From: Chitinophagaceae bacterium
Lineage (GTDB): Bacteria > Bacteroidota > Bacteroidia > Chitinophagales > Chitinophagaceae
Reading direction: 5' to 3'
NCBI GenBank assembly: GCA_947457465.1
Contig: CANGWB010000006.1
Coordinates: 1 to 64,000, forward strand
DNA length: 64,000 nucleotides
Shown here: positions 1 to 64,000 of the stretch, in pieces
How the letters are laid out: every line of letters starts with the position of its first letter
Position numbering within the stretch: position 1 is the first letter of the stretch
Notes under the pieces: model-generated
Databases searched by the model: none
Seen by the model: only the letters and a program-made list of their open reading frames with translations
Told to the model about the DNA's origin: nothing
Translations under genes and position numbers: made by a program

Positions 1-503
1 AGTGGTTTTAGTTCCTCCACCAGAAAACGCAGATAATTATCCGATACCGGCTGAAAGATCTCTTTCGTCCGACCTTTCTCTTGTAGCTCCCGCGTGATAT
101 TATCTTTTTCTTCGGAGGTCAATCCATCAAAAGGTTTTTGCGGGAAATAATCGGGGTGACGCGTAACGCCTCCATTCCAAACACCCACCACGATCGTAGG
201 CGGTATTTGTTGAGCTTGTATCAGTGCTGACAGAGTTTCATCCACGCGCCAGCATTGCTTATTCCAGGTCAGCGTACTATCGAAGAGCATTTGTCCGTCG
301 TGCATATACAGCACCGCATATTTTTTTGCGGGATCATATCCGGCCGGAAGCCACACATCTACGTTTCGGGGTGTGACGTATTTCGATCGAAATGAATCGA
401 TCCGCTCGATCCGTCCCGAAGAGGGTTTAGGAAGTTGGGCGTGTAACACTGTTGCTGAAGCAATAATCAGCAAAAGGCAGTAGAGTGTGTGAGTACGATT
501 CAT
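1..503 (-). CDS. Putative secreted esterase, alpha/beta-hydrolase fold (C-terminus cut by window edge)
   Basis: Only the first 167 codons are inside the window. The protein starts with a signal peptide (MNRTHTLYCLLLII... ending VLHAQ), so it is exported. It then shows the start of the esterase D / enterochelin-esterase-like fold: a strand with DVWLPAGYDP, then VLYMHDGQMLFD and later TIVVGVWNGG, which in this family form the first beta-strands and the oxyanion-hole region. The nucleophile elbow lies outside the window. It is the last gene in the direction of the glucan locus but is separated from susE by a strong terminator and a 144-base repeat element, so it is probably transcribed on its own. 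Substrate unknown. The family call is by motif recognition only. Confidence 0.7.
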   Translation of the reverse strand, partial: MNRTHTLYCLLLIIASATVLHAQLPKPSSGRIERIDSFRSKYVTPRNVDVWLPAGYDPAKKYAVLYMHDGQMLFDSTLTWNKQCWRVDETLSALIQAQQIPPTIVVGVWNGGVTRHPDYFPQKPFDGLTSEEKDNITRELQEKGRTKEIFQPVSDNYLRFLVEELKP

Positions 504-514
504 ACTTAGGAAAA

Positions 515-658
515 CAGTTTAGAGAGTTTAGAAGGTTTTGGGTTGAGGAGGTTGAGTGGCCTGTCTAAACTTACTAAACTTATCATCCATCAACCATCTC
601 ATCTTTCACCCTTCACCCTTCATCCTTCACCTTTCATCCTTCATCTCTCAACCTTCAA
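515..658. repeat. Element A: composite heptamer/nonamer inverted-repeat element
   Basis: The purine-rich left arm contains AGTTTAGAGAGTTTAGA (517-533). It is answered by TCTAAACTTACTAAACTT (564-581), whose reverse complement matches it at about 15 of 17 positions. From about 583 to 658 the plus strand is pyrimidine-rich. On the minus strand it reads as about nine degenerate 7-mers of the form G(A/G/T)TGAAR, such as GTTGAAG, GATGAAA and GGTGAAG. It lies between the susE terminator and the esterase gene. It shares architecture with the elements at 10251, 22516, 28714, 50744, 51515 and 57037. I see no open reading frame of substance in it. Confidence 0.75.
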
Positions 659-659
659 C

Positions 660-689
660 AAAAAAGGCGGCTTTTCAGCCGCCTTTTTT
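660..689 (-). terminator. Rho-independent terminator of the susCDE operon
   Basis: A perfect 12-base stem AAAAAAGGCGGC / GCCGCCTTTTTT with a six-base loop begins 19 bases after the susE stop codon. Read on the minus strand it is a GC-rich stem followed by six T. The flanking A-run makes it potentially bidirectional. Confidence 0.92.
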
Positions 690-707
690 CAATATGTATC
701 AGATCGA

Positions 708-1778
708 TTAATTACGACGGATGCTATAAGCATAGTTTCCGGCGATTCCCAGATCGAGGGTGATGGTGTAATTACCCGCAGTAGTAATAGGAATATTGTT
801 GCCGCCGTACTCAGGCTTTCCATCAGCAGGGTCGTTGTCGCCAAAGTTGATGGGCCAGTCATTGTTGGCACGGAACTTCATCTCGCCCGCCGTCAGGTTG
901 GTGGTGATGATGTATACATTCTGAGCGATGTCATAAGTCATTGCAGTGCTGGCACCCCATCCACCAGGAGTAGCACTACCAACGATACCCCACGTATCGA
1001 TCTTGGTGTTGGACCAAGTCATGTTGGACGTATTGGCCGTGATGCGATACACGCCGGCGCCTTGGCCGAGGGTGAGGTTGGCACCACCAGGACCGAGGTT
1101 GCTACCACCGTAGTTACCGAAATCACCGAATGACCAATCCGGCCCCTTCACCATCTTGAATTCAGGTGTAGCATTGTTGAAGTAGATATAGCCATCGTAA
1201 TTGCTTCCGGTGGTACCACTGGCAAAACGATCGACGATCTTCGGTGCAGTAGAAGGTGACCAACCCTGAAAGTTACCGGCAATGAACAGGGCTTGTGGGA
1301 AGCTGTAGTTCACGATGTCACGGTATGAGGTAACCGTCATGCTCAACACATTCGAATAAATAGGCGCTACGCCAGATCCTACATCAGCTTTGATACGAGC
1401 CTGGACCTGTGTAGCTGCACCATTGGCGATAATGTCTTGCATTCTAGCATTGAAATCCTTCACAGTGAAAGTCCTCGACAACTGCGTGTTAATATTGATA
1501 CTGGTAGAAGTAGCTGTAGCGAAATTGGTTCCTCCTCTACAGAGCTCCAGCGTGTAGTTGATTCCGGCATCGAAACCGAAATCAGCCTTGGTCCAGCTGA
1601 ACGAAACAGCATTGTTATCCTGATTCGCTTGCGCCAGCACCAACGTAGTTGTAGTGGCCGATAAGGTCACTGCACCCTTGGGTGCCAATACGGCACGCGT
1701 CTCTTCTTTTTTACAGGCTGCGAGGGTAAGCATCGCTCCACCGATCAGCAGCCAGGTGAGTTTTTGAATGTTTTTCAT
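708..1778 (-). CDS. susE: SusE-like starch-binding outer-membrane lipoprotein
   Basis: 356 residues. A lipobox (LTLAAC, cysteine 22) marks a lipoprotein, expected on the cell surface. The N-terminal part (about 35-155) looks like the SusE immunoglobulin-like domain. Two carbohydrate-binding modules of the SusE/SusF kind follow: one starting FIAGNFQGWSP near 165, the second starting WGIVGSATPGGWG near 262, each rich in Trp and Gly. It is the third gene of susC-susD-susE with a 30-base gap after susD and is closed by the terminator at 660-689. In the known starch system SusE holds malto-oligosaccharides for SusCD. No SusF is present, so the two modules here may be the only accessory binding sites. 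The glucan specificity is inferred from the neighbouring GH13 gene. Confidence 0.85.
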   Translation of the reverse strand: MKNIQKLTWLLIGGAMLTLAACKKEETRAVLAPKGAVTLSATTTTLVLAQANQDNNAVSFSWTKADFGFDAGINYTLELCRGGTNFATATSTSININTQLSRTFTVKDFNARMQDIIANGAATQVQARIKADVGSGVAPIYSNVLSMTVTSYRDIVNYSFPQALFIAGNFQGWSPSTAPKIVDRFASGTTGSNYDGYIYFNNATPEFKMVKGPDWSFGDFGNYGGSNLGPGGANLTLGQGAGVYRITANTSNMTWSNTKIDTWGIVGSATPGGWGASTAMTYDIAQNVYIITTNLTAGEMKFRANNDWPINFGDNDPADGKPEYGGNNIPITTAGNYTITLDLGIAGNYAYSIRRN

Positions 1779-1808
1779 ATAAACAGTATTGCGGTTTGAA
1801 TAGATCGA

Positions 1809-3392
1809 TTAATAACCGGGATTTTGAACAAGGTTGGGGTTTGCCACCAAGTCAGCAGAAGGAATGGGGAACAACTTGCGGGTGTTCGCAACAGAACGAC
1901 CCGCCTGAATACCACCTTTCCAAGCCCAGAGGTAAGTACCTTCCGTGAACTGTCCGTAGCGGATCAGGTCGGTACGACGAACTGCTTCCCAATACAACTC
2001 ACGAGCACGCTCATCCAACAGGTACGGAACAGTCAACTGCGCTGAGTTGATGTTTCCAGATGCATTTCCGTATGCACGAGTGCGCAATGCATTAACATAG
2101 TTCAATGCAGTAGTGATATTTCCACCGGCACCACCACGCAGAGTGGCTTCGGCATAGTTGAGATAAACTTCGGCGAGACGGAAAATGGGGAAATCCGTAT
2201 CCACCCAAGTTGGGTTGGAACCGTTTGCTCCTGTAGATGTCTTGTTGCGGAATTTGATCACCGCATACCCATTGGTGAATTCAGAGATGTCATTGATCTC
2301 GAGGCTCTGTCCATTGGTGTAGAAGTTGCGACGACTATCCAATACATCAGGCAATTTAGCAACAAACTCTTTTGTCGTACGGAGACCACCCCATCCGAAA
2401 TCAAGTCCGTGGTCAGAAGCTTGCATAGAACCCCCCACGGGCGCATGGCAGAGGAAGGTTGTTCCACCCCATGTGCGTGACTTCATTCCATCAAAGTTCA
2501 CCGCGAAAATGAATTCTCCGGCACCGGTAGTATGGTTATCCGCCAGGAACAGGTTGCGATAATTACCAGCCAGTGTATAACCGGTTACCGCAGTCACCTT
2601 GTTACAGTACGTGATGCAATCACCAAACTTGGCAGTACCTGTGTACACTTCCGCGTTCAGATAGAGACGGCTGAGCAGGGCCCAAGCAGCTGCTTTGTCG
2701 GCACGACCATACTCATTGGAACGAGCATCTTTCAGTTCTGTCTCGATCGCCTTCAGTTCCGTTTCGATGTACGTGAACAAGGCCGTACGGCTGGTCTGGT
2801 TTGGCAAGAAGGCACCCACGTTGTCGTTTTCTGTTACGAAGGGTACGCTTCCAAACAGATCCAATGCATGGTAGTAGCTGAGGGCACGGAGGAACCGAGC
2901 CTCTGCACGCATGTACCCGATCTCAGTGGCATCCGCTCCGGAGATGTTGCGCTCAGATAGTTTTGACGGAGCACTCTCACGGATGAATTCATTGGCCAGG
3001 GTGATCTGGAAGTAGATGCGGCTATAGAGCGCGCGGATGAATACGTCCGCCGGACTCCATGACATATTGTGAAAATCCTTGATGGTGGCATCGTTCCAGC
3101 CGATCACCGCTTCGTCAGTAGTCAACTCCTGCGCTGACCAGTACTGGCGGATGTAGCTGGAGAATCCTTCATCGATACCGGCGATGTCGCCTTGACCGTC
3201 AGGACCACTATTACCGGTCAATGTTAAACCGGCATAAACTTTAGCCAGCACCTGACGGTAGCCGTCGAGGTTCACATATAGAGAGGCCGCGGTGTTGCCG
3301 TATTTCGGCTTGCGGTCCAGGTCTTTGGTACAGGCTACGAAACTCACTACTGTGATCATCGAAAGCCCCAACCATGTTAATGTCTTACGCAT
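1809..3392 (-). CDS. susD: SusD/RagB-family nutrient-binding lipoprotein
   Basis: 527 residues, a normal SusD length. The lipobox FVAC (cysteine 21) follows a short hydrophobic segment. The helical repeat core shows the usual SusD features: a YMRAEARFLRA helix, the DFPIFRLAEVYLNYAEA stretch, and a C-terminus ending LFPIP...NPNLVQNPGY, typical of the family. SusD proteins form the lid over a SusC transporter and bind the glycan. It starts 26 bases after the susC stop and ends 30 bases before susE, so the three are surely one operon. Alpha-glucan as ligand is inferred from SusE and the amylase next door. Confidence 0.93.
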   Translation of the reverse strand: MRKTLTWLGLSMITVVSFVACTKDLDRKPKYGNTAASLYVNLDGYRQVLAKVYAGLTLTGNSGPDGQGDIAGIDEGFSSYIRQYWSAQELTTDEAVIGWNDATIKDFHNMSWSPADVFIRALYSRIYFQITLANEFIRESAPSKLSERNISGADATEIGYMRAEARFLRALSYYHALDLFGSVPFVTENDNVGAFLPNQTSRTALFTYIETELKAIETELKDARSNEYGRADKAAAWALLSRLYLNAEVYTGTAKFGDCITYCNKVTAVTGYTLAGNYRNLFLADNHTTGAGEFIFAVNFDGMKSRTWGGTTFLCHAPVGGSMQASDHGLDFGWGGLRTTKEFVAKLPDVLDSRRNFYTNGQSLEINDISEFTNGYAVIKFRNKTSTGANGSNPTWVDTDFPIFRLAEVYLNYAEATLRGGAGGNITTALNYVNALRTRAYGNASGNINSAQLTVPYLLDERARELYWEAVRRTDLIRYGQFTEGTYLWAWKGGIQAGRSVANTRKLFPIPSADLVANPNLVQNPGY

Positions 3393-3418
3393 ATTATTTC
3401 TTTTGATGGTTTTTCAGA

Positions 3419-6418
3419 TTAGAACTCTACGTTGAAGCCCAACGTGAAAATACGGGGGCGGGGATAGAAATTGTTGTCGATACCGCCGGCGATCTCGGGA
3501 TCCAATCCCTGATACTTGGTGATCACAAAAGCATTCTGCACACTCGCATTGGCGCGCAGGCTGGAAATGCCTTTCAGTACACTTCCGAAATCGTATCCGA
3601 TGGTGAAGTTATCCATTCGAACGAAGGAAGCATTGTCAACATAGTAGTCAGAGAAGTACTGAGGAACAACAAATCCCGTTTCGAGGTAATTTCTGTGCAC
3701 ATTGCCCAAGAATCCACCCACGCCAGGGAATGCCTGCTGCAAATTGCCCGCACCGGAGAACATATTATTATACATGTAGTTCCCGATATTGGCGCGGAGC
3801 ACCGTAGATGCACTCCACTTGCCATAAGAAGCAGAGGTAGTGAATCCGATGATCCAGTTCGGCTCAGGCGACTGATAACGATAGTAGTCGAGGTTGTTGA
3901 TCAAACCGTCTTTATTTCTATCAACATACAAACCTTCAACAGGTTTACCGCTTTGGTCATAAGCCTGCTGCAGCACAAAGAAAGAAGAGGGACGATAGCC
4001 TACAGACTGGATTTGAATGGTATTACCAACTCCACCGGAGATACCGCCGGTAGCGACACCGATGAAGGTTGGGTCATCAACTTTGGTAAGTCGGGTGATC
4101 TCGTTTGTGTTGTAGGTAACGTTGAAACCAAGGTCCCAAGTGAATTTGTTTGCTTTAACCACATTAGCATTAATCTGCAATTCCACACCGCGGTTAGTCA
4201 TGTCACCAACGTTGGTAAAAATGCGGTTGGTGAAGTTGGTACCGGCAGGTACATCAATAAAGCTCAGCAGGTCACGGGTATCCTTGAAATAGTAATCCAA
4301 GCTACCGCTTACCCGACCGTTCCCAAAGCCGAAGTCGATACCGGCATTATAGGTTGTGGTCGTTTCCCACTTGATGTTCGCATCATATCCAACCGGACGC
4401 TGAACAGGGAAGAAAGCATTTCCGAACTGATACTGTGCAGTCTGAGTACCCAATGTGTAATTGGCGATGTAGGCATAGTCGTTGCCTATCTCTTGCTGAC
4501 CGGTAGTACCATAGCCCAAACGCAACTTCAGGTTAGAGATTAACTTGCTGTTCTTCAGGAATGATTCTTCCGAGATATTCCAGGCGAAAGCCGCAGAAGG
4601 GAAGATTCCCCAGCGCTGATCAGGACTGAAGCGGGAAGAACCATCGCGACGGATACTGGCTGTCAACAAATATTTGCCGTTAGAGGTAAGGTTCGCACGG
4701 CCATAGAAAGAAACCAATGTATTCTGGGTGAAGAAGGGGAACGGTGCTGCAGGCGCAAACTCTCTTCCGTCTGCACGAAAGTCCGCGAAGTTGGTCGACT
4801 TGCGAACGAAATCCTGATAACCGTATCCAGCCATGGCTTCAAGGCGACCTTTGATAGCCTTGATATCACGCGTGTAGTTCAGGTAGAAATCGAGCAGTTT
4901 GTTAGTCTTGGTGTTGTCATATTGATTATTGACACCACCACGGATATAAGCAGCCGCTGCAGAGTCAGGAACATAAACGGTTCCCTCGCCCTTCGCATGG
5001 TCGATACCCACATTCAAGTTGGCGCGCAATCCGGCCACCTGTGGGATCGTATAATTCAGCTGAAGGTTGGAGATATAACGATTAACCTGGCTTTTATCTT
5101 CAAAGCCACGACCCGGCTCCGTCAATACATATTTTTCACGGATGTTGAGGAAGGCCAAAGGATTCTTGGGAGCCAAACCATTAGGCTGGTTGTTGTTAGC
5201 CAACCATTCCCAATAGCCACCAAAGCGCATGTCTCCACTGCGGAAAGGCGTTTGAGTGGGGTCGAAGAAAGCGGCACCACTGATCGCACCCTGATTAGCG
5301 AAGTTGTTGTTGGTAATGCTGGTTTTCAAATTGAAGTCAACCTTCAGGTTGTTATTCAGAAAACTGGGGTTGATGTTCAAACTCGTTGAAACACGACGCA
5401 TGTTGTCTGATTTCAGGATACCATCCTGATTGAGATAGCCGAGTGAGAAACGGTAAGGAAGTTTATCGATGCCGCCGGTCAGGGAGATGGTATTGTCAGT
5501 CATCAGTGCTCCACGGTAGACCATATCCTGCCAGTCAGTTTTGGCAGGCCCCAACAAAGAGCGTTGAGTGGCATTTCCCTTGGAGTTGACAAGCGAGCGA
5601 TATTCATCAGCATTTAACACATCGACTGTATTGCCAACGAGTGAGAGCGAGTTTTGGGAAGAGAATCCAACCTTCAACTTGCCGGATTTACCTTTTTTGG
5701 TTGTGATCAGGATTACACCGTTAGTAGCACGGTTTCCATAGATCGCGGTAGCCGATGCGTCCTTCAGAACGGTGAAAGTCTCAATGTCATTGGGGTTGAT
5801 CAAGTTCAGGGGATTCGGTGATCCGGAGATACCACCCTGCTGATCGATGGGCACCCCGTCGATAATGATCAACGGGTCATTGCTACCGGAGAGAGAGGAT
5901 GTACCACGTACACGGATACGTCCACCTGCACCAGGGGCACCACTGGGGGCGGTGATCTGTACACCAGCCACTTTACCATTGATCAATTGTTCAGGAGAGG
6001 TAAGAGGCCCTTTAGCAAAATCCTTCACCCCTACTGTTGCAACGGCACCGGTCAGGTCTTTCTTACGGGCACTGCCGTAACCTACCAATACAACTTCACC
6101 CAGGTCGCCAGCGGCAGCCTCAAGAGTAACTTGCACTTGATCAGATCCTTCGATCGATACTACCTGAGTGGCGTATCCGACGGAAGAAATGCTGAGGGAT
6201 TTGTCTGCAGCTGTAACATTGATCTTGAAAGATCCGGAGGCATCCGTTTGTGTGCCTCGCTTAGAGGAAGAAGCTGTTACCGAAGCACCGGAGAGCCCGT
6301 TGCCGGAACGTGAATCCAGGACTTTACCGGAGATCGTTCGGTCCTGAGCGAATACCCATTGCGCAGCCAATAAGCCTACGCACAACAGGCACGCCTGAAG
6401 CGATTTTTTCAATGACAT
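3419..6418 (-). CDS. susC: SusC/RagA-family TonB-dependent outer-membrane transporter
   Basis: 999 residues. A signal peptide ends near WVFAQ (25). Next comes a carboxypeptidase-regulatory-like domain (about 28-100, TISGKVLDSRSGNGLSGA). The TonB box and plug follow, with the family signature LGEVVLVGYGSARKKDLTGAV-like segment near 108-128. The rest is a 22-strand-type barrel ending in the aromatic C-terminus FTLGFNVEF. It imports oligosaccharides using TonB energy together with SusD. A 154-base gap separates it from the upstream regulator gene. That gap holds a palindrome at 6451-6464 and a near-match to the -7 element (TAATATTG on the minus strand, 6476-6483), so susCDE probably has its own regulated promoter. 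Confidence 0.95.
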   Translation of the reverse strand: MSLKKSLQACLLCVGLLAAQWVFAQDRTISGKVLDSRSGNGLSGASVTASSSKRGTQTDASGSFKINVTAADKSLSISSVGYATQVVSIEGSDQVQVTLEAAAGDLGEVVLVGYGSARKKDLTGAVATVGVKDFAKGPLTSPEQLINGKVAGVQITAPSGAPGAGGRIRVRGTSSLSGSNDPLIIIDGVPIDQQGGISGSPNPLNLINPNDIETFTVLKDASATAIYGNRATNGVILITTKKGKSGKLKVGFSSQNSLSLVGNTVDVLNADEYRSLVNSKGNATQRSLLGPAKTDWQDMVYRGALMTDNTISLTGGIDKLPYRFSLGYLNQDGILKSDNMRRVSTSLNINPSFLNNNLKVDFNLKTSITNNNFANQGAISGAAFFDPTQTPFRSGDMRFGGYWEWLANNNQPNGLAPKNPLAFLNIREKYVLTEPGRGFEDKSQVNRYISNLQLNYTIPQVAGLRANLNVGIDHAKGEGTVYVPDSAAAAYIRGGVNNQYDNTKTNKLLDFYLNYTRDIKAIKGRLEAMAGYGYQDFVRKSTNFADFRADGREFAPAAPFPFFTQNTLVSFYGRANLTSNGKYLLTASIRRDGSSRFSPDQRWGIFPSAAFAWNISEESFLKNSKLISNLKLRLGYGTTGQQEIGNDYAYIANYTLGTQTAQYQFGNAFFPVQRPVGYDANIKWETTTTYNAGIDFGFGNGRVSGSLDYYFKDTRDLLSFIDVPAGTNFTNRIFTNVGDMTNRGVELQINANVVKANKFTWDLGFNVTYNTNEITRLTKVDDPTFIGVATGGISGGVGNTIQIQSVGYRPSSFFVLQQAYDQSGKPVEGLYVDRNKDGLINNLDYYRYQSPEPNWIIGFTTSASYGKWSASTVLRANIGNYMYNNMFSGAGNLQQAFPGVGGFLGNVHRNYLETGFVVPQYFSDYYVDNASFVRMDNFTIGYDFGSVLKGISSLRANASVQNAFVITKYQGLDPEIAGGIDNNFYPRPRIFTLGFNVEF

Positions 6419-6450
6419 GACAATCAGTTTTTGTTGGTTTAATGCCTATG

Positions 6451-6464
6451 CACATACATATGTG
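6451..6464. promoter_or_regulatory. Palindrome in the susC leader, candidate operator
   Basis: CACATACATATGTG has perfect 6-base arms around a 2-base centre. It lies about 33 bases before the susC start and just downstream of a one-mismatch -7 box (TAATATTG, 6476-6483 on the minus strand). The gene directly upstream encodes a Nudix-like regulator, so this is a reasonable site for it. No second copy was found in the window, so the link is inference. Confidence 0.35.
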
Positions 6465-6572
6465 TACAGACGACACAATATTAATGCAATTTTAATAAGA
6501 AGACTGAAAAAAAGTAAAATCCTTTTGTGTAAGAGAAAGTCGGCTCAACCCCCCCAAATGACTCTACAATTG

Positions 6573-7262
6573 CTATCGCTTTCCACTCTGACTCTTGGCA
6601 TACAATCGGCCGGGGCGGTGCACAACGGACCGCTCCAGTTCGCCAGTATCCCGCAACCATTCTTTCACAGCGATCTTCTTTCTGAAATTGCGGCGATCCA
6701 GCGGTTCCCCCAAAACCGACTCATACAGCTCCTGAAGATCACGTAAGGCGAATTTTACTGGCAAGAGATTGAAAAGCAATGGCTTCTCAAAAACCTGTTC
6801 TCGAAGACGTTGTAAACAGGTGTCCAATATTTTTCGGTGGTCGAAGGCCATTTTCTTGAGAGTACGTACAGGCTTCCAGGACAGTTCATTCTCGTTGAAC
6901 TGCAATTTGTGGTTATTGATGTCGATCAGGGAATAATAGGCGATGGTTACGACGCGACCGGAAGGGTGCCGATCGCATTCGCCAAAGGCCTGGGCCTGCT
7001 CGAGAAATACGTTCTTTAAACCCGTACGCTCCTCGAGTACCCGATAGGACGCCTCATCAATATCCTCTTCGGGACGGACCAGGTCGCCCAGCAGCGACCA
7101 TTGACCCGCAAATTCCTTCAAGTCAGACTTGATCACGAGCACTTGCAATTCCTTATCCGCGTAACCGAAGATTACACAGTCTACCGAAAGCCCAATCTTG
7201 AAATAGGATTGATGGCTCCGCTTCTCCGCAGCGGCGGATTTGAATGAATGGATCGGCGTCAT
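6573..7262 (-). CDS. Nudix-like transcriptional regulator (NrtR/AraR type) of the glucan locus
   Basis: 229 residues from the ATG at 7262. An upstream TTG start at 7295 would overlap the amylase gene and is less likely. The first two thirds form a Nudix fold (FKIGLSVDCVIFGY; WSLLGDLVRPEEDIDEA). The catalytic box is degenerate: the usual RELxEETGL reads RVLEERTGL, losing two of the acidic residues needed to bind metal. The C-terminal third (about 150-229, NFRKKIAVKEWLRDTG) resembles the winged helix of NrtR. Nudix-like regulators such as AraR of Bacteroides sense a sugar rather than hydrolyse a nucleotide. Position between the amylase and susC suggests it senses a glucan breakdown product. The ligand is unknown. 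Confidence 0.82.
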   Translation of the reverse strand: MTPIHSFKSAAAEKRSHQSYFKIGLSVDCVIFGYADKELQVLVIKSDLKEFAGQWSLLGDLVRPEEDIDEASYRVLEERTGLKNVFLEQAQAFGECDRHPSGRVVTIAYYSLIDINNHKLQFNENELSWKPVRTLKKMAFDHRKILDTCLQRLREQVFEKPLLFNLLPVKFALRDLQELYESVLGEPLDRRNFRKKIAVKEWLRDTGELERSVVHRPGRLYAKSQSGKR

Positions 7263-7278
7263 GAAAGCAGTCGTTCGG

Positions 7279-10167
7279 TCAGCGAATATAAGCAAGACGC
7301 AAAGTTCTCACTCCATCCGGCGATTGCAAACGGATCCAGTACGTTCCAACGGGCAAACCGCGAAGCGATTCCTCCAGCGCAAGCCGATGTGTACCCGATA
7401 CAAAACGCCGATCAGCGACTGTTCGCACTACCACCCCATTGGCATCGATCAACTGCGCCTGTACATTGCCACTACGAGGTAATGCGATCTCGAGCCAGGA
7501 GGGTCCGGCTGCGGGCTGCGGAAATACCTTCGCTGTGAATGAAGAGGCAGGTGTTGGCAGGGCAGGAGCAGCCGTGATGATCGGATTGGTCACATTACGG
7601 TTAACATACACCCGATACTCACCCGGCTGAAGCGTGATGGACTGAGAATTTCCGGTTGCCGAGAATGTCTCCCCGGTAAGATAGTTATACCAAGTGCCCG
7701 AATTCTGGAACGTTACACTCCCTGTCTGCTGCACCACATCAAAGTTGCCGATCACACAAATATTGGACGTATCGGTGGTTACCTGCAACCACTTGAAGGC
7801 ACCACCAAGGTTACGACCGATGCGATTGGAGGTGAAATTGTTTCGGTACCAAGGGTGTGCGCGCAATTTATTCAAGGCTGCAAACACATCATAAACACGA
7901 CGTCGGTTGTTATTTGTCTGATAGTCCCACCGGATCGGCTTATTCGCCGTACGGCAGGAAGCATTGACGGTTCCATCCGGGCAATGATTGATCGAAAAGT
8001 CATATCCCAATTCTCCAAATTGCCAGAGCATCTTTGGACCGGGCATCATGTAAAAGAATGAACCGACCAACTCGATCCGACGCAAGGCTGTATTCAGATC
8101 GCGTATATTATATGCGCCGGATGAATTTCCAAACTGCAGATTCTTGTACATGAGTCTCTCCTCATCATGGCTTTCCATATAGCCGATCAGATGCGGCTGA
8201 TTCCATCCACGAACCGTGAAGAGATTGCCCTCAAAATTCGAATTGGCAACAAACCCCATCGCAGCCTCCTGGTACTGTGAGGTGTTATTTCCCCAGAACA
8301 TCATGCCGTAGTTAGATAACTCAAGCTCCTCACTGTTATCCGCAAAATGTTCGAGGATCACGTAGCTGCCAGGGGATTTTGACATGCAACTGTCGTAGTA
8401 GCGCTTCCAGATGGCCACGCGGCTCGCATCATACGCCCCCCAGGCACCCACATTCGATCCGGAATTGACCTGCGTGAATCCCTTCGACAGATCCCAACGG
8501 AACCCATCTAGTTTATATTCTACGAGCCAGTGTTCGATCACACGGCCGGTGAAATAACGCGTACGCAAACTTTCATGGTTGAAATCATTGAATACATTAA
8601 AGGGATGACGAGCCGTTTCGTTCAACCAGGGATTATTCGCAGCCGGCTGATTCAACGCTGCATTCCAATAAAGTGCCGCCAACGGATTGGCGCCTGTCGT
8701 GTGATTCAGCGCGATATCCATGATCACCGCAATACCATTGGCATGGCAAGTGTCAACGAACTCCTTCAACCGGTTCTTCGTACCATAATATTTATCCGGC
8801 GCAAAGAAATAAGATGGATTGTAACCCCAACTTTCGTTCCCGTCAAATTCATTGAAAGGCATCACCTTCAGCGCATTTACACCCAATCGCTTTAAATAGC
8901 TCAACGTATCACGAAGCGTTTGCCAGTTGCGGTTGGCAATAAAATCACGTACAAGCAATTCGTAAATCACCAGGCTGCGCTTGTCGGGGCGATTGAAATT
9001 CGGTACGGCCCAATTGTAGGCAGGAGGATTGATTTGGAAAATACTGACGATACCTGTAGTCTGTCCGGTCGGATAGGGCTTCGGGTTCGGATACGTGACT
9101 GATGGAATTGATGCATCGTTCCAAGGATCCAATACTTTCTCTGCATATGGATCACCCACACGCAAGGAGCCATCGACCAGATATTGGAATCCATATTCAG
9201 TGCCCGCTGTAAGACCGGTCAATCGGATCCACCAAAAATTCCCGTCGGGCGTCTTGTTCATCACAAAATTGGTCTGCTCCTGCCAGTTGCTTCCCGGAAA
9301 ATCCCCGATCACCGATACACGATTTTTCCCGGGCGCATTCAGCACTAATACCACGGAAGTATTTCCAGCCTCATAATTGATGCCATCGCGTACGCCGGCC
9401 GGCAAGGCTGCCACATTCGGGGCATTGGAAACAAAAAAACGCAACGTATCCGTTCTGGTGCTGCCGAATCGAGTGGCCTCCGCCACAATGGTCTGTGAGC
9501 CAGGGGAATTGAGTGTTGGATTAGCGGAAATGGTGCTGGTATTGGTAGCTGTTTGGATCACTGAACCATTGAGATATAATTTCATGCTCTCGGCAGGCGG
9601 ATTAGCACCATTGGAAATAGCCGTCAGCGAAATGGTTTCCCCCACCTGTTTGTTGATCGGCTCAGGTATGGGTGTGAATGTGGGTTGAAAAGGAGGGTTG
9701 GTGAAACGAGCGGCGACGGTAGTTCCGTAAATAGGAATGTACATGTCACTGCCATCTGTATTGCGCTGTACGGTGTTACCATTTCCGCTTCGGAAGAGTA
9801 TGGCGATCTTCAAAATGGTCTCATTGGCAGGGACACCGTAATAAGCTCGGATGTTGGTGATATCGAATTTCCACTGATTATTCCCCAATGATGTAGCCTG
9901 TAAGGCCGCATTGGTTTGATTGAATGCCTGGTTGAACTTCACATACTTCCAATCATTGGGCGCCGTACTTAAGTTGGTGATCACGCCGGTATGCACATAC
10001 ACGTCAGAAGCCGGAGTGTAATTTAAAAGCCCGAGATTCCCTTTAGTGGCATCCATAGTGATCGAAACATTATCAGATGCCGTGGGAAAGGCCGGCGTCC
10101 AAGTCAAGGTCTGAGCACTCAACAAGGAGACACAAAAAAAGAGGGCGGAAAGGAAGTAGATTTTCAT
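7279..10167 (-). CDS. T9SS-secreted multidomain GH13 alpha-amylase-type enzyme
   Basis: 962 residues from the ATG at 10167. Upstream starts (10185, 10248) are disfavoured because the promoter box at 10198-10205 would leave little or no leader. A signal peptide (MKIYFLSALFFCVSLLSAQ) is followed by a beta-rich N-terminal domain, an Ig-like segment (about 168-246) and a CBM48-like module (about 264-358). The GH13 barrel is at about 400-780. The catalytic set is visible: nucleophile Asp559 in GFRWDLS, acid/base Glu606 in VILEHFAD and Asp668 in ESHDEER. The last 80 residues are a T9SS type A sorting domain. Bacteroides SusG is instead a lipoprotein. It would cut alpha-glucan outside the cell to feed SusCD. 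Confidence 0.9.
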   Translation of the reverse strand: MKIYFLSALFFCVSLLSAQTLTWTPAFPTASDNVSITMDATKGNLGLLNYTPASDVYVHTGVITNLSTAPNDWKYVKFNQAFNQTNAALQATSLGNNQWKFDITNIRAYYGVPANETILKIAILFRSGNGNTVQRNTDGSDMYIPIYGTTVAARFTNPPFQPTFTPIPEPINKQVGETISLTAISNGANPPAESMKLYLNGSVIQTATNTSTISANPTLNSPGSQTIVAEATRFGSTRTDTLRFFVSNAPNVAALPAGVRDGINYEAGNTSVVLVLNAPGKNRVSVIGDFPGSNWQEQTNFVMNKTPDGNFWWIRLTGLTAGTEYGFQYLVDGSLRVGDPYAEKVLDPWNDASIPSVTYPNPKPYPTGQTTGIVSIFQINPPAYNWAVPNFNRPDKRSLVIYELLVRDFIANRNWQTLRDTLSYLKRLGVNALKVMPFNEFDGNESWGYNPSYFFAPDKYYGTKNRLKEFVDTCHANGIAVIMDIALNHTTGANPLAALYWNAALNQPAANNPWLNETARHPFNVFNDFNHESLRTRYFTGRVIEHWLVEYKLDGFRWDLSKGFTQVNSGSNVGAWGAYDASRVAIWKRYYDSCMSKSPGSYVILEHFADNSEELELSNYGMMFWGNNTSQYQEAAMGFVANSNFEGNLFTVRGWNQPHLIGYMESHDEERLMYKNLQFGNSSGAYNIRDLNTALRRIELVGSFFYMMPGPKMLWQFGELGYDFSINHCPDGTVNASCRTANKPIRWDYQTNNNRRRVYDVFAALNKLRAHPWYRNNFTSNRIGRNLGGAFKWLQVTTDTSNICVIGNFDVVQQTGSVTFQNSGTWYNYLTGETFSATGNSQSITLQPGEYRVYVNRNVTNPIITAAPALPTPASSFTAKVFPQPAAGPSWLEIALPRSGNVQAQLIDANGVVVRTVADRRFVSGTHRLALEESLRGLPVGTYWIRLQSPDGVRTLRLAYIR

Positions 10168-10197
10168 GGCAAAGCGTTTGAGCATAAAATGACAAAA

Positions 10198-10205
10198 CAA
10201 ATCTA
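10198..10205 (-). promoter_or_regulatory. -7 promoter element of the amylase gene
   Basis: The minus strand reads TAGATTTG, an exact match to the Bacteroidota consensus TAnnTTTG, 30 bases before the ATG at 10167. No clear -33 element is visible. It decides between the possible amylase starts. Confidence 0.6.
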
Positions 10206-10250
10206 CTGAAAATATGTACTTATTACACATTAGGAGGGAAGAAGACAATT

Positions 10251-10329
10251 AAGACGAAAAGACCAAAAACAAGCAGCCCGGAAAACAATCACAACCTATT
10301 GACTCCTGGTCTACTGGTCTTTTCGTCTT
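10251..10329. repeat. Element B: 15-base perfect inverted repeat with octamer substructure
   Basis: AAGACGAAAAGACCA (10251-10265) is matched exactly by its reverse complement at 10315-10329, with a 49-base loop. Both arms show an 8-base period: on the minus strand the right arm reads GACGAAAA, GACCAGTA, GACCAGGA. It sits between the divergent amylase and ligA genes. Purines are on the left arm and pyrimidines on the right, as in the other elements of this window. Confidence 0.75.
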
Positions 10330-10370
10330 CTCTACACTATCTTTATTACTCCTGTAAATCACTTTGTTGA

Positions 10371-12464
<2,094 letters not shown>

Positions 12465-12467
<3 letters not shown>

Positions 12468-12478
12468 TCAGCTGATCA
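12465..12478. other. 14-base palindrome spanning the convergent ligA and asd stop codons
   Basis: TGATCAGCTGATCA is its own reverse complement. It begins with the ligA stop codon and contains the asd stop codon on the other strand. It could help either transcript end, but it is short and has no T-run. Confidence 0.5.
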
Positions 12479-13478
12479 ATCCCGCTCCGATCATATACTC
12501 CGCGATCTGAACAGCATTGGTGGCCGCCCCTTTACGAAGATTATCAGACACGATCCAGCAATTGAGTGTATTGGGTTGCGATTCATCTCGACGGATACGT
12601 CCCACAAACACCTCATCCCGCTCATGCGCATCCATCGGCATGGGATATTGTTGCGTAGCCGGATCATCCACCACCACCACTCCGGGTGCAGCAGATAAGA
12701 TTGAACGCACGGCACTGAGCTCGAAATCACTTTCAAATTCCACATTCACACTCTCACTATGACCACCCATCACCGGAATCCGCACCGTAGTGGCCGTCAC
12801 CCGAATAGTATCATCACGCAAGATCTTACAGGTTTCCTTCACCATCTTCATCTCCTCCTTCGTATATCCATTATCCTGAAATACATCGATCTGCGGGATC
12901 ACATTCAGATCGATCGGATATTTATACGCCATAGGATAGTCCGATGACTCACCTGCCACCTGCTTTCTTCTTTCCCCTTGCAATTGATCGACAGCTTTTA
13001 CGCCCGTACCGGTTACACTCTGATAGGTACTGACTACGATGCGTTTGATACCGTATCGCTTGTGAAGTGGGTTGAGCGCCACCACCATTTGTATGGTCGA
13101 GCAATTCGGGTTGGCGATGATGAGATCGTCTTTTGTCAATTCATCCGCATTGATCTCCGGCACCACGAGTTTTTTTGTCGGATCCATCCGCCAGGCAGAT
13201 GAATTATCGATCACCGGAATACCCGCTTCCGCAAATTTTGGCGCCCACTCCAGCGAAGTGCTGCCTCCCGCCGAGAAGATGGCTACTGCAGGTTTCAATC
13301 GGATCGCCTCCTCCATGGAAACGACCGGATACTCTGTCCCCTGAAAAGAAATCAATTTTCCAATGGAACGTTCAGAGGCTACGGGAATGAGTTCCGTAAC
13401 AGGAAATTTTCGCTCCGCCAACACTTGTAACATCTTGGTGCCGACCAATCCGGTAGCACCGACCACAGCAACTTTCAT
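12468..13478 (-). CDS. asd: Aspartate-semialdehyde dehydrogenase
   Basis: 336 residues. It reduces aspartyl phosphate to aspartate semialdehyde for lysine/diaminopimelate, threonine and methionine synthesis. Visible features are the N-terminal Rossmann motif VVGATGLVGTKML (residues 5-17), the active-site cysteine Cys126 in NPNCSTIQ, and the GGHSESV segment near 239 carrying the conserved histidine. The gene runs towards ligA and is likely monocistronic. A 158-base gap separates it from the divergent lamin-tail gene. That gap holds a small hairpin GGCCTT-AAGTA-AAGGCC at 13502-13518 of unknown use. Confidence 0.96.
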   Translation of the reverse strand: MKVAVVGATGLVGTKMLQVLAERKFPVTELIPVASERSIGKLISFQGTEYPVVSMEEAIRLKPAVAIFSAGGSTSLEWAPKFAEAGIPVIDNSSAWRMDPTKKLVVPEINADELTKDDLIIANPNCSTIQMVVALNPLHKRYGIKRIVVSTYQSVTGTGVKAVDQLQGERRKQVAGESSDYPMAYKYPIDLNVIPQIDVFQDNGYTKEEMKMVKETCKILRDDTIRVTATTVRIPVMGGHSESVNVEFESDFELSAVRSILSAAPGVVVVDDPATQQYPMPMDAHERDEVFVGRIRRDESQPNTLNCWIVSDNLRKGAATNAVQIAEYMIGAGLIS

Positions 13479-13636
13479 TCGTCCTTGATTTAAAAAGTAA
13501 CGGCCTTAAGTAAAGGCCAATTGGCAAGCATCGTCGCCCGCGAAATTAGCCGCCACCGTTTTTTTCTCCAAGCATTCCGGATTATTCCACTCCCTTTTTC
13601 TTGGAAACGGCCACACCCAACGCTCATTTTTACACC

Positions 13637-15328
13637 ATGCGCCTCTTTCAACTATATCTATTCATTCTTATCAGCTCTCCTCTTCTCGCACAACGTTACG
13701 AGGTAGTGATCCATGAGATCTTTGCAGATCCCGCTCCTTCCGTCGGACTCCCCAATACCGAATGGATCGAGATACGAAACCGCTCCTTCGCTCCGATATC
13801 GTTACAGGGCTGGCGCCTGAGCGATGCCAGCGGACAATCCGGTCCGTTACCCAACATCATCCTTTACCCCGACAGCCTGCTCATTCTCTGCGCCAACTCG
13901 TCCGTTACCGCACTCAGTACGTATGGCCGTTGCATCGGGCTAACCAGTTTCCCATCACTTGATAATGACGGAGAGGTATTGGTACTACGCAATGCTGCCG
14001 GACAAGTCATCCATGCGATCGAATACTCCGTAAACTGGCACACAACCGAATTGAAAAAACAAGGGGGCTGGTCACTTGAAATGATCGATGCCCGACTCCC
14101 CGGATTATTTCAACCCAATTGGGCATCCTCCATCAATAATGCGGGCGGCAGTCCCGGCCAACCGAATTCAATCAGGCGAACATTGATCGATCAAGAACCA
14201 CCTATCCTCAAAAAAGGATATGCACTCGACTCGTCCCGTTTGCTTGTACTGTTTGACGAGGCATTGGATAGTCTAGCGGTCAGCCAAGAGGGATTATTTC
14301 ACCTATCCGACAGCCGGGAAATCGTAGAAGCTAGATGCCTGCCCCCGCTATACGATCGAGTCGAGTTGAGAACGGATTGGCCCTTACTCAAGAATAAAGT
14401 TTATACGCTCACTAATATCGAAGTCAAAGATGTGATCGGTAATGTTTCGGATCGGTCGCAATCAATTCGCATCGGCATCCCCACCATGCCTGATACATCA
14501 GACATACGAATCAACGAGATCCTGTTCGACCCGCCCACCGGCGGATCAGATTATGTTGAACTGTTCCACAAGGGGAAAAAGATCATCGACCTGTCACAGC
14601 TTCACGTTACGAATCGGTCTGTCGGCGGAAGCTTGGGCACCATTCAACGGATCACTTCAGAACCTACCTATTTTTTCCCTGGCGATCATCTGGTGTTAAC
14701 AGCCGATCCGAAGGCATTGACAAGAAATTACTTCGTGCAAGAGCCCGAACTAGTTATGAGAACAGATGCCCTACCCTCACTGCCGGATACCGAAGGAAGT
14801 CTGGTTGTTTTAAATGTACAAGGCATAGTGGTGGACGAACTTCGATACAACGCGGACTGGCATTTCCCCCGACTTCAGTCCCGCACCGGCGTGGCCCTAG
14901 AACGGATCGATCCAAATCTGGCAACACAAAACAGAAACAACTGGCAATCGGCCGCCAGTACAGTAGGATACGGAACCCCAACCCGCCGCAACTCACAATA
15001 CCGATCGTTCATTACATCACAACAAATTGAACTATCCTCCAACATCCTCTCGCCGGATGGGGACGGAAGAGATGATATGCTGCAAATCCGCATTCAGCGT
15101 ACAGAGACAGCTAACCAGATCCGCATCCGAATATATCAAGCATCTGGCGTACTGGTTCGTGAATTGGCAAACCTGGCACTGGTCGGAACGGATACCGTTT
15201 TCAATTGGGACGGACTGGATGAAAAAGGCTTCCCGCTGGCAGCGGGACAATATATTCTGCTATTCGAAATACTATCGGCAAAAGGAATAATCAGTAAAGA
15301 GAAAAAACTGGTTGTAATAGCCCGGTGA
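13637..15328 (+). CDS. Secreted lamin-tail-domain protein with FlgD-like C-terminus
   Basis: 563 residues from the ATG at 13637, which directly begins a signal peptide (MRLFQLYLFILISSPLLAQ). The in-frame start at 13601 would put 12 hydrophilic residues in front. Two lamin-tail domains are visible: one at about 22-135 (VIHEIFADPAPSVGLPNTEWIEIRN) and one at about 290-440 (DIRINEILFDPP). An Ig-like segment lies between them. The last 90 residues (NILSPDGDGRDD...FNWDGLDEKG) resemble the FlgD-Ig/CHU_C domain used for T9SS export or surface attachment. Such proteins are common in Bacteroidota and often accompany extracellular nucleases or adhesins, but no catalytic domain is seen here. Function unknown. 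Confidence 0.8.
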   Translation: MRLFQLYLFILISSPLLAQRYEVVIHEIFADPAPSVGLPNTEWIEIRNRSFAPISLQGWRLSDASGQSGPLPNIILYPDSLLILCANSSVTALSTYGRCIGLTSFPSLDNDGEVLVLRNAAGQVIHAIEYSVNWHTTELKKQGGWSLEMIDARLPGLFQPNWASSINNAGGSPGQPNSIRRTLIDQEPPILKKGYALDSSRLLVLFDEALDSLAVSQEGLFHLSDSREIVEARCLPPLYDRVELRTDWPLLKNKVYTLTNIEVKDVIGNVSDRSQSIRIGIPTMPDTSDIRINEILFDPPTGGSDYVELFHKGKKIIDLSQLHVTNRSVGGSLGTIQRITSEPTYFFPGDHLVLTADPKALTRNYFVQEPELVMRTDALPSLPDTEGSLVVLNVQGIVVDELRYNADWHFPRLQSRTGVALERIDPNLATQNRNNWQSAASTVGYGTPTRRNSQYRSFITSQQIELSSNILSPDGDGRDDMLQIRIQRTETANQIRIRIYQASGVLVRELANLALVGTDTVFNWDGLDEKGFPLAAGQYILLFEILSAKGIISKEKKLVVIAR

Positions 15329-15342
15329 TCCGACATAAAAAA

Positions 15343-15375
15343 GCGGTAAAGCGAATCTATACTCCGCTTTACCGC
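15343..15375 (-). terminator. Terminator between convergent lamin-tail and kinase genes
   Basis: An 11-base perfect stem GCGGTAAAGCG / CGCTTTACCGC with an 11-base loop. On the minus strand it is followed by a run of T, so it mainly serves the kinase gene ending at 15394. It lies 14 bases after the lamin-tail stop and may work in both directions. Confidence 0.88.
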
Positions 15376-15393
15376 CTAAATATGAAAATTGGC

Positions 15394-16317
15394 TTATGCC
15401 AACTCGATATCGAAATTGACCAGCTCTTTGAATTGACGGATACGGTTCTCAATATCAGCTTGATTGATCTCCTTCAAACGAGTGGGACCGAATTTCTCGA
15501 CACAGAAACTCGCCATTGCAGAACCCACGATGATCGCACGTTTCATATTCTCGAAGGAGATGTCGCCGGTTTTAGCCAGATAACCGATAAACCCGCCGGC
15601 GAATGTATCACCCGCACCAGTGGGGTCATAGACCTCTTCCAAAGGAAGTGCAGCAGAGTAGAACACCTGATCTCCATGGAAAAGCAAGGCTCCATGCTCT
15701 CCTTTTTTGATGATCAGATACTTGGGGCCCATCTGCAATATGGATTTAGCTGCTTTTACCAGCGAATACTCACCGGTGAGCTGACGAGCCTCTTCATCAT
15801 TCACCAATAACAGATCCACATAACGCAACACGATCTTGAGCTCGTTCATTGCCGTATTCATCCAGAAATTCATGGTATCCAATACGATCAACTTCGGACG
15901 CTGCTTCAACTCTTGTATCACATTCAGCTGCAGCGTGGGCATGATGTTTCCCAACATTAGAAAATCAGCACCTTGGTATCCATCGGGAATATGCGGATCG
16001 AAATCGGCCAGCACATTTAGGTCGGTGACCAGCGTGTCTCGGCTGTTCATATCGTTGTGATATTTTCCGCTCCAGAAAAAGGATTTCTTATCGGTACGCA
16101 CATCCACGCCGTCCAAATGGACGCCACGGCTACGGAGATCCTCCATTTCCGATTCGGGAAAATCATTCCCTACAATAGAGATTTGTTTGACAGGCTGCAC
16201 GAAATGACTGGCCGCATAGGCAACATAGGTGGCTGATCCGCCGATGATGCGGTCAGTCTTTCCAAATGGGGTTTCAATCGCATCGAAGGCCATGGTGCCT
16301 ACAGAAATCAGGGACAT
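15394..16317 (-). CDS. PfkB-family carbohydrate (or nucleoside) kinase
   Basis: 307 residues, standard for the ribokinase/PfkB family. The N-terminal GGSATYVAYAASHF (26-39) is the substrate-binding glycine motif. The C-terminal signature DPTGAGDTFAGGF carries the catalytic base Asp237 and the anion hole. Substrate cannot be told from sequence; ribokinase, fructokinase, adenosine kinase and others share these motifs. It is transcribed alone, between the terminator at 15343 and the divergent phenylacetate regulator gene 100 bases away. Bacteroidota genomes commonly carry this gene as a conserved unassigned sugar kinase. Confidence 0.85.
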   Translation of the reverse strand: MSLISVGTMAFDAIETPFGKTDRIIGGSATYVAYAASHFVQPVKQISIVGNDFPESEMEDLRSRGVHLDGVDVRTDKKSFFWSGKYHNDMNSRDTLVTDLNVLADFDPHIPDGYQGADFLMLGNIMPTLQLNVIQELKQRPKLIVLDTMNFWMNTAMNELKIVLRYVDLLLVNDEEARQLTGEYSLVKAAKSILQMGPKYLIIKKGEHGALLFHGDQVFYSAALPLEEVYDPTGAGDTFAGGFIGYLAKTGDISFENMKRAIIVGSAMASFCVEKFGPTRLKEINQADIENRIRQFKELVNFDIELA

Positions 16318-16405
16318 AGTTGAATATTATAATGAATAAAGCGCGGCAAACCTACACAAATTATCGATGATACCGGGCGCAAAGTCCTGTCCCCTCGAGG
16401 TTTCC

Positions 16406-16413
16406 TATATTTG
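16406..16413 (+). promoter_or_regulatory. -7 promoter element of the TetR-paaE unit, near-leaderless
   Basis: TATATTTG matches TAnnTTTG exactly and ends only 4 bases before the ATG at 16418. Transcription would start at or next to the start codon. The box lies inside a small inverted repeat GTTTC-N8-GAAAC (16400-16417), a possible autoregulatory site. Confidence 0.6.
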
Positions 16414-16417
16414 AAAC

Positions 16418-17011
16418 ATGAAAAAGACTGTGCGGAAAAAAGCATCGAAAAAAGGTCTGATCCTTCTGAAAGCAGCCACCATGTTTCGGGAGCGCGGATT
16501 CGCCGCCTCCTCCATGCGCGACCTGGCTGAAACCGTCGGCATCGAAGCTGCCAGCCTCTACAACCATATCCGATCCAAAAACGAGATCCTGGAATCCATC
16601 TGCTTCGAAGTGGCCAACCTCTTCAATGAAAAATTACAGGAGGTGGAATCAAACCGTCAAAGCACCATCAACAAGATCGAATCGATCCTGCGCTTCCACA
16701 TTGAGCAAATGATCGACAATTACGAAAAGGTAATCGTGTGCGACCGGGAATGGCGCCATCTCGATGAGCCCTTCCGCTCCAACTTCCAAAGCCAACGCCG
16801 CAGCTACCGCAAACGCTTTGCCGCGATCCTAGAAGAAGGGATCGCCAAAGGGGAGATCCGACGAATCGATGCCCCCACTGCCGTGCTGGTCATGCTGCAC
16901 GCCGTAAATGGTATCGAGTCTTGGCACCGCAGTAAAACCAAGATCAGTGCCGATGAACTTTCCAATCACATGATCCGAATCCTAATCGACGGCCTCCGTA
17001 AAGCTTCCTGA
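16418..17011 (+). CDS. TetR-family regulator, probable phenylacetate-pathway repressor
   Basis: 197 residues. The N-terminal helix-turn-helix is clear (AATMFRERGFAASSMRDLA, then VGIEAASLYNHIRSKNEIL, about 20-60). The C-terminal helical ligand domain resembles the KstR2/PaaR-like group, which respond to acyl-CoA esters. Its stop overlaps the paaE start (TGATG), so the two are translationally coupled, and it heads the phenylacetate cluster. In Thermus and others a TetR protein, PaaR, is derepressed by phenylacetyl-CoA. The same role here is inferred from position. Confidence 0.82.
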   Translation: MKKTVRKKASKKGLILLKAATMFRERGFAASSMRDLAETVGIEAASLYNHIRSKNEILESICFEVANLFNEKLQEVESNRQSTINKIESILRFHIEQMIDNYEKVIVCDREWRHLDEPFRSNFQSQRRSYRKRFAAILEEGIAKGEIRRIDAPTAVLVMLHAVNGIESWHRSKTKISADELSNHMIRILIDGLRKAS

Positions 17012-18093
17012 TGGCAACCCATTTTCACGCCCTTCCCATCCTCTCCATACAAGAGGAAACAGCCGATTGCATTTCTGTTGAGATCGAAGTGCCGAAAGAT
17101 CTGCAGACCGAATTCAATTACTTACCCGGACAATACCTCACCTTCCGCACGGGCATCGATGGTGAAGAAGTTCGTCGCTCCTATTCCCTCTGCAGCGCAC
17201 CCCACGAAAACAAATGGACCGTTGCGATAAAGAAGATCGAGGATGGAAAATTTTCAAACTATGCACACGGCACACTAAAAAAAGGTGATCTCATCGATGT
17301 CATGCCTCCGATGGGAAAATTTCATCCGGCGCTACAAGCCGACAACCAAAAACATTATCTCGCGATCGCCGCCGGTAGCGGTATCACCCCCGTACTTTCC
17401 ATTCTGAAATCGGTGCTTCACTCCGAACCGAACAGTCGATTCACCCTGATATACGGAAACCGCGACCGCCAATCCATCATCTTCTTCGAAGAATTGGAGG
17501 GCTGGAAAAACAAATTCCTAGGACGACTGCAAATCATTCACATTCTCAGCCGCGAACGAACCGACAGCGACATTAACGAAGGACGGATCGACGCAACCAA
17601 AATGGAACGACTGGCCGCATTGATCGACTATAAAAGCGTTGATGACTGTTACCTCTGCGGACCGGAAGCTATGATCGAAACAGCCCGACAAACACTTCCA
17701 ACCCTCGGCATCGCCTCCGAAAAAATTCATTTCGAACTTTTCACTACCGCGGCTCAGCAGAAACGATCTGATAAAAAATCGACCAACGACTCCGAAACAC
17801 TCGGCCCCCAAAGCATCGTCACCCTCCGTGTCGATGGCAGAGCCGTTGATGTGAACATCCCCCTCGGAGGATCCCAAACCATCCTGGATGCCGCCCTGAA
17901 ACAAGGCGCGGATCTGCCCTATGCCTGCAAAGGCGGTATGTGCTGCACCTGTAAGGCCAAATTGGTTGAGGGTGAAGCATCCATGGAAGTTAACTGGGGA
18001 CTGGAGGATGAAGAGGTTCAACAAGGATTCATCCTGACCTGCCAGGCCATTCCCACCAGCGAAAAACTCGTGGTAGACTTCGACGCGAAATAG
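17011..18093 (+). CDS. paaE: Phenylacetyl-CoA epoxidase reductase subunit PaaE
   Basis: 360 residues. It passes electrons from NADPH through FAD and a 2Fe-2S centre to the PaaA di-iron site. The FAD motif is RRSYS (55-59), the nucleotide-binding motif is GSGITP (122-127), and CGPEAM lies near 216. The C-terminal plant-type ferredoxin domain has ligands Cys306, Cys311, Cys314 and Cys344 (CKGGMCCTC). It overlaps the regulator stop by one base. Here paaE comes first, ahead of paaABCD and separated from paaA by 70 bases with a separate promoter. In the classic E. coli order it comes last (paaABCDE). Confidence 0.95.
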   Translation: MATHFHALPILSIQEETADCISVEIEVPKDLQTEFNYLPGQYLTFRTGIDGEEVRRSYSLCSAPHENKWTVAIKKIEDGKFSNYAHGTLKKGDLIDVMPPMGKFHPALQADNQKHYLAIAAGSGITPVLSILKSVLHSEPNSRFTLIYGNRDRQSIIFFEELEGWKNKFLGRLQIIHILSRERTDSDINEGRIDATKMERLAALIDYKSVDDCYLCGPEAMIETARQTLPTLGIASEKIHFELFTTAAQQKRSDKKSTNDSETLGPQSIVTLRVDGRAVDVNIPLGGSQTILDAALKQGADLPYACKGGMCCTCKAKLVEGEASMEVNWGLEDEEVQQGFILTCQAIPTSEKLVVDFDAK

Positions 18094-18137
18094 CCCGAAA
18101 CAACTCCACAATTTTCCAAACAGCCGTTCGGATTGAT

Positions 18138-18145
18138 TAAATTTG
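18138..18145 (+). promoter_or_regulatory. -7 promoter element of paaABCDGIY
   Basis: TAAATTTG is an exact TAnnTTTG match, 18 bases before the paaA ATG in the 70-base gap after paaE. It suggests the catalytic subunits have a promoter of their own beside read-through from the TetR promoter. Confidence 0.55.
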
Positions 18146-18163
18146 TCCGGTTAAACCCTTCCT

Positions 18164-19111
18164 ATGTCCGTTCACGACCTCGAGAAACATTTTCAGGATA
18201 CCATCGACGCGGAGATCAAGATCGAACCGCTCGATTGGATGCCCGACGCCTATCGTAAGACCAACATCCGACAGATCAGTCAACACGCACACAGCGAGAT
18301 CGTCGGTATGCTGCCCGAAGGCAACTGGATCTCACGCGCACCATCACTGAAACGTAAAGCCATTCTACTCGCCAAAGTGCAAGACGAAGCTGGCCACGGA
18401 CTTTATCTCTATTCCGCTTGTGAAACATTGGGTACCTCTCGCGAGGAGACGATCAACGACCTGCATACCGGTCGAGCCAAATACTCCTCCATCTTCAATT
18501 ATCCCACGCTTACCTGGGCTGATATCGGTACCATCGGCTGGCTGGTGGACGGAGCCGCGATCATGAATCAGGTGATGCTCACCCGCACGTCATACGGACC
18601 TTATGCGCGCGCCATGGTACGCATCTGCAAAGAAGAAAGTTTTCATCAGCGTCAGGGATTTGAGTCCCTTCTGGTTCTGTCGAAAGGATCCGAAGCACAA
18701 CGCGCCATGTGTCAAGACGCGATCAACCGCTGGTGGTGGCCCGCCCTCATGATGTTCGGTCCGCGTGACAGCGAAAGCACCAACAGTGACCAAAGCATGA
18801 AATGGAAGATCAAACGCAAAACCAACGACGAACTCCGTCAGCAGTTCGTGGACATCTGCGTGGAGCAAGTGAAACTATTAGGGATGACACTGCCCGATCC
18901 GAATCTGAAATGGAATGAGGAGACCAAGCACTATGATTTTGGAGAGATCGACTGGAATGAATTTTGGCAAGTCGTAAAAGGAAACGGCCCCTGCAATCTC
19001 GAACGCCTGCAGGCCCGCAAAAAAGCCTGGGAGGAAGGTGCTTGGGTGCGCGAAGCTGCCGCCGCCCATGCAGCAAAAAAACAAAAACGCGCTGACGCCA
19101 ACGCCGCCTAA
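18164..19111 (+). CDS. paaA: Phenylacetyl-CoA epoxidase catalytic subunit PaaA
   Basis: 315 residues. It is the di-iron oxygenase subunit that makes the 1,2-epoxide of phenylacetyl-CoA. Carboxylate and histidine ligands typical of the ferritin-like fold are present: Glu45 in AHSEIVG, Glu75-x2-His78 in DEAGHG, and EESFH (157-161). The lysine- and alanine-rich C-terminal tail after about 285 is variable in the family. It is followed 9 bases later by paaB. Confidence 0.96.
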
Positions 19112-19120
19112 ACAAACGAC

Positions 19121-19483
19121 ATGAAAACATACATCCGTCTGTTTTTCTATGGAGACATACCTGGACAAGAAACGGGGAGCGCTCCGGCTCCACAAGGACC
19201 GAAAAATGACTGGCCACTCTGGGAAGTTTTTATCCGAAGCAAACAAGGCCTCGATCACAAACACGTAGGCAGCTTGCATGCCACCGATGCACAAATGGCT
19301 ATTGAAAATGCCCGCGATGTATACACGCGCCGACAAGAAGGCGTCAGCATCTGGGTGGTGAAAAGCCAGGACATCCATGCATCGCGACCTGAAGAGTCCG
19401 GTGAGCTCTATGATCCGGCTGCCGACAAGATCTATCGTCACCCTACCTTTTACGATCTGCCCGACGAAATCAATCACATGTAA
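19121..19483 (+). CDS. paaB: Phenylacetyl-CoA epoxidase subunit PaaB
   Basis: 120 residues. It is a small, conserved non-catalytic subunit required for epoxidase activity and thought to bridge PaaAC units. Family hallmarks are WPLWEVFIRSKQGLDHKHVGS near 29-49 and an AIENARDVYTRRQEG segment. The first 25 residues include a Gly/Pro-rich variable stretch. It lies 9 bases after paaA and 3 bases before paaC. Confidence 0.95.
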   Translation: MKTYIRLFFYGDIPGQETGSAPAPQGPKNDWPLWEVFIRSKQGLDHKHVGSLHATDAQMAIENARDVYTRRQEGVSIWVVKSQDIHASRPEESGELYDPAADKIYRHPTFYDLPDEINHM

Positions 19484-19486
19484 GAC

Positions 19487-20221
19487 ATGAAGGCAACGCT
19501 CGACTATATCCTTCATCTGGCCGACAATGCCCTCATTCTCGGACAACGCAATGCCGAGTGGTGTGGACATGGCCCTGTACTCGAACAAGACATCGCGATC
19601 TCAAATATTTCACTCGACCTCATCGGACAAGCCAGAAGTTTCTATCAATACGCCGCAGAACTGAAAGGAAGTGGAACTACCGAAGACGATCTCGCCTACC
19701 TGCGCGATGAACGTCAGTTTCTAAATATTCTCCTCGTTGAACAACCAAAAGGCGATTGGGCATTCACCACACTCCGTCAATTCCTATTCAGTAGCTATCA
19801 ACAACTGCTATTCCAAAAACTGACCACACACGCCGACGAGCGACTAGCCGCCATCGCCGAAAAAACACTGAAAGAAGTCAACTACCATGTTCGATGGAGC
19901 AGTGAATGGGTGATCCGCCTGGGTGATGGAACCGAGGAAAGTAGAAGTAGAATATTGAATGCCATTGCATCGATCTGGACATTCACCGGAGAAATGTTCA
20001 TGTCTGAATCTTTTGAAACCGCCTCCGGCATCGTTGTCACCGAATTGGAAACATCCTGGAGAGAAAAAATAAAAACCTCATTTGCTGAAGCAAACATCGA
20101 TGCGCCGGACAATACATTCATGCGCAGCGGAGGTAAAAAAGGTATACACAGCGAGCACCTGGGGTTCATACTCGCTGAGATGCAATACCTGCAGCGCAGC
20201 TACCCGGGTTGTGAATGGTAA
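19487..20221 (+). CDS. paaC: Phenylacetyl-CoA epoxidase structural subunit PaaC
   Basis: 244 residues. It is the ferritin-like partner of PaaA that lacks the functional metal centre and supports the complex. Recognisable parts are LADNALILGQRNAEWCGHGP (10-29), the ISLDLIGQARSFYQYAAEL helix and the QLLFQKLTTHADERLAAIAEK helix. Its TAA stop overlaps the start of paaD (TAATG), so translation is coupled. Confidence 0.95.
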   Translation: MKATLDYILHLADNALILGQRNAEWCGHGPVLEQDIAISNISLDLIGQARSFYQYAAELKGSGTTEDDLAYLRDERQFLNILLVEQPKGDWAFTTLRQFLFSSYQQLLFQKLTTHADERLAAIAEKTLKEVNYHVRWSSEWVIRLGDGTEESRSRILNAIASIWTFTGEMFMSESFETASGIVVTELETSWREKIKTSFAEANIDAPDNTFMRSGGKKGIHSEHLGFILAEMQYLQRSYPGCEW

Positions 20222-20700
20222 TGGAAAAAATAACGGATACGATCGAATCGATTTATGAGATCCTGGGACGGGTAACCGACCCGGAAGTGCACGTACTTAC
20301 CATTTTAGATCTGGGCATCGTTCGAAACGTAGCATTGAAAGATGATGAACTGATCGTGACGATCACCTCCACCTACACCGGATGCCCGGCCATGGACATG
20401 ATCGCAGCCAACATTCGGATGGAACTGGCTGCCGCCGGTTACAAAAATGTTCGCATCGAACAATCGATCCGTCCGGCCTGGACCACCGATTGGATGAGTG
20501 AAGCCGGTAAAGAAAAATTGAAAGAATACGGAATCGCTCCACCCGATAAACGATTCACGATCCCGGAAGACGGAGTGGGTTGCCCTCGATGCGGATCCAA
20601 CAATACCCGACTCGTGAGTGAATTCGGATCGACGGCATGCAAGGCACTCTATCAATGCCGTGACTGCCATGAGCCGTTTGATTTTTTCAAATGTCATTGA
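20221..20700 (+). CDS. paaD: PaaD, MIP18-family epoxidase assembly factor
   Basis: 159 residues from the ATG at 20221, which overlaps the paaC stop. An in-frame ATG at 20215 would add two residues. The first 100 residues form a MIP18 domain (GRVTDPEVHVLTILDLGIVRNV; TYTGCPAMDMI with the conserved cysteine). The C-terminus carries a zinc-ribbon with CPRCGSNNT and CRDC pairs. PaaD is needed for iron-sulfur or di-iron maturation of the epoxidase rather than catalysis. Confidence 0.93.
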   Translation: MEKITDTIESIYEILGRVTDPEVHVLTILDLGIVRNVALKDDELIVTITSTYTGCPAMDMIAANIRMELAAAGYKNVRIEQSIRPAWTTDWMSEAGKEKLKEYGIAPPDKRFTIPEDGVGCPRCGSNNTRLVSEFGSTACKALYQCRDCHEPFDFFKCH

Positions 20701-20723
20701 GTTAACTAAATAAGAATCATCAC

Positions 20724-21497
20724 ATGCCGACACTGATCAAAGAAATAAAAGGAGCGCTGGGGGTACTGACCCTGAATCGCCCTGACAAATACAATGCTTT
20801 CAATCGGGAGATGGCATTAGCGCTGCAAACAGCTCTTGATGAATGTGCTGACCCCTCTGTTCGCGCAGTATTGATCACAGGCACAGGAAAAGCATTTTGT
20901 TCCGGCCAGGATCTGGCAGAAGCCATCGACCCAAACGGACCGGGCATGAAAAAAATCCTTGCAGAACATTACAATCCCATCGTTCGAAAAATCGCAGCCC
21001 TCGAAAAACCGGTTGTGGCTGCCGTGAACGGTGTAGCCGCCGGCGCAGGCGCCAATCTTGCACTCTGTTGCGATATCACCGTAGCCGCTGAATCTGCTTC
21101 ATTCATTCAAGCCTTTTCTAAAATTGGACTGGTACCCGATACAGGAGGTAGTTTCTTTTTGCCACGCTTAGTGGGTAAGCAAAAGGCAACTGCCTGGATG
21201 ATGCTGGGAGATAAGATCGGAGCTCGTGAAGCGGAACAACAAGGCATGATCTATTCCGTATATCCGGATGCGGATTTCTCAACTGCGGCGATGAATTTGG
21301 CTGAACAGCTTTCTCAAATGCCTACGCAAGCATTGGCCCGCATAAAAAAACAAGTACAGCTTTCCGCGATACAAACTCTCGAGCAGCAATTGCAAACAGA
21401 AGATGACCTGCAGCAAGAGTCAGCTGCTACGTTGGACTTTCAAGAGGGTGTTAATGCTTTTTTGGAAAAACGCAATCCGCGATTCACCGGAAAATAA
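20724..21497 (+). CDS. paaG: 1,2-epoxyphenylacetyl-CoA isomerase PaaG
   Basis: 257 residues, crotonase fold. It turns the ring epoxide into oxepin-CoA and also acts later on enoyl-CoA intermediates. The oxyanion-hole segments FCSGQDLAEA (about 56-65) and NGVAAGAGANLAL (about 99-111) are clear. GLVPDTGGSFFLPRLVG closely resembles the matching PaaG segment and contains the aspartate expected for the isomerase. A generic enoyl-CoA hydratase is the alternative, but context within paaABCD-I-Y makes PaaG likely. It starts 23 bases after paaD. Confidence 0.88.
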   Translation: MPTLIKEIKGALGVLTLNRPDKYNAFNREMALALQTALDECADPSVRAVLITGTGKAFCSGQDLAEAIDPNGPGMKKILAEHYNPIVRKIAALEKPVVAAVNGVAAGAGANLALCCDITVAAESASFIQAFSKIGLVPDTGGSFFLPRLVGKQKATAWMMLGDKIGAREAEQQGMIYSVYPDADFSTAAMNLAEQLSQMPTQALARIKKQVQLSAIQTLEQQLQTEDDLQQESAATLDFQEGVNAFLEKRNPRFTGK

Positions 21498-21503
21498 ACC
21501 AAC

Positions 21504-21926
21504 ATGTCAGACCCAAATAAAGAAGCCAGACGTGTCGTTGAACACATGATGCAACACGATCGATTCTCAAAATGGTTGGGGATCGAGGTGCTGGACATCA
21601 AAGCCGGAGAAAGTTGCATTCGAATGAAGGTGCGCGAAGAAATGGTGAATGGCTTCGGGATTGCTCACGGAGGGGTTGCTTTTTCACTGGCCGACAGTGC
21701 CTTTGCCTTTGCCTGCAACAACCGAAATCAACTCTCCGTGGCACTGGATACTTCCATCAATTTTACAAGAGAAGTGCGTGTAGGCGATACGCTCACGGCT
21801 ACTGCAAAAGAGGAGCATAATGGACGATCGACCGGTCTCTACACCATTCGCATCGTGAATCAGGACGAAAAATTAGTAGCGCAGTTCAAAGGTCTTTGCT
21901 ATCGCACCGATAAAAAAGTGATTTGA
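21504..21926 (+). CDS. paaI: PaaI hotdog thioesterase
   Basis: 140 residues. The hotdog-fold motif GFGIAHGGVAFSLADSAFAF carries the His-Gly-Gly and the acidic residue of the active site. PaaI hydrolyses dead-end CoA esters such as ring-hydroxylated phenylacetyl-CoA and frees CoA. It starts 6 bases after paaG, and its TGA overlaps the ATG of the next gene. Confidence 0.92.
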   Translation: MSDPNKEARRVVEHMMQHDRFSKWLGIEVLDIKAGESCIRMKVREEMVNGFGIAHGGVAFSLADSAFAFACNNRNQLSVALDTSINFTREVRVGDTLTATAKEEHNGRSTGLYTIRIVNQDEKLVAQFKGLCYRTDKKVI

Positions 21927-22513
21927 TGTTTTACGCATTCAACGGAAATAAACCCGTCGTGCATCCATCCGCATTTGTACATCCACAAGCGGTAGTAACA
22001 GGAGCCGTAACCATTGGCAAAGATTGCTATATCGGTCCGGGTGCAGCTCTGCGCGGCGACTGGGGCGAAATCATCCTGAAAGACGGATGCAATGTTCAGG
22101 AGAATTGCACCATTCATATGTTCCCGGGCGTAACGGTTATTCTTGAAGAAGGCGCGCACATCGGTCACGGTGCCATCATTCATGGTGCACATATCGGAAA
22201 GAATTGCCTGGTGGGAATGAATGCTGTAGTGATGGACAATGTAGAACTGGGCGATGAATGCATCGTTGGAGCACTCACGTTCATCAAAGAAGGAGAGAAA
22301 ATCCCGGCCCGTAGTATTGTGGTAGGTAATCCGGGTAAGATCATCAAAAAAGCAAGCAATCAACTCATCGAATGGAAAACCGAGGGCACCCGCCTGTATC
22401 AGGAACTCCCGAAAGCTTGTCACGATTCCCTGAAACCCTGCCGACCCCTACGAAAAGCCCCCGCGAAACGAAATTTTGATGAAGTGGGATACAAAAACCT
22501 GAAAAGAAGTTGA
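21926..22513 (+). CDS. paaY: PaaY-like hexapeptide-repeat thioesterase (gamma-carbonic-anhydrase family)
   Basis: 195 residues from the ATG at 21926 (TGATG overlap with paaI). The body is a left-handed beta-helix of hexapeptide repeats (about 10-150) with a C-terminal helix. Metal-binding histidines expected for the gamma-CA fold appear as HMFPG, HIGHGAIIHG and HIGKNC. In E. coli PaaY hydrolyses a 2-hydroxycyclohepta-dienylacetyl-CoA dead-end product. The stop lies directly before repeat element C, which may end the transcript. Confidence 0.87.
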   Translation: MFYAFNGNKPVVHPSAFVHPQAVVTGAVTIGKDCYIGPGAALRGDWGEIILKDGCNVQENCTIHMFPGVTVILEEGAHIGHGAIIHGAHIGKNCLVGMNAVVMDNVELGDECIVGALTFIKEGEKIPARSIVVGNPGKIIKKASNQLIEWKTEGTRLYQELPKACHDSLKPCRPLRKAPAKRNFDEVGYKNLKRS

Positions 22514-22515
22514 AA

Positions 22516-22563
22516 GTTGAAGGATGAAAGGTGAAATTCATCGTTCACCTTTCATCCTTCAAC
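22516..22563. repeat. Element C: 20-base perfect inverted repeat made of 7-mers
   Basis: Left arm GTTGAAGGATGAAAGGTGAA (22516-22535), loop of 8 bases, exact reverse complement at 22544-22563. The purine strand reads in frame as 7-mers GTTGAAA, GTTGAAG, GATGAAA, GGTGAAA from 22509. It begins at the paaY stop codon. The stem would be very stable in RNA but there is no T-run after it, so it is not a classical terminator. Confidence 0.88.
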
Positions 22564-22635
22564 TCTCCTAATGATTCTCATCAATAGAAACATCGAACTA
22601 TATTTCATAAATTAGCTTCATAAAGTAACCTGATC

Positions 22636-23838
22636 ATGAAAAAAATTCTACCTCTTCTCACCCTTACCGTATGCACCTTGCTTAGTCAGGCGCAATCCGA
22701 TCGTTTTGCCTACACCATCACCGATCAACAATCGGGCGGATCGAATTGGCATTTTCTGCGTCGGATAGACCTGACGGGTGGTTTCGTGACGCAGTCTTTA
22801 TACGAGGGACTGAATAATCAGCGACCTGTTTTTCAGGCCGGTTCCGGAAAAGCCACACTCACCAGCGATGCACCGTTTCAATCGGGTGTAGCTGCCATGG
22901 CCTTAGACCCTCGCACCAATCGCTTATTCTTTACCCCCATGCAGATCGATCAGTTGCGCTACATCGATCTGAATAATTGGAAAACCTATTATGTGTCTGG
23001 CACACCGCTTGCCAACAACCGAACCACCACAACCGATGCCGGTGCGATGGTTACCCGCATGACCATCGGTAACGATGGCTACGGATACGCACTGACTAAC
23101 GACGCCCGTCATTTGATCCGGTTCACAACAGGCGGATTACCTGTCATCGAGGACCTGGGCAGCTTGGTCGACGACGACGCCAACAACGGACAATCGGTTC
23201 ATCTCTCCTGTACCAGCTTCGGAGGCGATATGATCGCAGATGACAAAGGCAATCTGTACTTGATGACTTCCGCTCAATACATTTTTCGGATCAACATTGC
23301 TACTAAAGTCGCCACGCACCTCGGTACGATCAAAGGATTGCCTGTCGGATTCAGCATCAATGGCATGGCCGTAACAGATAAAAATCAGATCCTCGTAACC
23401 AGTGCTGTGCAGCCGGGCTATTTCCTGATCGATGCCGCGAACTGGACCGCAGCCGCATGGCCCGTTAAAGAAACTTCCTGGAACGGATCCGATCTCGCCA
23501 ACGGAAATGTATTGCGCAGTCAGGCCAACACCGCAAATGCTAAACCGGAAACACCCCAGCTCCTTGAAACAGGAAAAGGTTCCATCTCGATTTATCCCAA
23601 TCCAATCCTCAACAATCAGTTCCAGCTGCGCTTGCGTGACCTCATTCCTGGTGGATATCAGTTGGAAATAACCGATATGCTCGGTCGACAAGTCATGAAT
23701 CAGGCCGTACAGATCAGCTTGGAGAACAGCACCATGCCGGTTGTTTTACCGAAGGGACAAACACAAGGTCTCTATCTTATCAAACTCAGTGGTACAGAGA
23801 GCCGGCAGTCCTACCAACAGAAATTCCTGATCCAATAG
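22636..23838 (+). CDS. Secreted beta-propeller-like protein with T9SS sorting domain
   Basis: 400 residues. A signal peptide ([20 protein letters not shown]) leads into a repetitive beta-rich region (about 25-300) with propeller-like blades such as [29 protein letters not shown] and [11 protein letters not shown]. The last 75 residues ([17 protein letters not shown]...GLYLIKLSG...QKFLIQ) are a T9SS type A sorting domain. No catalytic motif is visible and the function is unknown. It stands alone between repeat element C and a strong terminator. Confidence 0.8.
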
Positions 23839-23862
23839 ATCATACAACCTTTTAAGCGATCA

Positions 23863-23884
23863 GATCCCGGCCTTGGCCGGGATC
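23863..23884 (+). terminator. Terminator of the T9SS propeller gene
   Basis: A perfect 10-base stem GATCCCGGCC / GGCCGGGATC with a 2-base centre, followed by TTTCATTT, 24 bases after the stop codon. It overlaps an upstream in-frame extension of obgE, which argues against that longer start. Confidence 0.88.
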
Positions 23885-23915
23885 TTTCATTTAGGGCTAT
23901 GCCCCCGACATCAGG

Positions 23916-23923
23916 TATATTTG
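23916..23923 (+). promoter_or_regulatory. -7 promoter element of obgE
   Basis: TATATTTG, an exact TAnnTTTG match, 15 bases before the GTG at 23939. It supports GTG as the obgE start. Confidence 0.6.
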
Positions 23924-23938
23924 CAGCCAATCAACCAC

Positions 23939-24943
23939 GTGGAGAAAAGTAATTTCGTCGATCAGATACGGATTTTTTGCCGAAGCGGGCATGGCGGTGC
24001 CGGCAACAAGCATTTCATGCGCAATAAGTTCACCGCCCTGGGCGGACCGGACGGCGGTGATGGCGGTCGCGGCGCGCACATCATCCTCAAAGGCAACCGT
24101 AACCTATGGACATTACTCCATCTTCGCTATTACAAGAATGTATTGGCAGAAGACGGAGAAAGAGGCGGCTCGAATAATTGTCATGGTCGCGATGGAAAAG
24201 ACATCATTATTGAAGTCCCCCTGGGCACCATCGCCCGCGATGAAGAAACCGGAAAACAAGAAGTCGAAATTCTGGAAGACGGTCAAGAGATCGTTTGGAT
24301 TCCCGGCGGAAAAGGCGGATTGGGAAACTCTCATTTTGCCACCCCCACCAACCAGGCGCCTGAACATGCACAACCCGGACTGCCAGGGATCGAAGGATGG
24401 AAAGTGCTGGAACTGAAAGTACTGGCGGATGTAGGACTGGTCGGTTTTCCCAACGCCGGAAAATCAACTCTACTCTCCGTCATCACTGCAGCCAAACCGA
24501 AAATCGCAGACTACGCCTTCACTACCATCACGCCGAATCTCGGCATGGTCGAATACCGCGATGGAAAAAGTTTTTGCATCGCCGACTTGCCGGGTATCAT
24601 CGAAGGCGCAGCTGAAGGTCGCGGCCTCGGTCATCGGTTCCTTCGACACATTGAACGCAACTCTGTATTGTTGTTTTTAATTCCGGCCGACAGCGCCGAT
24701 CATCGAAAGGAATTCGATATTCTTCTCAATGAGCTGGAACAATACAATCCGGAACTGCTCAACAAGCAATTCGTCATCGCGATCAGCAAAAGCGACATGC
24801 TGGATGATGAATTGAAAAAAGAGATTCGCGCTCAATTACCGGACACATACCCACATCTGTTCATCTCCTCAGTCACCAATCAGGGATTGGTTGAGCTGAA
24901 AGATAAACTCTGGCAGATACTGAACACGCCTGTTGCAGAATGA
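23939..24943 (+). CDS. obgE: Obg-family GTPase (CgtA)
   Basis: 334 residues from the GTG at 23939. The earlier ATG at 23873 lies inside the preceding terminator and before the promoter box. The Obg glycine-rich domain covers about 1-158 ([31 protein letters not shown]). The G domain follows with G1 [10 protein letters not shown]3 DLPGI and G4-like SKSD. There is no extended C-terminal domain. Obg acts in large ribosomal subunit assembly and stress signalling. A short zinc-ribbon gene follows by one base. Confidence 0.95.
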
Positions 24944-24944
24944 T

Positions 24945-25130
24945 ATGCAAAAACAACGTTGCTCTTTTTGCGGCCATACGGTTGATCTGATCCATGTACA
25001 TGGACATTATCAATGTCCTATTTGCAAAACGAATGCGCTGCCTTGTTGTGACGGTGACAACTGTGACACAAACCTCCTGCTGAGCGATCGGCTACAGCAG
25101 GAAAACGAAGGCGAACGAAACGATCAATAA
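24945..25130 (+). CDS. Small zinc-ribbon protein downstream of obgE
   Basis: 61 residues from the ATG at 24945, one base after the obgE stop. Two CxxC pairs, CSFC (near 5-8) and CPIC (near 25-28), flank a histidine-rich stretch (LIHVHGHYQ). Another Cys cluster, PCCDGDNC, follows. The pattern predicts a compact zinc ribbon. It is certainly coupled to obgE; a role in ribosome assembly or RNA binding is only inference. Its last 7 bases overlap the convergent GH18 gene. Confidence 0.75.
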   Translation: MQKQRCSFCGHTVDLIHVHGHYQCPICKTNALPCCDGDNCDTNLLLSDRLQQENEGERNDQ

Positions 25131-26461
25131 GTACGCCCCACCGTATCACAAGCAGCTTTCAGTAACGAACTGCCATCCGTCGCATCCTGCCATTTCTCCC
25201 ACATCATGACGCCATTGGCCTGATCTTTTGCCAGTTTAGCCTTGCGCTTGATCGTGTATTGGCCATTGTAATAGATCGTGTAGTTCGTAAATCCGCCAGC
25301 CGTGACAACCGCCGAATCGGAATTGGGGCTTCCACCCTGACCCAGAATTCCTCTAAACGAAAGCGTGGTTCCGGATTGTGTGATCCCCGAAGGACGACCA
25401 TAGGCCGGCAGACCCAATACGCATTTCGAAGCGGGCATCTGTCGGGTATTCAGCCAATAGTTCAAACAGGTCTGTGCAAGAGCATAATCGCTGTGATGAC
25501 GAAACGGTGCGGATGTACTGAAGTCATCATAGGCCATCACATTGAAAAAATCAACATACGGGAAGATCTCATTACGAACCGCATCGCGGATACCCCCCGC
25601 ATATTTACCGGCCGTGACGGCGCAGGATAAATAATATCTAGCATCCCGGTGCAAAGAATCAGACAACTCTTTCATCATAGCCGTGAACGTGACATCTGTT
25701 CCGTCAGAGGTCGTAGGAAATTCCCAATCCATATCCACACCATCGAATCCGTACTGACGTACTTTGGCCATCACATCCTTCACGAAATTATTTCGACCGG
25801 TTGCGGTGGCTGCCATGTTCTTAAAATTCGTCTTCCCATCACCCGTGCCATCGTTAATCCCCACAAACACTTTTGCCCCATTGGCTCTTGCTTTGGTAAG
25901 CACATCATTCAGCGTAGTCGGACTGTTCACGGTAAGTGTACCACTGGCATTCACCCCGAAAAAAGCATAGACCACTACATTGGTCATACGGAATTTCACA
26001 TCCGGTACATCCGCCACCGAACGATACGAGGGGAAATAGCCCACTACATAATATCCGAACGGAGCAGGTGCCGAAATGGTGATATAGGTGAACGATCGAA
26101 CCTGACTCGTACAACCGGTTGCTGCTCCGTTGCTGTTCTTAGGAACTACATACCAATAATAGGTTGCATTGGGGGTTGCTGAGATAGTATGCGTATAACT
26201 GGTTCCACTGACGCTGCTGGCGATCTGAGTGGTCGGATTGGCAACTGTTCCGAGATACACATCATAGATGCTGGCGCCGGAAACGGCGTTCCAACTCAAC
26301 GTAACCTGGGTGGCCGTGACGAAGCTGCCGTTGCCCGGACCAGCCGCTGTTGCACAACCGGGTGCGGGGTTTGGAGTCGGACCTGGAGCAGGTGAATCTT
26401 TCTTTCCACAGGAAACCCAATAGATGCTGATGAAGAATAGAACGGTCAGGCGGAGGCGCAT
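25124..26461 (-). CDS. GH18 chitinase-like lipoprotein with fibronectin III domain
   Basis: 445 residues from the ATG at 26461; the open frame runs further upstream but crosses into the divergent peptidase gene. The lipobox YWVSC (near 18) is followed by a Pro/Gly linker and an Fn3-like domain (about 40-130). The GH18 barrel runs from about 140 to the end. The family active-site motif DxxDxDxE reads FDGVDMDWEFP with the catalytic Glu intact. YFPSYRS and MAYDDF are further GH18 strands. It would cut chitin or related beta-1,4-GlcNAc polymers at the cell surface. Endo-N-acetylglucosaminidase activity is also possible in this family. Confidence 0.88.
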   Translation of the reverse strand: MRLRLTVLFFISIYWVSCGKKDSPAPGPTPNPAPGCATAAGPGNGSFVTATQVTLSWNAVSGASIYDVYLGTVANPTTQIASSVSGTSYTHTISATPNATYYWYVVPKNSNGAATGCTSQVRSFTYITISAPAPFGYYVVGYFPSYRSVADVPDVKFRMTNVVVYAFFGVNASGTLTVNSPTTLNDVLTKARANGAKVFVGINDGTGDGKTNFKNMAATATGRNNFVKDVMAKVRQYGFDGVDMDWEFPTTSDGTDVTFTAMMKELSDSLHRDARYYLSCAVTAGKYAGGIRDAVRNEIFPYVDFFNVMAYDDFSTSAPFRHHSDYALAQTCLNYWLNTRQMPASKCVLGLPAYGRPSGITQSGTTLSFRGILGQGGSPNSDSAVVTAGGFTNYTIYYNGQYTIKRKAKLAKDQANGVMMWEKWQDATDGSSLLKAACDTVGRTY

Positions 26462-26549
26462 AGATTGATTTTGGTGCCTGAAATTAGTCGTTTTCACGAA
26501 AGAATGGACGGCCTGCGTTTCGTAATTTGCAAGGACCAAAAAAACCATC

Positions 26550-28712
26550 ATGAAACGATCCTTGCTCACCCTCCTCCTACTTGTCAGTTTTCTGTTCCGC
26601 GCCGTGGCCGACGAAGGCATGTGGCTGCCCCTGCTTCTGGGCGAACAGGTATACTCAAAAATGAAGGCCAAAGGTTTAAAGCTTACCTCCAAGCAACTTT
26701 ATGACATCAACCAGGCCTCCCTGAAAGATGCCATCATCATTTTCGGAGGGGGATGTACGGGTGAGATCGTGAGCGCCAAAGGACTGATCTTCACCAACCA
26801 CCACTGCGGATACGGCGCCATTGCCGCTGCCAGTAGTGTAGACAACAACTATTTGCGGGACGGATTCTACGCCAAATCCCACAAAGAAGAAATTCAAACC
26901 AGCTTATCCGTTCAATTCTTAGTACGCATCGAAGATGTAACAAATGAAGTGATGGATTCACTCAAAGGATTGAGCGGTGCAGAGCGAGTCCGCAAGCAGG
27001 CAGCTGTTCTGAGTGCGATCAACAAGCGCATGAGTGATGCCGGCAACAGCATCGAAACACGCGTGAGTCCACTTTTCAAAGGCAATCAATTTCTCGCATT
27101 CGTTTATCAGCGATATAGTGATGTGCGCCTGGTAGGCACTCCTCCGGAGAGTGTTGGAAAATTCGGTGGCGATACGGACAACTGGGAATGGCCACGACAT
27201 ACCGGAGACTTCTCTGTATTCCGCGTGTATACCACTCCTGATGGTAAGCCCGCCAAATACGATTCGAACAATGTTCCTTATCAACCCAAATGGTATCTGC
27301 CTGTATCCCTTCGCCCGTTGAAAGACGGCGATTTCGCTATGATCTGGGGCTATCCCGGCAGCACCAATCGCTATGAAAGTTCTTTCGGCATCAAACTCGC
27401 TACGGACATCAACAACCCCACCTTGGTCAAACTTCGGGATGCACGCCTGAAATACATGTTCGAGGAAATGAAAAAAGACCCCAAAGTAAAACTGCAGCTC
27501 GCCTCCTCGTATGCAGGTATTGCCAACTATTGGAAGTTCTTTGATGGGGAAACCAAGCAGTTGCTGAAATACGATGTACTCGGACAAAAACAAAAAACAG
27601 AAGCTGAATTTCAACAGTGGGCAAACGGCAAAGCAGAATACGAAAAACTTTTCAACGACTGGTCGAAAAGCTATGATGCCTGGCGCCCCTATGCCAAGCA
27701 CCGCCAATACATGACTGAGGGTGTCATGGGATCACCACTGATCGCCTTTGCCGGCTCCTTGATGTCACTGGAAGCTGCTCTCAAATCAGAAGGCAAAACA
27801 GGTGACCCTAAAAAAATGTTGGAGGCCATCGACAAACAACGCACCGCCTTCCTGGCAGAGGAAAACAGAGTCTCTGATGAGAATATTCTGGCAGCGACTA
27901 CAAAAATGTTCTATGAGGACGTTGACAGCCTACAACATCCGGCCGGATTTTTTTCACCCCTGCAAACCACCTACGGCGCCCTGAATGAAACGACTACTTA
28001 CAATAAATATGCCACCGAAGTGTTTGCCAACACGATGATCTTCGATGACGAAAGATGGAAAGCATTCGTTGCCACCCCCACACTCGCATCATTGGAACAA
28101 GATCCTGCGTTTCTGCATGCGCGAGCTTTCATGAACAACTACAACACCCGTTATGCATCACTAAGCCAGCAATTCAACACGCAAAATGCTGAGTATGGAC
28201 GAATCTATCTGAAGGGCATTCGTGAAATGGATCAGGCAAAAGCCAAAATGATGTATCCCGATGCGACGTTCACCATGCGGGTGAGCTATGGCAATGTGAA
28301 ATCCTATCAACCCCGTGATGGCGTTACCTACGATTACGTGACCACCTCACGCGGTCTCCTCGAAAAATACAAGGCGGGAGATTATGAATTCGATCTGCCG
28401 GCTAATCAGATCGAACTGCTGAAGAAGAAAGATTTTGGTGAATACGTAGATCCTAAACGCAAAGACCTCGTGATCGGCTTCATCACTACCAACGACATCA
28501 CAGGCGGCAACTCCGGTTCACCGGTACTGAACAATCGCGGTGAACTGATCGGTCTGGCCTTCGACGGAAATTACGAAGCACTCAGTCATAAACTGGCTTT
28601 TGATAAAGACCTGAACCGTACCATTTGCGTAGACATTCGTTACGTACTCTGGTGCATCGATAAACTCGGTGGCGGGAAGAACATCATTGAGGAACTGAAA
28701 ATCATGAAATAA
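26550..28712 (+). CDS. S46-family dipeptidyl peptidase (DPP7/DPP11 type)
   Basis: 720 residues, the usual S46 length. A signal peptide precedes EGMWLP, typical of mature S46 enzymes. The serine-protease triad is visible as His85 in TNHHCGYG, Asp221 in RHTGDFSVFR and Ser655 in GGNSGSP. These periplasmic enzymes remove dipeptides from the N-terminus of oligopeptides. The specificity position after AFD is Gly673. In Porphyromonas gingivalis, DPP7 (hydrophobic P1) has Gly and DPP11 (Asp/Glu P1) has Arg, so DPP7-like specificity is suggested. It is followed by repeat element D and a dipeptide epimerase gene. Confidence 0.92.
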   Translation: MKRSLLTLLLLVSFLFRAVADEGMWLPLLLGEQVYSKMKAKGLKLTSKQLYDINQASLKDAIIIFGGGCTGEIVSAKGLIFTNHHCGYGAIAAASSVDNNYLRDGFYAKSHKEEIQTSLSVQFLVRIEDVTNEVMDSLKGLSGAERVRKQAAVLSAINKRMSDAGNSIETRVSPLFKGNQFLAFVYQRYSDVRLVGTPPESVGKFGGDTDNWEWPRHTGDFSVFRVYTTPDGKPAKYDSNNVPYQPKWYLPVSLRPLKDGDFAMIWGYPGSTNRYESSFGIKLATDINNPTLVKLRDARLKYMFEEMKKDPKVKLQLASSYAGIANYWKFFDGETKQLLKYDVLGQKQKTEAEFQQWANGKAEYEKLFNDWSKSYDAWRPYAKHRQYMTEGVMGSPLIAFAGSLMSLEAALKSEGKTGDPKKMLEAIDKQRTAFLAEENRVSDENILAATTKMFYEDVDSLQHPAGFFSPLQTTYGALNETTTYNKYATEVFANTMIFDDERWKAFVATPTLASLEQDPAFLHARAFMNNYNTRYASLSQQFNTQNAEYGRIYLKGIREMDQAKAKMMYPDATFTMRVSYGNVKSYQPRDGVTYDYVTTSRGLLEKYKAGDYEFDLPANQIELLKKKDFGEYVDPKRKDLVIGFITTNDITGGNSGSPVLNNRGELIGLAFDGNYEALSHKLAFDKDLNRTICVDIRYVLWCIDKLGGGKNIIEELKIMK

Positions 28713-28713
28713 T

Positions 28714-28778
28714 GTAGATGGTATAAGGTAGAAGGTTTAACGTTTAAGCTTTCTACCTTCTACTTTCTACCTTCTACC
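28714..28778. repeat. Element D: heptamer inverted-repeat element
   Basis: The left arm reads in consecutive 7-mers GTAGATG, GTATAAG, GTAGAAG, GTTTAAC, GTTTAAG. The right arm read on the minus strand is GTAGAAG, GTAGAAA, GTAGAAG, GTAGAAA, then GCTTAAAC. The arms pair imperfectly around a GTTTAA-type centre near 28735-28747. It fills the whole gap between the S46 peptidase and the epimerase, starting 2 bases after one stop and ending 2 bases before the next start. Confidence 0.85.
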
Positions 28779-28779
28779 A

Positions 28780-29892
28780 GTGGAGCGTATAATAGAAATA
28801 TCCCTACACAAGCTCAGCATACCGCTGATCGAGCCCTTCATTACTTCATTAGGAAGAGATGACGACGCGAAGAATGTTGTGGTGCGTATAAAAACAGAAT
28901 CGGGACTGATCGGATTCGGTGAATGCAGCCCGTACATGCCAATTAACGGAGAGAGTCAGGATACCTGTTATTCGGTCGGACAATTACTCGCAAAAGCCTT
29001 GCTGCAGCAGGATGCGCTTGCCATCAAAGGCATCAATGATCGGATGGATTCGATCATCTACGCCAATGACAGCATCAAGAGTGCATTCGATATGGCTTGT
29101 TATGATATTGCTGCACAGGCAGCTGGACAACCACTTTATGCATTTTTAGGCGAGAAGAAAAACAAAACGATCATTACCGATTACACCGTGAGTATCGGCG
29201 ATCCGGATCAGATGGCAGCCGATGCCGTGAAGATCCTTGAAAGAGGATTCCCTTACATCAAGGTCAAATTAGGTAAGCACGGACCTACAGATGTCATCCG
29301 CATGACAAAAATCCGTGAGGCGATCGGACCGAATATCCCTCTGCGGATCGATGCCAATCAGGGCTGGTCGGTCGATGAGGCGATTGAAACCTTACAGGCA
29401 CTTGCCCCTCTTGATATTGAACATTGTGAAGAACCAATCGCTCGATGGAACTACCTGGAACTTCCCCGCGTACGGCAAGCATCTCCCATCCCTATCATGG
29501 CCGATGAATGCTTGGGCGACGAACACGATGCAGCCAGATTGATCGCACTCAACGCTTGTGATTACATGAATATTAAACTCGGCAAATCAGGCGGAATCTT
29601 TCACGCCCTCGAAATCGTTCGGCTCGCCGAGCAGGCCGGCATAAAACTACAGGTAGGCGCCATGATCGAATCAAGGCTTGCCATGACCGCCTTTGCACAT
29701 TTTGCACTCTGTAGCGACCAGATCGTCCACTTCGATTTTGATACGGCCCTGATGCTGCGCGAAGATCCGGTTGAAGGAGGCATTATATACAAACCGGGTG
29801 GCGTTATCGAAGTGCCGGATACACAGGGACTGGGAGCTAAAATTTCAGAAGACTGGCTATTAAAAAGTGAATCGTGCCGATTTATGGCCTGA
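28780..29892 (+). CDS. Dipeptide epimerase (L-Ala-D/L-Glu epimerase type), enolase superfamily
   Basis: 370 residues, GTG start. The enolase-superfamily active site is complete: Lys161-x-Lys163 in YIKVKLG, metal ligands Asp191 (RIDANQGW), Glu217/218 (HCEEPI) and Asp242 (ADECLGD), and general base Lys266 (NIKLGKSG). The C-terminal FDFDTAL supports the dipeptide epimerase subgroup. Such enzymes invert the second residue of dipeptides, either murein Ala-Glu or food peptides. The dipeptidyl peptidase just upstream makes a dipeptide-use role plausible. Exact dipeptide unknown. Confidence 0.85.
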   Translation: MERIIEISLHKLSIPLIEPFITSLGRDDDAKNVVVRIKTESGLIGFGECSPYMPINGESQDTCYSVGQLLAKALLQQDALAIKGINDRMDSIIYANDSIKSAFDMACYDIAAQAAGQPLYAFLGEKKNKTIITDYTVSIGDPDQMAADAVKILERGFPYIKVKLGKHGPTDVIRMTKIREAIGPNIPLRIDANQGWSVDEAIETLQALAPLDIEHCEEPIARWNYLELPRVRQASPIPIMADECLGDEHDAARLIALNACDYMNIKLGKSGGIFHALEIVRLAEQAGIKLQVGAMIESRLAMTAFAHFALCSDQIVHFDFDTALMLREDPVEGGIIYKPGGVIEVPDTQGLGAKISEDWLLKSESCRFMA

Positions 29893-29924
29893 CCACAGCA
29901 ATAGGCATGCAATTGACCGTGGTC
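29891..29924 (+). terminator. Weak hairpin after the epimerase gene
   Basis: GACCAC (29891-29896) pairs with GTGGTC (29919-29924) across a 22-base loop and is followed by TTCCATTTATT. The stem is short, so this is a weak terminator candidate between the convergent epimerase and cysS genes. Confidence 0.3.
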
Positions 29925-29944
29925 TTCCATTTATTCTAAGAAGA

Positions 29945-31450
29945 TCAAGAGCCGATCGTCCAGGAAGTGTCGCCACCTTTCTCATCCTTCAGCTGAATAC
30001 CCATTGCTACCAATTGGTCTCGGATCTTATCGGAGGTCACAAAATCCTTCCGACTTTTAGCTTCTTTGCGGATCTCGATCAACAACTCCATAACGCCTTG
30101 CAGCTTCTCATTGTCGGCTTCCGTAACCCCCAACAAACCGAATACATCCTCCAGCCAGATTTTTATTTCCGTCTTCAAACGCATGATCGTTGCAGGTGAA
30201 AGCGTTGTCATCGAAATCACGCCGTCTTTCACCGAATTCAATGTAGAAACCAATTCAAACAAATTCGCGAGCGCCTTGGCGGTATTGAAATCGTCGTTGA
30301 CAAATTCCGGGATCTCATTCAGCAACCGATTCACGTTCGCATCTAATTCAGCATCTCCCGCTTCGCTATGAGTGGTGGTTGCAGTCCAGTTGGGCGATGA
30401 CAATCCTTCATAGGCATCCCACAATCGTTTCAATCCTTTTTCAGCGGCCTGTAAAGCTTCGTTGCTGAAATCCAGCGTACTGCGATAATGACTCTGTAAA
30501 ATGAAAAAACGAACCGTCATCGGATGATAGGCCTGCGAAAGCTCCGGATGATCGCCTGCGAACAACTCTGTCAACTTGATGACATTGTTGTAGCTCTTCC
30601 CCATCTTTCGTCCGTTGATGGTGATCATGTTGTTGTGCATCCAATAACGGACCGGCGCCACGTGATTGCAGATCGTGCTCTGCGCGATCTCACTCTCGTG
30701 ATGCGGAAACAGAAGATCCATCCCGCCACCATGAATATCAAATTGAGTGCCCAAATATTTAGTCGCCATAGCCGAGCACTCGATGTGCCAGCCTGGATAA
30801 CCGACACCCCAAGGACTGGCCCAGCGCATGATATGTTCGGGGGCCGCTGCCTTCCATAAAGCAAAATCGGCGCGATCTCTTTTTTCTTCCTGTCCCTCCA
30901 ATTCACGCGTCGTTTCCAATAGATCTTCCAGGATCCGTCCGCTCAATTTTCCATAATCATAATTGGATGCGTATTTCTTCACGTCAAAATAAACCGATCC
31001 ATTCTGCTCATACGCATAGCCGGCATCGATCAATTGCTTGATCATCTCGATCTGCTCCACGATGTGTCCGGTAGCTGTGGGCTCAACAGAAGGAGGAATG
31101 GTGTTGAACTGCGCCATGGCCCAATGAAAAAGCCGCGTGTATTTACTGACCAACTCCATTGGTTCGAGCAGCTCTAACTTGGATCGCTCTGCTACCTTGT
31201 CGATCGCATCGCGTCCCTCTTCTTCAAAATGTCCGGCATCGGTGATATTCCGCACATAACGCACCTGATAACCCAAATGCTGCAAATACCGATATACCAC
31301 ATCGAAGGTGATATAGGGACGGGCATGCCCGAGATGACTCTCGCCGCTGACGGTAGGGCCGCATACATACATGCCAACTCGGCCCGTTGTTAATGGTTCG
31401 AATCTTTCCTTCTGGCGAGTAAGTGAATTATAGATGTGGAGAGCTGACAT
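29945..31450 (-). CDS. cysS: Cysteinyl-tRNA synthetase
   Basis: 501 residues from the ATG at 31450; the frame is open for 21 more codons but these carry no family sequence. The HIGH motif is HLGHA within GPTVSGESHLGHARPY and the KMSKS motif is KMGKS in GRKMGKSYNN. The zinc-binding Cys of MYVCGPTV and of WHIECSAM and the GMDLLFPHHE segment are present. A helical anticodon-binding region ends the protein. It is third on the minus strand after a lipoprotein gene and a membrane phosphatase-fold gene. A one-mismatch -7 box (CATCTTTG) lies 10 bases before the start. Confidence 0.96.
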   Translation of the reverse strand: MSALHIYNSLTRQKERFEPLTTGRVGMYVCGPTVSGESHLGHARPYITFDVVYRYLQHLGYQVRYVRNITDAGHFEEEGRDAIDKVAERSKLELLEPMELVSKYTRLFHWAMAQFNTIPPSVEPTATGHIVEQIEMIKQLIDAGYAYEQNGSVYFDVKKYASNYDYGKLSGRILEDLLETTRELEGQEEKRDRADFALWKAAAPEHIMRWASPWGVGYPGWHIECSAMATKYLGTQFDIHGGGMDLLFPHHESEIAQSTICNHVAPVRYWMHNNMITINGRKMGKSYNNVIKLTELFAGDHPELSQAYHPMTVRFFILQSHYRSTLDFSNEALQAAEKGLKRLWDAYEGLSSPNWTATTTHSEAGDAELDANVNRLLNEIPEFVNDDFNTAKALANLFELVSTLNSVKDGVISMTTLSPATIMRLKTEIKIWLEDVFGLLGVTEADNEKLQGVMELLIEIRKEAKSRKDFVTSDKIRDQLVAMGIQLKDEKGGDTSWTIGS

Positions 31451-31493
31451 AATTAGAGTGCAAAGATGAACAAAAAGCCCCGAATCTGTACGA

Positions 31494-32615
31494 TCATTCA
31501 GCCCGCAAAGCAAGATCCGCTACCAACATCAAGTGGTCGGAGTATGGCTGTTTCCGCCGGGTGAATTGACGGACCTCAAAACGGTTGTCTGCAAACACAT
31601 AATCGATCCGCAACGTAGGCGATAACCCAAGAAAGGTCCTTCCGATGCCTGAACCCTTTTCCAGAAAAGCATCTTGCCAGTCATTCCGCACCTGTGCATA
31701 GGAATAGGAGTTGGGAATCTCATTGAGGTCGGCACAAAGAAGAGAGGGAAAACGGCTTTTGGAGACCACCTCACGGGTCATCTCCGCCTGCAGGGTGCGG
31801 TTCACCACCCCACGCTTCCACTTGGCAAAAATGTTTCGGGAATGGCTGAGCACACTGTCCTCGCCGGACTTGATCTCATCAATCCGGCGATAATCGATCG
31901 GATTCAACTGAAAAGACTGCAGGTGCGTGGCAAATACACTGATCGTATCAGACCCAAGGCGAACATCCGCACGCAATAAGACTTCCGGCAAACTCGGGGC
32001 CGGGAAACGAACTTTCTGTGTGTCGATGATCGGATAGCGAGAAAAAATGGCAGAGCTGTAGTAATGCATATCACCATCTTCATCGTAAGAAAAATAGAAG
32101 TAGGGATAACCCATTGCCTGAATGGGACGAATGTTGTCATAAAATTCAGGATGTAAGGATGTCTGAAACTCCTGAAAGCAAAGGATATCTGCATCCTGTT
32201 GCTTGATCAGATCAAACATTTTTAGTCGAGTCTGACTGCCTTTGTTATTGTTTTTTCTCATCTCAATGAAACGCGCCACATTCCAACTCACGACACGGAT
32301 CGTACCGGGTGCTTTTTTCTCCGTAAAAGTTGACGCTCCATGAAATGCGATCATTTTTTGGATCTGTCCCCATCCGATCAGAATGGGTATGAAAGAGATC
32401 AGCAAACGAGCCGGTTTCCAAAGAATCAGCCAACCGATGAAAAAAATCAAGAGTCCGGCCAGCAAGAAAGGAAAAACCAATCCCAGAAAAGCAATGAACC
32501 ACCAGTCCTGTGGTGGAAGCTGAGGCACCAAGCAGGCCAACAGGAAAAGAATCCCCAGCACCGCATTGATGTAAATAAAAAATCGTCGCGTAAAAATCCT
32601 GAGCGCGCTGGCCAT
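31494..32615 (-). CDS. Membrane-anchored endonuclease/exonuclease/phosphatase-family protein
   Basis: 373 residues. The N-terminal 90 residues hold two to three hydrophobic segments (INAVLGILFLLACLVP; FIAFLGLVFPFLLAGLLIFF; a third near 65-80). The EEP domain follows, with motifs in order: SWNVARF, CFQEFQ, FATHLQS, ADLNEIPNS, LRIDYVFAD and SDHLMLVADL. The metal-binding Glu, Asp-Asn and His-Asp pairs are all present, so it should be active on a phosphodiester, either nucleic acid or lipid. It follows a lipoprotein gene by 9 bases and precedes cysS by 43. Substrate unknown. Confidence 0.85.
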   Translation of the reverse strand: MASALRIFTRRFFIYINAVLGILFLLACLVPQLPPQDWWFIAFLGLVFPFLLAGLLIFFIGWLILWKPARLLISFIPILIGWGQIQKMIAFHGASTFTEKKAPGTIRVVSWNVARFIEMRKNNNKGSQTRLKMFDLIKQQDADILCFQEFQTSLHPEFYDNIRPIQAMGYPYFYFSYDEDGDMHYYSSAIFSRYPIIDTQKVRFPAPSLPEVLLRADVRLGSDTISVFATHLQSFQLNPIDYRRIDEIKSGEDSVLSHSRNIFAKWKRGVVNRTLQAEMTREVVSKSRFPSLLCADLNEIPNSYSYAQVRNDWQDAFLEKGSGIGRTFLGLSPTLRIDYVFADNRFEVRQFTRRKQPYSDHLMLVADLALRAE

Positions 32616-32624
32616 TTCTGCTGC

Positions 32625-33104
32625 TTATCGGATCACCGAGAATAATGAATCAGCCTGTGCCAGTCCGCGTAAAATGGCCTCTTTCACGCGATCGACTTTC
32701 ACTTTCTCGGACTCCAAATATGGACGGCGAGACTCTCCCTTTGTTTGTGCCGAATCGATATTGAACTCCGACATCCAGCGATCCATCGCGTAATCGGCAT
32801 AATTCAATTGATCGATCAGATCCTGTAAAGAGCGCTTCATGGATTTGACCTCAGCCGGTTCGGCCATTCCCCTATTGGCCCAAGCAATGTTCAATGAATC
32901 CAACATGCGGGCAGCTTTTTTCTGCGCCCCGCGGATCTTGCCCATCTTAGGCATCACCACATCATGCGCATCCCAGATCGATGAGTAAAGGGAATCCAGG
33001 GACGTCTTAGGTTCAGATTTCGATTCGTGATTGTCGTGACTTGAATCGCCACAGGAAATAATGGTCAGCGAAACAGAAACAACTAAAAAAGAAAGGAAGC
33101 GCAT
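32625..33104 (-). CDS. Helical lipoprotein of unknown function
   Basis: 159 residues from the ATG at 33104, which begins a lipoprotein signal (MRFLSFLVVSVSLTIISC). The longer open frame from 33179 overlaps paaZ and its promoter. The mature part is acidic/basic and predicted helical (LDSLYSSIWDAHDVVMPKMG; MKRSLQDLIDQLNYADYAM), with a conserved-looking MDRWMSEF. Similar Bacteroidota lipoproteins are sometimes named viral A-type inclusion protein, a name with no functional value. It is the first gene of the unit running to cysS. Confidence 0.75.
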   Translation of the reverse strand: MRFLSFLVVSVSLTIISCGDSSHDNHESKSEPKTSLDSLYSSIWDAHDVVMPKMGKIRGAQKKAARMLDSLNIAWANRGMAEPAEVKSMKRSLQDLIDQLNYADYAMDRWMSEFNIDSAQTKGESRRPYLESEKVKVDRVKEAILRGLAQADSLFSVIR

Positions 33105-33131
33105 AGATAGGGGTTGAATGAAAAAGAGAAC

Positions 33132-33139
33132 CAAAATTA
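33132..33139 (-). promoter_or_regulatory. -7 promoter element of the lipoprotein-EEP-cysS unit
   Basis: TAATTTTG on the minus strand, exact TAnnTTTG, 27 bases before the ATG at 33104. Confidence 0.5.
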
Positions 33140-33154
33140 GAGCAAAACTTGGAC

Positions 33155-33162
33155 TAAGTTTG
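33155..33162 (+). promoter_or_regulatory. -7 promoter element of paaZ
   Basis: TAAGTTTG, exact TAnnTTTG, 15 bases before the paaZ ATG at 33178. It overlaps an inverted repeat AAACTT-GGACT-AAGTTT (33145-33161) that could be an operator. The divergent promoter for the lipoprotein lies 15 bases to the left. Confidence 0.55.
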
Positions 33163-33177
33163 CCTCTAAATGCTGCC

Positions 33178-35259
33178 ATGAAAAAGCTGGAAAACTACGT
33201 ACAGGGACAATGGATCTCGGGAGACGGAGACGGACAGACACTTTATAATGCCGTCACAGGTGAACCCATCGCCCAAACCAGTACCAAGGGTATCGATATG
33301 GGGGCTGCAATCCAATATGCCCGTACGGTCGGAAACCCGGCTCTACGTAAAATGACATTTCACCAGCGAGGCAACATGCTAAAAGCACTCGCACTCCACT
33401 TGCGCACCAAGCTGGATGGATTTTATGCGATCAGCTACCAAACCGGGGCCACTAAAGCCGATAGCTGGGTAGATATTGAAGGAGGCATCGGTAACCTTTT
33501 TGCCAATGCTTCCCTTCGCCGAAAATTTCCTGATCAACCATTTTGCATTGACGGAGAATCACACAACCTGAGCAAGGGTAACACATTCATGGGTACGCAT
33601 ATACTCGTCCCCAAAGAAGGTGTGGCCATACACATCAACGCATTCAACTTTCCCGTGTGGGGTATGCTGGAAAAGATCGGCGTCAACCTGCTCGCAGGTA
33701 TGCCCGCGATCGTCAAACCCGCCACCGTCACCTCGTACCTTACAGAGGCAGTGGTACGAGAGATCATCGCATCCAACATTCTTCCGGAAGGATCGCTTCA
33801 ATTACTGTGCGGGTCGGCCGGTGACTTGCTCGATCACGTGAATTATCAGGATGTGGTAACATTTACCGGAAGTGCCTCTACTGGACTCACCCTGAGAAGC
33901 CATCCGCGCATTCTCCAAGAGAATGTACCCTTCAACATGGAAGCAGATAGTTTGAACTGTATCGTTCTGGGAGATGATGTAACACCCGGTATGCCGGAGT
34001 GGGACATCTTCATCAAAGAGATTCGAAAAGAAATGACACTCAAAGCCGGTCAGCGATGCACCGGCGTGCGACGCATCTTCGCACCGAAAAATAAACTGGA
34101 AGACATCGCCCGTTTTCTGTCCACCGCACTCTCCCAAACCCTCATCGGGAATCCTTTGCATGAAAAAGTTCGGATGGGTTCACTGGCCGGACAAACACAA
34201 CGCGAAGAAGTACTGCATCAGACACAGATCTTGCTAAAAGATTCCAAGTTGATCTACGGATCGATGAATGAAGTGGATGTAATAGATGCAGATGCAAAAG
34301 CCGGCGCATTCCTTTCCCCTTTGTTACTGCTGAATGAAACCCCCTGGCAAACACGCTCTGTTCACGAAGTAGAAGCTTTCGGTCCGGTTAGCACCCTCAT
34401 GCCCTACGAAGGAATCGATGATGCCATCGCCCTCAGTAAACTTGGAAAAGGAAGCCTCTGCTCCACCATTGTAACCGCCAGCACATCGATCGCGCAACAA
34501 TATGTGATCGGTGCCGCTACGCACCATGGACGTATACTCGTGCTCAATAATGATTGTGCCAAAGAAAGCACCGGACATGGCTCCCCACTGCCTCTTTTGG
34601 TGCATGGCGGTCCGGGTCGCGCCGGCGGTGGCGAAGAAATGGGCGGCATCCGCGGCGTAAAACACTATCTGCAACGCACCGCGATACAAGGATCTCCGAC
34701 TATGCTCACCGAGATCACACAGGTTTACCAACCATTCGGAAAAGGGAAGGATCCGGGCAAACATCCATTCAAAAAATATTTTGAAGAACTGCAGATCGGT
34801 GATCAGCTGATCACGGAAGAACGGCTCATTACGAGTGAAGACATCACCGCCTTTGCCGATCTGAGCGGCGATCACTTCTATGCACACATGGTCGACACCG
34901 AATTTGAAGGGACTATGTTCGAACAACAGGTAGCGCACGGATATTTTGTTATGAGTCTGGCGGCTGGACTGTTTGTAGATAGCTATAAAAAAAATCCGGT
35001 ACTGCTGAACTATGGTATCGATGAACTTCGTTTCACCAAACCGGTATACCCCGGAAACAGACTGCATATCCGATTCACCTGCAAAGAAAAATTGCCGAAT
35101 GACAAGCGGATCGTGGAAAAGCCGGAGGACTTCAAACGCGGCGATGACATCGACAAAGGGATCGTGAAATGGTTAGTCGAAATGATCGATGATACCAACG
35201 AGATCACCGGCATCGCTACGATCCTTACCATGGTCGCAAAAAAGCCTGCTACACAGTAA
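33178..35259 (+). CDS. paaZ: Bifunctional oxepin-CoA hydrolase / aldehyde dehydrogenase PaaZ
   Basis: 693 residues from the ATG at 33178. The in-frame ATG at 33118 lies upstream of the promoter box. It opens oxepin-CoA and oxidises the resulting aldehyde. The N-terminal aldehyde dehydrogenase domain has Glu255 (FNMEADSLN) and catalytic Cys294 (GQRCTGVRR). The C-terminal MaoC-like hydratase domain (about 535-690) has Asp561 and His566 in DLSGDHFYAH, matching the E. coli residues in position. It lies 10.7 kb from the main phenylacetate cluster with its own promoter. Confidence 0.95.
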   Translation: MKKLENYVQGQWISGDGDGQTLYNAVTGEPIAQTSTKGIDMGAAIQYARTVGNPALRKMTFHQRGNMLKALALHLRTKLDGFYAISYQTGATKADSWVDIEGGIGNLFANASLRRKFPDQPFCIDGESHNLSKGNTFMGTHILVPKEGVAIHINAFNFPVWGMLEKIGVNLLAGMPAIVKPATVTSYLTEAVVREIIASNILPEGSLQLLCGSAGDLLDHVNYQDVVTFTGSASTGLTLRSHPRILQENVPFNMEADSLNCIVLGDDVTPGMPEWDIFIKEIRKEMTLKAGQRCTGVRRIFAPKNKLEDIARFLSTALSQTLIGNPLHEKVRMGSLAGQTQREEVLHQTQILLKDSKLIYGSMNEVDVIDADAKAGAFLSPLLLLNETPWQTRSVHEVEAFGPVSTLMPYEGIDDAIALSKLGKGSLCSTIVTASTSIAQQYVIGAATHHGRILVLNNDCAKESTGHGSPLPLLVHGGPGRAGGGEEMGGIRGVKHYLQRTAIQGSPTMLTEITQVYQPFGKGKDPGKHPFKKYFEELQIGDQLITEERLITSEDITAFADLSGDHFYAHMVDTEFEGTMFEQQVAHGYFVMSLAAGLFVDSYKKNPVLLNYGIDELRFTKPVYPGNRLHIRFTCKEKLPNDKRIVEKPEDFKRGDDIDKGIVKWLVEMIDDTNEITGIATILTMVAKKPATQ

Positions 35260-35290
35260 CCGGCCTTCAATTAGCATTCGTATCGTCAGA

Positions 35291-36310
35291 TCATTTTTTC
35301 TTTTTCTTCGGAAAGTTTGTTACGTGAAATCCGGCGTTGACAAACAATCCGGCCTTCGGATTATTCTCCAATACTGTTTGTTTTCCTGCATAGTCACTGC
35401 TGATGTCGAACCGCCCGTTGAAACGAACACCTCCGTTCATCGTAAAGGCTCCGTACTTGCCCAACTGACGTTCAAACCCGATACGGGGACGGATTTCGCC
35501 TCGCTGGAAAAACTGTCCGTCGAATGCACCACCATTCGTGCGCAATGCATATTGAGTACCGTCTAGGTCATATCCGGCTGTCCAGATCTGTTTCGCCGAG
35601 CGATTGTAACGCACCTGCGCACGCGCCGGTAATAAGGCATCAACGCCCCATTTTTTATTGAAGGACTCATTGTATAACAGCGCCGGAACATGTATCACGC
35701 GGCCGAGTCGGTAGCCTCGGAAAACCCCAAGCCCCCACATCCGCTGCATACCCTTTTTCCAGCCGTAAATAACGGCGCCACCCGCCAACAGATTGTCGCC
35801 GCTGAATTCGCGTAACGCCAATCCATTACCAGCTGCTTCAACCGTCAGGTTCACCAACAGAAAATTCTTACTGTTCAGGGGCTTGAACATATTGGTACTG
35901 GCGGAAAATCCATGGAAGTAGCGCTGATCAAGCAATTTGGCGAATGTGTTGGGCGTTGGAACCCCAAGTTGAAAATCCACGTTATAACCGGTGAACCAAT
36001 AACCGGCATTGAACGTCATGTAAAACTTCGGCTTCATGATCAGATTCTTTCCGTATTGAATGCGGAGATTATGGCCGGCATTGATATGCGTAGTTGGCGA
36101 GGGCAACAACGTATTAGTGTATTGGCCGGGCACATGAAACCCGCCCTGATATTCATAAATGACAGACAGTCGCTTCGTCGGCGACTGACCCATCACCAAC
36201 GGGTTACAATATCGCTTTTGAGGGGAGGGTGTAGATTTCTGGGCCGATGCGCTGGCAGACAAAAGCATCGTACCGATCAAAATCATAAGAGGTGTGCTTA
36301 CCTTTATCAT
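35291..36310 (-). CDS. Outer-membrane beta-barrel-like protein of unknown function
   Basis: 339 residues from the ATG at 36310, followed by a signal peptide (IKVSTPLMILIGTMLLSASASAQ). The mature protein has alternating aromatic/hydrophobic strands throughout (LSVIYEYQGGFHVPG; FYMTFNAGYWFTGYNVDFQLG; AFTMNGGVRFNGRFD). This fits a small outer-membrane barrel. A tail of five lysines follows the last strand (NAGFHVTNFPKKKKK), which is unusual because barrels normally end in an aromatic residue. I do not recognise a named family. It is convergent with paaZ and divergent from an enoyl-CoA hydratase gene. Confidence 0.6.
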   Translation of the reverse strand: MIKVSTPLMILIGTMLLSASASAQKSTPSPQKRYCNPLVMGQSPTKRLSVIYEYQGGFHVPGQYTNTLLPSPTTHINAGHNLRIQYGKNLIMKPKFYMTFNAGYWFTGYNVDFQLGVPTPNTFAKLLDQRYFHGFSASTNMFKPLNSKNFLLVNLTVEAAGNGLALREFSGDNLLAGGAVIYGWKKGMQRMWGLGVFRGYRLGRVIHVPALLYNESFNKKWGVDALLPARAQVRYNRSAKQIWTAGYDLDGTQYALRTNGGAFDGQFFQRGEIRPRIGFERQLGKYGAFTMNGGVRFNGRFDISSDYAGKQTVLENNPKAGLFVNAGFHVTNFPKKKKK

Positions 36311-36341
36311 ATATAAATGTTTGTACCAACAAAACAAACAA

Positions 36342-36357
36342 AGAACCGATTGGTTCT
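36342..36357. promoter_or_regulatory. Inverted repeat between divergent barrel and enoyl-CoA hydratase genes
   Basis: AGAACC-GATT-GGTTCT, 6-base perfect arms, lies midway in the 68-base divergent gap. It could be an operator for one or both genes. No second copy was seen in the window. Confidence 0.35.
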
Positions 36358-36378
36358 GCTTACTAGAAACGGAATTTT

Positions 36379-37137
36379 ATGCAAGAGGGATATGTAAAAA
36401 GATCATTACAAGAGGGCATTGCCCGCATTGAATTCTTCCATCCGCAGAGCAACTCGCTGCCGGGGAAGATCCTGCAGGAGTTGGCCGAAACGATCCGTAC
36501 CGTCGGAAACGACCCGGACACAAAAGTGATCATCTTGCAAAGCGTTGGCGAAAAAGCTTTCTGCGCCGGCGCCTCTTTCGATGAATTGATAGCGATCGAT
36601 GATGAGGCCGGAGGTTTGAATTTCTTCAGCGGATTCGCACATGTCATCAACGCCATGCGCAAAACACCGCAGCCGATCATCGCCCGCATACACGGAAAAT
36701 GCGTCGGTGGGGGCGTAGGCGTAGCCGCAGCCGCAGATTATGCGATCGCTATTGAAAATGCCTCGATCAAACTCAGTGAACTGGCTGTGGGTATCGGACC
36801 GTTTGTGGTCGGACCGGTTGTAGAACTTAAAATGGGTACGGCCACCTACACCCAACTGGCCTTCGATGCCCAATCCTGGCGCTCAGCTGCCTGGGCCAGA
36901 GAAAAAGGACTTTTTGCTGAAGTACATGAATCCATCAACGGAGTCGATGCCTCCATCGAACGTCTCTCACAACAATTGGCCAACTCGAATCCGGAAGCCA
37001 TGAAAGAGATCAAGCGAGCCAGCTGGGCCGGTACGGATCATTGGGATAACCTGCTCATCGAACGGGCTGCGATCAGTGGCCGTCTTGTGCTCAGTGAATT
37101 CACCCGAAATGCCATCGCTCAATTCAAGAAAAAATGA
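36379..37137 (+). CDS. Enoyl-CoA hydratase/isomerase family protein
   Basis: 252 residues, crotonase fold. Oxyanion-hole segments CAGASFDELIAI (about 59-70) and GKCVGGGVGVAAAADY (about 105-120) are clear, and the first active-site acid is likely in LSELAVGIG. The second acid position is less clear because the segment reads GPFVVGPVVELKMG. It may be PaaF-like (2,3-dehydroadipyl-CoA hydratase) given paaZ one gene away, or a methylglutaconyl-CoA hydratase. Sequence alone does not decide. Its stop overlaps the start of the DNA glycosylase gene (ATGA). Confidence 0.8.
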   Translation: MQEGYVKRSLQEGIARIEFFHPQSNSLPGKILQELAETIRTVGNDPDTKVIILQSVGEKAFCAGASFDELIAIDDEAGGLNFFSGFAHVINAMRKTPQPIIARIHGKCVGGGVGVAAAADYAIAIENASIKLSELAVGIGPFVVGPVVELKMGTATYTQLAFDAQSWRSAAWAREKGLFAEVHESINGVDASIERLSQQLANSNPEAMKEIKRASWAGTDHWDNLLIERAAISGRLVLSEFTRNAIAQFKKK

Positions 37138-37772
37138 TCCGGCGCTTCGACGCGGATAATTTCAAACGGCTTTGCGACGGACTCGCCAAACGTGATGCCG
37201 ACCTGAAACGGATCATTCAGGATCACGGTCATCCGAATATGTGGGTCCGACCCAACAGTTTTCAAACCCTGATACTGACCATTCTCGAACAACAGGTTTC
37301 CCTTGCAGCCGCCTACGCCGCATTCAATCGATTAAAAGATCGGATCGGAGTGGTTACACCGGAAAAAATCGCCAAACTGACCGATACAGAACTGAAAGAA
37401 TGTTATTTCACCCGACAGAAAATCGTCTACGCCCGTGAACTCACAGAGGCCGTCCGATCCAAACGGATCAAACTGCGGGCCCTGCATCATCAGCCCGATG
37501 AATCAGTGCGAGAACAATTGATCCAATTAAAAGGGATCGGCAATTGGACCATCGACGTCTATCTGATGCATGCCCTCCGGCGAACCGACTTATTCCCATT
37601 AGGAGACATCGCATTAGTCAATAGCCTGAAACGGAACAAACGACTGCCGGATGATGTCAGTAAAGAAACGATGCTTCAACTAGCAGATGCCTGGCGACCG
37701 AACCGCACCATCGCAGCGATGATCTTGTGGCATGAGTATATGAATCGGAAAAAAGTGAAGGTCAAGGACTGA
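37134..37772 (+). CDS. AlkA-like DNA-3-methyladenine glycosylase
   Basis: 212 residues. It shows the HhH-GPD fold: FQTLILTILEQQVSLAAAYAAF near 44-65, the helix-hairpin-helix LKGIGNWTIDVYLMHAL, and the catalytic aspartate in FPLGDIAL. No 4Fe-4S cysteine loop is present, so it is not an EndoIII/MutY type. It excises alkylated bases. The start overlaps the upstream hydratase stop by 4 bases, an odd metabolic partner that probably reflects simple operon packing. It ends 3 bases before the convergent fabG stop. Confidence 0.87.
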   Translation: MIRRFDADNFKRLCDGLAKRDADLKRIIQDHGHPNMWVRPNSFQTLILTILEQQVSLAAAYAAFNRLKDRIGVVTPEKIAKLTDTELKECYFTRQKIVYARELTEAVRSKRIKLRALHHQPDESVREQLIQLKGIGNWTIDVYLMHALRRTDLFPLGDIALVNSLKRNKRLPDDVSKETMLQLADAWRPNRTIAAMILWHEYMNRKKVKVKD

Positions 37773-37775
37773 CCA

Positions 37776-38531
37776 TCAGATATTCAATCCGCCACAAACG
37801 CTGATGGTCTGACCCGTGATATACGACGCCATATCACTGGCCAAAAACACCGTAACGTTTGCAATATCTGAAGCAGAGGCAAACTTCCCGAGCGGAATCC
37901 CGGCCTTGTATTTATCTGCACCTTCACCATCTTTCAAATATTGAGTCATATCGGTCTCTACAAAACCCGGCGCAATGGCATTGCAACGGATATTGCGACT
38001 ACCCAACTCCTTGGCAACCGATTTAGTAAAACCGATGATACCGGCCTTACTCGCCGCATAACTGGCCTGACCGGCATTACCGATCTCTCCGATGATGGAA
38101 CTCATATTGATGATAACACCATTTCGGGCTTTCATCATGGGACGGATCACCTGTTTCGTCATATAGAAAACACTGTTCAGGTTCACCTGTATCACCTGAT
38201 CCCACTGCTCATTGGTCATCCGCATCAACAGATTGTCTTTGGAGATGCCGGCATTATTTACAAGGATATCCACTTGTCCGAATTCCTTCAATACTTCATT
38301 CACGAACGACTCACACTGCGCCGCATCGCCGGCATTGCTTTTCCAGGCTTTAGCCTTCACACCCATCGCCTGCAATTTTTGCTCCAGCGCAGCAGCTTTC
38401 TCGGCACTGCTATCACTGACATAGGTAAATGCCACATTAGCACCCTGTTCCGCCATCTGAATGGCAATGGCTTCGCCGATTCCACGAGCGGCTCCGGTAA
38501 CGATCGCAACTTTTCCTTCAAGCAATTTCAT
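37776..38531 (-). CDS. fabG: 3-oxoacyl-ACP reductase FabG-like SDR
   Basis: 251 residues. Classical short-chain dehydrogenase motifs are TGAARGIG (12-19), NNAGI and the catalytic Ser-Tyr-Lys (MSSIIGEIGNAGQASYAASKAG). The C-terminus ends TISVCGGLNI, close to bacterial FabG. It reduces 3-oxoacyl-ACP in fatty acid synthesis. It is downstream of the GH3-like gene with a 25-base gap that carries its own -7 element, so it may be transcribed separately. Confidence 0.9.
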   Translation of the reverse strand: MKLLEGKVAIVTGAARGIGEAIAIQMAEQGANVAFTYVSDSSAEKAAALEQKLQAMGVKAKAWKSNAGDAAQCESFVNEVLKEFGQVDILVNNAGISKDNLLMRMTNEQWDQVIQVNLNSVFYMTKQVIRPMMKARNGVIINMSSIIGEIGNAGQASYAASKAGIIGFTKSVAKELGSRNIRCNAIAPGFVETDMTQYLKDGEGADKYKAGIPLGKFASASDIANVTVFLASDMASYITGQTISVCGGLNI

Positions 38532-38551
38532 AAACAGTGTTTTGTTAGCAG

Positions 38552-38559
38552 CAAAATTA
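38552..38559 (-). promoter_or_regulatory. -7 promoter element of fabG
   Basis: TAATTTTG on the minus strand, exact TAnnTTTG, 20 bases before the fabG ATG. It overlaps the stop codon of the upstream GH3-like gene. Confidence 0.5.
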
Positions 38560-40068
38560 GGCCTTATTCATGGAAAGCAATTCCTCGATGAGCGTACGCT
38601 CATTACTGAGCCGGGGCACCTTGTGTTGTCCGCCCAGCTTTCCTCTTCCCTTCAGCCAATCTGCGAATAATCCAGTACGCGCCTGATGCACCGCCGGCAT
38701 ACGCAACGCGATGCTTTTGTGACGCTTGGCCTCGTAGTCTGTATTGAGTTGTTGTAATGACCGATCCAATTCTTCCGTAAATCGTTCCAACGAATCGGGT
38801 GCTCGTTCAAATTCCACAATCCACTCATGCGATCCGTTTCCATCCGCAGAAAAATACAAAGGAGCCGCGGTATAATCCGATACAATAGCATTGGTGATGC
38901 GTGATGCCTCCGCAATGGCCCGGTCAGAATTATCAACGATCACCTCTTCGCCAAAGGCATTGATGTAATGCTTGAGTCGACCACTGACACGGATACGATA
39001 CGGATTCAATTGCGTGAATTGAATGGTATCTCCCACTATATATCGCCAAAGACCACCATTGGTACTGATGATCAACGCATATTGCTTACCCAACTCAACC
39101 TTATCAAGGCCCACCGTTTCAGGATGTTTTTTACCATACTCGGAGATCGGCATGAATTCCATGAAGATGCCGTGATCTGGGAACAATAACATTCCGTCTG
39201 TACCCGGACAATCCTGTGCGGCAAAAAATCCCTCACTGGCATTATACATTTCCAAATAATGGATGGGCTTACCGATGATCTGCTCGAACTGCTCTCTGTA
39301 CGGCGTAAAGGAAACGCCGCCATGCAGATATAACTCCAGATTGGGCCACACCTCATGCATAGCCGACTTCCCGGTGATCTCTAATATCCGACGAAACAAC
39401 ACCAACGTCCACGTAGGTACCCCTGAAATAGACGTCACATTCTCCGGAATGGTCGCCTCCGCCAACTTCTCGATCTTGGACTCCCATTCATCCATCAATG
39501 CGATACTCAGATCGGGCGTACGAAGCCAATGTCCCCAAAAAGGAGAATTCTGCAAAAGCACCGCACTGAGATCTCCATATTGCGCCTCCGGGTTCACCGC
39601 ATGCAACGTATGGCTGCCTCCGATCACTAATCCCTTCCCGGTAAGCAGGTTAGATTCGGGATGAAACTGATAATACATCGTCAGCACATCCTTCGATGCC
39701 TTGTAATGGCCGTTTGATAAACTTTCCTGACTGATTGGAATGAACTTACTCCGATCGCTTGTGGTACCACTGCTCTTGGCAAACCAGGAAATGGGGGTAT
39801 CCCACAACACATTCTGTTCGCCCTGCATGATCCGATCGATATAAGGCTTCAGATCTTCATACTCATGAACCGGTACAGCCTCTTTAAAAGAACGGATATT
39901 AAAAAGAGAAGAAAATTGATATTGTCTTCCGAAAGCCGTGTATTGTGCAGCGGTCACCAACTCCTGCAACACATCGCGCTGTGCATTCATTGGGTTATCA
40001 CGCCATGCATCAATACGCCAGCTGCGCATACGCGCCAAAGATGAAATGGCCGGTGATAGTAGATTCAT
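38557..40068 (-). CDS. GH3-family acyl-adenylating enzyme (auxin-responsive GH3 type)
   Basis: 503 residues. The ATP-binding motif SSGTTSDRSKFIPIS (about 94-108) matches GH3 proteins, known in plants for joining amino acids to jasmonate or auxin via an adenylate. Further family segments are YNASEGFFAAQD and GLWRYIVGDTIQF, then the C-terminal KLGGQHKVPRLSNER. Bacterial members are common in Bacteroidota but have no settled role. It lies downstream of lptB and adenosine deaminase on the same strand, 57 bases after the latter. Substrate unknown. Confidence 0.87.
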   Translation of the reverse strand: MNLLSPAISSLARMRSWRIDAWRDNPMNAQRDVLQELVTAAQYTAFGRQYQFSSLFNIRSFKEAVPVHEYEDLKPYIDRIMQGEQNVLWDTPISWFAKSSGTTSDRSKFIPISQESLSNGHYKASKDVLTMYYQFHPESNLLTGKGLVIGGSHTLHAVNPEAQYGDLSAVLLQNSPFWGHWLRTPDLSIALMDEWESKIEKLAEATIPENVTSISGVPTWTLVLFRRILEITGKSAMHEVWPNLELYLHGGVSFTPYREQFEQIIGKPIHYLEMYNASEGFFAAQDCPGTDGMLLFPDHGIFMEFMPISEYGKKHPETVGLDKVELGKQYALIISTNGGLWRYIVGDTIQFTQLNPYRIRVSGRLKHYINAFGEEVIVDNSDRAIAEASRITNAIVSDYTAAPLYFSADGNGSHEWIVEFERAPDSLERFTEELDRSLQQLNTDYEAKRHKSIALRMPAVHQARTGLFADWLKGRGKLGGQHKVPRLSNERTLIEELLSMNKA

Positions 40069-40125
40069 CGATTTGAAAAATAAACCATTTTATCTGAATG
40101 TATACCGAAGGGATGATGAAACTCA

Positions 40126-41118
40126 TCAGGCTATTGGATAACCCTTTTCAATTTGTTCTTTGAGCCGCTGCTTCAGATCCGCCTTGGCAAAACAATGTCG
40201 AACTGCCTCCAAATTACAATGACGAAAATTGGAGAGCGTCCACCCGAACACTCGGTGAAGTAAGGCATACTCATCTGATAAAGTCGTGGGTGTTACCGTA
40301 CGGGCGTCTGTATTAATACTCATGGACACACCGGAGCGAAGGATCTTATCGGCCGGATGATCCTCGATGCACTGATAAATATTGGTCTGCAGGTTACTAT
40401 TCGGACAAACCTCCAGATGAATGTCCTGCGCTTTCAAATGCTCCATCAACTTGGAGTCTTCGGTGCTGCGTACGCCGTGACCGATGCGGGTGGGATGAAA
40501 ATTTTTCAGCACTTCCCAAACACTCGATGGGCCACAAGCCTCCCCGGCGTGCGCCGTGCAAGAGATCCCTTGTTGTTGTGCATATTCAAAGGCCGCCACA
40601 TGCGCCTCGATCGGATATCCCGCCTCATCACCCGCAATGTCAAACGCCACTACGCGAGTGCCTTTGAAAGCCTCCACCAACTTCACAGTGGCCATGCTCT
40701 GCTCCTCGTTATAATGTCGAAGCGTGCAAAGAATCAGTCCGGCTTCCACACCGGTAAGGGTAACACCTTCTCTTGTAGCCTCCTCAACGGCCTCTACCAC
40801 TTCAGTTGGACTCAATCCGCCGGCTACATGCAACAACGGCGCAAACCGTATCTCTGCATAAATGACTCCATCTGCTTTTAATTGTTCAAAAAGATCAAGT
40901 GTAACCAAACGCAACGCCTCTTTCGATTGCATCAATTGAATGGGCTTCTCGGCCCGACGGATATAATCGACCAGATCGTTGCACCTACTGGGAGCTACAT
41001 ACTCGTTTTGATATACGGCTTCCGTGACAGACGGATCGAGTTGTTGCACCGCTGCATAGCTTAAACTACAGTCTAGGTGCAGATGCAATTCGATCTTGGG
41101 AAGAGGACGAAAATCCAT
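40126..41118 (-). CDS. add: Adenosine deaminase family protein
   Basis: 330 residues. Zinc ligands are visible: HLHLD near 12-16, the HAGEA segment with the catalytic Glu nearby, RIGHGVRS, and the last metal Asp in SINTDART. In most adenosine deaminases this last motif is NTDDP; here the second Asp is Ala. Variants at that position occur in other branches of the family, so activity is still likely. It turns adenosine to inosine. Another adenosine-like substrate such as aminodeoxyfutalosine cannot be excluded. It starts 16 bases after lptB. Confidence 0.82.
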   Translation of the reverse strand: MDFRPLPKIELHLHLDCSLSYAAVQQLDPSVTEAVYQNEYVAPSRCNDLVDYIRRAEKPIQLMQSKEALRLVTLDLFEQLKADGVIYAEIRFAPLLHVAGGLSPTEVVEAVEEATREGVTLTGVEAGLILCTLRHYNEEQSMATVKLVEAFKGTRVVAFDIAGDEAGYPIEAHVAAFEYAQQQGISCTAHAGEACGPSSVWEVLKNFHPTRIGHGVRSTEDSKLMEHLKAQDIHLEVCPNSNLQTNIYQCIEDHPADKILRSGVSMSINTDARTVTPTTLSDEYALLHRVFGWTLSNFRHCNLEAVRHCFAKADLKQRLKEQIEKGYPIA

Positions 41119-41134
41119 TGATATGATAAAGAGA

Positions 41135-41926
41135 TTATTGAGCGTTGGATCCTGTTATCGGACCAGCCTGCATGGCTTCTTCGTAGATCCAATCCTTTCG
41201 TTTTAATTCAAAATTGCGACCCAGATACAGGCTCCGCACTTGTTCATCGGCAGCCAACTCCTCAGCACTTCCGTGCTTGAATATCTTCCCTTCGATCAGC
41301 AAATACGCTCGATCACAGATCGATAAGGTTTCCGTAACGTTATGATCCGTGATCAGGATGCCGATGTTACGGTATTTAAGACGCGCCACGATCGACTGGA
41401 TATCCTCCACGGCGATCGGATCGATACCCGCAAAGGGCTCATCCAATAAAATGAATTTGGGATCGACGGCCAATGCCCGCGCGATCTCAGTACGACGACG
41501 CTCTCCTCCACTGAGTACATCGCCCATACTTTTCCGTACATGCTGCAACCGAAACTCATTCAAGAGCGATTCCAATCGGTCCTTTTGCTCCGCCTTGGAA
41601 TAATTCTTCATTTCGAGCACCGCAAGAATGTTATCCTCTACAGTTAGTTTCCGAAAAATGGAAGCTTCCTGGGGGAGATATCCGATGCCTTTTTGCGCTC
41701 TTTTGTACATCGGAAGTGCCGTGATATCCTCGCCATCCAGAAATACCTGACCGGCATCGGGCTTGATGAGTCCGACCACCTGATAAAACGAGGTCGTCTT
41801 CCCCGCACCATTGGGGCCAAGCAAGCCCACGATCTCTCCTTGGGATACTTCAAAAGAAACCTGATTAACGACCGTACGTGATCCGTAGCGCTTGAGCAGG
41901 TCGCGGGTCTGAATGGTGATGGACAT
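41135..41926 (-). CDS. lptB: LPS export ABC transporter ATPase LptB
   Basis: 263 residues. Walker [10 protein letters not shown]-loop [13 protein letters not shown], signature LSGGERRR, Walker [14 protein letters not shown] and the switch His in LITDHN are all present. The [13 protein letters not shown] stretch is typical of LptB rather than LivG-type ATPases. It powers LPS transport from the inner membrane. The 20-residue C-terminal extension ([11 protein letters not shown]...) is longer than in E. coli. It has its own near-leaderless promoter and leads the add/GH3 unit. Confidence 0.92.
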
Positions 41927-41930
41927 ACGG

Positions 41931-41938
41931 CAAATTTA
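41931..41938 (-). promoter_or_regulatory. -7 promoter element of lptB, near-leaderless
   Basis: TAAATTTG on the minus strand, exact TAnnTTTG, ends 4 bases before the lptB ATG. The transcript would start at or beside the start codon. Confidence 0.6.
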
Positions 41939-41997
41939 AGGTCTTCAGCCCGCCGGTAGGGCATTTTAACGACCCGATGCAAACGGGCCATATTCAT

Positions 41998-42005
41998 TAC
42001 TTTTG
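41998..42005 (+). promoter_or_regulatory. -7 promoter element of metF, near-leaderless
   Basis: TACTTTTG, exact TAnnTTTG, ends 6 bases before the ATG at 42012. It also covers an alternative upstream TTG start (42003), which is therefore unlikely. Confidence 0.58.
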
Positions 42006-42011
42006 TGCGCG

Positions 42012-42962
42012 ATGAAAGTGATCGATCATATACGTCAAGCCAAGGATACCCTCATATCCTTTGAAGTGCTGCCACCCCTGAAGGGAAAAGGCATCGAGGC
42101 ATTGTACAAACACCTCGACCCCCTGATGGAGCACAAACCGGCTTTCATCAACGTAACCTACCACCGCAGCGAGCACGTTTTCAAGAAACGCGCTGACGGA
42201 GGGTTTGAAAAAGTAGTGGTCCGCAAGCGTCCCGGTACGGAGAGTATATGTGCTGCGATCCTGAATAAATACAATGTTGATACGGTACCTCACTTGATCT
42301 GTGGCGGATTCAGCGTCAATGAAACCGAAGATGCCCTGATCAACCTGCATTACCTGGGAATCGACAACGTATTAGTACTACGTGGAGATGCCGCCAAAAA
42401 TGAAATGACCTTTGAGCCCGAACCCGGGGGACATAAATACGCATCCGACCTGCTCAAACAAGTGGTCGATCTGAACGATGGGATCTACCTGGAAGAAGAC
42501 CTGCGTGAATCACACAAAACCGGATTCTGTATCGGTGTGGCCGGCTACCCTGAAAAACATTTCGAGGCGCCGAACATGGATACCGACATGCAATACCTGA
42601 AGAAAAAAGTGGAGCTGGGTGCCGATTACATCATCACACAGATGTTCTTCGACAATCAAAAATTCCATGACTTCGTGAAGCGTTGCCGGGAGATGGGCAT
42701 CACCGTTCCAATCATACCCGGGATGAAACCCATCTACTCTAAAAAGCAGTTGACCATACTTCCCAAGACTTTCCACATCGATCTGCCCACCGACTTGGCC
42801 AATGCCGTACATAAATGCAAAACGGATCTCGAGGTAGAAAAAGTAGGCGCCGAGTGGCTACTCATGCAGTCCCGCGAGCTCAAGAAAGCTGGCGTGCCTG
42901 TATTGCACTATTATACTTTGGGACGTCCGCAATTGATCGCCGATGTAGTCGGACAGATCTGA
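42012..42962 (+). CDS. metF: Methylenetetrahydrofolate reductase
   Basis: 316 residues from the ATG at 42012. It reduces 5,10-methylene- to 5-methyl-tetrahydrofolate for methionine synthesis, using FAD. MetF features: SFEVLPP near the N-terminus with the catalytic Glu, NVTYHRSEHVF, VLRGDAAKN, the FCIGVAGYPEKH strand and QMFFDNQKFHDF. No C-terminal regulatory domain, as in other bacteria. It is divergent from lptB (85-base gap) and ends 6 bases before the convergent isomerase gene. Confidence 0.95.
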   Translation: MKVIDHIRQAKDTLISFEVLPPLKGKGIEALYKHLDPLMEHKPAFINVTYHRSEHVFKKRADGGFEKVVVRKRPGTESICAAILNKYNVDTVPHLICGGFSVNETEDALINLHYLGIDNVLVLRGDAAKNEMTFEPEPGGHKYASDLLKQVVDLNDGIYLEEDLRESHKTGFCIGVAGYPEKHFEAPNMDTDMQYLKKKVELGADYIITQMFFDNQKFHDFVKRCREMGITVPIIPGMKPIYSKKQLTILPKTFHIDLPTDLANAVHKCKTDLEVEKVGAEWLLMQSRELKKAGVPVLHYYTLGRPQLIADVVGQI

Positions 42963-42968
42963 TCGACC

Positions 42969-44927
42969 TTACTTTAACAGCGAGCTCAACACCTTCTGGT
43001 CGATCTTGACCGGATATTTTTTCCGCAAGTTCGCCTCCCAATTCTTTTCTAATTCGGCTTGCAGATCGCCTATTACAGAGCCGCGTGCTTCTTCAAATGT
43101 TTTGGGACCAGGTCGAGGGTACACTCGCAACACATAGGCAAAACTGGCATTGTTATCGGTCTGATTGATCACGGGATCCAGTAATTGTCCGGCTTTGGGC
43201 GTCTGATTTCCTAAATTGGGGACCTGCTCCCATTCGAGACGAGCAGAGTCGGCAAACACGCGCTCTCCGAATGAAAGCGATTCATTTTTCCAATTCGAAG
43301 GCTTCGCTTTTAGACGAGCATGCAATTCATTCGCGGCATTCACATCCGAACAAAAAAAGAGCACGACATCGGCACTGGCCTTCCAGTTATATTTCTCCTT
43401 TTGCTTATTGAAGAGACGAAGCTGCCCGGCTGTATCGGATTGGGCCTTGTTCCAAACCTCCTGTTGCATGATCTCGAAGAAGAGATTACCATCTCGAAAC
43501 TCCGTCAATTGATTGCGATACTCATCATTGAATGACTCCAGGTTGTTCTTGTAATACTCAACCATCTCATACTGCTCCCATTCCGTACGCACCTGCGCAT
43601 GTGGCTTCAGTCCACTGCCATCGGGCTGATAGCGAAAGTTCGTGGCATACGAGATCCAGTCTGCTGTGGTATAATTCTTACGAGCAAGGTCTTTCCCGAT
43701 GGTGAACAATACAGTATTTTTTTGAATCGTGCGTCCGGCTGCAGTCATCACTTTCAGATCAAGCAAGCTATCCGAATACTGCCAAAGAGCCGCTTCGGAA
43801 TAAGCAGGACGACGCGCCCCCATTCGAGTTTGAATCAGTTCGTAAATGAAATCCTTTGCATTGCGCCAGCGATCATCAGCACGAACCAGCTGATCGATCT
43901 GCGTCTGCGTGGCAGGCGCGTTTAAATCAGTAGCCGGACGGGTGATGGATATCCGCTGCGCAATGTGCCATCCGTGACGCGTGAGAAAAGGAGCAGACAA
44001 CTCATTATCCTTCGTCAGCGAGATGATCTTATTTTCAAAAGCCGGATCGAATTGTCCGACCCCAAACTCCATCATCTCGCCACCATTCGCAGCAGAAATG
44101 TAATCGTTGCTGTATAAGCGGGCCAATTCTCCGAATGCAGATCCTTTACGTAAAGCCTGATAAATTGAATCTGCCAATCGCTCTACGCGTTTTTTATCTG
44201 TATCGTCGGCGCCGGGAGGAAATGCTAACAGAATTTGTCTGACTTTAATGTTGCCGATGGCCGGGCGTTCGCCCAACACGCGGAAAATATGATAGCCGAT
44301 ATTAGACCGGACCCACTGACTGTTATTTCCAACTGCCGTCTGATAAATAGCCGACTCCATCTCGTAGGGAAGGGTAAAGGCCGTGATGTATCCGATACGG
44401 CCCTGGTTTTGAGCGACCGACGGATCATCCGAATATTCCGTTGCAAGCGATAAAATGTCCTGTCCGGCTTTCAGCTTCGCCTCCACCGCTGCTTTTCGTG
44501 TTTGTGCCCGAGCTGAATCAGGTTCCCGATTCAAGTTGCGGAAAGAAATGAACAGGTGTGCAACCTCCCGATCGGTCTGGCTGCGATCAAAGGCTTCTTT
44601 CTTGAGACGCTCCAGCAAAACAGGATCGGCCATATATTTATCGATAAGCTGTACGCGCAGATTTTCTACTTCCTGCTTGATGCCCGGAAGGGTGTCGTAT
44701 CGACGGGCATAAGCCTCGCGAACTTTCATCTTAGCATTGACATACAGATCTAGATAGACTCGAATGGATTTCTCTTTGGAACTGACTGTGTCGGTGTTGT
44801 TTCGCTGATAGGCCAGCATGAAGTCCTTGGCATTTACTTCATGTGTTCCATACGTGAGCAATGTTTGAGCAGAGATACCTCCATGTAAAATCAACAGGGC
44901 GATTACAGCCGAGTAAATAGATCTCAT
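42969..44927 (-). CDS. Periplasmic peptidyl-prolyl isomerase with two PpiC domains
   Basis: 652 residues. A signal peptide ends at GGISAQ (about 20). A first parvulin domain lies near 120-215 (EVAHLFISF...NQGRIGYITAFTLP...SNIGYHIFRV) and a second near 225-330 (VRQILLAF...NGGEMMEFGVGQFDP...TRHGWHIAQ). A 300-residue C-terminal half of unknown fold follows. This arrangement is common in Bacteroidota and probably serves outer-membrane protein folding like SurA. It follows the TlpA-like gene by 17 bases, so the two likely form a periplasmic quality-control unit. Confidence 0.9.
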   Translation of the reverse strand: MRSIYSAVIALLILHGGISAQTLLTYGTHEVNAKDFMLAYQRNNTDTVSSKEKSIRVYLDLYVNAKMKVREAYARRYDTLPGIKQEVENLRVQLIDKYMADPVLLERLKKEAFDRSQTDREVAHLFISFRNLNREPDSARAQTRKAAVEAKLKAGQDILSLATEYSDDPSVAQNQGRIGYITAFTLPYEMESAIYQTAVGNNSQWVRSNIGYHIFRVLGERPAIGNIKVRQILLAFPPGADDTDKKRVERLADSIYQALRKGSAFGELARLYSNDYISAANGGEMMEFGVGQFDPAFENKIISLTKDNELSAPFLTRHGWHIAQRISITRPATDLNAPATQTQIDQLVRADDRWRNAKDFIYELIQTRMGARRPAYSEAALWQYSDSLLDLKVMTAAGRTIQKNTVLFTIGKDLARKNYTTADWISYATNFRYQPDGSGLKPHAQVRTEWEQYEMVEYYKNNLESFNDEYRNQLTEFRDGNLFFEIMQQEVWNKAQSDTAGQLRLFNKQKEKYNWKASADVVLFFCSDVNAANELHARLKAKPSNWKNESLSFGERVFADSARLEWEQVPNLGNQTPKAGQLLDPVINQTDNNASFAYVLRVYPRPGPKTFEEARGSVIGDLQAELEKNWEANLRKKYPVKIDQKVLSSLLK

Positions 44928-44944
44928 ATGTTCAGATTGATAGT

Positions 44945-46378
44945 CTAATTATTTCCGGTGCGTTGCAGCTCCAATATCTCATCCATTTGCTGAAAGGTGA
45001 GCTTCTTGGCAATGATCTTTTTATCCTTGTCCAACAGATATAAAGTCGGAAATGTCTGTACATCGAATAACTGGGAATAACTCGGGATCCCATTTTCAAC
45101 GCGTTGCTTCTCCGTTTTTTTGGAATAATACACATGCGTCCAGCCCTTCAGCTGATTCGATTCGATAAAGTCAGTCCACATCTTCTGATCACCCTCCGTC
45201 TCTTTGGCTACGGCATAGATACCGATGTCTTGCTTGGACCATTTTTGTCGGTAGATCGTATCGATGCGGGGCAGTGTCTCTTTGCAATGACCGCAGGTTG
45301 GATCCCAAAAAACAAGCAGCGTGTAGTTAGCTTTCACATCATATAGCGAACGCATCGCACCGGTGGGGTCCGGCAATTCAACTTCCGCTGCAGGCGATTT
45401 CAGAATATTTGCCATCAAGCTATATGCACGGTCCTGCACCATCTTTCTTCCCTTCTCATCCAACCAAGGATAAGTCTTGTTCGAGATGTACTTTTCATAC
45501 AAGTGCACGAGCACCGCATCCTCCCACATATACTGCTGTGTCAGATACCGGTTCAGGAATTTGACCAACAGCAATCGATTCATCTCCGAATTGATCTGGG
45601 CGTAGGCCATCATATAATCGATCTCGCGGATAACGGAATCCGACTCTGGACTAACAAGTTGCTTGAAATAGCGATCGACTTTCTCCTCGAAAAAAGGTGT
45701 ATACGCCAAACGGCCATCCCAAAAATTAACCCCATCCCAAAAATGATCCTTGTAAAAACGAAAAGCAGCCAGCGAATCAGCCGCATTAGCAGGTCTTTTG
45801 AGGTTGGCCGGTAGTTCAGGTTCGCGCATGGCCTTCATCAAAGCACCCAAAAAGGTTTCGCCTTGATTATTGATGAGATTGAGCCGATAATCGTTCATCT
45901 CCTTCTCGGCAGCGAACAGTTCATTTCGGATGCTAACGGAATCAGCCTCACCTTGTTTGAGACGCTCTTGCAAGGAACGTATCCGAATGCCCAGATCGCG
46001 CATGGTCTGCTGATAGTTCAGGAAAGCAGTATTATCGGGCGATCGCTCGAATTGGATGGTTTGCGTGAGGGTAGAAGTGTCTGCCAGAATGCTGAAATGC
46101 TGTTGTTTGTCGACCAGCATCTCGAAAAATCCGGACTTGTTCGGATAGCCGATCAGGTAGATACCGCCGGGCAAAGATTTGGAACCCTTGAAAACTCCTT
46201 TGCTGTTCGCATCCAGTTTGACGGAATCAACGATCGGATAGGTTTTCCCGAAATAATGCCCCAGGTAGATGTACTGATTCTTGAACGGTTTCAGGGTAAC
46301 CTGAATCTCGTAACCGGTTTGGGCAGATGCGGCGATACCGGTTATCAGGATCGCGAATAGGAGTAGTTTTCGGGTCAT
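44945..46378 (-). CDS. TlpA-like thiol:disulfide protein with N-terminal DUF4369/DUF5106-like region
   Basis: 477 residues. A signal peptide (MTRKLLLFAILITGIAASAQ) precedes a beta-rich N-terminal domain (about 22-115) similar to DUF4369. A helical middle region follows, then a thioredoxin-fold domain from about 335. The redox motif is CGHC in FWDPTCGHCKETLP, and the cis-proline is in FPTLYLLD. It likely reduces or isomerises disulfides in the periplasm or supports cytochrome maturation. A near -7 box (TAACTTTA) lies 10 bases before the start. It is co-transcribed with the double-PpiC isomerase. Confidence 0.88.
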   Translation of the reverse strand: MTRKLLLFAILITGIAASAQTGYEIQVTLKPFKNQYIYLGHYFGKTYPIVDSVKLDANSKGVFKGSKSLPGGIYLIGYPNKSGFFEMLVDKQQHFSILADTSTLTQTIQFERSPDNTAFLNYQQTMRDLGIRIRSLQERLKQGEADSVSIRNELFAAEKEMNDYRLNLINNQGETFLGALMKAMREPELPANLKRPANAADSLAAFRFYKDHFWDGVNFWDGRLAYTPFFEEKVDRYFKQLVSPESDSVIREIDYMMAYAQINSEMNRLLLVKFLNRYLTQQYMWEDAVLVHLYEKYISNKTYPWLDEKGRKMVQDRAYSLMANILKSPAAEVELPDPTGAMRSLYDVKANYTLLVFWDPTCGHCKETLPRIDTIYRQKWSKQDIGIYAVAKETEGDQKMWTDFIESNQLKGWTHVYYSKKTEKQRVENGIPSYSQLFDVQTFPTLYLLDKDKKIIAKKLTFQQMDEILELQRTGNN

Positions 46379-46448
46379 TTTGAGAAGGTAAAGTTAGCTG
46401 ATCAAGGGTTAAAATGATCTAAAAATGAGTTGAGGTATATTCGCGTTC

Positions 46449-47870
46449 ATGTCCCGCAAAAAACCCCTCCCCGTCCTCGAGAATATACTCGTCGAAAGCT
46501 ATGCTGCCGAAGGCAAGAGCCTGGCCCGGGTCGAGGGAAAGGTGATCTTTATCGAACACGCCGTACCGGGCGATGTAGTTGACCTGCGGCTCACCAAGAG
46601 CAAAAAAGACTGGGCAGAAGGATTCCCGCTTCGCTATCGGAGTTATTCATCCGATCGCACCCAACCCTTCTGCGATCATTTCGGAACCTGCGGCGGCTGC
46701 CAATGGCAAATGCTGCCCTACGAAAAACAACTGCAGTACAAACACCAGCAAGTCGTCGATGTACTGACCCGTATCGGTCGTATTGAACTCCCGGAGATTC
46801 AACCGATTCGGGGCGCAGCCGAACAACGCTATTATCGTAATAAGATCGAATACACTTTCGGTACCCGCGAGTTCATCCCCAAGGAAAAAATGAGCGAAGC
46901 CGTGGAGATGGAAGAAACAAGAGGAGCCGCCGGATTTCATGCGCGCGGATTCTTCGATAAAGTAGTTCGCATCGATGCCTGTCACCTGCAGGCAGAACCC
47001 ACAAATCGGATCCGAAACTTCATCAGTGAACTCGCTCAACAAAAAGAATGGACTTTCTACGATATCCGCGGACATGTCGGTTTCCTCCGCAACCTGCAAC
47101 TACGTCTTTGTAGAAGCGGAGAATTGATGGTGAACGTGATCGTGGGTGAAGACGACCTGAGCAAGATTGAGGCCTTGATGCAATCGGTCAGCGATGCCTT
47201 CCCCGAGATCACTACCCTGCTCTATACGATCAATCTGAAATGGAACGACAGCATCTCCGATCTGAAGCCGGTGGCCTGGAAAGGTCCGGGTTACGTGATC
47301 GAAACCCTGGAAGATTTCTCCTTCAAGATCAGTCCCACCTCATTCTTTCAAACCAACACCCAACAGGCGGAAGTATTGTATCAGTTGACCCGGGAGTTTG
47401 CCGAACTGACCGGAAAAGAAGTGCTGTATGACCTTTATTGCGGCACCGGTAGCATCGGGATCTTTTGCAGCAAAAACGCCAAGAAGATCATCGGCGTGGA
47501 ATTGATCGAAGCGGCGATCGACGATGCCAAGATCAATGCCGAACGAAACGGGATCGGGCATGCCGATTTTTTTGCAGGCGATGTGATCGACATCTGCAAC
47601 GATGCTTTTTTCGATCAACATGGCCGCCCCGACGTGATCATCACCGACCCACCCCGCGCCGGGATGCACGACAAACTGGTGCAGAAGATCCTGGATATGG
47701 AAGCGCCTCTGGTTGTTTATGTCAGTTGTAATCCGGCTACACAGGCCCGCGACCTGCAGCGACTCACCGAGAAATATACCGTCACTCGTGTTCAACCGGT
47801 CGACCTCTTCCCCCACACCCTGCACATTGAAAACATCGTGCAACTCCGATTAACCCGCGCGATACAGTAA
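46449..47870 (+). CDS. rlmD: 23S rRNA (uracil-5-)-methyltransferase, RlmD/TrmA family
   Basis: 473 residues. A TRAM domain (about 5-65) is followed by the iron-sulfur cysteines in CDHFGTCGGCQWQ (about 75-87) and a further Cys near 179. The SAM-binding motif is DLYCGTGSIG and the catalytic Cys with its base lies in YVSCNPATQARDL. RlmD modifies U1939 of 23S rRNA, while RlmCD and TrmA are close relatives that sequence alone cannot exclude. TATATTCG, a one-mismatch -7 box, ends 5 bases before the ATG. The stop codon overlaps the promoter of the rhomboid gene. Confidence 0.9.
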   Translation: MSRKKPLPVLENILVESYAAEGKSLARVEGKVIFIEHAVPGDVVDLRLTKSKKDWAEGFPLRYRSYSSDRTQPFCDHFGTCGGCQWQMLPYEKQLQYKHQQVVDVLTRIGRIELPEIQPIRGAAEQRYYRNKIEYTFGTREFIPKEKMSEAVEMEETRGAAGFHARGFFDKVVRIDACHLQAEPTNRIRNFISELAQQKEWTFYDIRGHVGFLRNLQLRLCRSGELMVNVIVGEDDLSKIEALMQSVSDAFPEITTLLYTINLKWNDSISDLKPVAWKGPGYVIETLEDFSFKISPTSFFQTNTQQAEVLYQLTREFAELTGKEVLYDLYCGTGSIGIFCSKNAKKIIGVELIEAAIDDAKINAERNGIGHADFFAGDVIDICNDAFFDQHGRPDVIITDPPRAGMHDKLVQKILDMEAPLVVYVSCNPATQARDLQRLTEKYTVTRVQPVDLFPHTLHIENIVQLRLTRAIQ

Positions 47871-47875
47871 CTTTG
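47868..47875 (+). promoter_or_regulatory. -7 promoter element of the rhomboid gene inside the rlmD stop codon
   Basis: TAACTTTG, exact TAnnTTTG. Its first three bases are the rlmD stop TAA, and it ends 4 bases before the rhomboid ATG at 47880. Confidence 0.55.
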
Positions 47876-47879
47876 CGGG

Positions 47880-48593
47880 ATGTCCTTCGAATACACGAGA
47901 CCCGAGCCCTTTCCACCCATCGTCAAAAATCTCATCATCATCAACGCGCTGGTATTTGTAGCGCAGTTGGTGTTGGACAGTCAATATCAACTCACACAGC
48001 TTTTTGCACTCCACCCGGTTGACAGTCCTGAATTCAAGCCTTATCAGATTGCGACGCATATGTTCACCCATTCGCCGCAACTGCTATTTCACATCCTCTT
48101 CAATATGCTTACTCTTTGGATGTTCGGACGGGTACTGGAGAACTATTGGGGTGGCAAACGATTTTTATTTTTTTACCTGATCAGTGGAGTCGGTGCCGCC
48201 GCCTGTCACTTACTTGTTCAACATATTCAGTACGACCCTAAACTGATGAATGATATCTACGAGGCTTATTATGCAGATGACCAAGCCACAGCCCAAGCGC
48301 TTATCCAACAGGCAGGATTTCTAGCCCCGGCCGTCGGCGCTTCGGGTGCGATCATGGGCGTGATGGCGGCTTTCGCATATACCTTCCCCAATACGGAACT
48401 CTATATCATGTTCATCCCCTTTCCGGTGAAAGCCAAATGGGCGGTAATCGGACTGGCCTGTATCGACCTGTTCGGCGGGGTAGCCAGCATCAGTGGCGAC
48501 AACATCGCTCACTTTGCGCACCTCGGTGGAGCCCTCACCGGATTTTTACTTGTACTCTATTGGAACAAAACGAACCGGAGATCGTTGTTCTGA
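47880..48593 (+). CDS. Rhomboid intramembrane serine protease (active-site intact)
   Basis: 237 residues with six hydrophobic segments. The catalytic serine is Ser155 in GASGAIMG and the partner histidine is His214 in HFAHLGGALTG. The LFHILFNMLTLWMFG segment gives the conserved HxxxN of TM2. An insertion near 112-147 between TM3 and the serine helix is larger than usual (about 35 polar residues). It cuts single-span membrane proteins; substrate unknown. It is followed after 18 bases by a second, degenerate rhomboid. Confidence 0.92.
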   Translation: MSFEYTRPEPFPPIVKNLIIINALVFVAQLVLDSQYQLTQLFALHPVDSPEFKPYQIATHMFTHSPQLLFHILFNMLTLWMFGRVLENYWGGKRFLFFYLISGVGAAACHLLVQHIQYDPKLMNDIYEAYYADDQATAQALIQQAGFLAPAVGASGAIMGVMAAFAYTFPNTELYIMFIPFPVKAKWAVIGLACIDLFGGVASISGDNIAHFAHLGGALTGFLLVLYWNKTNRRSLF

Positions 48594-48611
48594 TCGTAAG
48601 CGCTTCGCTCT

Positions 48612-49511
48612 ATGCCTCTTCCCGAATTTTATCAAGAAAGACTATCCCTGGGTGATCGAAAGAACGCCCTCACCCGTCTCATTGCCATTCACCTCACCGT
48701 ATTCATCACCCTGATGATGGCGCGGACCTATTTCTACTTCACTCGACCGGATGAAGCTACGGCCCTGGGCGATTTCACAAGGCAGTTCTTCACCTGGTTC
48801 GGATTGCCCGATACCTGGAAAGAATGGCTTCTGAAACCATGGACCTTACTCTCCGCACCGTTTTCGCATCTGAGTGTGTGGACCGTATTCGGTAATATGC
48901 TCTGGCTCTGGTCGTTCGGCTATATTCTTCAAGATCTCAGCGGTAACCGCAAGATCATTCCCCTTTTCCTCTACGGATCCATCTTCGGTTGCATCACGTT
49001 CTTATTGCTGCCCGGCTCGAATGAATATTATTTCGGCGCCACCGCTGGCGTGGGCGCCATCGCCATTGCGACCACCTTCATCTCTCCGTATTACCGCATC
49101 TTCCCGCTATTGGGTGGGGGCATTCCGCTGTGGGGACTTACCCTGTTCTACATCCTCAGCACCCTGAGCTCATTGAACAGTTATACGCTGGCAGGGGCGT
49201 TGCCGCAGGTATCCGGACTTATCGCCGGGCTGGTCTATTATCTCGTACTAAGGGAAGGAATCGATATGACCGAATGGATGAGCCGCTTGTTCGATTGGTT
49301 CAATGAACTTTTCAACCCCGAAAAACAGATCCGCCGTCCTGATAAAGGGAAATTGTATTACATGTCCAATCATCCCCCATTCAAAAAGACAGCGAACGTA
49401 ACACAGGAGCGGATCGATGCAATATTGGATAAGATCGGTCAGCAAGGCATAGATAGCCTCAGCGAAGAGGAAAAAAAGATCCTCAACCGGTCGCGTAACG
49501 AATTGGATTAA
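48612..49511 (+). CDS. Rhomboid-like protein with degenerate active site (pseudoprotease)
   Basis: 299 residues. The membrane part aligns by eye with rhomboids (PWTLLSAPFSHLSVWTVFGNMLWLWSFG-like TM2, with H and N kept). The GxSG motif is replaced by FGATAGVGA, putting Thr144 at the nucleophile position and Ala for Gly. The expected AHLGG histidine segment reads ALPQVSGLIAG with no histidine. The cytoplasmic C-terminus (about 225-299) is charged and ends in a helical hairpin (IDAILDKIGQQGIDSLSEEEK). It may bind or regulate substrates of the neighbouring active rhomboid. It overlaps the adk stop by 4 bases. Confidence 0.85.
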   Translation: MPLPEFYQERLSLGDRKNALTRLIAIHLTVFITLMMARTYFYFTRPDEATALGDFTRQFFTWFGLPDTWKEWLLKPWTLLSAPFSHLSVWTVFGNMLWLWSFGYILQDLSGNRKIIPLFLYGSIFGCITFLLLPGSNEYYFGATAGVGAIAIATTFISPYYRIFPLLGGGIPLWGLTLFYILSTLSSLNSYTLAGALPQVSGLIAGLVYYLVLREGIDMTEWMSRLFDWFNELFNPEKQIRRPDKGKLYYMSNHPPFKKTANVTQERIDAILDKIGQQGIDSLSEEEKKILNRSRNELD

Positions 49512-50083
49512 CGAACGGCATCGATGGCCTTGCAAAGGGCCTCGCCAATTCCTTCTACAGTTCCTTCACCTGCGATGGATTGAGATTTACCGGATTGCTG
49601 ATAATAGCCGGCAACGGGACTGGTTTCCTGAGTATATACGGAGAATCGTTTGCGGATGACGGCCTCATCGGTGTCGTCGGTTCGGCCGGAGGTTAACCCA
49701 CGATTCAACAAACGACGCACCAATTCTTCTTCGGTGACTTCCAGGGCCAAAACCAATGATATGGAGGTGTTTCGTTCGGCAAGCAGTTGGTCGAGCGCCT
49801 CAGCCTGTGCAACCGTACGGGGAAATCCGTCGAATAGAAAGCCCGCCGCATCGGGGTTTTGATCGAAATAAGCGCCTACCATGCCGATAACGACCGCGTC
49901 GGGTACCAGCTGACCAGCATCGATGTAGCGTTTGGCTTCCATTCCGAGGGTGGTTTGGTCGGCGATCTCTTTACGAAGCAGGTTTCCGGTGGAAAGGTGC
50001 TTCAGGCCGTAACGGGCCACCAAATTGTCGGATTGGGTTCCTTTACCACTGCCCGGAGGGCCGAATAAGACGAGGTTGAACAT
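49508..50083 (-). CDS. adk: Adenylate kinase, short-LID form
   Basis: 191 residues. P-loop GPPGSGKGT (8-16), the AMP-binding STGNLLR and FDGFPRT segments, and LNRGLTSGRTDD at the LID. The LID is the short form without zinc cysteines, usual in Bacteroidota. It balances AMP, ADP and ATP. An exact -7 box lies 25 bases upstream. It is convergent with the degenerate rhomboid and overlaps its end by 4 bases. Confidence 0.96.
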   Translation of the reverse strand: MFNLVLFGPPGSGKGTQSDNLVARYGLKHLSTGNLLRKEIADQTTLGMEAKRYIDAGQLVPDAVVIGMVGAYFDQNPDAAGFLFDGFPRTVAQAEALDQLLAERNTSISLVLALEVTEEELVRRLLNRGLTSGRTDDTDEAVIRKRFSVYTQETSPVAGYYQQSGKSQSIAGEGTVEGIGEALCKAIDAVR

Positions 50084-50108
50084 GGGGATGAGGCGATTCG
50101 AATTGGGA

Positions 50109-50116
50109 CAAATTTA
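50109..50116 (-). promoter_or_regulatory. -7 promoter element of adk
   Basis: TAAATTTG on the minus strand, exact TAnnTTTG, 25 bases before the adk ATG. Confidence 0.55.
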
Positions 50117-50208
50117 TCGCACGCGCGCCGATTTTCCGAGAGAAAATATGGCCCATCCTTAACAAGTGTCAGTACGGATTTTCCGGGGAAATCCATGAAT
50201 TTTGTCGA

Positions 50209-50748
50209 GTGAGAAACCCCATCCTCCTGATTGCCGCAGTTTTTATGTCGTTGACAAGCATTCATTGCGGTGCCCAGTCCAACAATCGTTCAGCCACAAA
50301 ACCCGTCATGGAAAAAAAGAATCCCATCTATTCGCATACCGATTCCAACAAAGTGAACTTACCAGAGGAGGAGTGGAAGAAGATGTTACCGGCTGATGTG
50401 TTTTACATCGCGCGAATGAAAGGAACGGAGCGTCCCTGGACCAGTCCCTTCGAAAAGCACAAAGAGATCGGTACCTATTACTGTGCAGCTTGTGGCAATC
50501 CTTTATTCAAGAGCGATACGAAGTTTGAAAGCGGATGTGGCTGGCCGAGTTTTTACGAACCGCTTGGAAAAGGAAATATCATTTACACGCCGGATAACAG
50601 TCATGGTATGAGCCGCACCGAAGTGCAATGCGGTCGATGCAAAGCGCATCTGGGCCACGTATTCGATGATGGTCCGCCCCCCACCGGACTTCGCTATTGC
50701 ATCAATGGGGTGATATTGGATTTTAAGAAAGGGGATGGGAAGAAGTAG
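50209..50748 (+). CDS. msrB: Exported methionine-R-sulfoxide reductase MsrB (lipoprotein)
   Basis: 179 residues from a GTG start, the only start that keeps the signal (RNPILLIAAVFMSLTSIHC, lipobox cysteine 20). The MsrB domain covers about 50-175. It has two CxxC zinc pairs, CAAC and CGRC, the GCGWPSF segment and the catalytic cysteine in RYCINGVIL. It repairs methionine-R-sulfoxide, here in the cell envelope rather than cytosol. A near -7 box (GAATTTTG) ends 4 bases before the GTG. Repeat element E begins at its stop codon. Confidence 0.92.
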   Translation: MRNPILLIAAVFMSLTSIHCGAQSNNRSATKPVMEKKNPIYSHTDSNKVNLPEEEWKKMLPADVFYIARMKGTERPWTSPFEKHKEIGTYYCAACGNPLFKSDTKFESGCGWPSFYEPLGKGNIIYTPDNSHGMSRTEVQCGRCKAHLGHVFDDGPPPTGLRYCINGVILDFKKGDGKK

Positions 50749-50806
50749 AAGTTAGAAGGTTCATGGTTTAACCACATTCTACATTAAACTTTCTGCACTC
50801 TACGCT
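50744..50806. repeat. Element E: heptamer inverted-repeat element
   Basis: Left arm 7-mers AGTAGAA, GTTAGAA, GGTTCAT, GGTTTAA. The right arm read on the minus strand gives GTAGAGT, GCAGAAA, GTTTAAT, GTAGAAT. The centre again contains a GTTTAA motif. It fills the whole space between the convergent msrB and pspC genes and overlaps the msrB stop. Confidence 0.8.
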
Positions 50807-50807
50807 T

Positions 50808-51005
50808 CTAGCGTGCCGGCAAAAACATCCAACACAGAAAATAAATAGCCGCCATCGCCGCGGAGGAGATACCGAATGTAATCCCGCCGATGGCGAAAAA
50901 TCCGATCAGAAAGATCACGCGGATCAAACCGGCAGAGGTTCCAAGCGAACGAGCAATCCCGGACAGCACGCCACCCATCATTTTATTGTTTACATCGCGG
51001 TACAT
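50808..51005 (-). CDS. PspC-domain membrane protein
   Basis: 65 residues from the ATG at 51005. The PspC domain is recognisable: an N-terminal amphipathic region with MMGGVLSGIARSLGTSAGLIRV, then a long hydrophobic stretch (FLIGFFAIGGITFGISSAAMAAIYFLCWMFLP read in two parts). PspC proteins sense or relieve envelope stress at the inner membrane. No pspA or pspB is nearby. It is a stand-alone gene, common in Bacteroidota. Confidence 0.82.
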   Translation of the reverse strand: MYRDVNNKMMGGVLSGIARSLGTSAGLIRVIFLIGFFAIGGITFGISSAAMAAIYFLCWMFLPAR

Positions 51006-51120
51006 AAAAAAAATTATCATTAAAGTTAACGTGAAATAGTTAATGAGTCACTAGCACCAATCAATAATTGGAGAATAAATAGTACATTTCATATTGACAT
51101 ACTCAAATACAATAAATACT

Positions 51121-51513
51121 ATGAATAAGATTTTTTTAGCCCTCCTATTGACAATTTCAATTCAAACCATACAAGCACAACGACTGATGGGGAGTAACCG
51201 ATCGACCGTGGGCTATATTGAGAATGGCCGGGTGATGAGTAGCTCGCGCAGTACCATCGGATACATCGATGACGGACGAGTCATGAACAGCTCGCGAAGC
51301 ACCATCGGTTACATAAACGATGGACGAGTTATGAATAGTTCGCGCGCCACCATCGGCTACATCGACGACGGCCGTGTGATGAATAGCTCACGTAGCACTA
51401 TCGGTTACATCGAAGATGGCCGTGTCCTGAACAGCTCCCGCAGCACCCTCGGATATTTCGAAGGCGTCCGCCGAATCGACGCGGCTTTATTTTTCTTCTT
51501 TTTCTTCTACTAA
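51121..51513 (+). CDS. Secreted five-repeat protein (5-fold beta-flower type) with poly-Phe tail
   Basis: 130 residues from the ATG at 51121, starting a signal peptide (MNKIFLALLLTISIQTIQAQ). Five complete 16-residue repeats follow with consensus RSTIGYIDDGRVMNSS, then a partial sixth ending LGYFEGVRR. Each unit should form a beta-hairpin, together closing a five-bladed ring. I recall this as the family called 5-fold beta-flower protein, whose role is unknown. The C-terminus is AALFFFFFFY, six Phe in a row, which could insert into or sit on a membrane. No partner gene is evident. Confidence 0.8.
   Translation: MNKIFLALLLTISIQTIQAQRLMGSNRSTVGYIENGRVMSSSRSTIGYIDDGRVMNSSRSTIGYINDGRVMNSSRATIGYIDDGRVMNSSRSTIGYIEDGRVLNSSRSTLGYFEGVRRIDAALFFFFFFY
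51199..51462 (+). repeat. 48-base tandem repeat inside the five-repeat gene
   Basis: Five full 48-base units start at 51199, 51247, 51295, 51343 and 51391, with a partial sixth from 51439. Protein copies are nearly identical but the DNA copies differ at many third codon positions. This suggests selection on the protein rather than recent duplication. Confidence 0.9.
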
Positions 51514-51514
51514 C

Positions 51515-51601
51515 GTAGAGTAGAAAGTAGAATGTGGAAGATTTAAGGCCCCTGCTAACCCTATAGTTTGTACATTCTACCATCCACCTTCTACCTTCTA
51601 C
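51515..51601. repeat. Element F: heptamer inverted-repeat element
   Basis: Left arm 7-mers after GTAGA: GTAGAAA, GTAGAAT, GTGGAAG, ATTTAAG. The right arm on the minus strand: GTAGAAG, GTAGAAG, GTGGATG, GTAGAAT, GTACAAA. The less regular loop (about 51547-51563) is GC-richer. It starts one base after the five-repeat gene stop and ends 20 bases before the aminotransferase. Confidence 0.85.
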
Positions 51602-51621
51602 TTTTCCATTAATTTCGCGCT

Positions 51622-52893
51622 ATGAAAGCGCCCAAACTCTCCCAGCTGGCTGAAACCCTGATCGGCTCCGAGATCGTCAAATTGGGCGCCGAGATCAAAG
51701 AGCGCATCCGTCAGGGTGCCAGGGTCTATAATTTCACCGTGGGCGACTTCGATCCATCCGTCTTCCCCATCCCTGCCGAACTCCAACAACTCATCGAAAA
51801 AGCCTACCAGGAAAAGCATACGAACTACCCGATGGCCGAAGGCAACATCGAACTGCGCCAGGGCCTGAAATCCTTCATTAAACACTACCAAGGGCTCGAC
51901 TATGAAATGTCTGAGATCCTGGTCGCCTCCGGTGGCCGTCCCCTCATTTACACCATCTTCCGAACCATCTGTGACGAAGGCGACCGCATCGTTTACGCCG
52001 TTCCCTCCTGGAACAACAACCATTACACGCATTTCGTAGAGGCAGAACATGTAGTACTCGAAGCGAAAGCGGAAAATAACTTCATGCCTACGGCGGCCGA
52101 ACTGAAACCGCACCTGGCCGGCGCCACCCTGCTGGCCCTCTGCTCCCCGCAAAATCCCACCGGCACCACCTTCAGAAAAGAAGAACTGGAAGCCATCTGC
52201 GACCTCGTCCTCGAAGAGAATGCCAAACGCGGCGACGAGCAGAAAAAACTCTACGTGATGTTCGACCAGATGTACTGGCACCTCACATATGGCGATATTG
52301 AGCACCACGACCCCGTATCGCTTCGTCCGGCCATGAAAGACTACACCATCTTTGTGGATGCGATCAGTAAAGTGTTCTCCTCAACTGGTCTTCGTGTGGG
52401 TTGGGGACTCGGTCCGGCACCTGTCATCGCCAAAATGAAATCCATCCTCACGCACATGGGCGCCTGGGCCCCGATGGCTGAACAAAAAGGATTGGCCGAC
52501 TACCTCAACGATTTTCCCTCCATCGACCGATACCTCAAGCATTTCAAATCAGAAGTCCTATTTCGACTGAACAGCATCCACGACGGTATCATAGCCCTCA
52601 AACAGGATGGATACCCCCTCGATGCCATCGCACCGGAAGCAGCCATCTATCTCACCGTCAAAGTCGATCTGAAAGGATGGAAGAAAGCTGACGGATCCGT
52701 TCTTGCGGAACAAAGTGACGTAACACATTTCCTATTGAACGAAGCATCACTGGCTCTCGTTCCCTTCTACGCATTCGGTAGCGATCGGGAAAACCCCTGG
52801 TATCGCCTCAGCGTAGGTACCTGTAAAAAAGAGGAGATCGGTGAAATGCTGGGTAAACTCCGTGCAGCGCTGGGAACCTTGATCAAACCCTGA
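51622..52893 (+). CDS. PLP-dependent aminotransferase, class I/II
   Basis: 423 residues. Fold-type I features: NYPMAEGNIELRQGL near 68-82, SGGRPLIYTIFRT, CSPQNPTGTTF, the FDQMYWHL segment with the PLP-ring Asp, and the Schiff-base lysine in DAISKVFSSTGLRVGWG. The Arg near the end (WYRLSVG) binds the substrate carboxylate. It resembles aspartate or aromatic aminotransferases, but the amino donor cannot be fixed. TAATTTCG, a one-mismatch -7 box, ends 4 bases before the ATG. The stop directly adjoins the convergent small gene. Confidence 0.9.
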   Translation: MKAPKLSQLAETLIGSEIVKLGAEIKERIRQGARVYNFTVGDFDPSVFPIPAELQQLIEKAYQEKHTNYPMAEGNIELRQGLKSFIKHYQGLDYEMSEILVASGGRPLIYTIFRTICDEGDRIVYAVPSWNNNHYTHFVEAEHVVLEAKAENNFMPTAAELKPHLAGATLLALCSPQNPTGTTFRKEELEAICDLVLEENAKRGDEQKKLYVMFDQMYWHLTYGDIEHHDPVSLRPAMKDYTIFVDAISKVFSSTGLRVGWGLGPAPVIAKMKSILTHMGAWAPMAEQKGLADYLNDFPSIDRYLKHFKSEVLFRLNSIHDGIIALKQDGYPLDAIAPEAAIYLTVKVDLKGWKKADGSVLAEQSDVTHFLLNEASLALVPFYAFGSDRENPWYRLSVGTCKKEEIGEMLGKLRAALGTLIKP

Positions 52894-53121
52894 TCAGTTC
52901 TTTCCGATGAGAAAACGAAAGGGTCGCAATTGATCGCGGCTGGCCTCTTGAAGAATCTTCTTGGGAGATAGTGTGATGTGATTACGATCGACCAGTTGAT
53001 ATGCGCGTGCAAAATCATCATCGCTTAACCGCTCCCGCAGCCATTGCGTCATCCGACGATGCTCCGTTGCCTGTGTGTCCCCAAAAAGGACGAGTAAATG
53101 ATGTTTCGACACGCGTTGCAT
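52894..53121 (-). CDS. Small conserved-looking protein of unknown function
   Basis: 75 residues from the ATG at 53121, two bases after the stop of a tiny lipoprotein gene. The sequence has an orderly hydrophobic/charged pattern (VSKHHLLVLFGDTQ, MTQWLRERLSDDDFARAYQLV, NHITLSPKKILQEASRDQLRPFRFLIGKN in two parts). This looks like a real alpha/beta protein rather than chance. The longer frame reaching 53157 starts inside the lipoprotein gene. It is probably co-transcribed with that gene. I do not recognise a family. Confidence 0.55.
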   Translation of the reverse strand: MQRVSKHHLLVLFGDTQATEHRRMTQWLRERLSDDDFARAYQLVDRNHITLSPKKILQEASRDQLRPFRFLIGKN

Positions 53122-53123
53122 GA

Positions 53124-53264
53124 TCAATATCCCGACATGCCCTTGTGGCTCGGGCAACCACAGTTTTTTCCGCCTTTACCGCCCCCCGAATAATAATTCC
53201 GGTTGCAGGCAAGCAATACTACGGAGAGAAAAACCACAAATATTGTTCTGTAGAAGATTCGCAT
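53124..53264 (-). CDS. Tiny Gly/Cys-rich lipoprotein (46 residues)
   Basis: An open frame of 46 codons starts at ATG 53264. It encodes a lipoprotein signal (MRIFYRTIFVVFLSVVLLAC, cysteine 20) and a short mature peptide with NYYSGGGKGGKNCGCPSH and KGMSGY. The mature part is about 27 residues with a Cys-x-Cys and His, which could bind metal. It is divergent from the glycosyltransferase gene, sharing a symmetrical 18-base promoter-like sequence at 53278-53295. The clean lipobox and the tight coupling to the next gene support a real gene. Function unknown. Confidence 0.68.
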   Translation of the reverse strand: MRIFYRTIFVVFLSVVLLACNRNYYSGGGKGGKNCGCPSHKGMSGY

Positions 53265-53277
53265 GGGATTCGGCTTT

Positions 53278-53295
53278 CAAAATAAAACTATTTTG
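53278..53295. promoter_or_regulatory. Symmetrical divergent promoter-like sequence
   Basis: CAAAATA-AAAC-TATTTTG has perfect 7-base arms. Each arm, read outwards, is TATTTTG, one base short of the TAnnTTTG element. It lies 13 bases before both divergent start codons (53264 and 53309), so it may drive both genes. Confidence 0.45.
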
Positions 53296-53308
53296 AGCAC
53301 AGTTTCGT

Positions 53309-54364
53309 ATGCCGCACGTTAAAAATAACAATTCAAGGAGGGTTTTGGTTGCCCCGCTCGACTGGGGACTGGGACATGCCACCCGGTGTATCCCCCTGAT
53401 CCGTCGCCTTCTGCGTGACGGCCATCAGATTTTCCTGGCCGGAAGCGGCCCATCCGGTCAATTACTCCGATCCGAATTCCCGGATCTGCCCTATTCCGAG
53501 ATCCCTTCCCATTCCGTCCGCTACGCCCGATCGGGACGAGGCTTATTCTGGATGATCCTCAAACAAATCCCAGCACTGAGCCAACAGATCCGTTCAGAGA
53601 AAAAATGGCTTAAAGAATTCATCAATACACAACCGATCGATCAGATCATATCTGATAATCGGTACGGACTCCATCACCACGGTACCCAAAATATTTTGAT
53701 CACGCATCAACTCGGATTGCGATCCGGCATCGGTAGCTGGGCCGATCAGGTGCTGCAATGGATGTTGATCCGGCTGCTGAAACGCTTTCACGAAATATGG
53801 GTTCCGGATCATGAAGATGAACCCAACTTCAGCGGCGAATTAGGTCACCCAAAATATAAACCACCGGTGCCCGTGAAATACATCGGTCCGCTAAGTCGGT
53901 TTACGCAGACAAACAGATGCTACACTCCAAAAAAGATCACGGTTGTTTTATCCGGACCCGAGCCACAACGAACACTGCTGGAAGAAAAATGCTTAGGCGA
54001 ATTGAATGATTGGGATGGTCCAGTGACGATCGTTAGAGGATTACCCAACGGCAGTAATACCCTACAAGCGCCTGCACATTGGAAAATATCAGATCATCTT
54101 TCAATCGATGCATTACAGCAAGAAATCGAAGAAGCGGAACATTTCATTTCGCGCTGTGGCTACAGCACGATCATGGATCTTGCTGTACTGAACAAAAAAG
54201 CAATATTGATTCCAACACCTGGTCAGCCCGAACAGGAGTATCTGGCGAGTCGGATGAAAGAACGATCACAGTATGTTATTATTGATCAACAACAAGATCT
54301 ACGCGAAGTAGTTGAAATAGCAAGCAGGAAGTCGGTAGCAGATGATAAATTTGCCGCCAGATGA
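53309..54364 (+). CDS. MurG-like glycosyltransferase (GT28 type)
   Basis: 351 residues. The N-terminal glycine loop VAPLDWGLGHATRCIPLIRRLL (15-36, read in two parts) matches the start of GT28 and related UDP-sugar transferases. The C-terminal half has the donor-side features VLSGPEPQRTLLE and the FISRCGYSTIMDLAVLNKKAILIPTPGQPEQEYLA region (also read in parts). It likely adds a sugar to a lipid or other acceptor in the cytoplasm. Its stop overlaps the start of a transporter gene by 4 bases (ATGA). Acceptor unknown. Confidence 0.82.
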   Translation: MPHVKNNNSRRVLVAPLDWGLGHATRCIPLIRRLLRDGHQIFLAGSGPSGQLLRSEFPDLPYSEIPSHSVRYARSGRGLFWMILKQIPALSQQIRSEKKWLKEFINTQPIDQIISDNRYGLHHHGTQNILITHQLGLRSGIGSWADQVLQWMLIRLLKRFHEIWVPDHEDEPNFSGELGHPKYKPPVPVKYIGPLSRFTQTNRCYTPKKITVVLSGPEPQRTLLEEKCLGELNDWDGPVTIVRGLPNGSNTLQAPAHWKISDHLSIDALQQEIEEAEHFISRCGYSTIMDLAVLNKKAILIPTPGQPEQEYLASRMKERSQYVIIDQQQDLREVVEIASRKSVADDKFAAR

Positions 54365-55248
54365 ATCCTCAATCCCGCGCCCACATCGGTGTACTGTTCA
54401 CCAATTTCTTTTTTGCGCTGAACCTGAGTCTGGTTCAATTCATCTCTCCCGAACCGTTAGGCCCTTATGGCGTAAATCTTTTTCGCGTTGGCGGGAGTCT
54501 GCTGCTGTTTTGGATGATGGCAAGCATCAATCGATCCGCCGAGGAAAAACCGATACGTAAGAAAGACTGGGGTCGACTCGCACTTTGCGGATTCACCGGC
54601 ATTTTTCTGAATCAGACGCTGTTCATCAAGGGACTAACGATGACCTCAACAATCCATGCAGCTCTCCTGATGCTAAGTACGCCGCTTTTGATCACCGGAC
54701 TGGCCGCTTTTCTACTCAGAGAAAAATTACGCTGGATTCAATTGGTCGGATTGATGTTGGGACTAACCGGTGCCACTATTTTAATCATGGATCGAACCGA
54801 CATGGGGGCTGATTCAATGGTAGGGGACGGACTCATCATCATCAACGCGATCTCCTACGCGATCTATTTCATCCTAGTGAAACCACTGATGCAATATTAT
54901 CCGCCTACGCAAGTGATCCGCTGGGTATTCACATTCGGCGCTATCGGTATCATCCCCTTCGGCATCCCACAAGCGCTGGACCTGCAAGAAAGCGGCATGC
55001 ATATGCAGGAAATTTTGGCACTCGGCACCGTTGTTATTTTCGGCACCTATTTTGCTTACCTGCTGAATATTCGAGGGATACAAGTATTGGGTGCCGGCAT
55101 CACCGGATCGTATATTTATTTTCAGCCCGTCTTTGCAACGATCATCGCGATCCTTTTTCTGAATGATCATCCCACGCCCGGAAAATTAGTGGCCGGGGGA
55201 CTCATATTTTTGGGCGTGTATTTGAATAGCAGAAGAAACTTCGCATGA
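54361..55248 (+). CDS. EamA/DMT-superfamily transporter
   Basis: 295 residues with ten predicted transmembrane helices in two EamA repeats (about 5-140 and 155-290). The first repeat includes GLTMTSTIHAALLMLSTPLL, and the second contains GAGITGSYIYFQPVFATIIA. These are the conserved helices of the drug/metabolite transporter family. It exports or imports a small metabolite; substrate unknown. It overlaps the glycosyltransferase stop and the next gene start by 4 bases each, giving a tight three-gene operon. Confidence 0.9.
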   Translation: MNPQSRAHIGVLFTNFFFALNLSLVQFISPEPLGPYGVNLFRVGGSLLLFWMMASINRSAEEKPIRKKDWGRLALCGFTGIFLNQTLFIKGLTMTSTIHAALLMLSTPLLITGLAAFLLREKLRWIQLVGLMLGLTGATILIMDRTDMGADSMVGDGLIIINAISYAIYFILVKPLMQYYPPTQVIRWVFTFGAIGIIPFGIPQALDLQESGMHMQEILALGTVVIFGTYFAYLLNIRGIQVLGAGITGSYIYFQPVFATIIAILFLNDHPTPGKLVAGGLIFLGVYLNSRRNFA

Positions 55249-55775
55249 ATAACAATCAATTCGATCTCAACGTTCATCCCTCATCCCTAAACAATAAGCG
55301 CCTCTTGCTCATGCGGCATGCGAAGACGGAGTCGCCATACACACTCAAACGCGACTTCGATCGGTTGCTAACCAAAACCGGCGAAGTCGATGCACAAAAA
55401 ATGGGGGACTGGCTAAAAAATCAGCAACTCTCTATCGATCAGATACTATCCAGTTCGGCGGAACGGACTAGGCAAACCGCCCTGATCGTAGCCGCTGCGA
55501 TCGGAATAGAAAACGCATCAATCGAATTCAAAGATGAACTCTATCATGCAACACCCGACGTGTTCTTTGATGTTATCCGCGGGGTGTCGAATACAGTGAA
55601 TACTTTAGTGATTGTTTCACATAACGACGGCATAACGCATTTTGCCAACCAACTCACCGATGCCCGCATCGATCATATGCAACCAGGATCGGTGTTTGTA
55701 ATTGAATGTGCAATCAATACTTGGAAGGAGTTCCACCAGGCCAAAAAAAATTTTTGCTATTACCGGCAACCTTAG
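55245..55775 (+). CDS. SixA-like histidine phosphatase
   Basis: 176 residues. Histidine-phosphatase motif LMRHAKTES (phosphohistidine His in RHA) near 22-30, the second Arg in SSAERTRQTA, and the second His in VSHNDGI. SixA-type enzymes dephosphorylate phosphohistidine or small phosphoesters. The first 17 residues before the core are variable, and a later start is possible. It overlaps the EamA gene by 4 bases and ends directly before the convergent M15-like gene. Confidence 0.87.
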   Translation: MNNNQFDLNVHPSSLNNKRLLLMRHAKTESPYTLKRDFDRLLTKTGEVDAQKMGDWLKNQQLSIDQILSSSAERTRQTALIVAAAIGIENASIEFKDELYHATPDVFFDVIRGVSNTVNTLVIVSHNDGITHFANQLTDARIDHMQPGSVFVIECAINTWKEFHQAKKNFCYYRQP

Positions 55776-56228
55776 CTACTCCCACCTTGCTCTGAATCCT
55801 CTGCAATCAATGTGGATCATCTGCTTGTTAAAGAAGCCACCTTTTTCTTTGTAGATACCCAAACCACCTTTATTGACGATGATCTCCTGATCTAATATTT
55901 TATATACTATATCCAAGTCTTTTCCATCGGACTTTCCATCGCGATTCACATCGTATACAATGAAATCAATGGCTTGCCCCTGTAAGTGAAGACTCTCCGA
56001 AGCCGCTCCATTAAAATACACCAGCAGATTATTCAGCCATTTATGTCGCTTGGTGCTGATCACCATCAAATTGGGTGAATAACCTCGCTTCCGAAGCGTC
56101 TCTTTTACTGTTTGATAACATTGAAGGACAGTTGGTTCGACCAAACGCGTATTATTCAAATACAAGAAAAACAACATCAACAACAAAAGCAGAAACACTA
56201 CAAACACATATAAAAATCTCCGGATCAT
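55776..56228 (-). CDS. Membrane-anchored M15/DUF882-type peptidase with a calcium-loop-like insert
   Basis: 150 residues. A single N-terminal membrane span (about 5-24) precedes the peptidase core. Zinc motif His81-x6-Asp88 in SLHLQGQAIDF and the C-terminal His-x-Asp in MIHIDCRGF match LAS-type D,D/L,D-carboxypeptidases acting on peptidoglycan stems. Between them lies DVNRDGKSDGKD (93-104), an exact DxNxDG calcium-loop pattern like dockerins. It follows the YiiX-like lipoprotein gene by 28 bases on the same strand, and both are cell-envelope enzymes. Confidence 0.83.
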   Translation of the reverse strand: MIRRFLYVFVVFLLLLLMLFFLYLNNTRLVEPTVLQCYQTVKETLRKRGYSPNLMVISTKRHKWLNNLLVYFNGAASESLHLQGQAIDFIVYDVNRDGKSDGKDLDIVYKILDQEIIVNKGGLGIYKEKGGFFNKQMIHIDCRGFRARWE

Positions 56229-56256
56229 GTACTAAAGAATACATAATGAAAATGCA

Positions 56257-56961
56257 TCAATTCACAGTCAAGATCGTCTTTAATTTATCGCTTTCAAAAA
56301 TCTTTCCGGGGGATATGGCTTTTTCATCTAATGGGATATCATCCCCGAATCGATCACGGAGTATCTTACGCGTCAATTCGCCGGACAGATCGAAATCGCT
56401 GAACAAATCCAACGAAGCCAGTTCGATTTGAGTAGCACGAGCATACACCTTCCAGACCAGTTCGGAGCAATAGATCCGATCGTCTGACCACTGAAATGTG
56501 AAATCGTATTTTTTCCCAATGTGTTTCTTGCCTTCTTTTTTCATTTGTTGTATCACAGCTGGAGTCAACACCATCTCTGCATTCTTGAGTCGCTTGGCTA
56601 CGTAATGCCTTCCATCTCCCTGACTGATCCACTTCTCTAATGGAGTGATGCGCACCGGCTGAACCGCCTCCAGCACAAAAGATTTACCACTATCCTGAAA
56701 AAATATTCCGCAATGAGAATACGGTGAACGCGTGGCTGCCTGTATGGCCGCTCCTTGGCCCGAACGCGATACCTGGAACAAAATATCACCCTCCTGCAGC
56801 TCCCCTCGCTTATCCTGCCCCACCTTCGATGGGCCGCTCTGCTTTTGCGCCGCAGAACGATCCGCGCATCCGGCGATCAACAACAAAATCACAACGGCGA
56901 CCACCACACCGAGAAAGCGCTGCAAATAACTTCCGAAATAATTGACTGATCTAACTGGCAT
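56257..56961 (-). CDS. YiiX/YebB-like permuted NlpC/P60 lipoprotein
   Basis: 234 residues from the ATG at 56961. The lipobox LIAGC lies near 33. The permuted papain-like fold shows GDILFQ (about 59), the catalytic His in SPYSHCGIFF and the catalytic Cys in IYCSELVWKVY. That is the reversed His-then-Cys order of the YaeF/YiiX group. Such proteins act as amidases or acyl hydrolases on lipids or peptidoglycan. It is upstream of the M15-like peptidase gene and downstream of repeat element G. Confidence 0.83.
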   Translation of the reverse strand: MPVRSVNYFGSYLQRFLGVVVAVVILLLIAGCADRSAAQKQSGPSKVGQDKRGELQEGDILFQVSRSGQGAAIQAATRSPYSHCGIFFQDSGKSFVLEAVQPVRITPLEKWISQGDGRHYVAKRLKNAEMVLTPAVIQQMKKEGKKHIGKKYDFTFQWSDDRIYCSELVWKVYARATQIELASLDLFSDFDLSGELTRKILRDRFGDDIPLDEKAISPGKIFESDKLKTILTVN

Positions 56962-57036
56962 ATGTGAATCTTCAACGAGCAAACAGGAGAGAAAATTGTA
57001 AAGAAAAATTTAAATCTCTACGCTACTAGGAATATA

Positions 57037-57112
57037 GTTTGAAAATGAAAGATTGGGATTTGGGTTAGTTGTTTAAACAAACTTCCATATTCAATCCTCT
57101 ATCTTCCTACTC
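57037..57112. repeat. Element G: divergent heptamer inverted-repeat element
   Basis: The left purine-rich arm (GTTTGAA, AATGAAA, GATTGGG, ATTTGGG) and the right pyrimidine arm (on the minus strand GTAGGAA, GATAGAG, GATTGAA, TATGGAA, GTTTGTT) meet at the palindrome GTTTAAAC (57071-57078). Pairing away from the centre is weak, so this may be an old, decayed copy. It lies just after the purF stop. Confidence 0.6.
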
Positions 57113-58960
57113 CTAATACCCTCTCTCATTCCGACCTTCCATGTAATTCATAAAGGCACGATTCACGACGCGGTTCCCTCCGGGTGTGGGATAATTACCG
57201 GTGAAGTACCAGTCACCCCGATTATTAGGACAAGACTTATGTAAATTCTCAATGTTCTGGAAGATCACCTGCACCGGAATATTCAACTCGGGCGGCGTGA
57301 TCAGCAATGCGATCTCCTGCGTCAACTCATCGGTAGAGAAATGGCTGTAGAACTCCTTTACTACATTAACCGTATGCAATTCGCCGGCCGCTTCCAATGA
57401 TCGACAACGATCCAATAACTCCTCCATCATTCCGGTCAATCCTTTTTTCTTTGCCAACGATACCGCTGCATTGAAGGCAATGAAATCGCCCATCTTACTC
57501 ATATCGATACCGTAGCAATCCGGATAACGGATCTGCGGACAAGAAGAAACCACCACGATCTTTTTCGGCTTCAAACGAGATAACATCCGAATGATGCTCT
57601 CGCGAAGCGTCGTTCCCCGAACAATCGAATCATCGATCACCACCAGTGCATCCTCGTTGGCACGGATCGTTCCGTATGTAATATCATACACGTGCTGCAC
57701 CATCTCATTGCGACTGGCATCCTCGGTGATGAACGTCCGCATCTTCACATCCTTGATCGCGATCTTCTCGATACGGATCTTACGGGTGATCATCTCGCGC
57801 AGCTTCTCCTCATCAAAATCCTTACCCCAGCTAAGAATCCGCTCCAGTTTGATCTGATTCAAATAATCCTCCATCCCCTTCAGCAATCCGTAAAACGCCA
57901 CTTCTGCTGTATTTGGAATAAAGGAAAACTTGGTGTTCTTCAGATCATGATCAATCGCGGTAAGCACCTGCTCACTCAGATTGTACCCAAGCGCCAAGCG
58001 TTCCTGATAGATCTTCTCGTCACTGCCCCTCGAAAAATAGATCCGCTCGAAACTGCAAGCGAGTCGGGTCTTCGGTTCTAAAATTTGCTTCAGCTCCACT
58101 ACTCCTTTCTCATTGACGATCAGCGCTTGACCAGGCATCAATTCCTTGACCTCATTCTCTCCCACATTGAAACAAGTACGGATCGCCGCACGCTCGGATG
58201 CACCTACTACCACTTCATCATCCATATAATAATAAGCTGGTCGGATACCATGCGCATCGCGGAATAAAAATCCGATACCATTGCCCGTAGCACCCCCCAC
58301 AAAAAATCCGCCATCCAGCATTGGAAGCGTTTGTTTCAATACCTGCTCGATATTCATTTGTTCGGGCGACTTCTCATCTACCTCACACAGACGAGTATAC
58401 ATCAGTTCGATCATTGCCGCGAGATCGCTGAAACGAACTGACTCCTGTGGTACTTTGCCGGTAGCAGCATACAATTCCTCAGCGTTGACAATATTGAAAT
58501 TACCGGCAAGAGCCAGATTACGAGCCGGTATCGTATCCCGACTGATGAAAGGATGGCAGTACTCAACCTTGTTCTTTCCCTGGGTTCCGTATCGCAAGTG
58601 ACCGATCATCAGTTCGCCCAGGTAATTCAAATGTCCTTTTAGCAGACCGGGTTGATTCTTGATCTGCGGATGATATTTCTCGAGCTCACTTACTTCCTGT
58701 CCGATCTGTTGAAATATATCTGCGATGGCCTGTTGTGCGTTACTTCGCAAGCGATTCATGAACGGATAACCCGGTTCCACATTCAATTTCACCGTCGCAA
58801 TGCCGGCCCCGTCCTGTCCCCGGTTATGTTGCTTCTCCATCAGCAGATAAAGCTTGTTCAGTCCCCACAGGGCTGTACCATACCGCTGTTGATAATACGA
58901 AAAAGGTTTACGCAAACGAATGAAGGCCAGGCCGCATTCGTGTTTTATGGGATCGCTCAT
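57113..58960 (-). CDS. purF: Amidophosphoribosyltransferase (long Bacteroidota form)
   Basis: 615 residues, longer than the about 500 usual for PurF. The N-terminal glutaminase begins MSDPIKHECG with the catalytic Cys at position 9, so an eight-residue propeptide must be removed. The NRGQDGAG and HLRYGTQG segments follow. The PRPP-binding motif is VVIDDSIVRGTTL. It starts purine synthesis from PRPP and glutamine. The extra length lies mainly in the N-terminal domain (about 70-105) and the C-terminal tail. An exact -7 box lies 13 bases upstream. Confidence 0.93.
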   Translation of the reverse strand: MSDPIKHECGLAFIRLRKPFSYYQQRYGTALWGLNKLYLLMEKQHNRGQDGAGIATVKLNVEPGYPFMNRLRSNAQQAIADIFQQIGQEVSELEKYHPQIKNQPGLLKGHLNYLGELMIGHLRYGTQGKNKVEYCHPFISRDTIPARNLALAGNFNIVNAEELYAATGKVPQESVRFSDLAAMIELMYTRLCEVDEKSPEQMNIEQVLKQTLPMLDGGFFVGGATGNGIGFLFRDAHGIRPAYYYMDDEVVVGASERAAIRTCFNVGENEVKELMPGQALIVNEKGVVELKQILEPKTRLACSFERIYFSRGSDEKIYQERLALGYNLSEQVLTAIDHDLKNTKFSFIPNTAEVAFYGLLKGMEDYLNQIKLERILSWGKDFDEEKLREMITRKIRIEKIAIKDVKMRTFITEDASRNEMVQHVYDITYGTIRANEDALVVIDDSIVRGTTLRESIIRMLSRLKPKKIVVVSSCPQIRYPDCYGIDMSKMGDFIAFNAAVSLAKKKGLTGMMEELLDRCRSLEAAGELHTVNVVKEFYSHFSTDELTQEIALLITPPELNIPVQVIFQNIENLHKSCPNNRGDWYFTGNYPTPGGNRVVNRAFMNYMEGRNERGY

Positions 58961-58973
58961 ATAGTTCGAAAAT

Positions 58974-58981
58974 CAAATTTA
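58974..58981 (-). promoter_or_regulatory. -7 promoter element of purF
   Basis: TAAATTTG on the minus strand, exact TAnnTTTG, 13 bases before the purF ATG and just after the upstream terminator. Confidence 0.58.
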
Positions 58982-58994
58982 ACTCGGTTCGTAT

Positions 58995-59018
58995 CAACAA
59001 AAAACCGCCCGAAGGCGG
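58995..59018 (-). terminator. Terminator of the SurA-like gene
   Basis: On the minus strand CCGCC-TTCG-GGCGG is followed by TTTTTTG, six bases after the stop at 59024. The UUCG tetraloop and T-run make it a strong intrinsic terminator. Confidence 0.92.
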
Positions 59019-59023
59019 CTATA

Positions 59024-60382
59024 TCAATTCTTTGGTTCAAATTTTTTCAGCAGCGGACAGTCTTCGGCAGTCTGCGGATCCAACATCACGTAGTAAGTGG
59101 GCAGTTTGCCTTGCAACCACTTGTCCAGGGTACGAGCTTTTTTCTCCTCCAGCGCGAACTGTGAGATCTTGCTGTAATCATCGTTGAGATTCATGCGGTG
59201 CGGTTGACTGCGTGATTTCAGGTGCACGATCCGAACACCTTTCTTCCCTTGCTCGCTTTCATACTCCACCGGCTTGGAATATTCACCGACTTTCATTTTG
59301 TCGAGCATACTGACCAATGCCTTATCGAGCTGATCGATGGTAACAAATGTTGATCCGTCGCGGCCGGTCAGATACGGACCGGTATACTTGGCTGCCTCAT
59401 CATCACTGTATTTCGTGCCGGCCTCGTTAAAGGTCAGATCACCTTTGATCACTTTGGCGCGAACGGAATCCAATTTGACTTTTGCCGCACCGATCTCTTC
59501 TTCAGTTACCGGTGGAATACGCAGGATGTGGCGGATCACCGCATCGTCACCATTACGCTGCACCATCTGAATGATATGATATCCGAACTTCGACTTAACA
59601 GGAGAGGAAATTTCCCCTTCCTTCAGTCGGAACGCCGTTGAAAGGAATATGGGATCCCAGGTCTTCTCTGTACGATTCACCTGATATTGACCGCCTCGAT
59701 CTTTACTACCCGGATCTTCGGAAACACGCTTGGCCATTTGATCGAAGGTGACCACTTTCAGCTCGATCTGCTTCTTGTAGTTATTCATCTCGCCTACGAT
59801 GTACTGTTCGATATCGCGTGAGGCCTTCGGATAAACAATGATCTGACCGATCTCCAACTCCGACTCATAAAAAGGCAGACTGTCTTTCGGAATATTTTCA
59901 AAATAAGTCTTCACTTCCACCGGCGTGATGCGAACGTTCTCTACGATCTTACGTTGCATAGCCTGAGCAAATTTTTGCTCCTTTACGGATTCTCTTGCGT
60001 CGTCCTTGATCTGATAGATCGACTTACCGGCTACTTCTTCAAGCGCTTCCTGGCTTCCGAATTGATTGATATAACTGCGGATACGATTGTCCAGATCCGC
60101 CTCCACTTCTTCATCCGTCACCGGCAATGAATCCTTCATGGCCTGCAACATCATCACTTTGGAGATGATGGCCTGCTCGGTCAAAATACATTCACCATTT
60201 TCGGGCACGGTTCCACCCTGACGAGCGATATCGGCCAAGGAGTTTTTAATATCAGAAAGTAAAATGATCCGGTCTCCCACAATCGCCGTCACCTTGTCGG
60301 TCACGACTTTTTTGGGTTGTGCCAGAGCGGCAAGGCTGACACTCAATAAAGTCAGCACGAATAAGAACGTCCGTTTACGCAT
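59024..60382 (-). CDS. surA: SurA-like periplasmic peptidyl-prolyl isomerase
   Basis: 452 residues from the ATG at 60382. The upstream ATG (60391) lies inside the promoter box. Signal peptide MRKRTFLFVLTLLSVSLAALAQ. The N-terminal chaperone region (about 30-170) contains AIVGDRIILLSDI, a SurA hallmark. A parvulin domain lies near 175-275 (DRGGQYQ; FGYHIIQMVQ) and a second, weaker one near 285-385. It escorts outer-membrane proteins. It follows infB by about 70 bases and has its own promoter and terminator. Confidence 0.9.
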   Translation of the reverse strand: MRKRTFLFVLTLLSVSLAALAQPKKVVTDKVTAIVGDRIILLSDIKNSLADIARQGGTVPENGECILTEQAIISKVMMLQAMKDSLPVTDEEVEADLDNRIRSYINQFGSQEALEEVAGKSIYQIKDDARESVKEQKFAQAMQRKIVENVRITPVEVKTYFENIPKDSLPFYESELEIGQIIVYPKASRDIEQYIVGEMNNYKKQIELKVVTFDQMAKRVSEDPGSKDRGGQYQVNRTEKTWDPIFLSTAFRLKEGEISSPVKSKFGYHIIQMVQRNGDDAVIRHILRIPPVTEEEIGAAKVKLDSVRAKVIKGDLTFNEAGTKYSDDEAAKYTGPYLTGRDGSTFVTIDQLDKALVSMLDKMKVGEYSKPVEYESEQGKKGVRIVHLKSRSQPHRMNLNDDYSKISQFALEEKKARTLDKWLQGKLPTYYVMLDPQTAEDCPLLKKFEPKN

Positions 60383-60388
60383 AGCTTT

Positions 60389-60396
60389 CAAAACTA
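60389..60396 (-). promoter_or_regulatory. -7 promoter element of surA, near-leaderless
   Basis: TAGTTTTG on the minus strand, exact TAnnTTTG, ends 6 bases before the ATG at 60382. Confidence 0.58.
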
Positions 60397-60399
60397 ATG

Positions 60400-60425
60400 G
60401 GGCAGCGGGTTCATCCGAACTGCCC
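60400..60425 (-). terminator. Hairpin between infB and surA
   Basis: GGGCAG / CTGCCC outer arms enclose a second small stem, GTTC-GGAT-GAAC. It lies between the infB stop and the surA promoter. The stem is GC-rich but lacks a T-run, so it is at best a weak terminator or attenuator. Confidence 0.4.
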
Positions 60426-60451
60426 GGATTCCATTTAACAAAACCTTTTTA

Positions 60452-63268
60452 TCAGAGTGTACGCTTCACTTCCTCCTGCTCGTATGCTTCCACCACGTCG
60501 CCCACTTTGATATCCGTATAATTCTTGATCGTCAATCCGCATTCCATACCGGTCGATACATCCTTCACATCATCCTTGAATCGCTTCAACGAGGCGAGTT
60601 CAGCCTGTACCCCTTCAGCAGTCGGATAGATCACGATACCGTCACGGATCAAGCGCACTTTCGAGTCGCGTTTGATTTTTCCGTCACGCACATAACAACC
60701 GGCAACCGTAGCCTTGTCGAATTTGAATACCTCGCGGATCTCCACATTCGCCACGATCTTCTCCTGCACCTTCGGCTCCAACATTCCCTCCATCGCGCTC
60801 TTGACTTCTTCGATGGCGTTGTAGATGATGGAATACATCTTGATCTCGATACCGGCATTCTCCGCCAGCTTCGAGGCTTGGAGTGAAGGACGAACGTTGA
60901 ACGCGATCACGATCGCATCGGAGGCTTCCGCCAGCACGATATCGCTCTCGTTGATCTGTCCGACCCCTTTGTGGATCACACTGACCAGGATCTCCTGCGT
61001 CGAAAGCTTCTGCAAGGAGTCACTGAGGGCTTCCACCGATCCGTCCACGTCACCTTTGATAATGACTTTAAGTTCTTTAAAGCTGCCCAATGCCAAACGA
61101 CGACCGATCTCATCGAGCGTGATGTGTTTCTTCGTACGAATACCCTGCTCGCGCAAGATCTGTGCACGACGGTTCGCGATCTCTTTTGCTTCCGCCTCAT
61201 CTTCATAGACACGGAATTTCTCCCCTGCCTGCGGCGCACCATTCAATCCCAATACGACAGAAGGAACAGAAGGACCTGCTTCCTCTTGTTTTTTATTCCG
61301 TTCGTTGAACATCGCTTTGACGCGTCCATAATATTGTCCGCTCACGATCAAATCTCCGGGTTGCAGTGTTCCGTTCTCCACCAGCAAGGTGGCCACGAAT
61401 CCGCGCCCTTTATCCAACGATGCCTCGATGATCGTACCGCTGGCCTCCCGATCGGGATTGGCTTTCAGGTCGAGCAGTTCGGCTTCCAACAAAATCTTCT
61501 CAAGAAGTTTATCGACATTCAAGCCCGACTTGGCCGCTACTTCCTGGCACTGGAACTTACCGCCCCATTCTTCGACCAGGATGTTCATTTGCGACAATTG
61601 CTCATAGATCTTCTGTGGGTTCGCGCCATCTTTATCGATCTTGTTGACCGCAAAGATCATTGGCACACCCGCTGCTTGCGCGTGACTGATCGCCTCGCGC
61701 GTCTGTGGCATCACCGCATCATCGGCCGCTACCACGATCACCGCGATATCGGTCACCTTGGCACCACGAGCACGCATGGCCGTAAAGGCTTCGTGACCCG
61801 GTGTATCCAGGAATGTGATATCCTTTCCATTGGCTAATTCCACCCGGTAAGCACCGATGTGCTGGGTGATCCCTCCGGCCTCACCGGCAACCACATTCGC
61901 ACTACGGATATAGTCGAGCAATGAAGTTTTACCATGGTCAACGTGACCCATGATGGTCACGATCGGAGAACGATGCTGCAATTCATCTTCCTCATCGGCC
62001 TCGTACTCTTCCTCCATCTCCATCTGCTTCTCCATGTCGATGAATGACACATCGAATCCAAATTCACCGGCTACCAGTTCGATCACCTCCGCATCCAAAC
62101 GCTGGTTGATCGACACCATGATACCGAGACTCATACACTTACTGATCACTTCAGCAAAGCTTACGTTCATCAAACTCGCGAGCTCACTCACACTGATGAA
62201 CTCTGTAACCTGTAATTTATTATCAACCAATTCTGCGCCGCGGGCCTCCGCCATCTCCTGGCGCTTTTCCCGACGAAGCTTGGCTTTAAGTTTTCCTTTA
62301 CCACCACCGCCTCCGGAGAGTTTGGCCTGTGTTTCCTGGATTTTTTTCTGGATCTCTTTTTCGTCGATGGTTTGTCCATCGCGACGAGCCGTAAACGCCG
62401 TACGCTCTCTACGTCCGGCCATACCGCCGCGACCCCGTGTGAATCCGCCGGCACCTGCTGGCTGATCGGGGTTGACGAAAGTTTGATGACCGGGTGTTTC
62501 CCGCTTGGAAATAGGAATACGCGCGCGCTTCTTTTTATCATCCCGAACCGGACGTGTATCACTGGTAGTAGGCAGATCGATCTTACCCATGATCTTGGGA
62601 CCGGAAAGTCTTTGCACCTCGATGTTTTCGATCGTCGGCGGAGCAGGCGGAGTAGTTGGTGCAGGGGGCACTGCAGCTGCTACAGGCGATGGTGCTGGTG
62701 CGGTTTCAGGCACGGCAGCCGTCGGTGCAGTCTCAGCAACAGGCTCTTCTGATTTTGCTTTCTTGGTGGACTTCTTCGGCTTTCCTTCTTCCGCAGCGAC
62801 TGAAGGAGCGGACTTCGTTACTTCGGGTGTTTCCTCTTTTTTAGCCTTGGTCGTTTTCTTTGGTCGGGTAGAGGACTCCACTGCATCCAGATCGATCTTG
62901 GTCACCACTTTTGGACCTTCCAATTCCGGCGCTTCGATTTTTACTGTTTCCTCCACCTTCGGCTCCTCTTTCTTAGCCGGCGATTTCTTCGTTTCCTTCT
63001 TGAAGGTTATTTCTTCTTCCTCCTTCTTCTTCTTGGCATCCGCCACCGCGCCCTTGGGCAACTCGAGCTGATCGCTCTTCATTTTCGCAGCCTTGTCGCT
63101 CTGGAATTCCTGTTGCAGCGAGCGGTACATGTCCTCGCTCAACTTCGATGTAGGCTTTAGATCATCTTTCGAGAATCCTTTGCCCGCGAGGAAGTCGATC
63201 AGGGTATCCTGACCAATGTTGAATTCCTTGGCAGCGGCCAGGAGACGGGGAAGTTTCAATTCTGACAT
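60452..63268 (-). CDS. infB: Translation initiation factor IF-2
   Basis: 938 residues. It brings initiator tRNA to the ribosome as a GTPase. A short N-terminal winged-helix-like domain (about 1-60) is followed by a long, low-complexity Lys/Glu- and Ala/Pro-rich linker (about 65-300), then a Gly/Arg-rich stretch. The G domain begins near 437 with [22 protein letters not shown] and NKIDKD. Domains II-IV follow to the end. It lies 55 bases after nusA, the standard nusA-infB order. The linker differs in length between species and needs no special explanation. Confidence 0.97.
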
Positions 63269-63323
63269 TCGGTTCTTTTAATGCTTACGTTTGGTTCTTC
63301 TAGGATCGGATCTTTTAAAAAAA

Positions 63324-64000
63324 TTATTCTTTGTCCATCTCTTCCTGGAGCACACGACGGATATCCGCAATGGTCTCTTTCTCGAGATCGGTACGACGCT
63401 CCAGTTCTTCATCAGTCAGGTCGAGTACACTACGGGCTGTATCACATCCCACACGCTTGAGCTCGTCGATGATCCACGCATCGATCTCATCGGTGAATTC
63501 TTCCAGATCGATGTCGAATCCGCCATCCACATCTTCCTCCGTATCGCGGTACACATCCAATTCATATCCGGTCAGCTCAGTGGCCAGTTTGATATTCACA
63601 CCACGGCGACCGATCGCGAGTGAAACCTGATCGGGCTGCAGGAAGATATTCGCATGCTTGCGATCAGTATCCAACTCCATACTCGTGATACGGGCAGGCG
63701 TGAGTGAACGCTGGATCAGCAATTGAATGTTCTGCGTATAGTTGATCACATCGATGTTCTCATTCTTCAGTTCGCGTACGATACCATGGATACGGCTTCC
63801 TTTCATACCCACACAGGCACCCACCGGATCGATACGGTCGTCGTATGACTCCACGGCCACTTTCGCCCGCTCGCCGGGCTCACGTACGATCTTCTTCACC
63901 ACGATGAGTCCGTCAAAAATCTCCGGTACCTCGATCTCCATGAGTTTCGCCAGGAATTCAGGCGCGGTACGAGAAAGGATGATCACCGGACTGTTATTCT
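63324..64000 (-). CDS. nusA: Transcription termination/antitermination factor NusA (N-terminus cut by window edge)
   Basis: The last 225 or so codons are in the window, and the frame continues past base 64000 (NNSPVIILSRTAPEFL). The segment covers the end of the S1 domain, KH1 (GACVGMKGSRIHGIVREL), KH2 (SLAIGRRGVNIKLA) and a short acidic C-terminus ending LEKETIADIRRVLQEEMDKE. The E. coli AR repeats are absent. It binds RNA polymerase and modulates pausing. It is followed by infB. Confidence 0.96.
   Translation of the reverse strand, partial: NNSPVIILSRTAPEFLAKLMEIEVPEIFDGLIVVKKIVREPGERAKVAVESYDDRIDPVGACVGMKGSRIHGIVRELKNENIDVINYTQNIQLLIQRSLTPARITSMELDTDRKHANIFLQPDQVSLAIGRRGVNIKLATELTGYELDVYRDTEEDVDGGFDIDLEEFTDEIDAWIIDELKRVGCDTARSVLDLTDEELERRTDLEKETIADIRRVLQEEMDKE

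Follow-up and report, generated by a model that had tools for sequence, protein, structure and literature searches.

Inverted arrays of seven- and nine-base units at gene ends in a Chitinophagaceae genome

Seven unstranded intergenic sites in a 64,000-nucleotide stretch of a Chitinophagaceae genome (contig CANGWB010000006.1; the window) raise the question of what kind of element is built from short tandem units followed by their inverted complement, and what keeps it in place. A preliminary description credited all seven with one architecture, and we compared each with 200 dinucleotide-preserving shuffles (lowest attainable p, 0.005). Site C (22509–22567), a hairpin of GTTGAAG/GATGAAA/GGTGAAA units, starts within the TGA codon that ends the gene before it (21926–22513); positions 22509–22563 have a significant lag-7 period and a perfect 20-bp inverted repeat (each p = 0.005). 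Site D (28714–28778), a GTAGAAG-type hairpin, occupies the whole spacer from the stop of an S46 peptidase gene (28712) to the next gene's called GTG start (28780), and site F (51515–51604), consisting of a GTAGAAR arm, a loop and a C-rich partner arm, is placed after a stop at 51511–51513; at both, lag 7 and the inverted repeat each gave p = 0.005 (at F over 51515–51601). Site A (515–658) is composite. Its G arm of 9-mers, GTTTAGAGA GTTTAGAAG, has a C-rich 9-mer partner at 565–582, and a long C-rich 7-mer run without a partner of equal length follows at 599–657 (p = 0.005 at lag 7 and 0.01 at lag 9; the inverted repeat, with p = 0.01, reflects pairing of the 9-mer part). Beyond site A lies an intrinsic-terminator-like hairpin of ordinary type (660–689).

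The remaining three sites depart from this pattern. Site B (10251–10329), flanked by divergently called genes, has an 8-base period (lag 8, p = 0.005) and a perfect 15-bp inverted repeat (p = 0.005); its 7-base period is not significant (p = 0.12), and it falls outside the 7/9-mer rule. Site E (50744–50806), a degenerate GTAGAAG-type element, has a 7-base period (p = 0.005) without significant pairing (inverted repeat, p = 0.14). Site G (57037–57112), which adjoins the stop of the minus-strand gene at 57113–58960, is degenerate and weak (p = 0.02 for the 7-base period and 0.045 for the inverted repeat, uncorrected for seven sites). Period and inverted repeat are thus both nominally significant at 6 of 7 sites, weakly at G and with E excepted for its pairing. 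The original description holds, amended in that B is made of 8-mers, G is weak and E lacks significant pairing.

Such elements extend well outside the window. Two consecutive GNWGAAR units with one mismatch matched 33 times in the window, compared with a mean of 4.2 and a maximum of 10 in 100 shuffles, and three consecutive units occur 90 times genome-wide versus 3 for the reversed control. Intergenic self-similarity across 847 kb of the genome is confined to lag 7 (80 matches vs 1.4 expected from five first-order Markov copies) and lag 9 (18 vs 1.0); all other lags from 2 to 13 gave 0–3 matches each, and 150 kb of E. coli K-12 gave none at lags 2–17. The outcomes named at the outset as refuting, a lack of enrichment or a lack of such elements in the rest of the genome or its relatives, did not occur. 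A strict scan found 15 inverted repeats in a 463-kb sample, a count superseded by a later scan that tolerated transitions. The arms, about 22–30 bp long, are composed of tandem heptamers, and one genome combines several unit families with two periods. Common units such as GATGAGA, GATGAAA and GTAGAAA, and also the unit GTTTAGAAA, are without GGG; read round, all 14 of the commonest 7-mers of the genome under study contain TGA or TAG.

Position relative to genes, called with our own simple script, is strongly skewed. The gap from array to stop codon has a median of 2 nt and is 10 nt or less in 63% of cases (n = 144), whereas the gap to start codons has a median of 37 nt and is that short in 26% (n = 128). 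Arrays occur in 27/73 convergent, 81/423 tandem and 21/205 divergent regions. The originally suggested role in 3′-end protection or as a transcription boundary fits the stop-codon position and the convergent bias, and is retained as a putative function. We give a probability of roughly 45% to the reading that the elements are hairpins serving gene ends in both directions, which slippage and exchange between sites keep renewing. Its main rival, which we consider quite possible without favouring it, is that neutral or selfish simple-sequence DNA is merely tolerated at gene ends: slippage and fold-back copying would generate palindromic arrays that survive where they do little harm, beside stops and off promoters. 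Since a duplication spanning a stop codon leaves the protein unchanged, arrays can arise there, and the scarcity of arrays in divergent regions, together with the strand bias of stop codons lying within arrays (56 on the G strand, 7 on the C strand), suits such tolerance. So do partnerless heptamer arrays in a single orientation in distant Bacteroidota (19 loci in 3 genomes).

Several results speak against a plain-terminator reading. A canonical intrinsic terminator has a G+C-rich hairpin followed by a T run, and the arrays do not have this form. In a simple scan of regions with a gene end, canonical terminators were rarer where arrays were present (14/107 vs 89/350, p = 0.008), and in convergent regions alone they were found in 3/27 with arrays and 21/42 without (p = 0.0015). 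This contrast favours the gene-end hairpin reading, but it is confounded with spacer length, weakens within length strata, and per genome is significant only in the genome under study (G000, p = 0.014), not in its relatives G007 (0.55) and G023 (0.40). At two convergent sites array-less species, too, seldom have a canonical terminator (7/27 and 2/26 cases). The candidate role of arrays as terminator replacements was weakened by the length strata, the single genomes and the relatives. By our gene calls, 171/242 convergent pairs lie less than 45 bp apart and have no array, so an array-type element is not generally needed. At site D, inspection by eye found the genes adjacent or overlapping and operon-like in less close relatives, where a full terminator would do harm. 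That relatives do without either the element or a canonical terminator is also in keeping with neutral repeats.

The order of the arms is less easily ascribed to tolerance. In three genomes the G-rich array comes first in 41/42 neighbouring pairs of opposite-strand arrays, and the G-rich strand is nearly free of C; the arm initially called purine-rich does come first but is better described as G-rich and nearly C-free, a statement of order partly set by our strand rule. Three results count against the gene-end reading. Our detector found only one orientation in 96/138 array-bearing regions, arrays standing alone do not clearly prefer either sense (30 vs 24 in tandem regions), and inverted repeats without a 7- or 9-base period also tend to be G-first (38 vs 13, n = 60). 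A three-frame translation stop, 7 not being a multiple of 3, was dropped as the source of this order because G-first persists clear of stop codons (16/17) and between divergent genes (5/5). Tolerance of neutral repeats also leaves the latter cases unaccounted for. As the elements are palindromic, a transcript arriving from either side would pass through the G-rich arm before the C-rich one.

Pairing points in the same direction. Across 40 elements, an arm pairs better with its own partner than with arms put in its place from other elements of the genome (mean percentile 0.79, p = 3e-8), which tolerance does not account for, although the own partner ranks top in only 3/40. G-U as opposed to A-C mismatches fit the sense RNA in 36 cases and do not in 23, a non-significant excess (p = 0.12) that fails to demonstrate a constraint at the RNA level. 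These data bear also on the proposal that the elements are scars, left when telomerase-like or terminal-transferase-like activity adds G-rich sequence to both 3′ ends of a break that is later joined. Such addition would yield G-first, C-second palindromes directly, with a G strand almost without C, as seen. We nevertheless judge it very improbable: independent additions should not match their own partners above chance, and relatives are occupied at the same sites.

Comparison of orthologous regions shows that places are kept while letters change. G007 has about 86% protein identity to G000 and carries arrays at matching places in different units. Arrays are present in both genomes at 12 regions, in one only at 3 and 1, and in neither at 60 for G000/G007 (p = 2e-10); the corresponding counts are 7, 6 and 5, and 80 for G000/G023 (p = 7e-5), and 2, 3 and 0, and 33 for G007/G023 (p = 0.014). 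A compact genome should shed neutral spacers, yet G000 and G007 share 12/16 array sites, and at 3 of the remaining 4 the partner holds other repeats. Within a genome the units are specific to it and recur at many sites; genomes of the wider group contain unrelated heptamers. One form with differing units, as first proposed, is thus borne out by arrays that persist while their units change. That close relatives carry similar hairpins or repeats at matching positions, written in other letters, suggests that shape counts for more than sequence. Genome-specific units common to many sites, at positions kept between relatives, would also be expected of binding sites for a repeat-reading protein whose specificity shifts between species, all sites of a genome following. 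This we think improbable, as several unit families and two periods in one genome are hard to reconcile with a single reader.

The initial view that these are not copies of one mobile sequence is mostly upheld, except for a G007 subfamily with a common loop at five places and in both orientations, which implies that some whole-hairpin copying occurs. This subfamily, the intergenic position of the palindromes and the GTAG within one unit type would be compatible with REP-type palindromes mobilised by a RAYT transposase, an explanation to which we attach hardly any weight. The RAYT profile PF01797 has no match in G000, G007, G023 or G451, a further relative, though it is present in 16/39 genomes of the genus, and sharing of 13-mers outside arrays is not above control in G000 (9/78 vs 34/326) or G007 (3/32 vs 40/170). 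Copying as a general rule was dropped for G000 on the same grounds. Separately, element loci in G023 share 13-mers outside arrays more than control regions do (10/28 vs 39/211).

For gene-end hairpins, we envisage the following cycle. In RNA the arms would pair mostly with each other, because no G-C pair can form inside an arm that lacks C, or inside one that lacks G. The resulting hairpin may mark or shield the 3′ end and hamper read-through in both directions. Slippage on the tandem units would lengthen and re-match the arms, exchange between sites would spread new units, and selection on the folded form would retain the element; letters could then drift genome-wide while the fold stays under selection. 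A stronger version, a form-only class in which a dedicated process gauges the length of the units (7, 9 and perhaps 11 bases) and rebuilds G-first palindromes at fixed sites, species rewriting the units while the site map stays, seems to us unlikely. Elements whose letters change under a constant form and position, if that is what these are, would be missed by sequence conservation and by family libraries. They are a natural experiment on why bacteria favour a seven-base repeat length, and a candidate means of ending genes where canonical terminators are scarce.

Cyanobacterial short tandemly repeated repetitive (STRR) sequences are intergenic heptamers; they are not known as paired hairpins. 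Rfam models gave no match at gathering score within the window. CRISPR arrays have identical repeats of about 20–50 bp with unique spacers, whereas the units here are 7–9 bases in direct tandem without spacers. In PMC3733652, REP elements of the GTAG and CGTC families are small intergenic palindromes, often 3′ of genes, that have been proposed to act in termination and mRNA stability; they have stems of 5–13 bp and a GTAG/CGTC tag, the GTAG family being linked to RAYT; here the arms are about 22–30 bp of tandem heptamers, and GTAG occurs only inside one unit type. The elements were not at first recognised as a known REP, MITE or CRISPR type; this holds for REP and CRISPR, but a precedent exists in Xanthomonas. 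A limited literature search found no match to the exact repeat strings and no report of such elements in Bacteroidota, apart from the TAACTGA repeats of five Bacteroidetes (MacGregor 2015, PMC4679880). These direct repeats, known also from Beggiatoaceae and some Cyanobacteria, resemble ours as intergenic heptamer arrays in some Bacteroidetes. They sit just 5′ of start codons, the main genome has one inverted case only, and related heptamers are seldom repeated; here inverted pairs of many units lie 3′ of stop codons.

The nearest published case is that of the inverted GGGAATC heptamers of Xanthomonas, described with the GGGGA(C/T)T repeats of Nostoc by Rehm et al. 2015 (PMC4692102). In that study the repeats are mostly intergenic, few lie between divergent genes, and 70 and 75 cases of two opposite-strand arrays are in convergent orientation, inverted pairs occurring near stop codons; between the same genes of two related genomes the repeats are kept while length and sequence vary much. 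Transcript starts and stops were commoner at quadruplex-capable than at control repeats, the role being left open. Here too a 7-base unit forms intergenic arrays, with a 9-base period besides, and opposite-strand arrays are convergent, though most regions show a single orientation. In that account each lineage has one unit, with quadruplex-capable G tracts and a G-quadruplex reading, whereas here units vary by site and between close relatives. Many lack a three-G run, so the quadruplex idea need not be general. Inverted intergenic heptamers were thus known already; what the present genomes appear to add is site-varying units, a coexisting 9-base period, and sites rewritten in other units between relatives.

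We tested the seven intergenic sites of the window individually for period and inverted repeat, using 200 dinucleotide-preserving shuffles each. The preliminary description, a purine-rich arm of 7-mers (8- or 9-mers in two cases) followed by its pyrimidine-rich inverted complement, held at sites A (515-658), C (22509-22567), D (28714-28778) and F (51515-51604), where both features were significant; at site A, the significant pairing belongs to its 9-mer part. Site B (10251-10329) has an 8-base period with a perfect 15-bp inverted repeat. At site E (50744-50806) the period was significant and the proposed pairing was not (p=0.14), and site G (57037-57112) is weak (period p=0.02, inverted repeat p=0.045, uncorrected). 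Across the whole window, the double unit with one mismatch matched 33 times, versus a shuffle mean of 4.2 and maximum of 10.

Several features adjoin these sites or resemble them. Site B has an apparent relative with a GACCAGAAGACC-like arm at G000:C1:182217-182315, elsewhere in the genome holding the window (G000). Just upstream of site F, positions 51121-51513 encode a predicted small protein that terminates in a run of F; in it a 16-residue repeat, NSSRSTIGYIDDGRVM, recurs in five to six copies, specified by a 48-bp tandem repeat. At 51601-51622, and in several other right flanks, TATATTCGCG- or TAATTTCGCG-like sequence adjoins the C-rich arm and resembles the Bacteroidota -7 promoter box, whose consensus is TAnnTTTG.

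The family is real and strongly non-random. The triple unit (GNWGAAR)x3 occurs 90 times in G000 (2,063,312 bases in 46 contigs, the window being contig C6), and its reversed control 3 times. We then scored intergenic DNA for self-similarity at lags 2-30, counting matches of 14 or more in 18, in 847 kb of G000, and in 390 and 480 kb of its near relatives G007 and G023, with genes called by our own hexamer script. In G000 the matches numbered 80 for lag 7, 18 for lag 9, 3 for lag 8 and 0-1 for each other lag under 14, whereas five first-order Markov copies gave 1.4 for lag 7 and 1.0 for lag 9. Counts were 41, 7 and 5 at lags 7, 9 and 8 in G007, and 20, 18, 4 and 2 at lags 7, 9, 11 and 8 in G023. 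Among 357 intergenic segments from 80 loci around S46 peptidase genes, lag 7 gave 32 matches and lag 9 gave 4, and there was zero for lags 3-6, 8 and 10-12. When the setting was tightened, 14 arrays of period 7 remained, spread over 9 of the 80 loci and built from units as unrelated as GTAATAA, GTGAATA, ATGAGTA and TTTGGAA. Other loci of the genus (120 segments) gave 5, 2 and 1 matches at lags 7, 8 and 6, and 150 kb of E. coli K-12 gave none at lags 2-17. The common trait is thus the period, not the sequence. Past a gene end in G023 (locus L307), an 11-base GTTGAACNATG-like repeat stands where relatives hold 7- and 9-mers; periods of 7, 9 and 11 occur and 8 or 10 hardly.

The same places carry different letters in different species. 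After the S46 gene at site D, where G000 has GTAGAAG, G-first 7-mer repeats also occur in the three nearest relatives, as GTAGAGG (G007), GTTTAGG (G023) and GTAGAGA (G451, whose contig terminates within the C-rich arm); the next gene downstream is the same in G007, the one relative for which this was confirmed. The available orthologous intergenic regions of G000 and G007 held arrays in both genomes in 12 cases, in one only in 3 and 1, and in neither in 60 (p=2e-10). The corresponding counts were 7, 6 and 5, and 80 for G000/G023 (p=7e-5), and 2, 3 and 0, and 33 for G007/G023 (p=0.014). In three of the four discordant G000/G007 regions the partner holds other repeats; at the remaining one (46379-46448) G000 has nothing. 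Of the 12 regions with arrays in both genomes, some have in common a place for repeats but not matching hairpins. At two further convergent G000 sites, G451 and G023 have repeats of other units, as does G007 at one. Median orthologue protein identity to G000 is 86% for G007 and 85% for G023. The commonest 7-mers are GRTGAAR, GATGAGR and GTAGAAR in G000, GRTGAAG in G007 and GTTTAGN in G023; the commonest 9-mers are GTTGAGRRA and GTTTAGANA, GTTTGANNA, and GTTTGGNNA, respectively. At 37773-37775, the 3 bp between genes in G000 compare with 152 bp in G023 and 124 bp in G007, made up of GGACATT- or GCGGACA-like repeats. After the S46 gene in other species of the genus (L156, L159, L174 and L177), reading by eye found other inverted repeats, of types ACAGATTACACAG, ACAGAG, CACGAA and CACTAAG. 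Such inverted repeats are known from many other bacteria; the ones seen here may belong to the phenomenon described above, in a form with longer units.

With arrays detected by period alone and strands assigned by G versus C content, the G-rich array came first in 41 of 42 neighbouring opposite-strand pairs and the C-rich array in 1. The order was kept between divergent genes (5/5) and away from stop codons (16/17). A separate inverted-repeat scan found a 7- or 9-base period in 39 of 99, with a G-rich 5′ arm in 37 and a C-rich one in none; the remaining 60 also lean G-first (38 to 13). C content of the G strand is 1% in G000, 2% in G007 and 4% in G023, figures that are partly selected because the strand rule excludes mixed units (GGACATT, GCGGACT). 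By this detector, 96 of 138 array regions have a single orientation only. When arrays were picked without regard to pairing and partners exchanged within a genome, the own partner out-paired swapped ones (mean percentile 0.79, 40 elements, p=3e-8), and was the single best in only 3 of 40. The hairpins of one subfamily in G007, present at five places and in both orientations, resemble each other in the loop, so copying of whole hairpins sometimes happens. Sharing of 13-mers among element loci outside the arrays, relative to control regions, showed no excess in G000 or G007 and an excess in G023.

Arrays lie close to gene ends. The median distance from array edge to stop codon is 2 nt (at most 10 nt in 63% of 144), and to start codon 37 nt (at most 10 nt in 26% of 128). 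Arrays occupied 27/73 convergent, 81/423 tandem and 21/205 divergent regions of at least 40 bp (convergent versus rest, p=8e-5; divergent versus tandem, p=0.004). Of the stop codons that fell within arrays, 56 were on the G strand and 7 on the C strand, a bias partly due to the units, because usual G-strand units contain TGA or TAG.

From these sequence patterns, we suggest a candidate gene-end hairpin that may act in 3′-end formation or insulation, with a probability of roughly 0.45. Position, region-class bias, G-first symmetry, retention and the scarcity of canonical terminators (14/107 array regions versus 89/350 without; 3/27 versus 21/42 among convergent regions) count for such a role. 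Other results speak against it. The contrast in terminators is strong in convergent spacers of 45-90 bp only (0/18 versus 13/22), where the array leaves scant room, and among G000, G007 and G023 it is significant in G000 alone. By our gene calls, 171 of 242 convergent pairs lie less than 45 bp apart without an array. In less close relatives the site D genes are adjacent or overlapping, an arrangement in which a complete terminator would be harmful, and at two sites in other species of the genus a scan that misses some hairpins found canonical terminators in 7/27 and 2/26. A wobble test was not significant (36 to 23, p=0.12). That the arrays are neutral is a somewhat less probable reading than the gene-end role.

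The best 10 of the 80 S46 loci encode peptidases 74-78% identical, titled Chitinophagaceae, Bacteroidetes or Bacteroidota, Terrimonas ferruginea and one 'Sphingomonadales'; judged by this protein, the organism lies near Chitinophagaceae. Among 35 genomes of the genus including G000, only G000 and G007 (114 occurrences) are rich in the triple unit, with 2 in G012, 1 in G023 and none in the remaining 31. It is present in 71 of 395 genomes sampled across the phylum. Rich genomes with listed places each have their own units: GGTGAAA in G355 and G218; GCAGAAG in G098 and among places listed for G376; GTAGAAG, GCAGAAG and GGAGAAG in G427. Outside the window's family (G098, G427 and G218; 19 loci read), the detector reported one array in 17 loci and two arrays in L295 and L297; L295 is the sole close pair, its second array having a different unit. 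Within the family, two of six G355 loci (L070, L304) have two opposite-strand arrays and four have one.

PF01797 (RAYT) was not found in G000, G007, G023 or G451, and is present in 16 of 39 genomes of the genus; Rfam gave no match within the window. The G023 unit GTTTAGG (e.g. at L152), read round, is TTTAGGG, the plant telomere heptamer, and G-first palindromes resemble head-to-head telomere fusions; the likeness is probably chance. REPs are treated in PMC3733652 and termination in cyanobacteria in PMC13289151, and MacGregor 2015 (PMC4679880) describes direct TAACTGA heptamers ahead of start codons and, citing Mrazek et al. 2007, heptanucleotides as the commonest long repeats in most genomes studied there. 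The closest published case that we found is the GGGAATC heptamer of Xanthomonas (PMC4692102), for which the authors favour looking at G-quadruplexes. Unlike that heptamer, units of this family often contain no GGG; quadruplex formation is therefore not the cause that they have in common. What is new relative to earlier intergenic heptamer repeats is that place and form are kept and the units are particular to each species.
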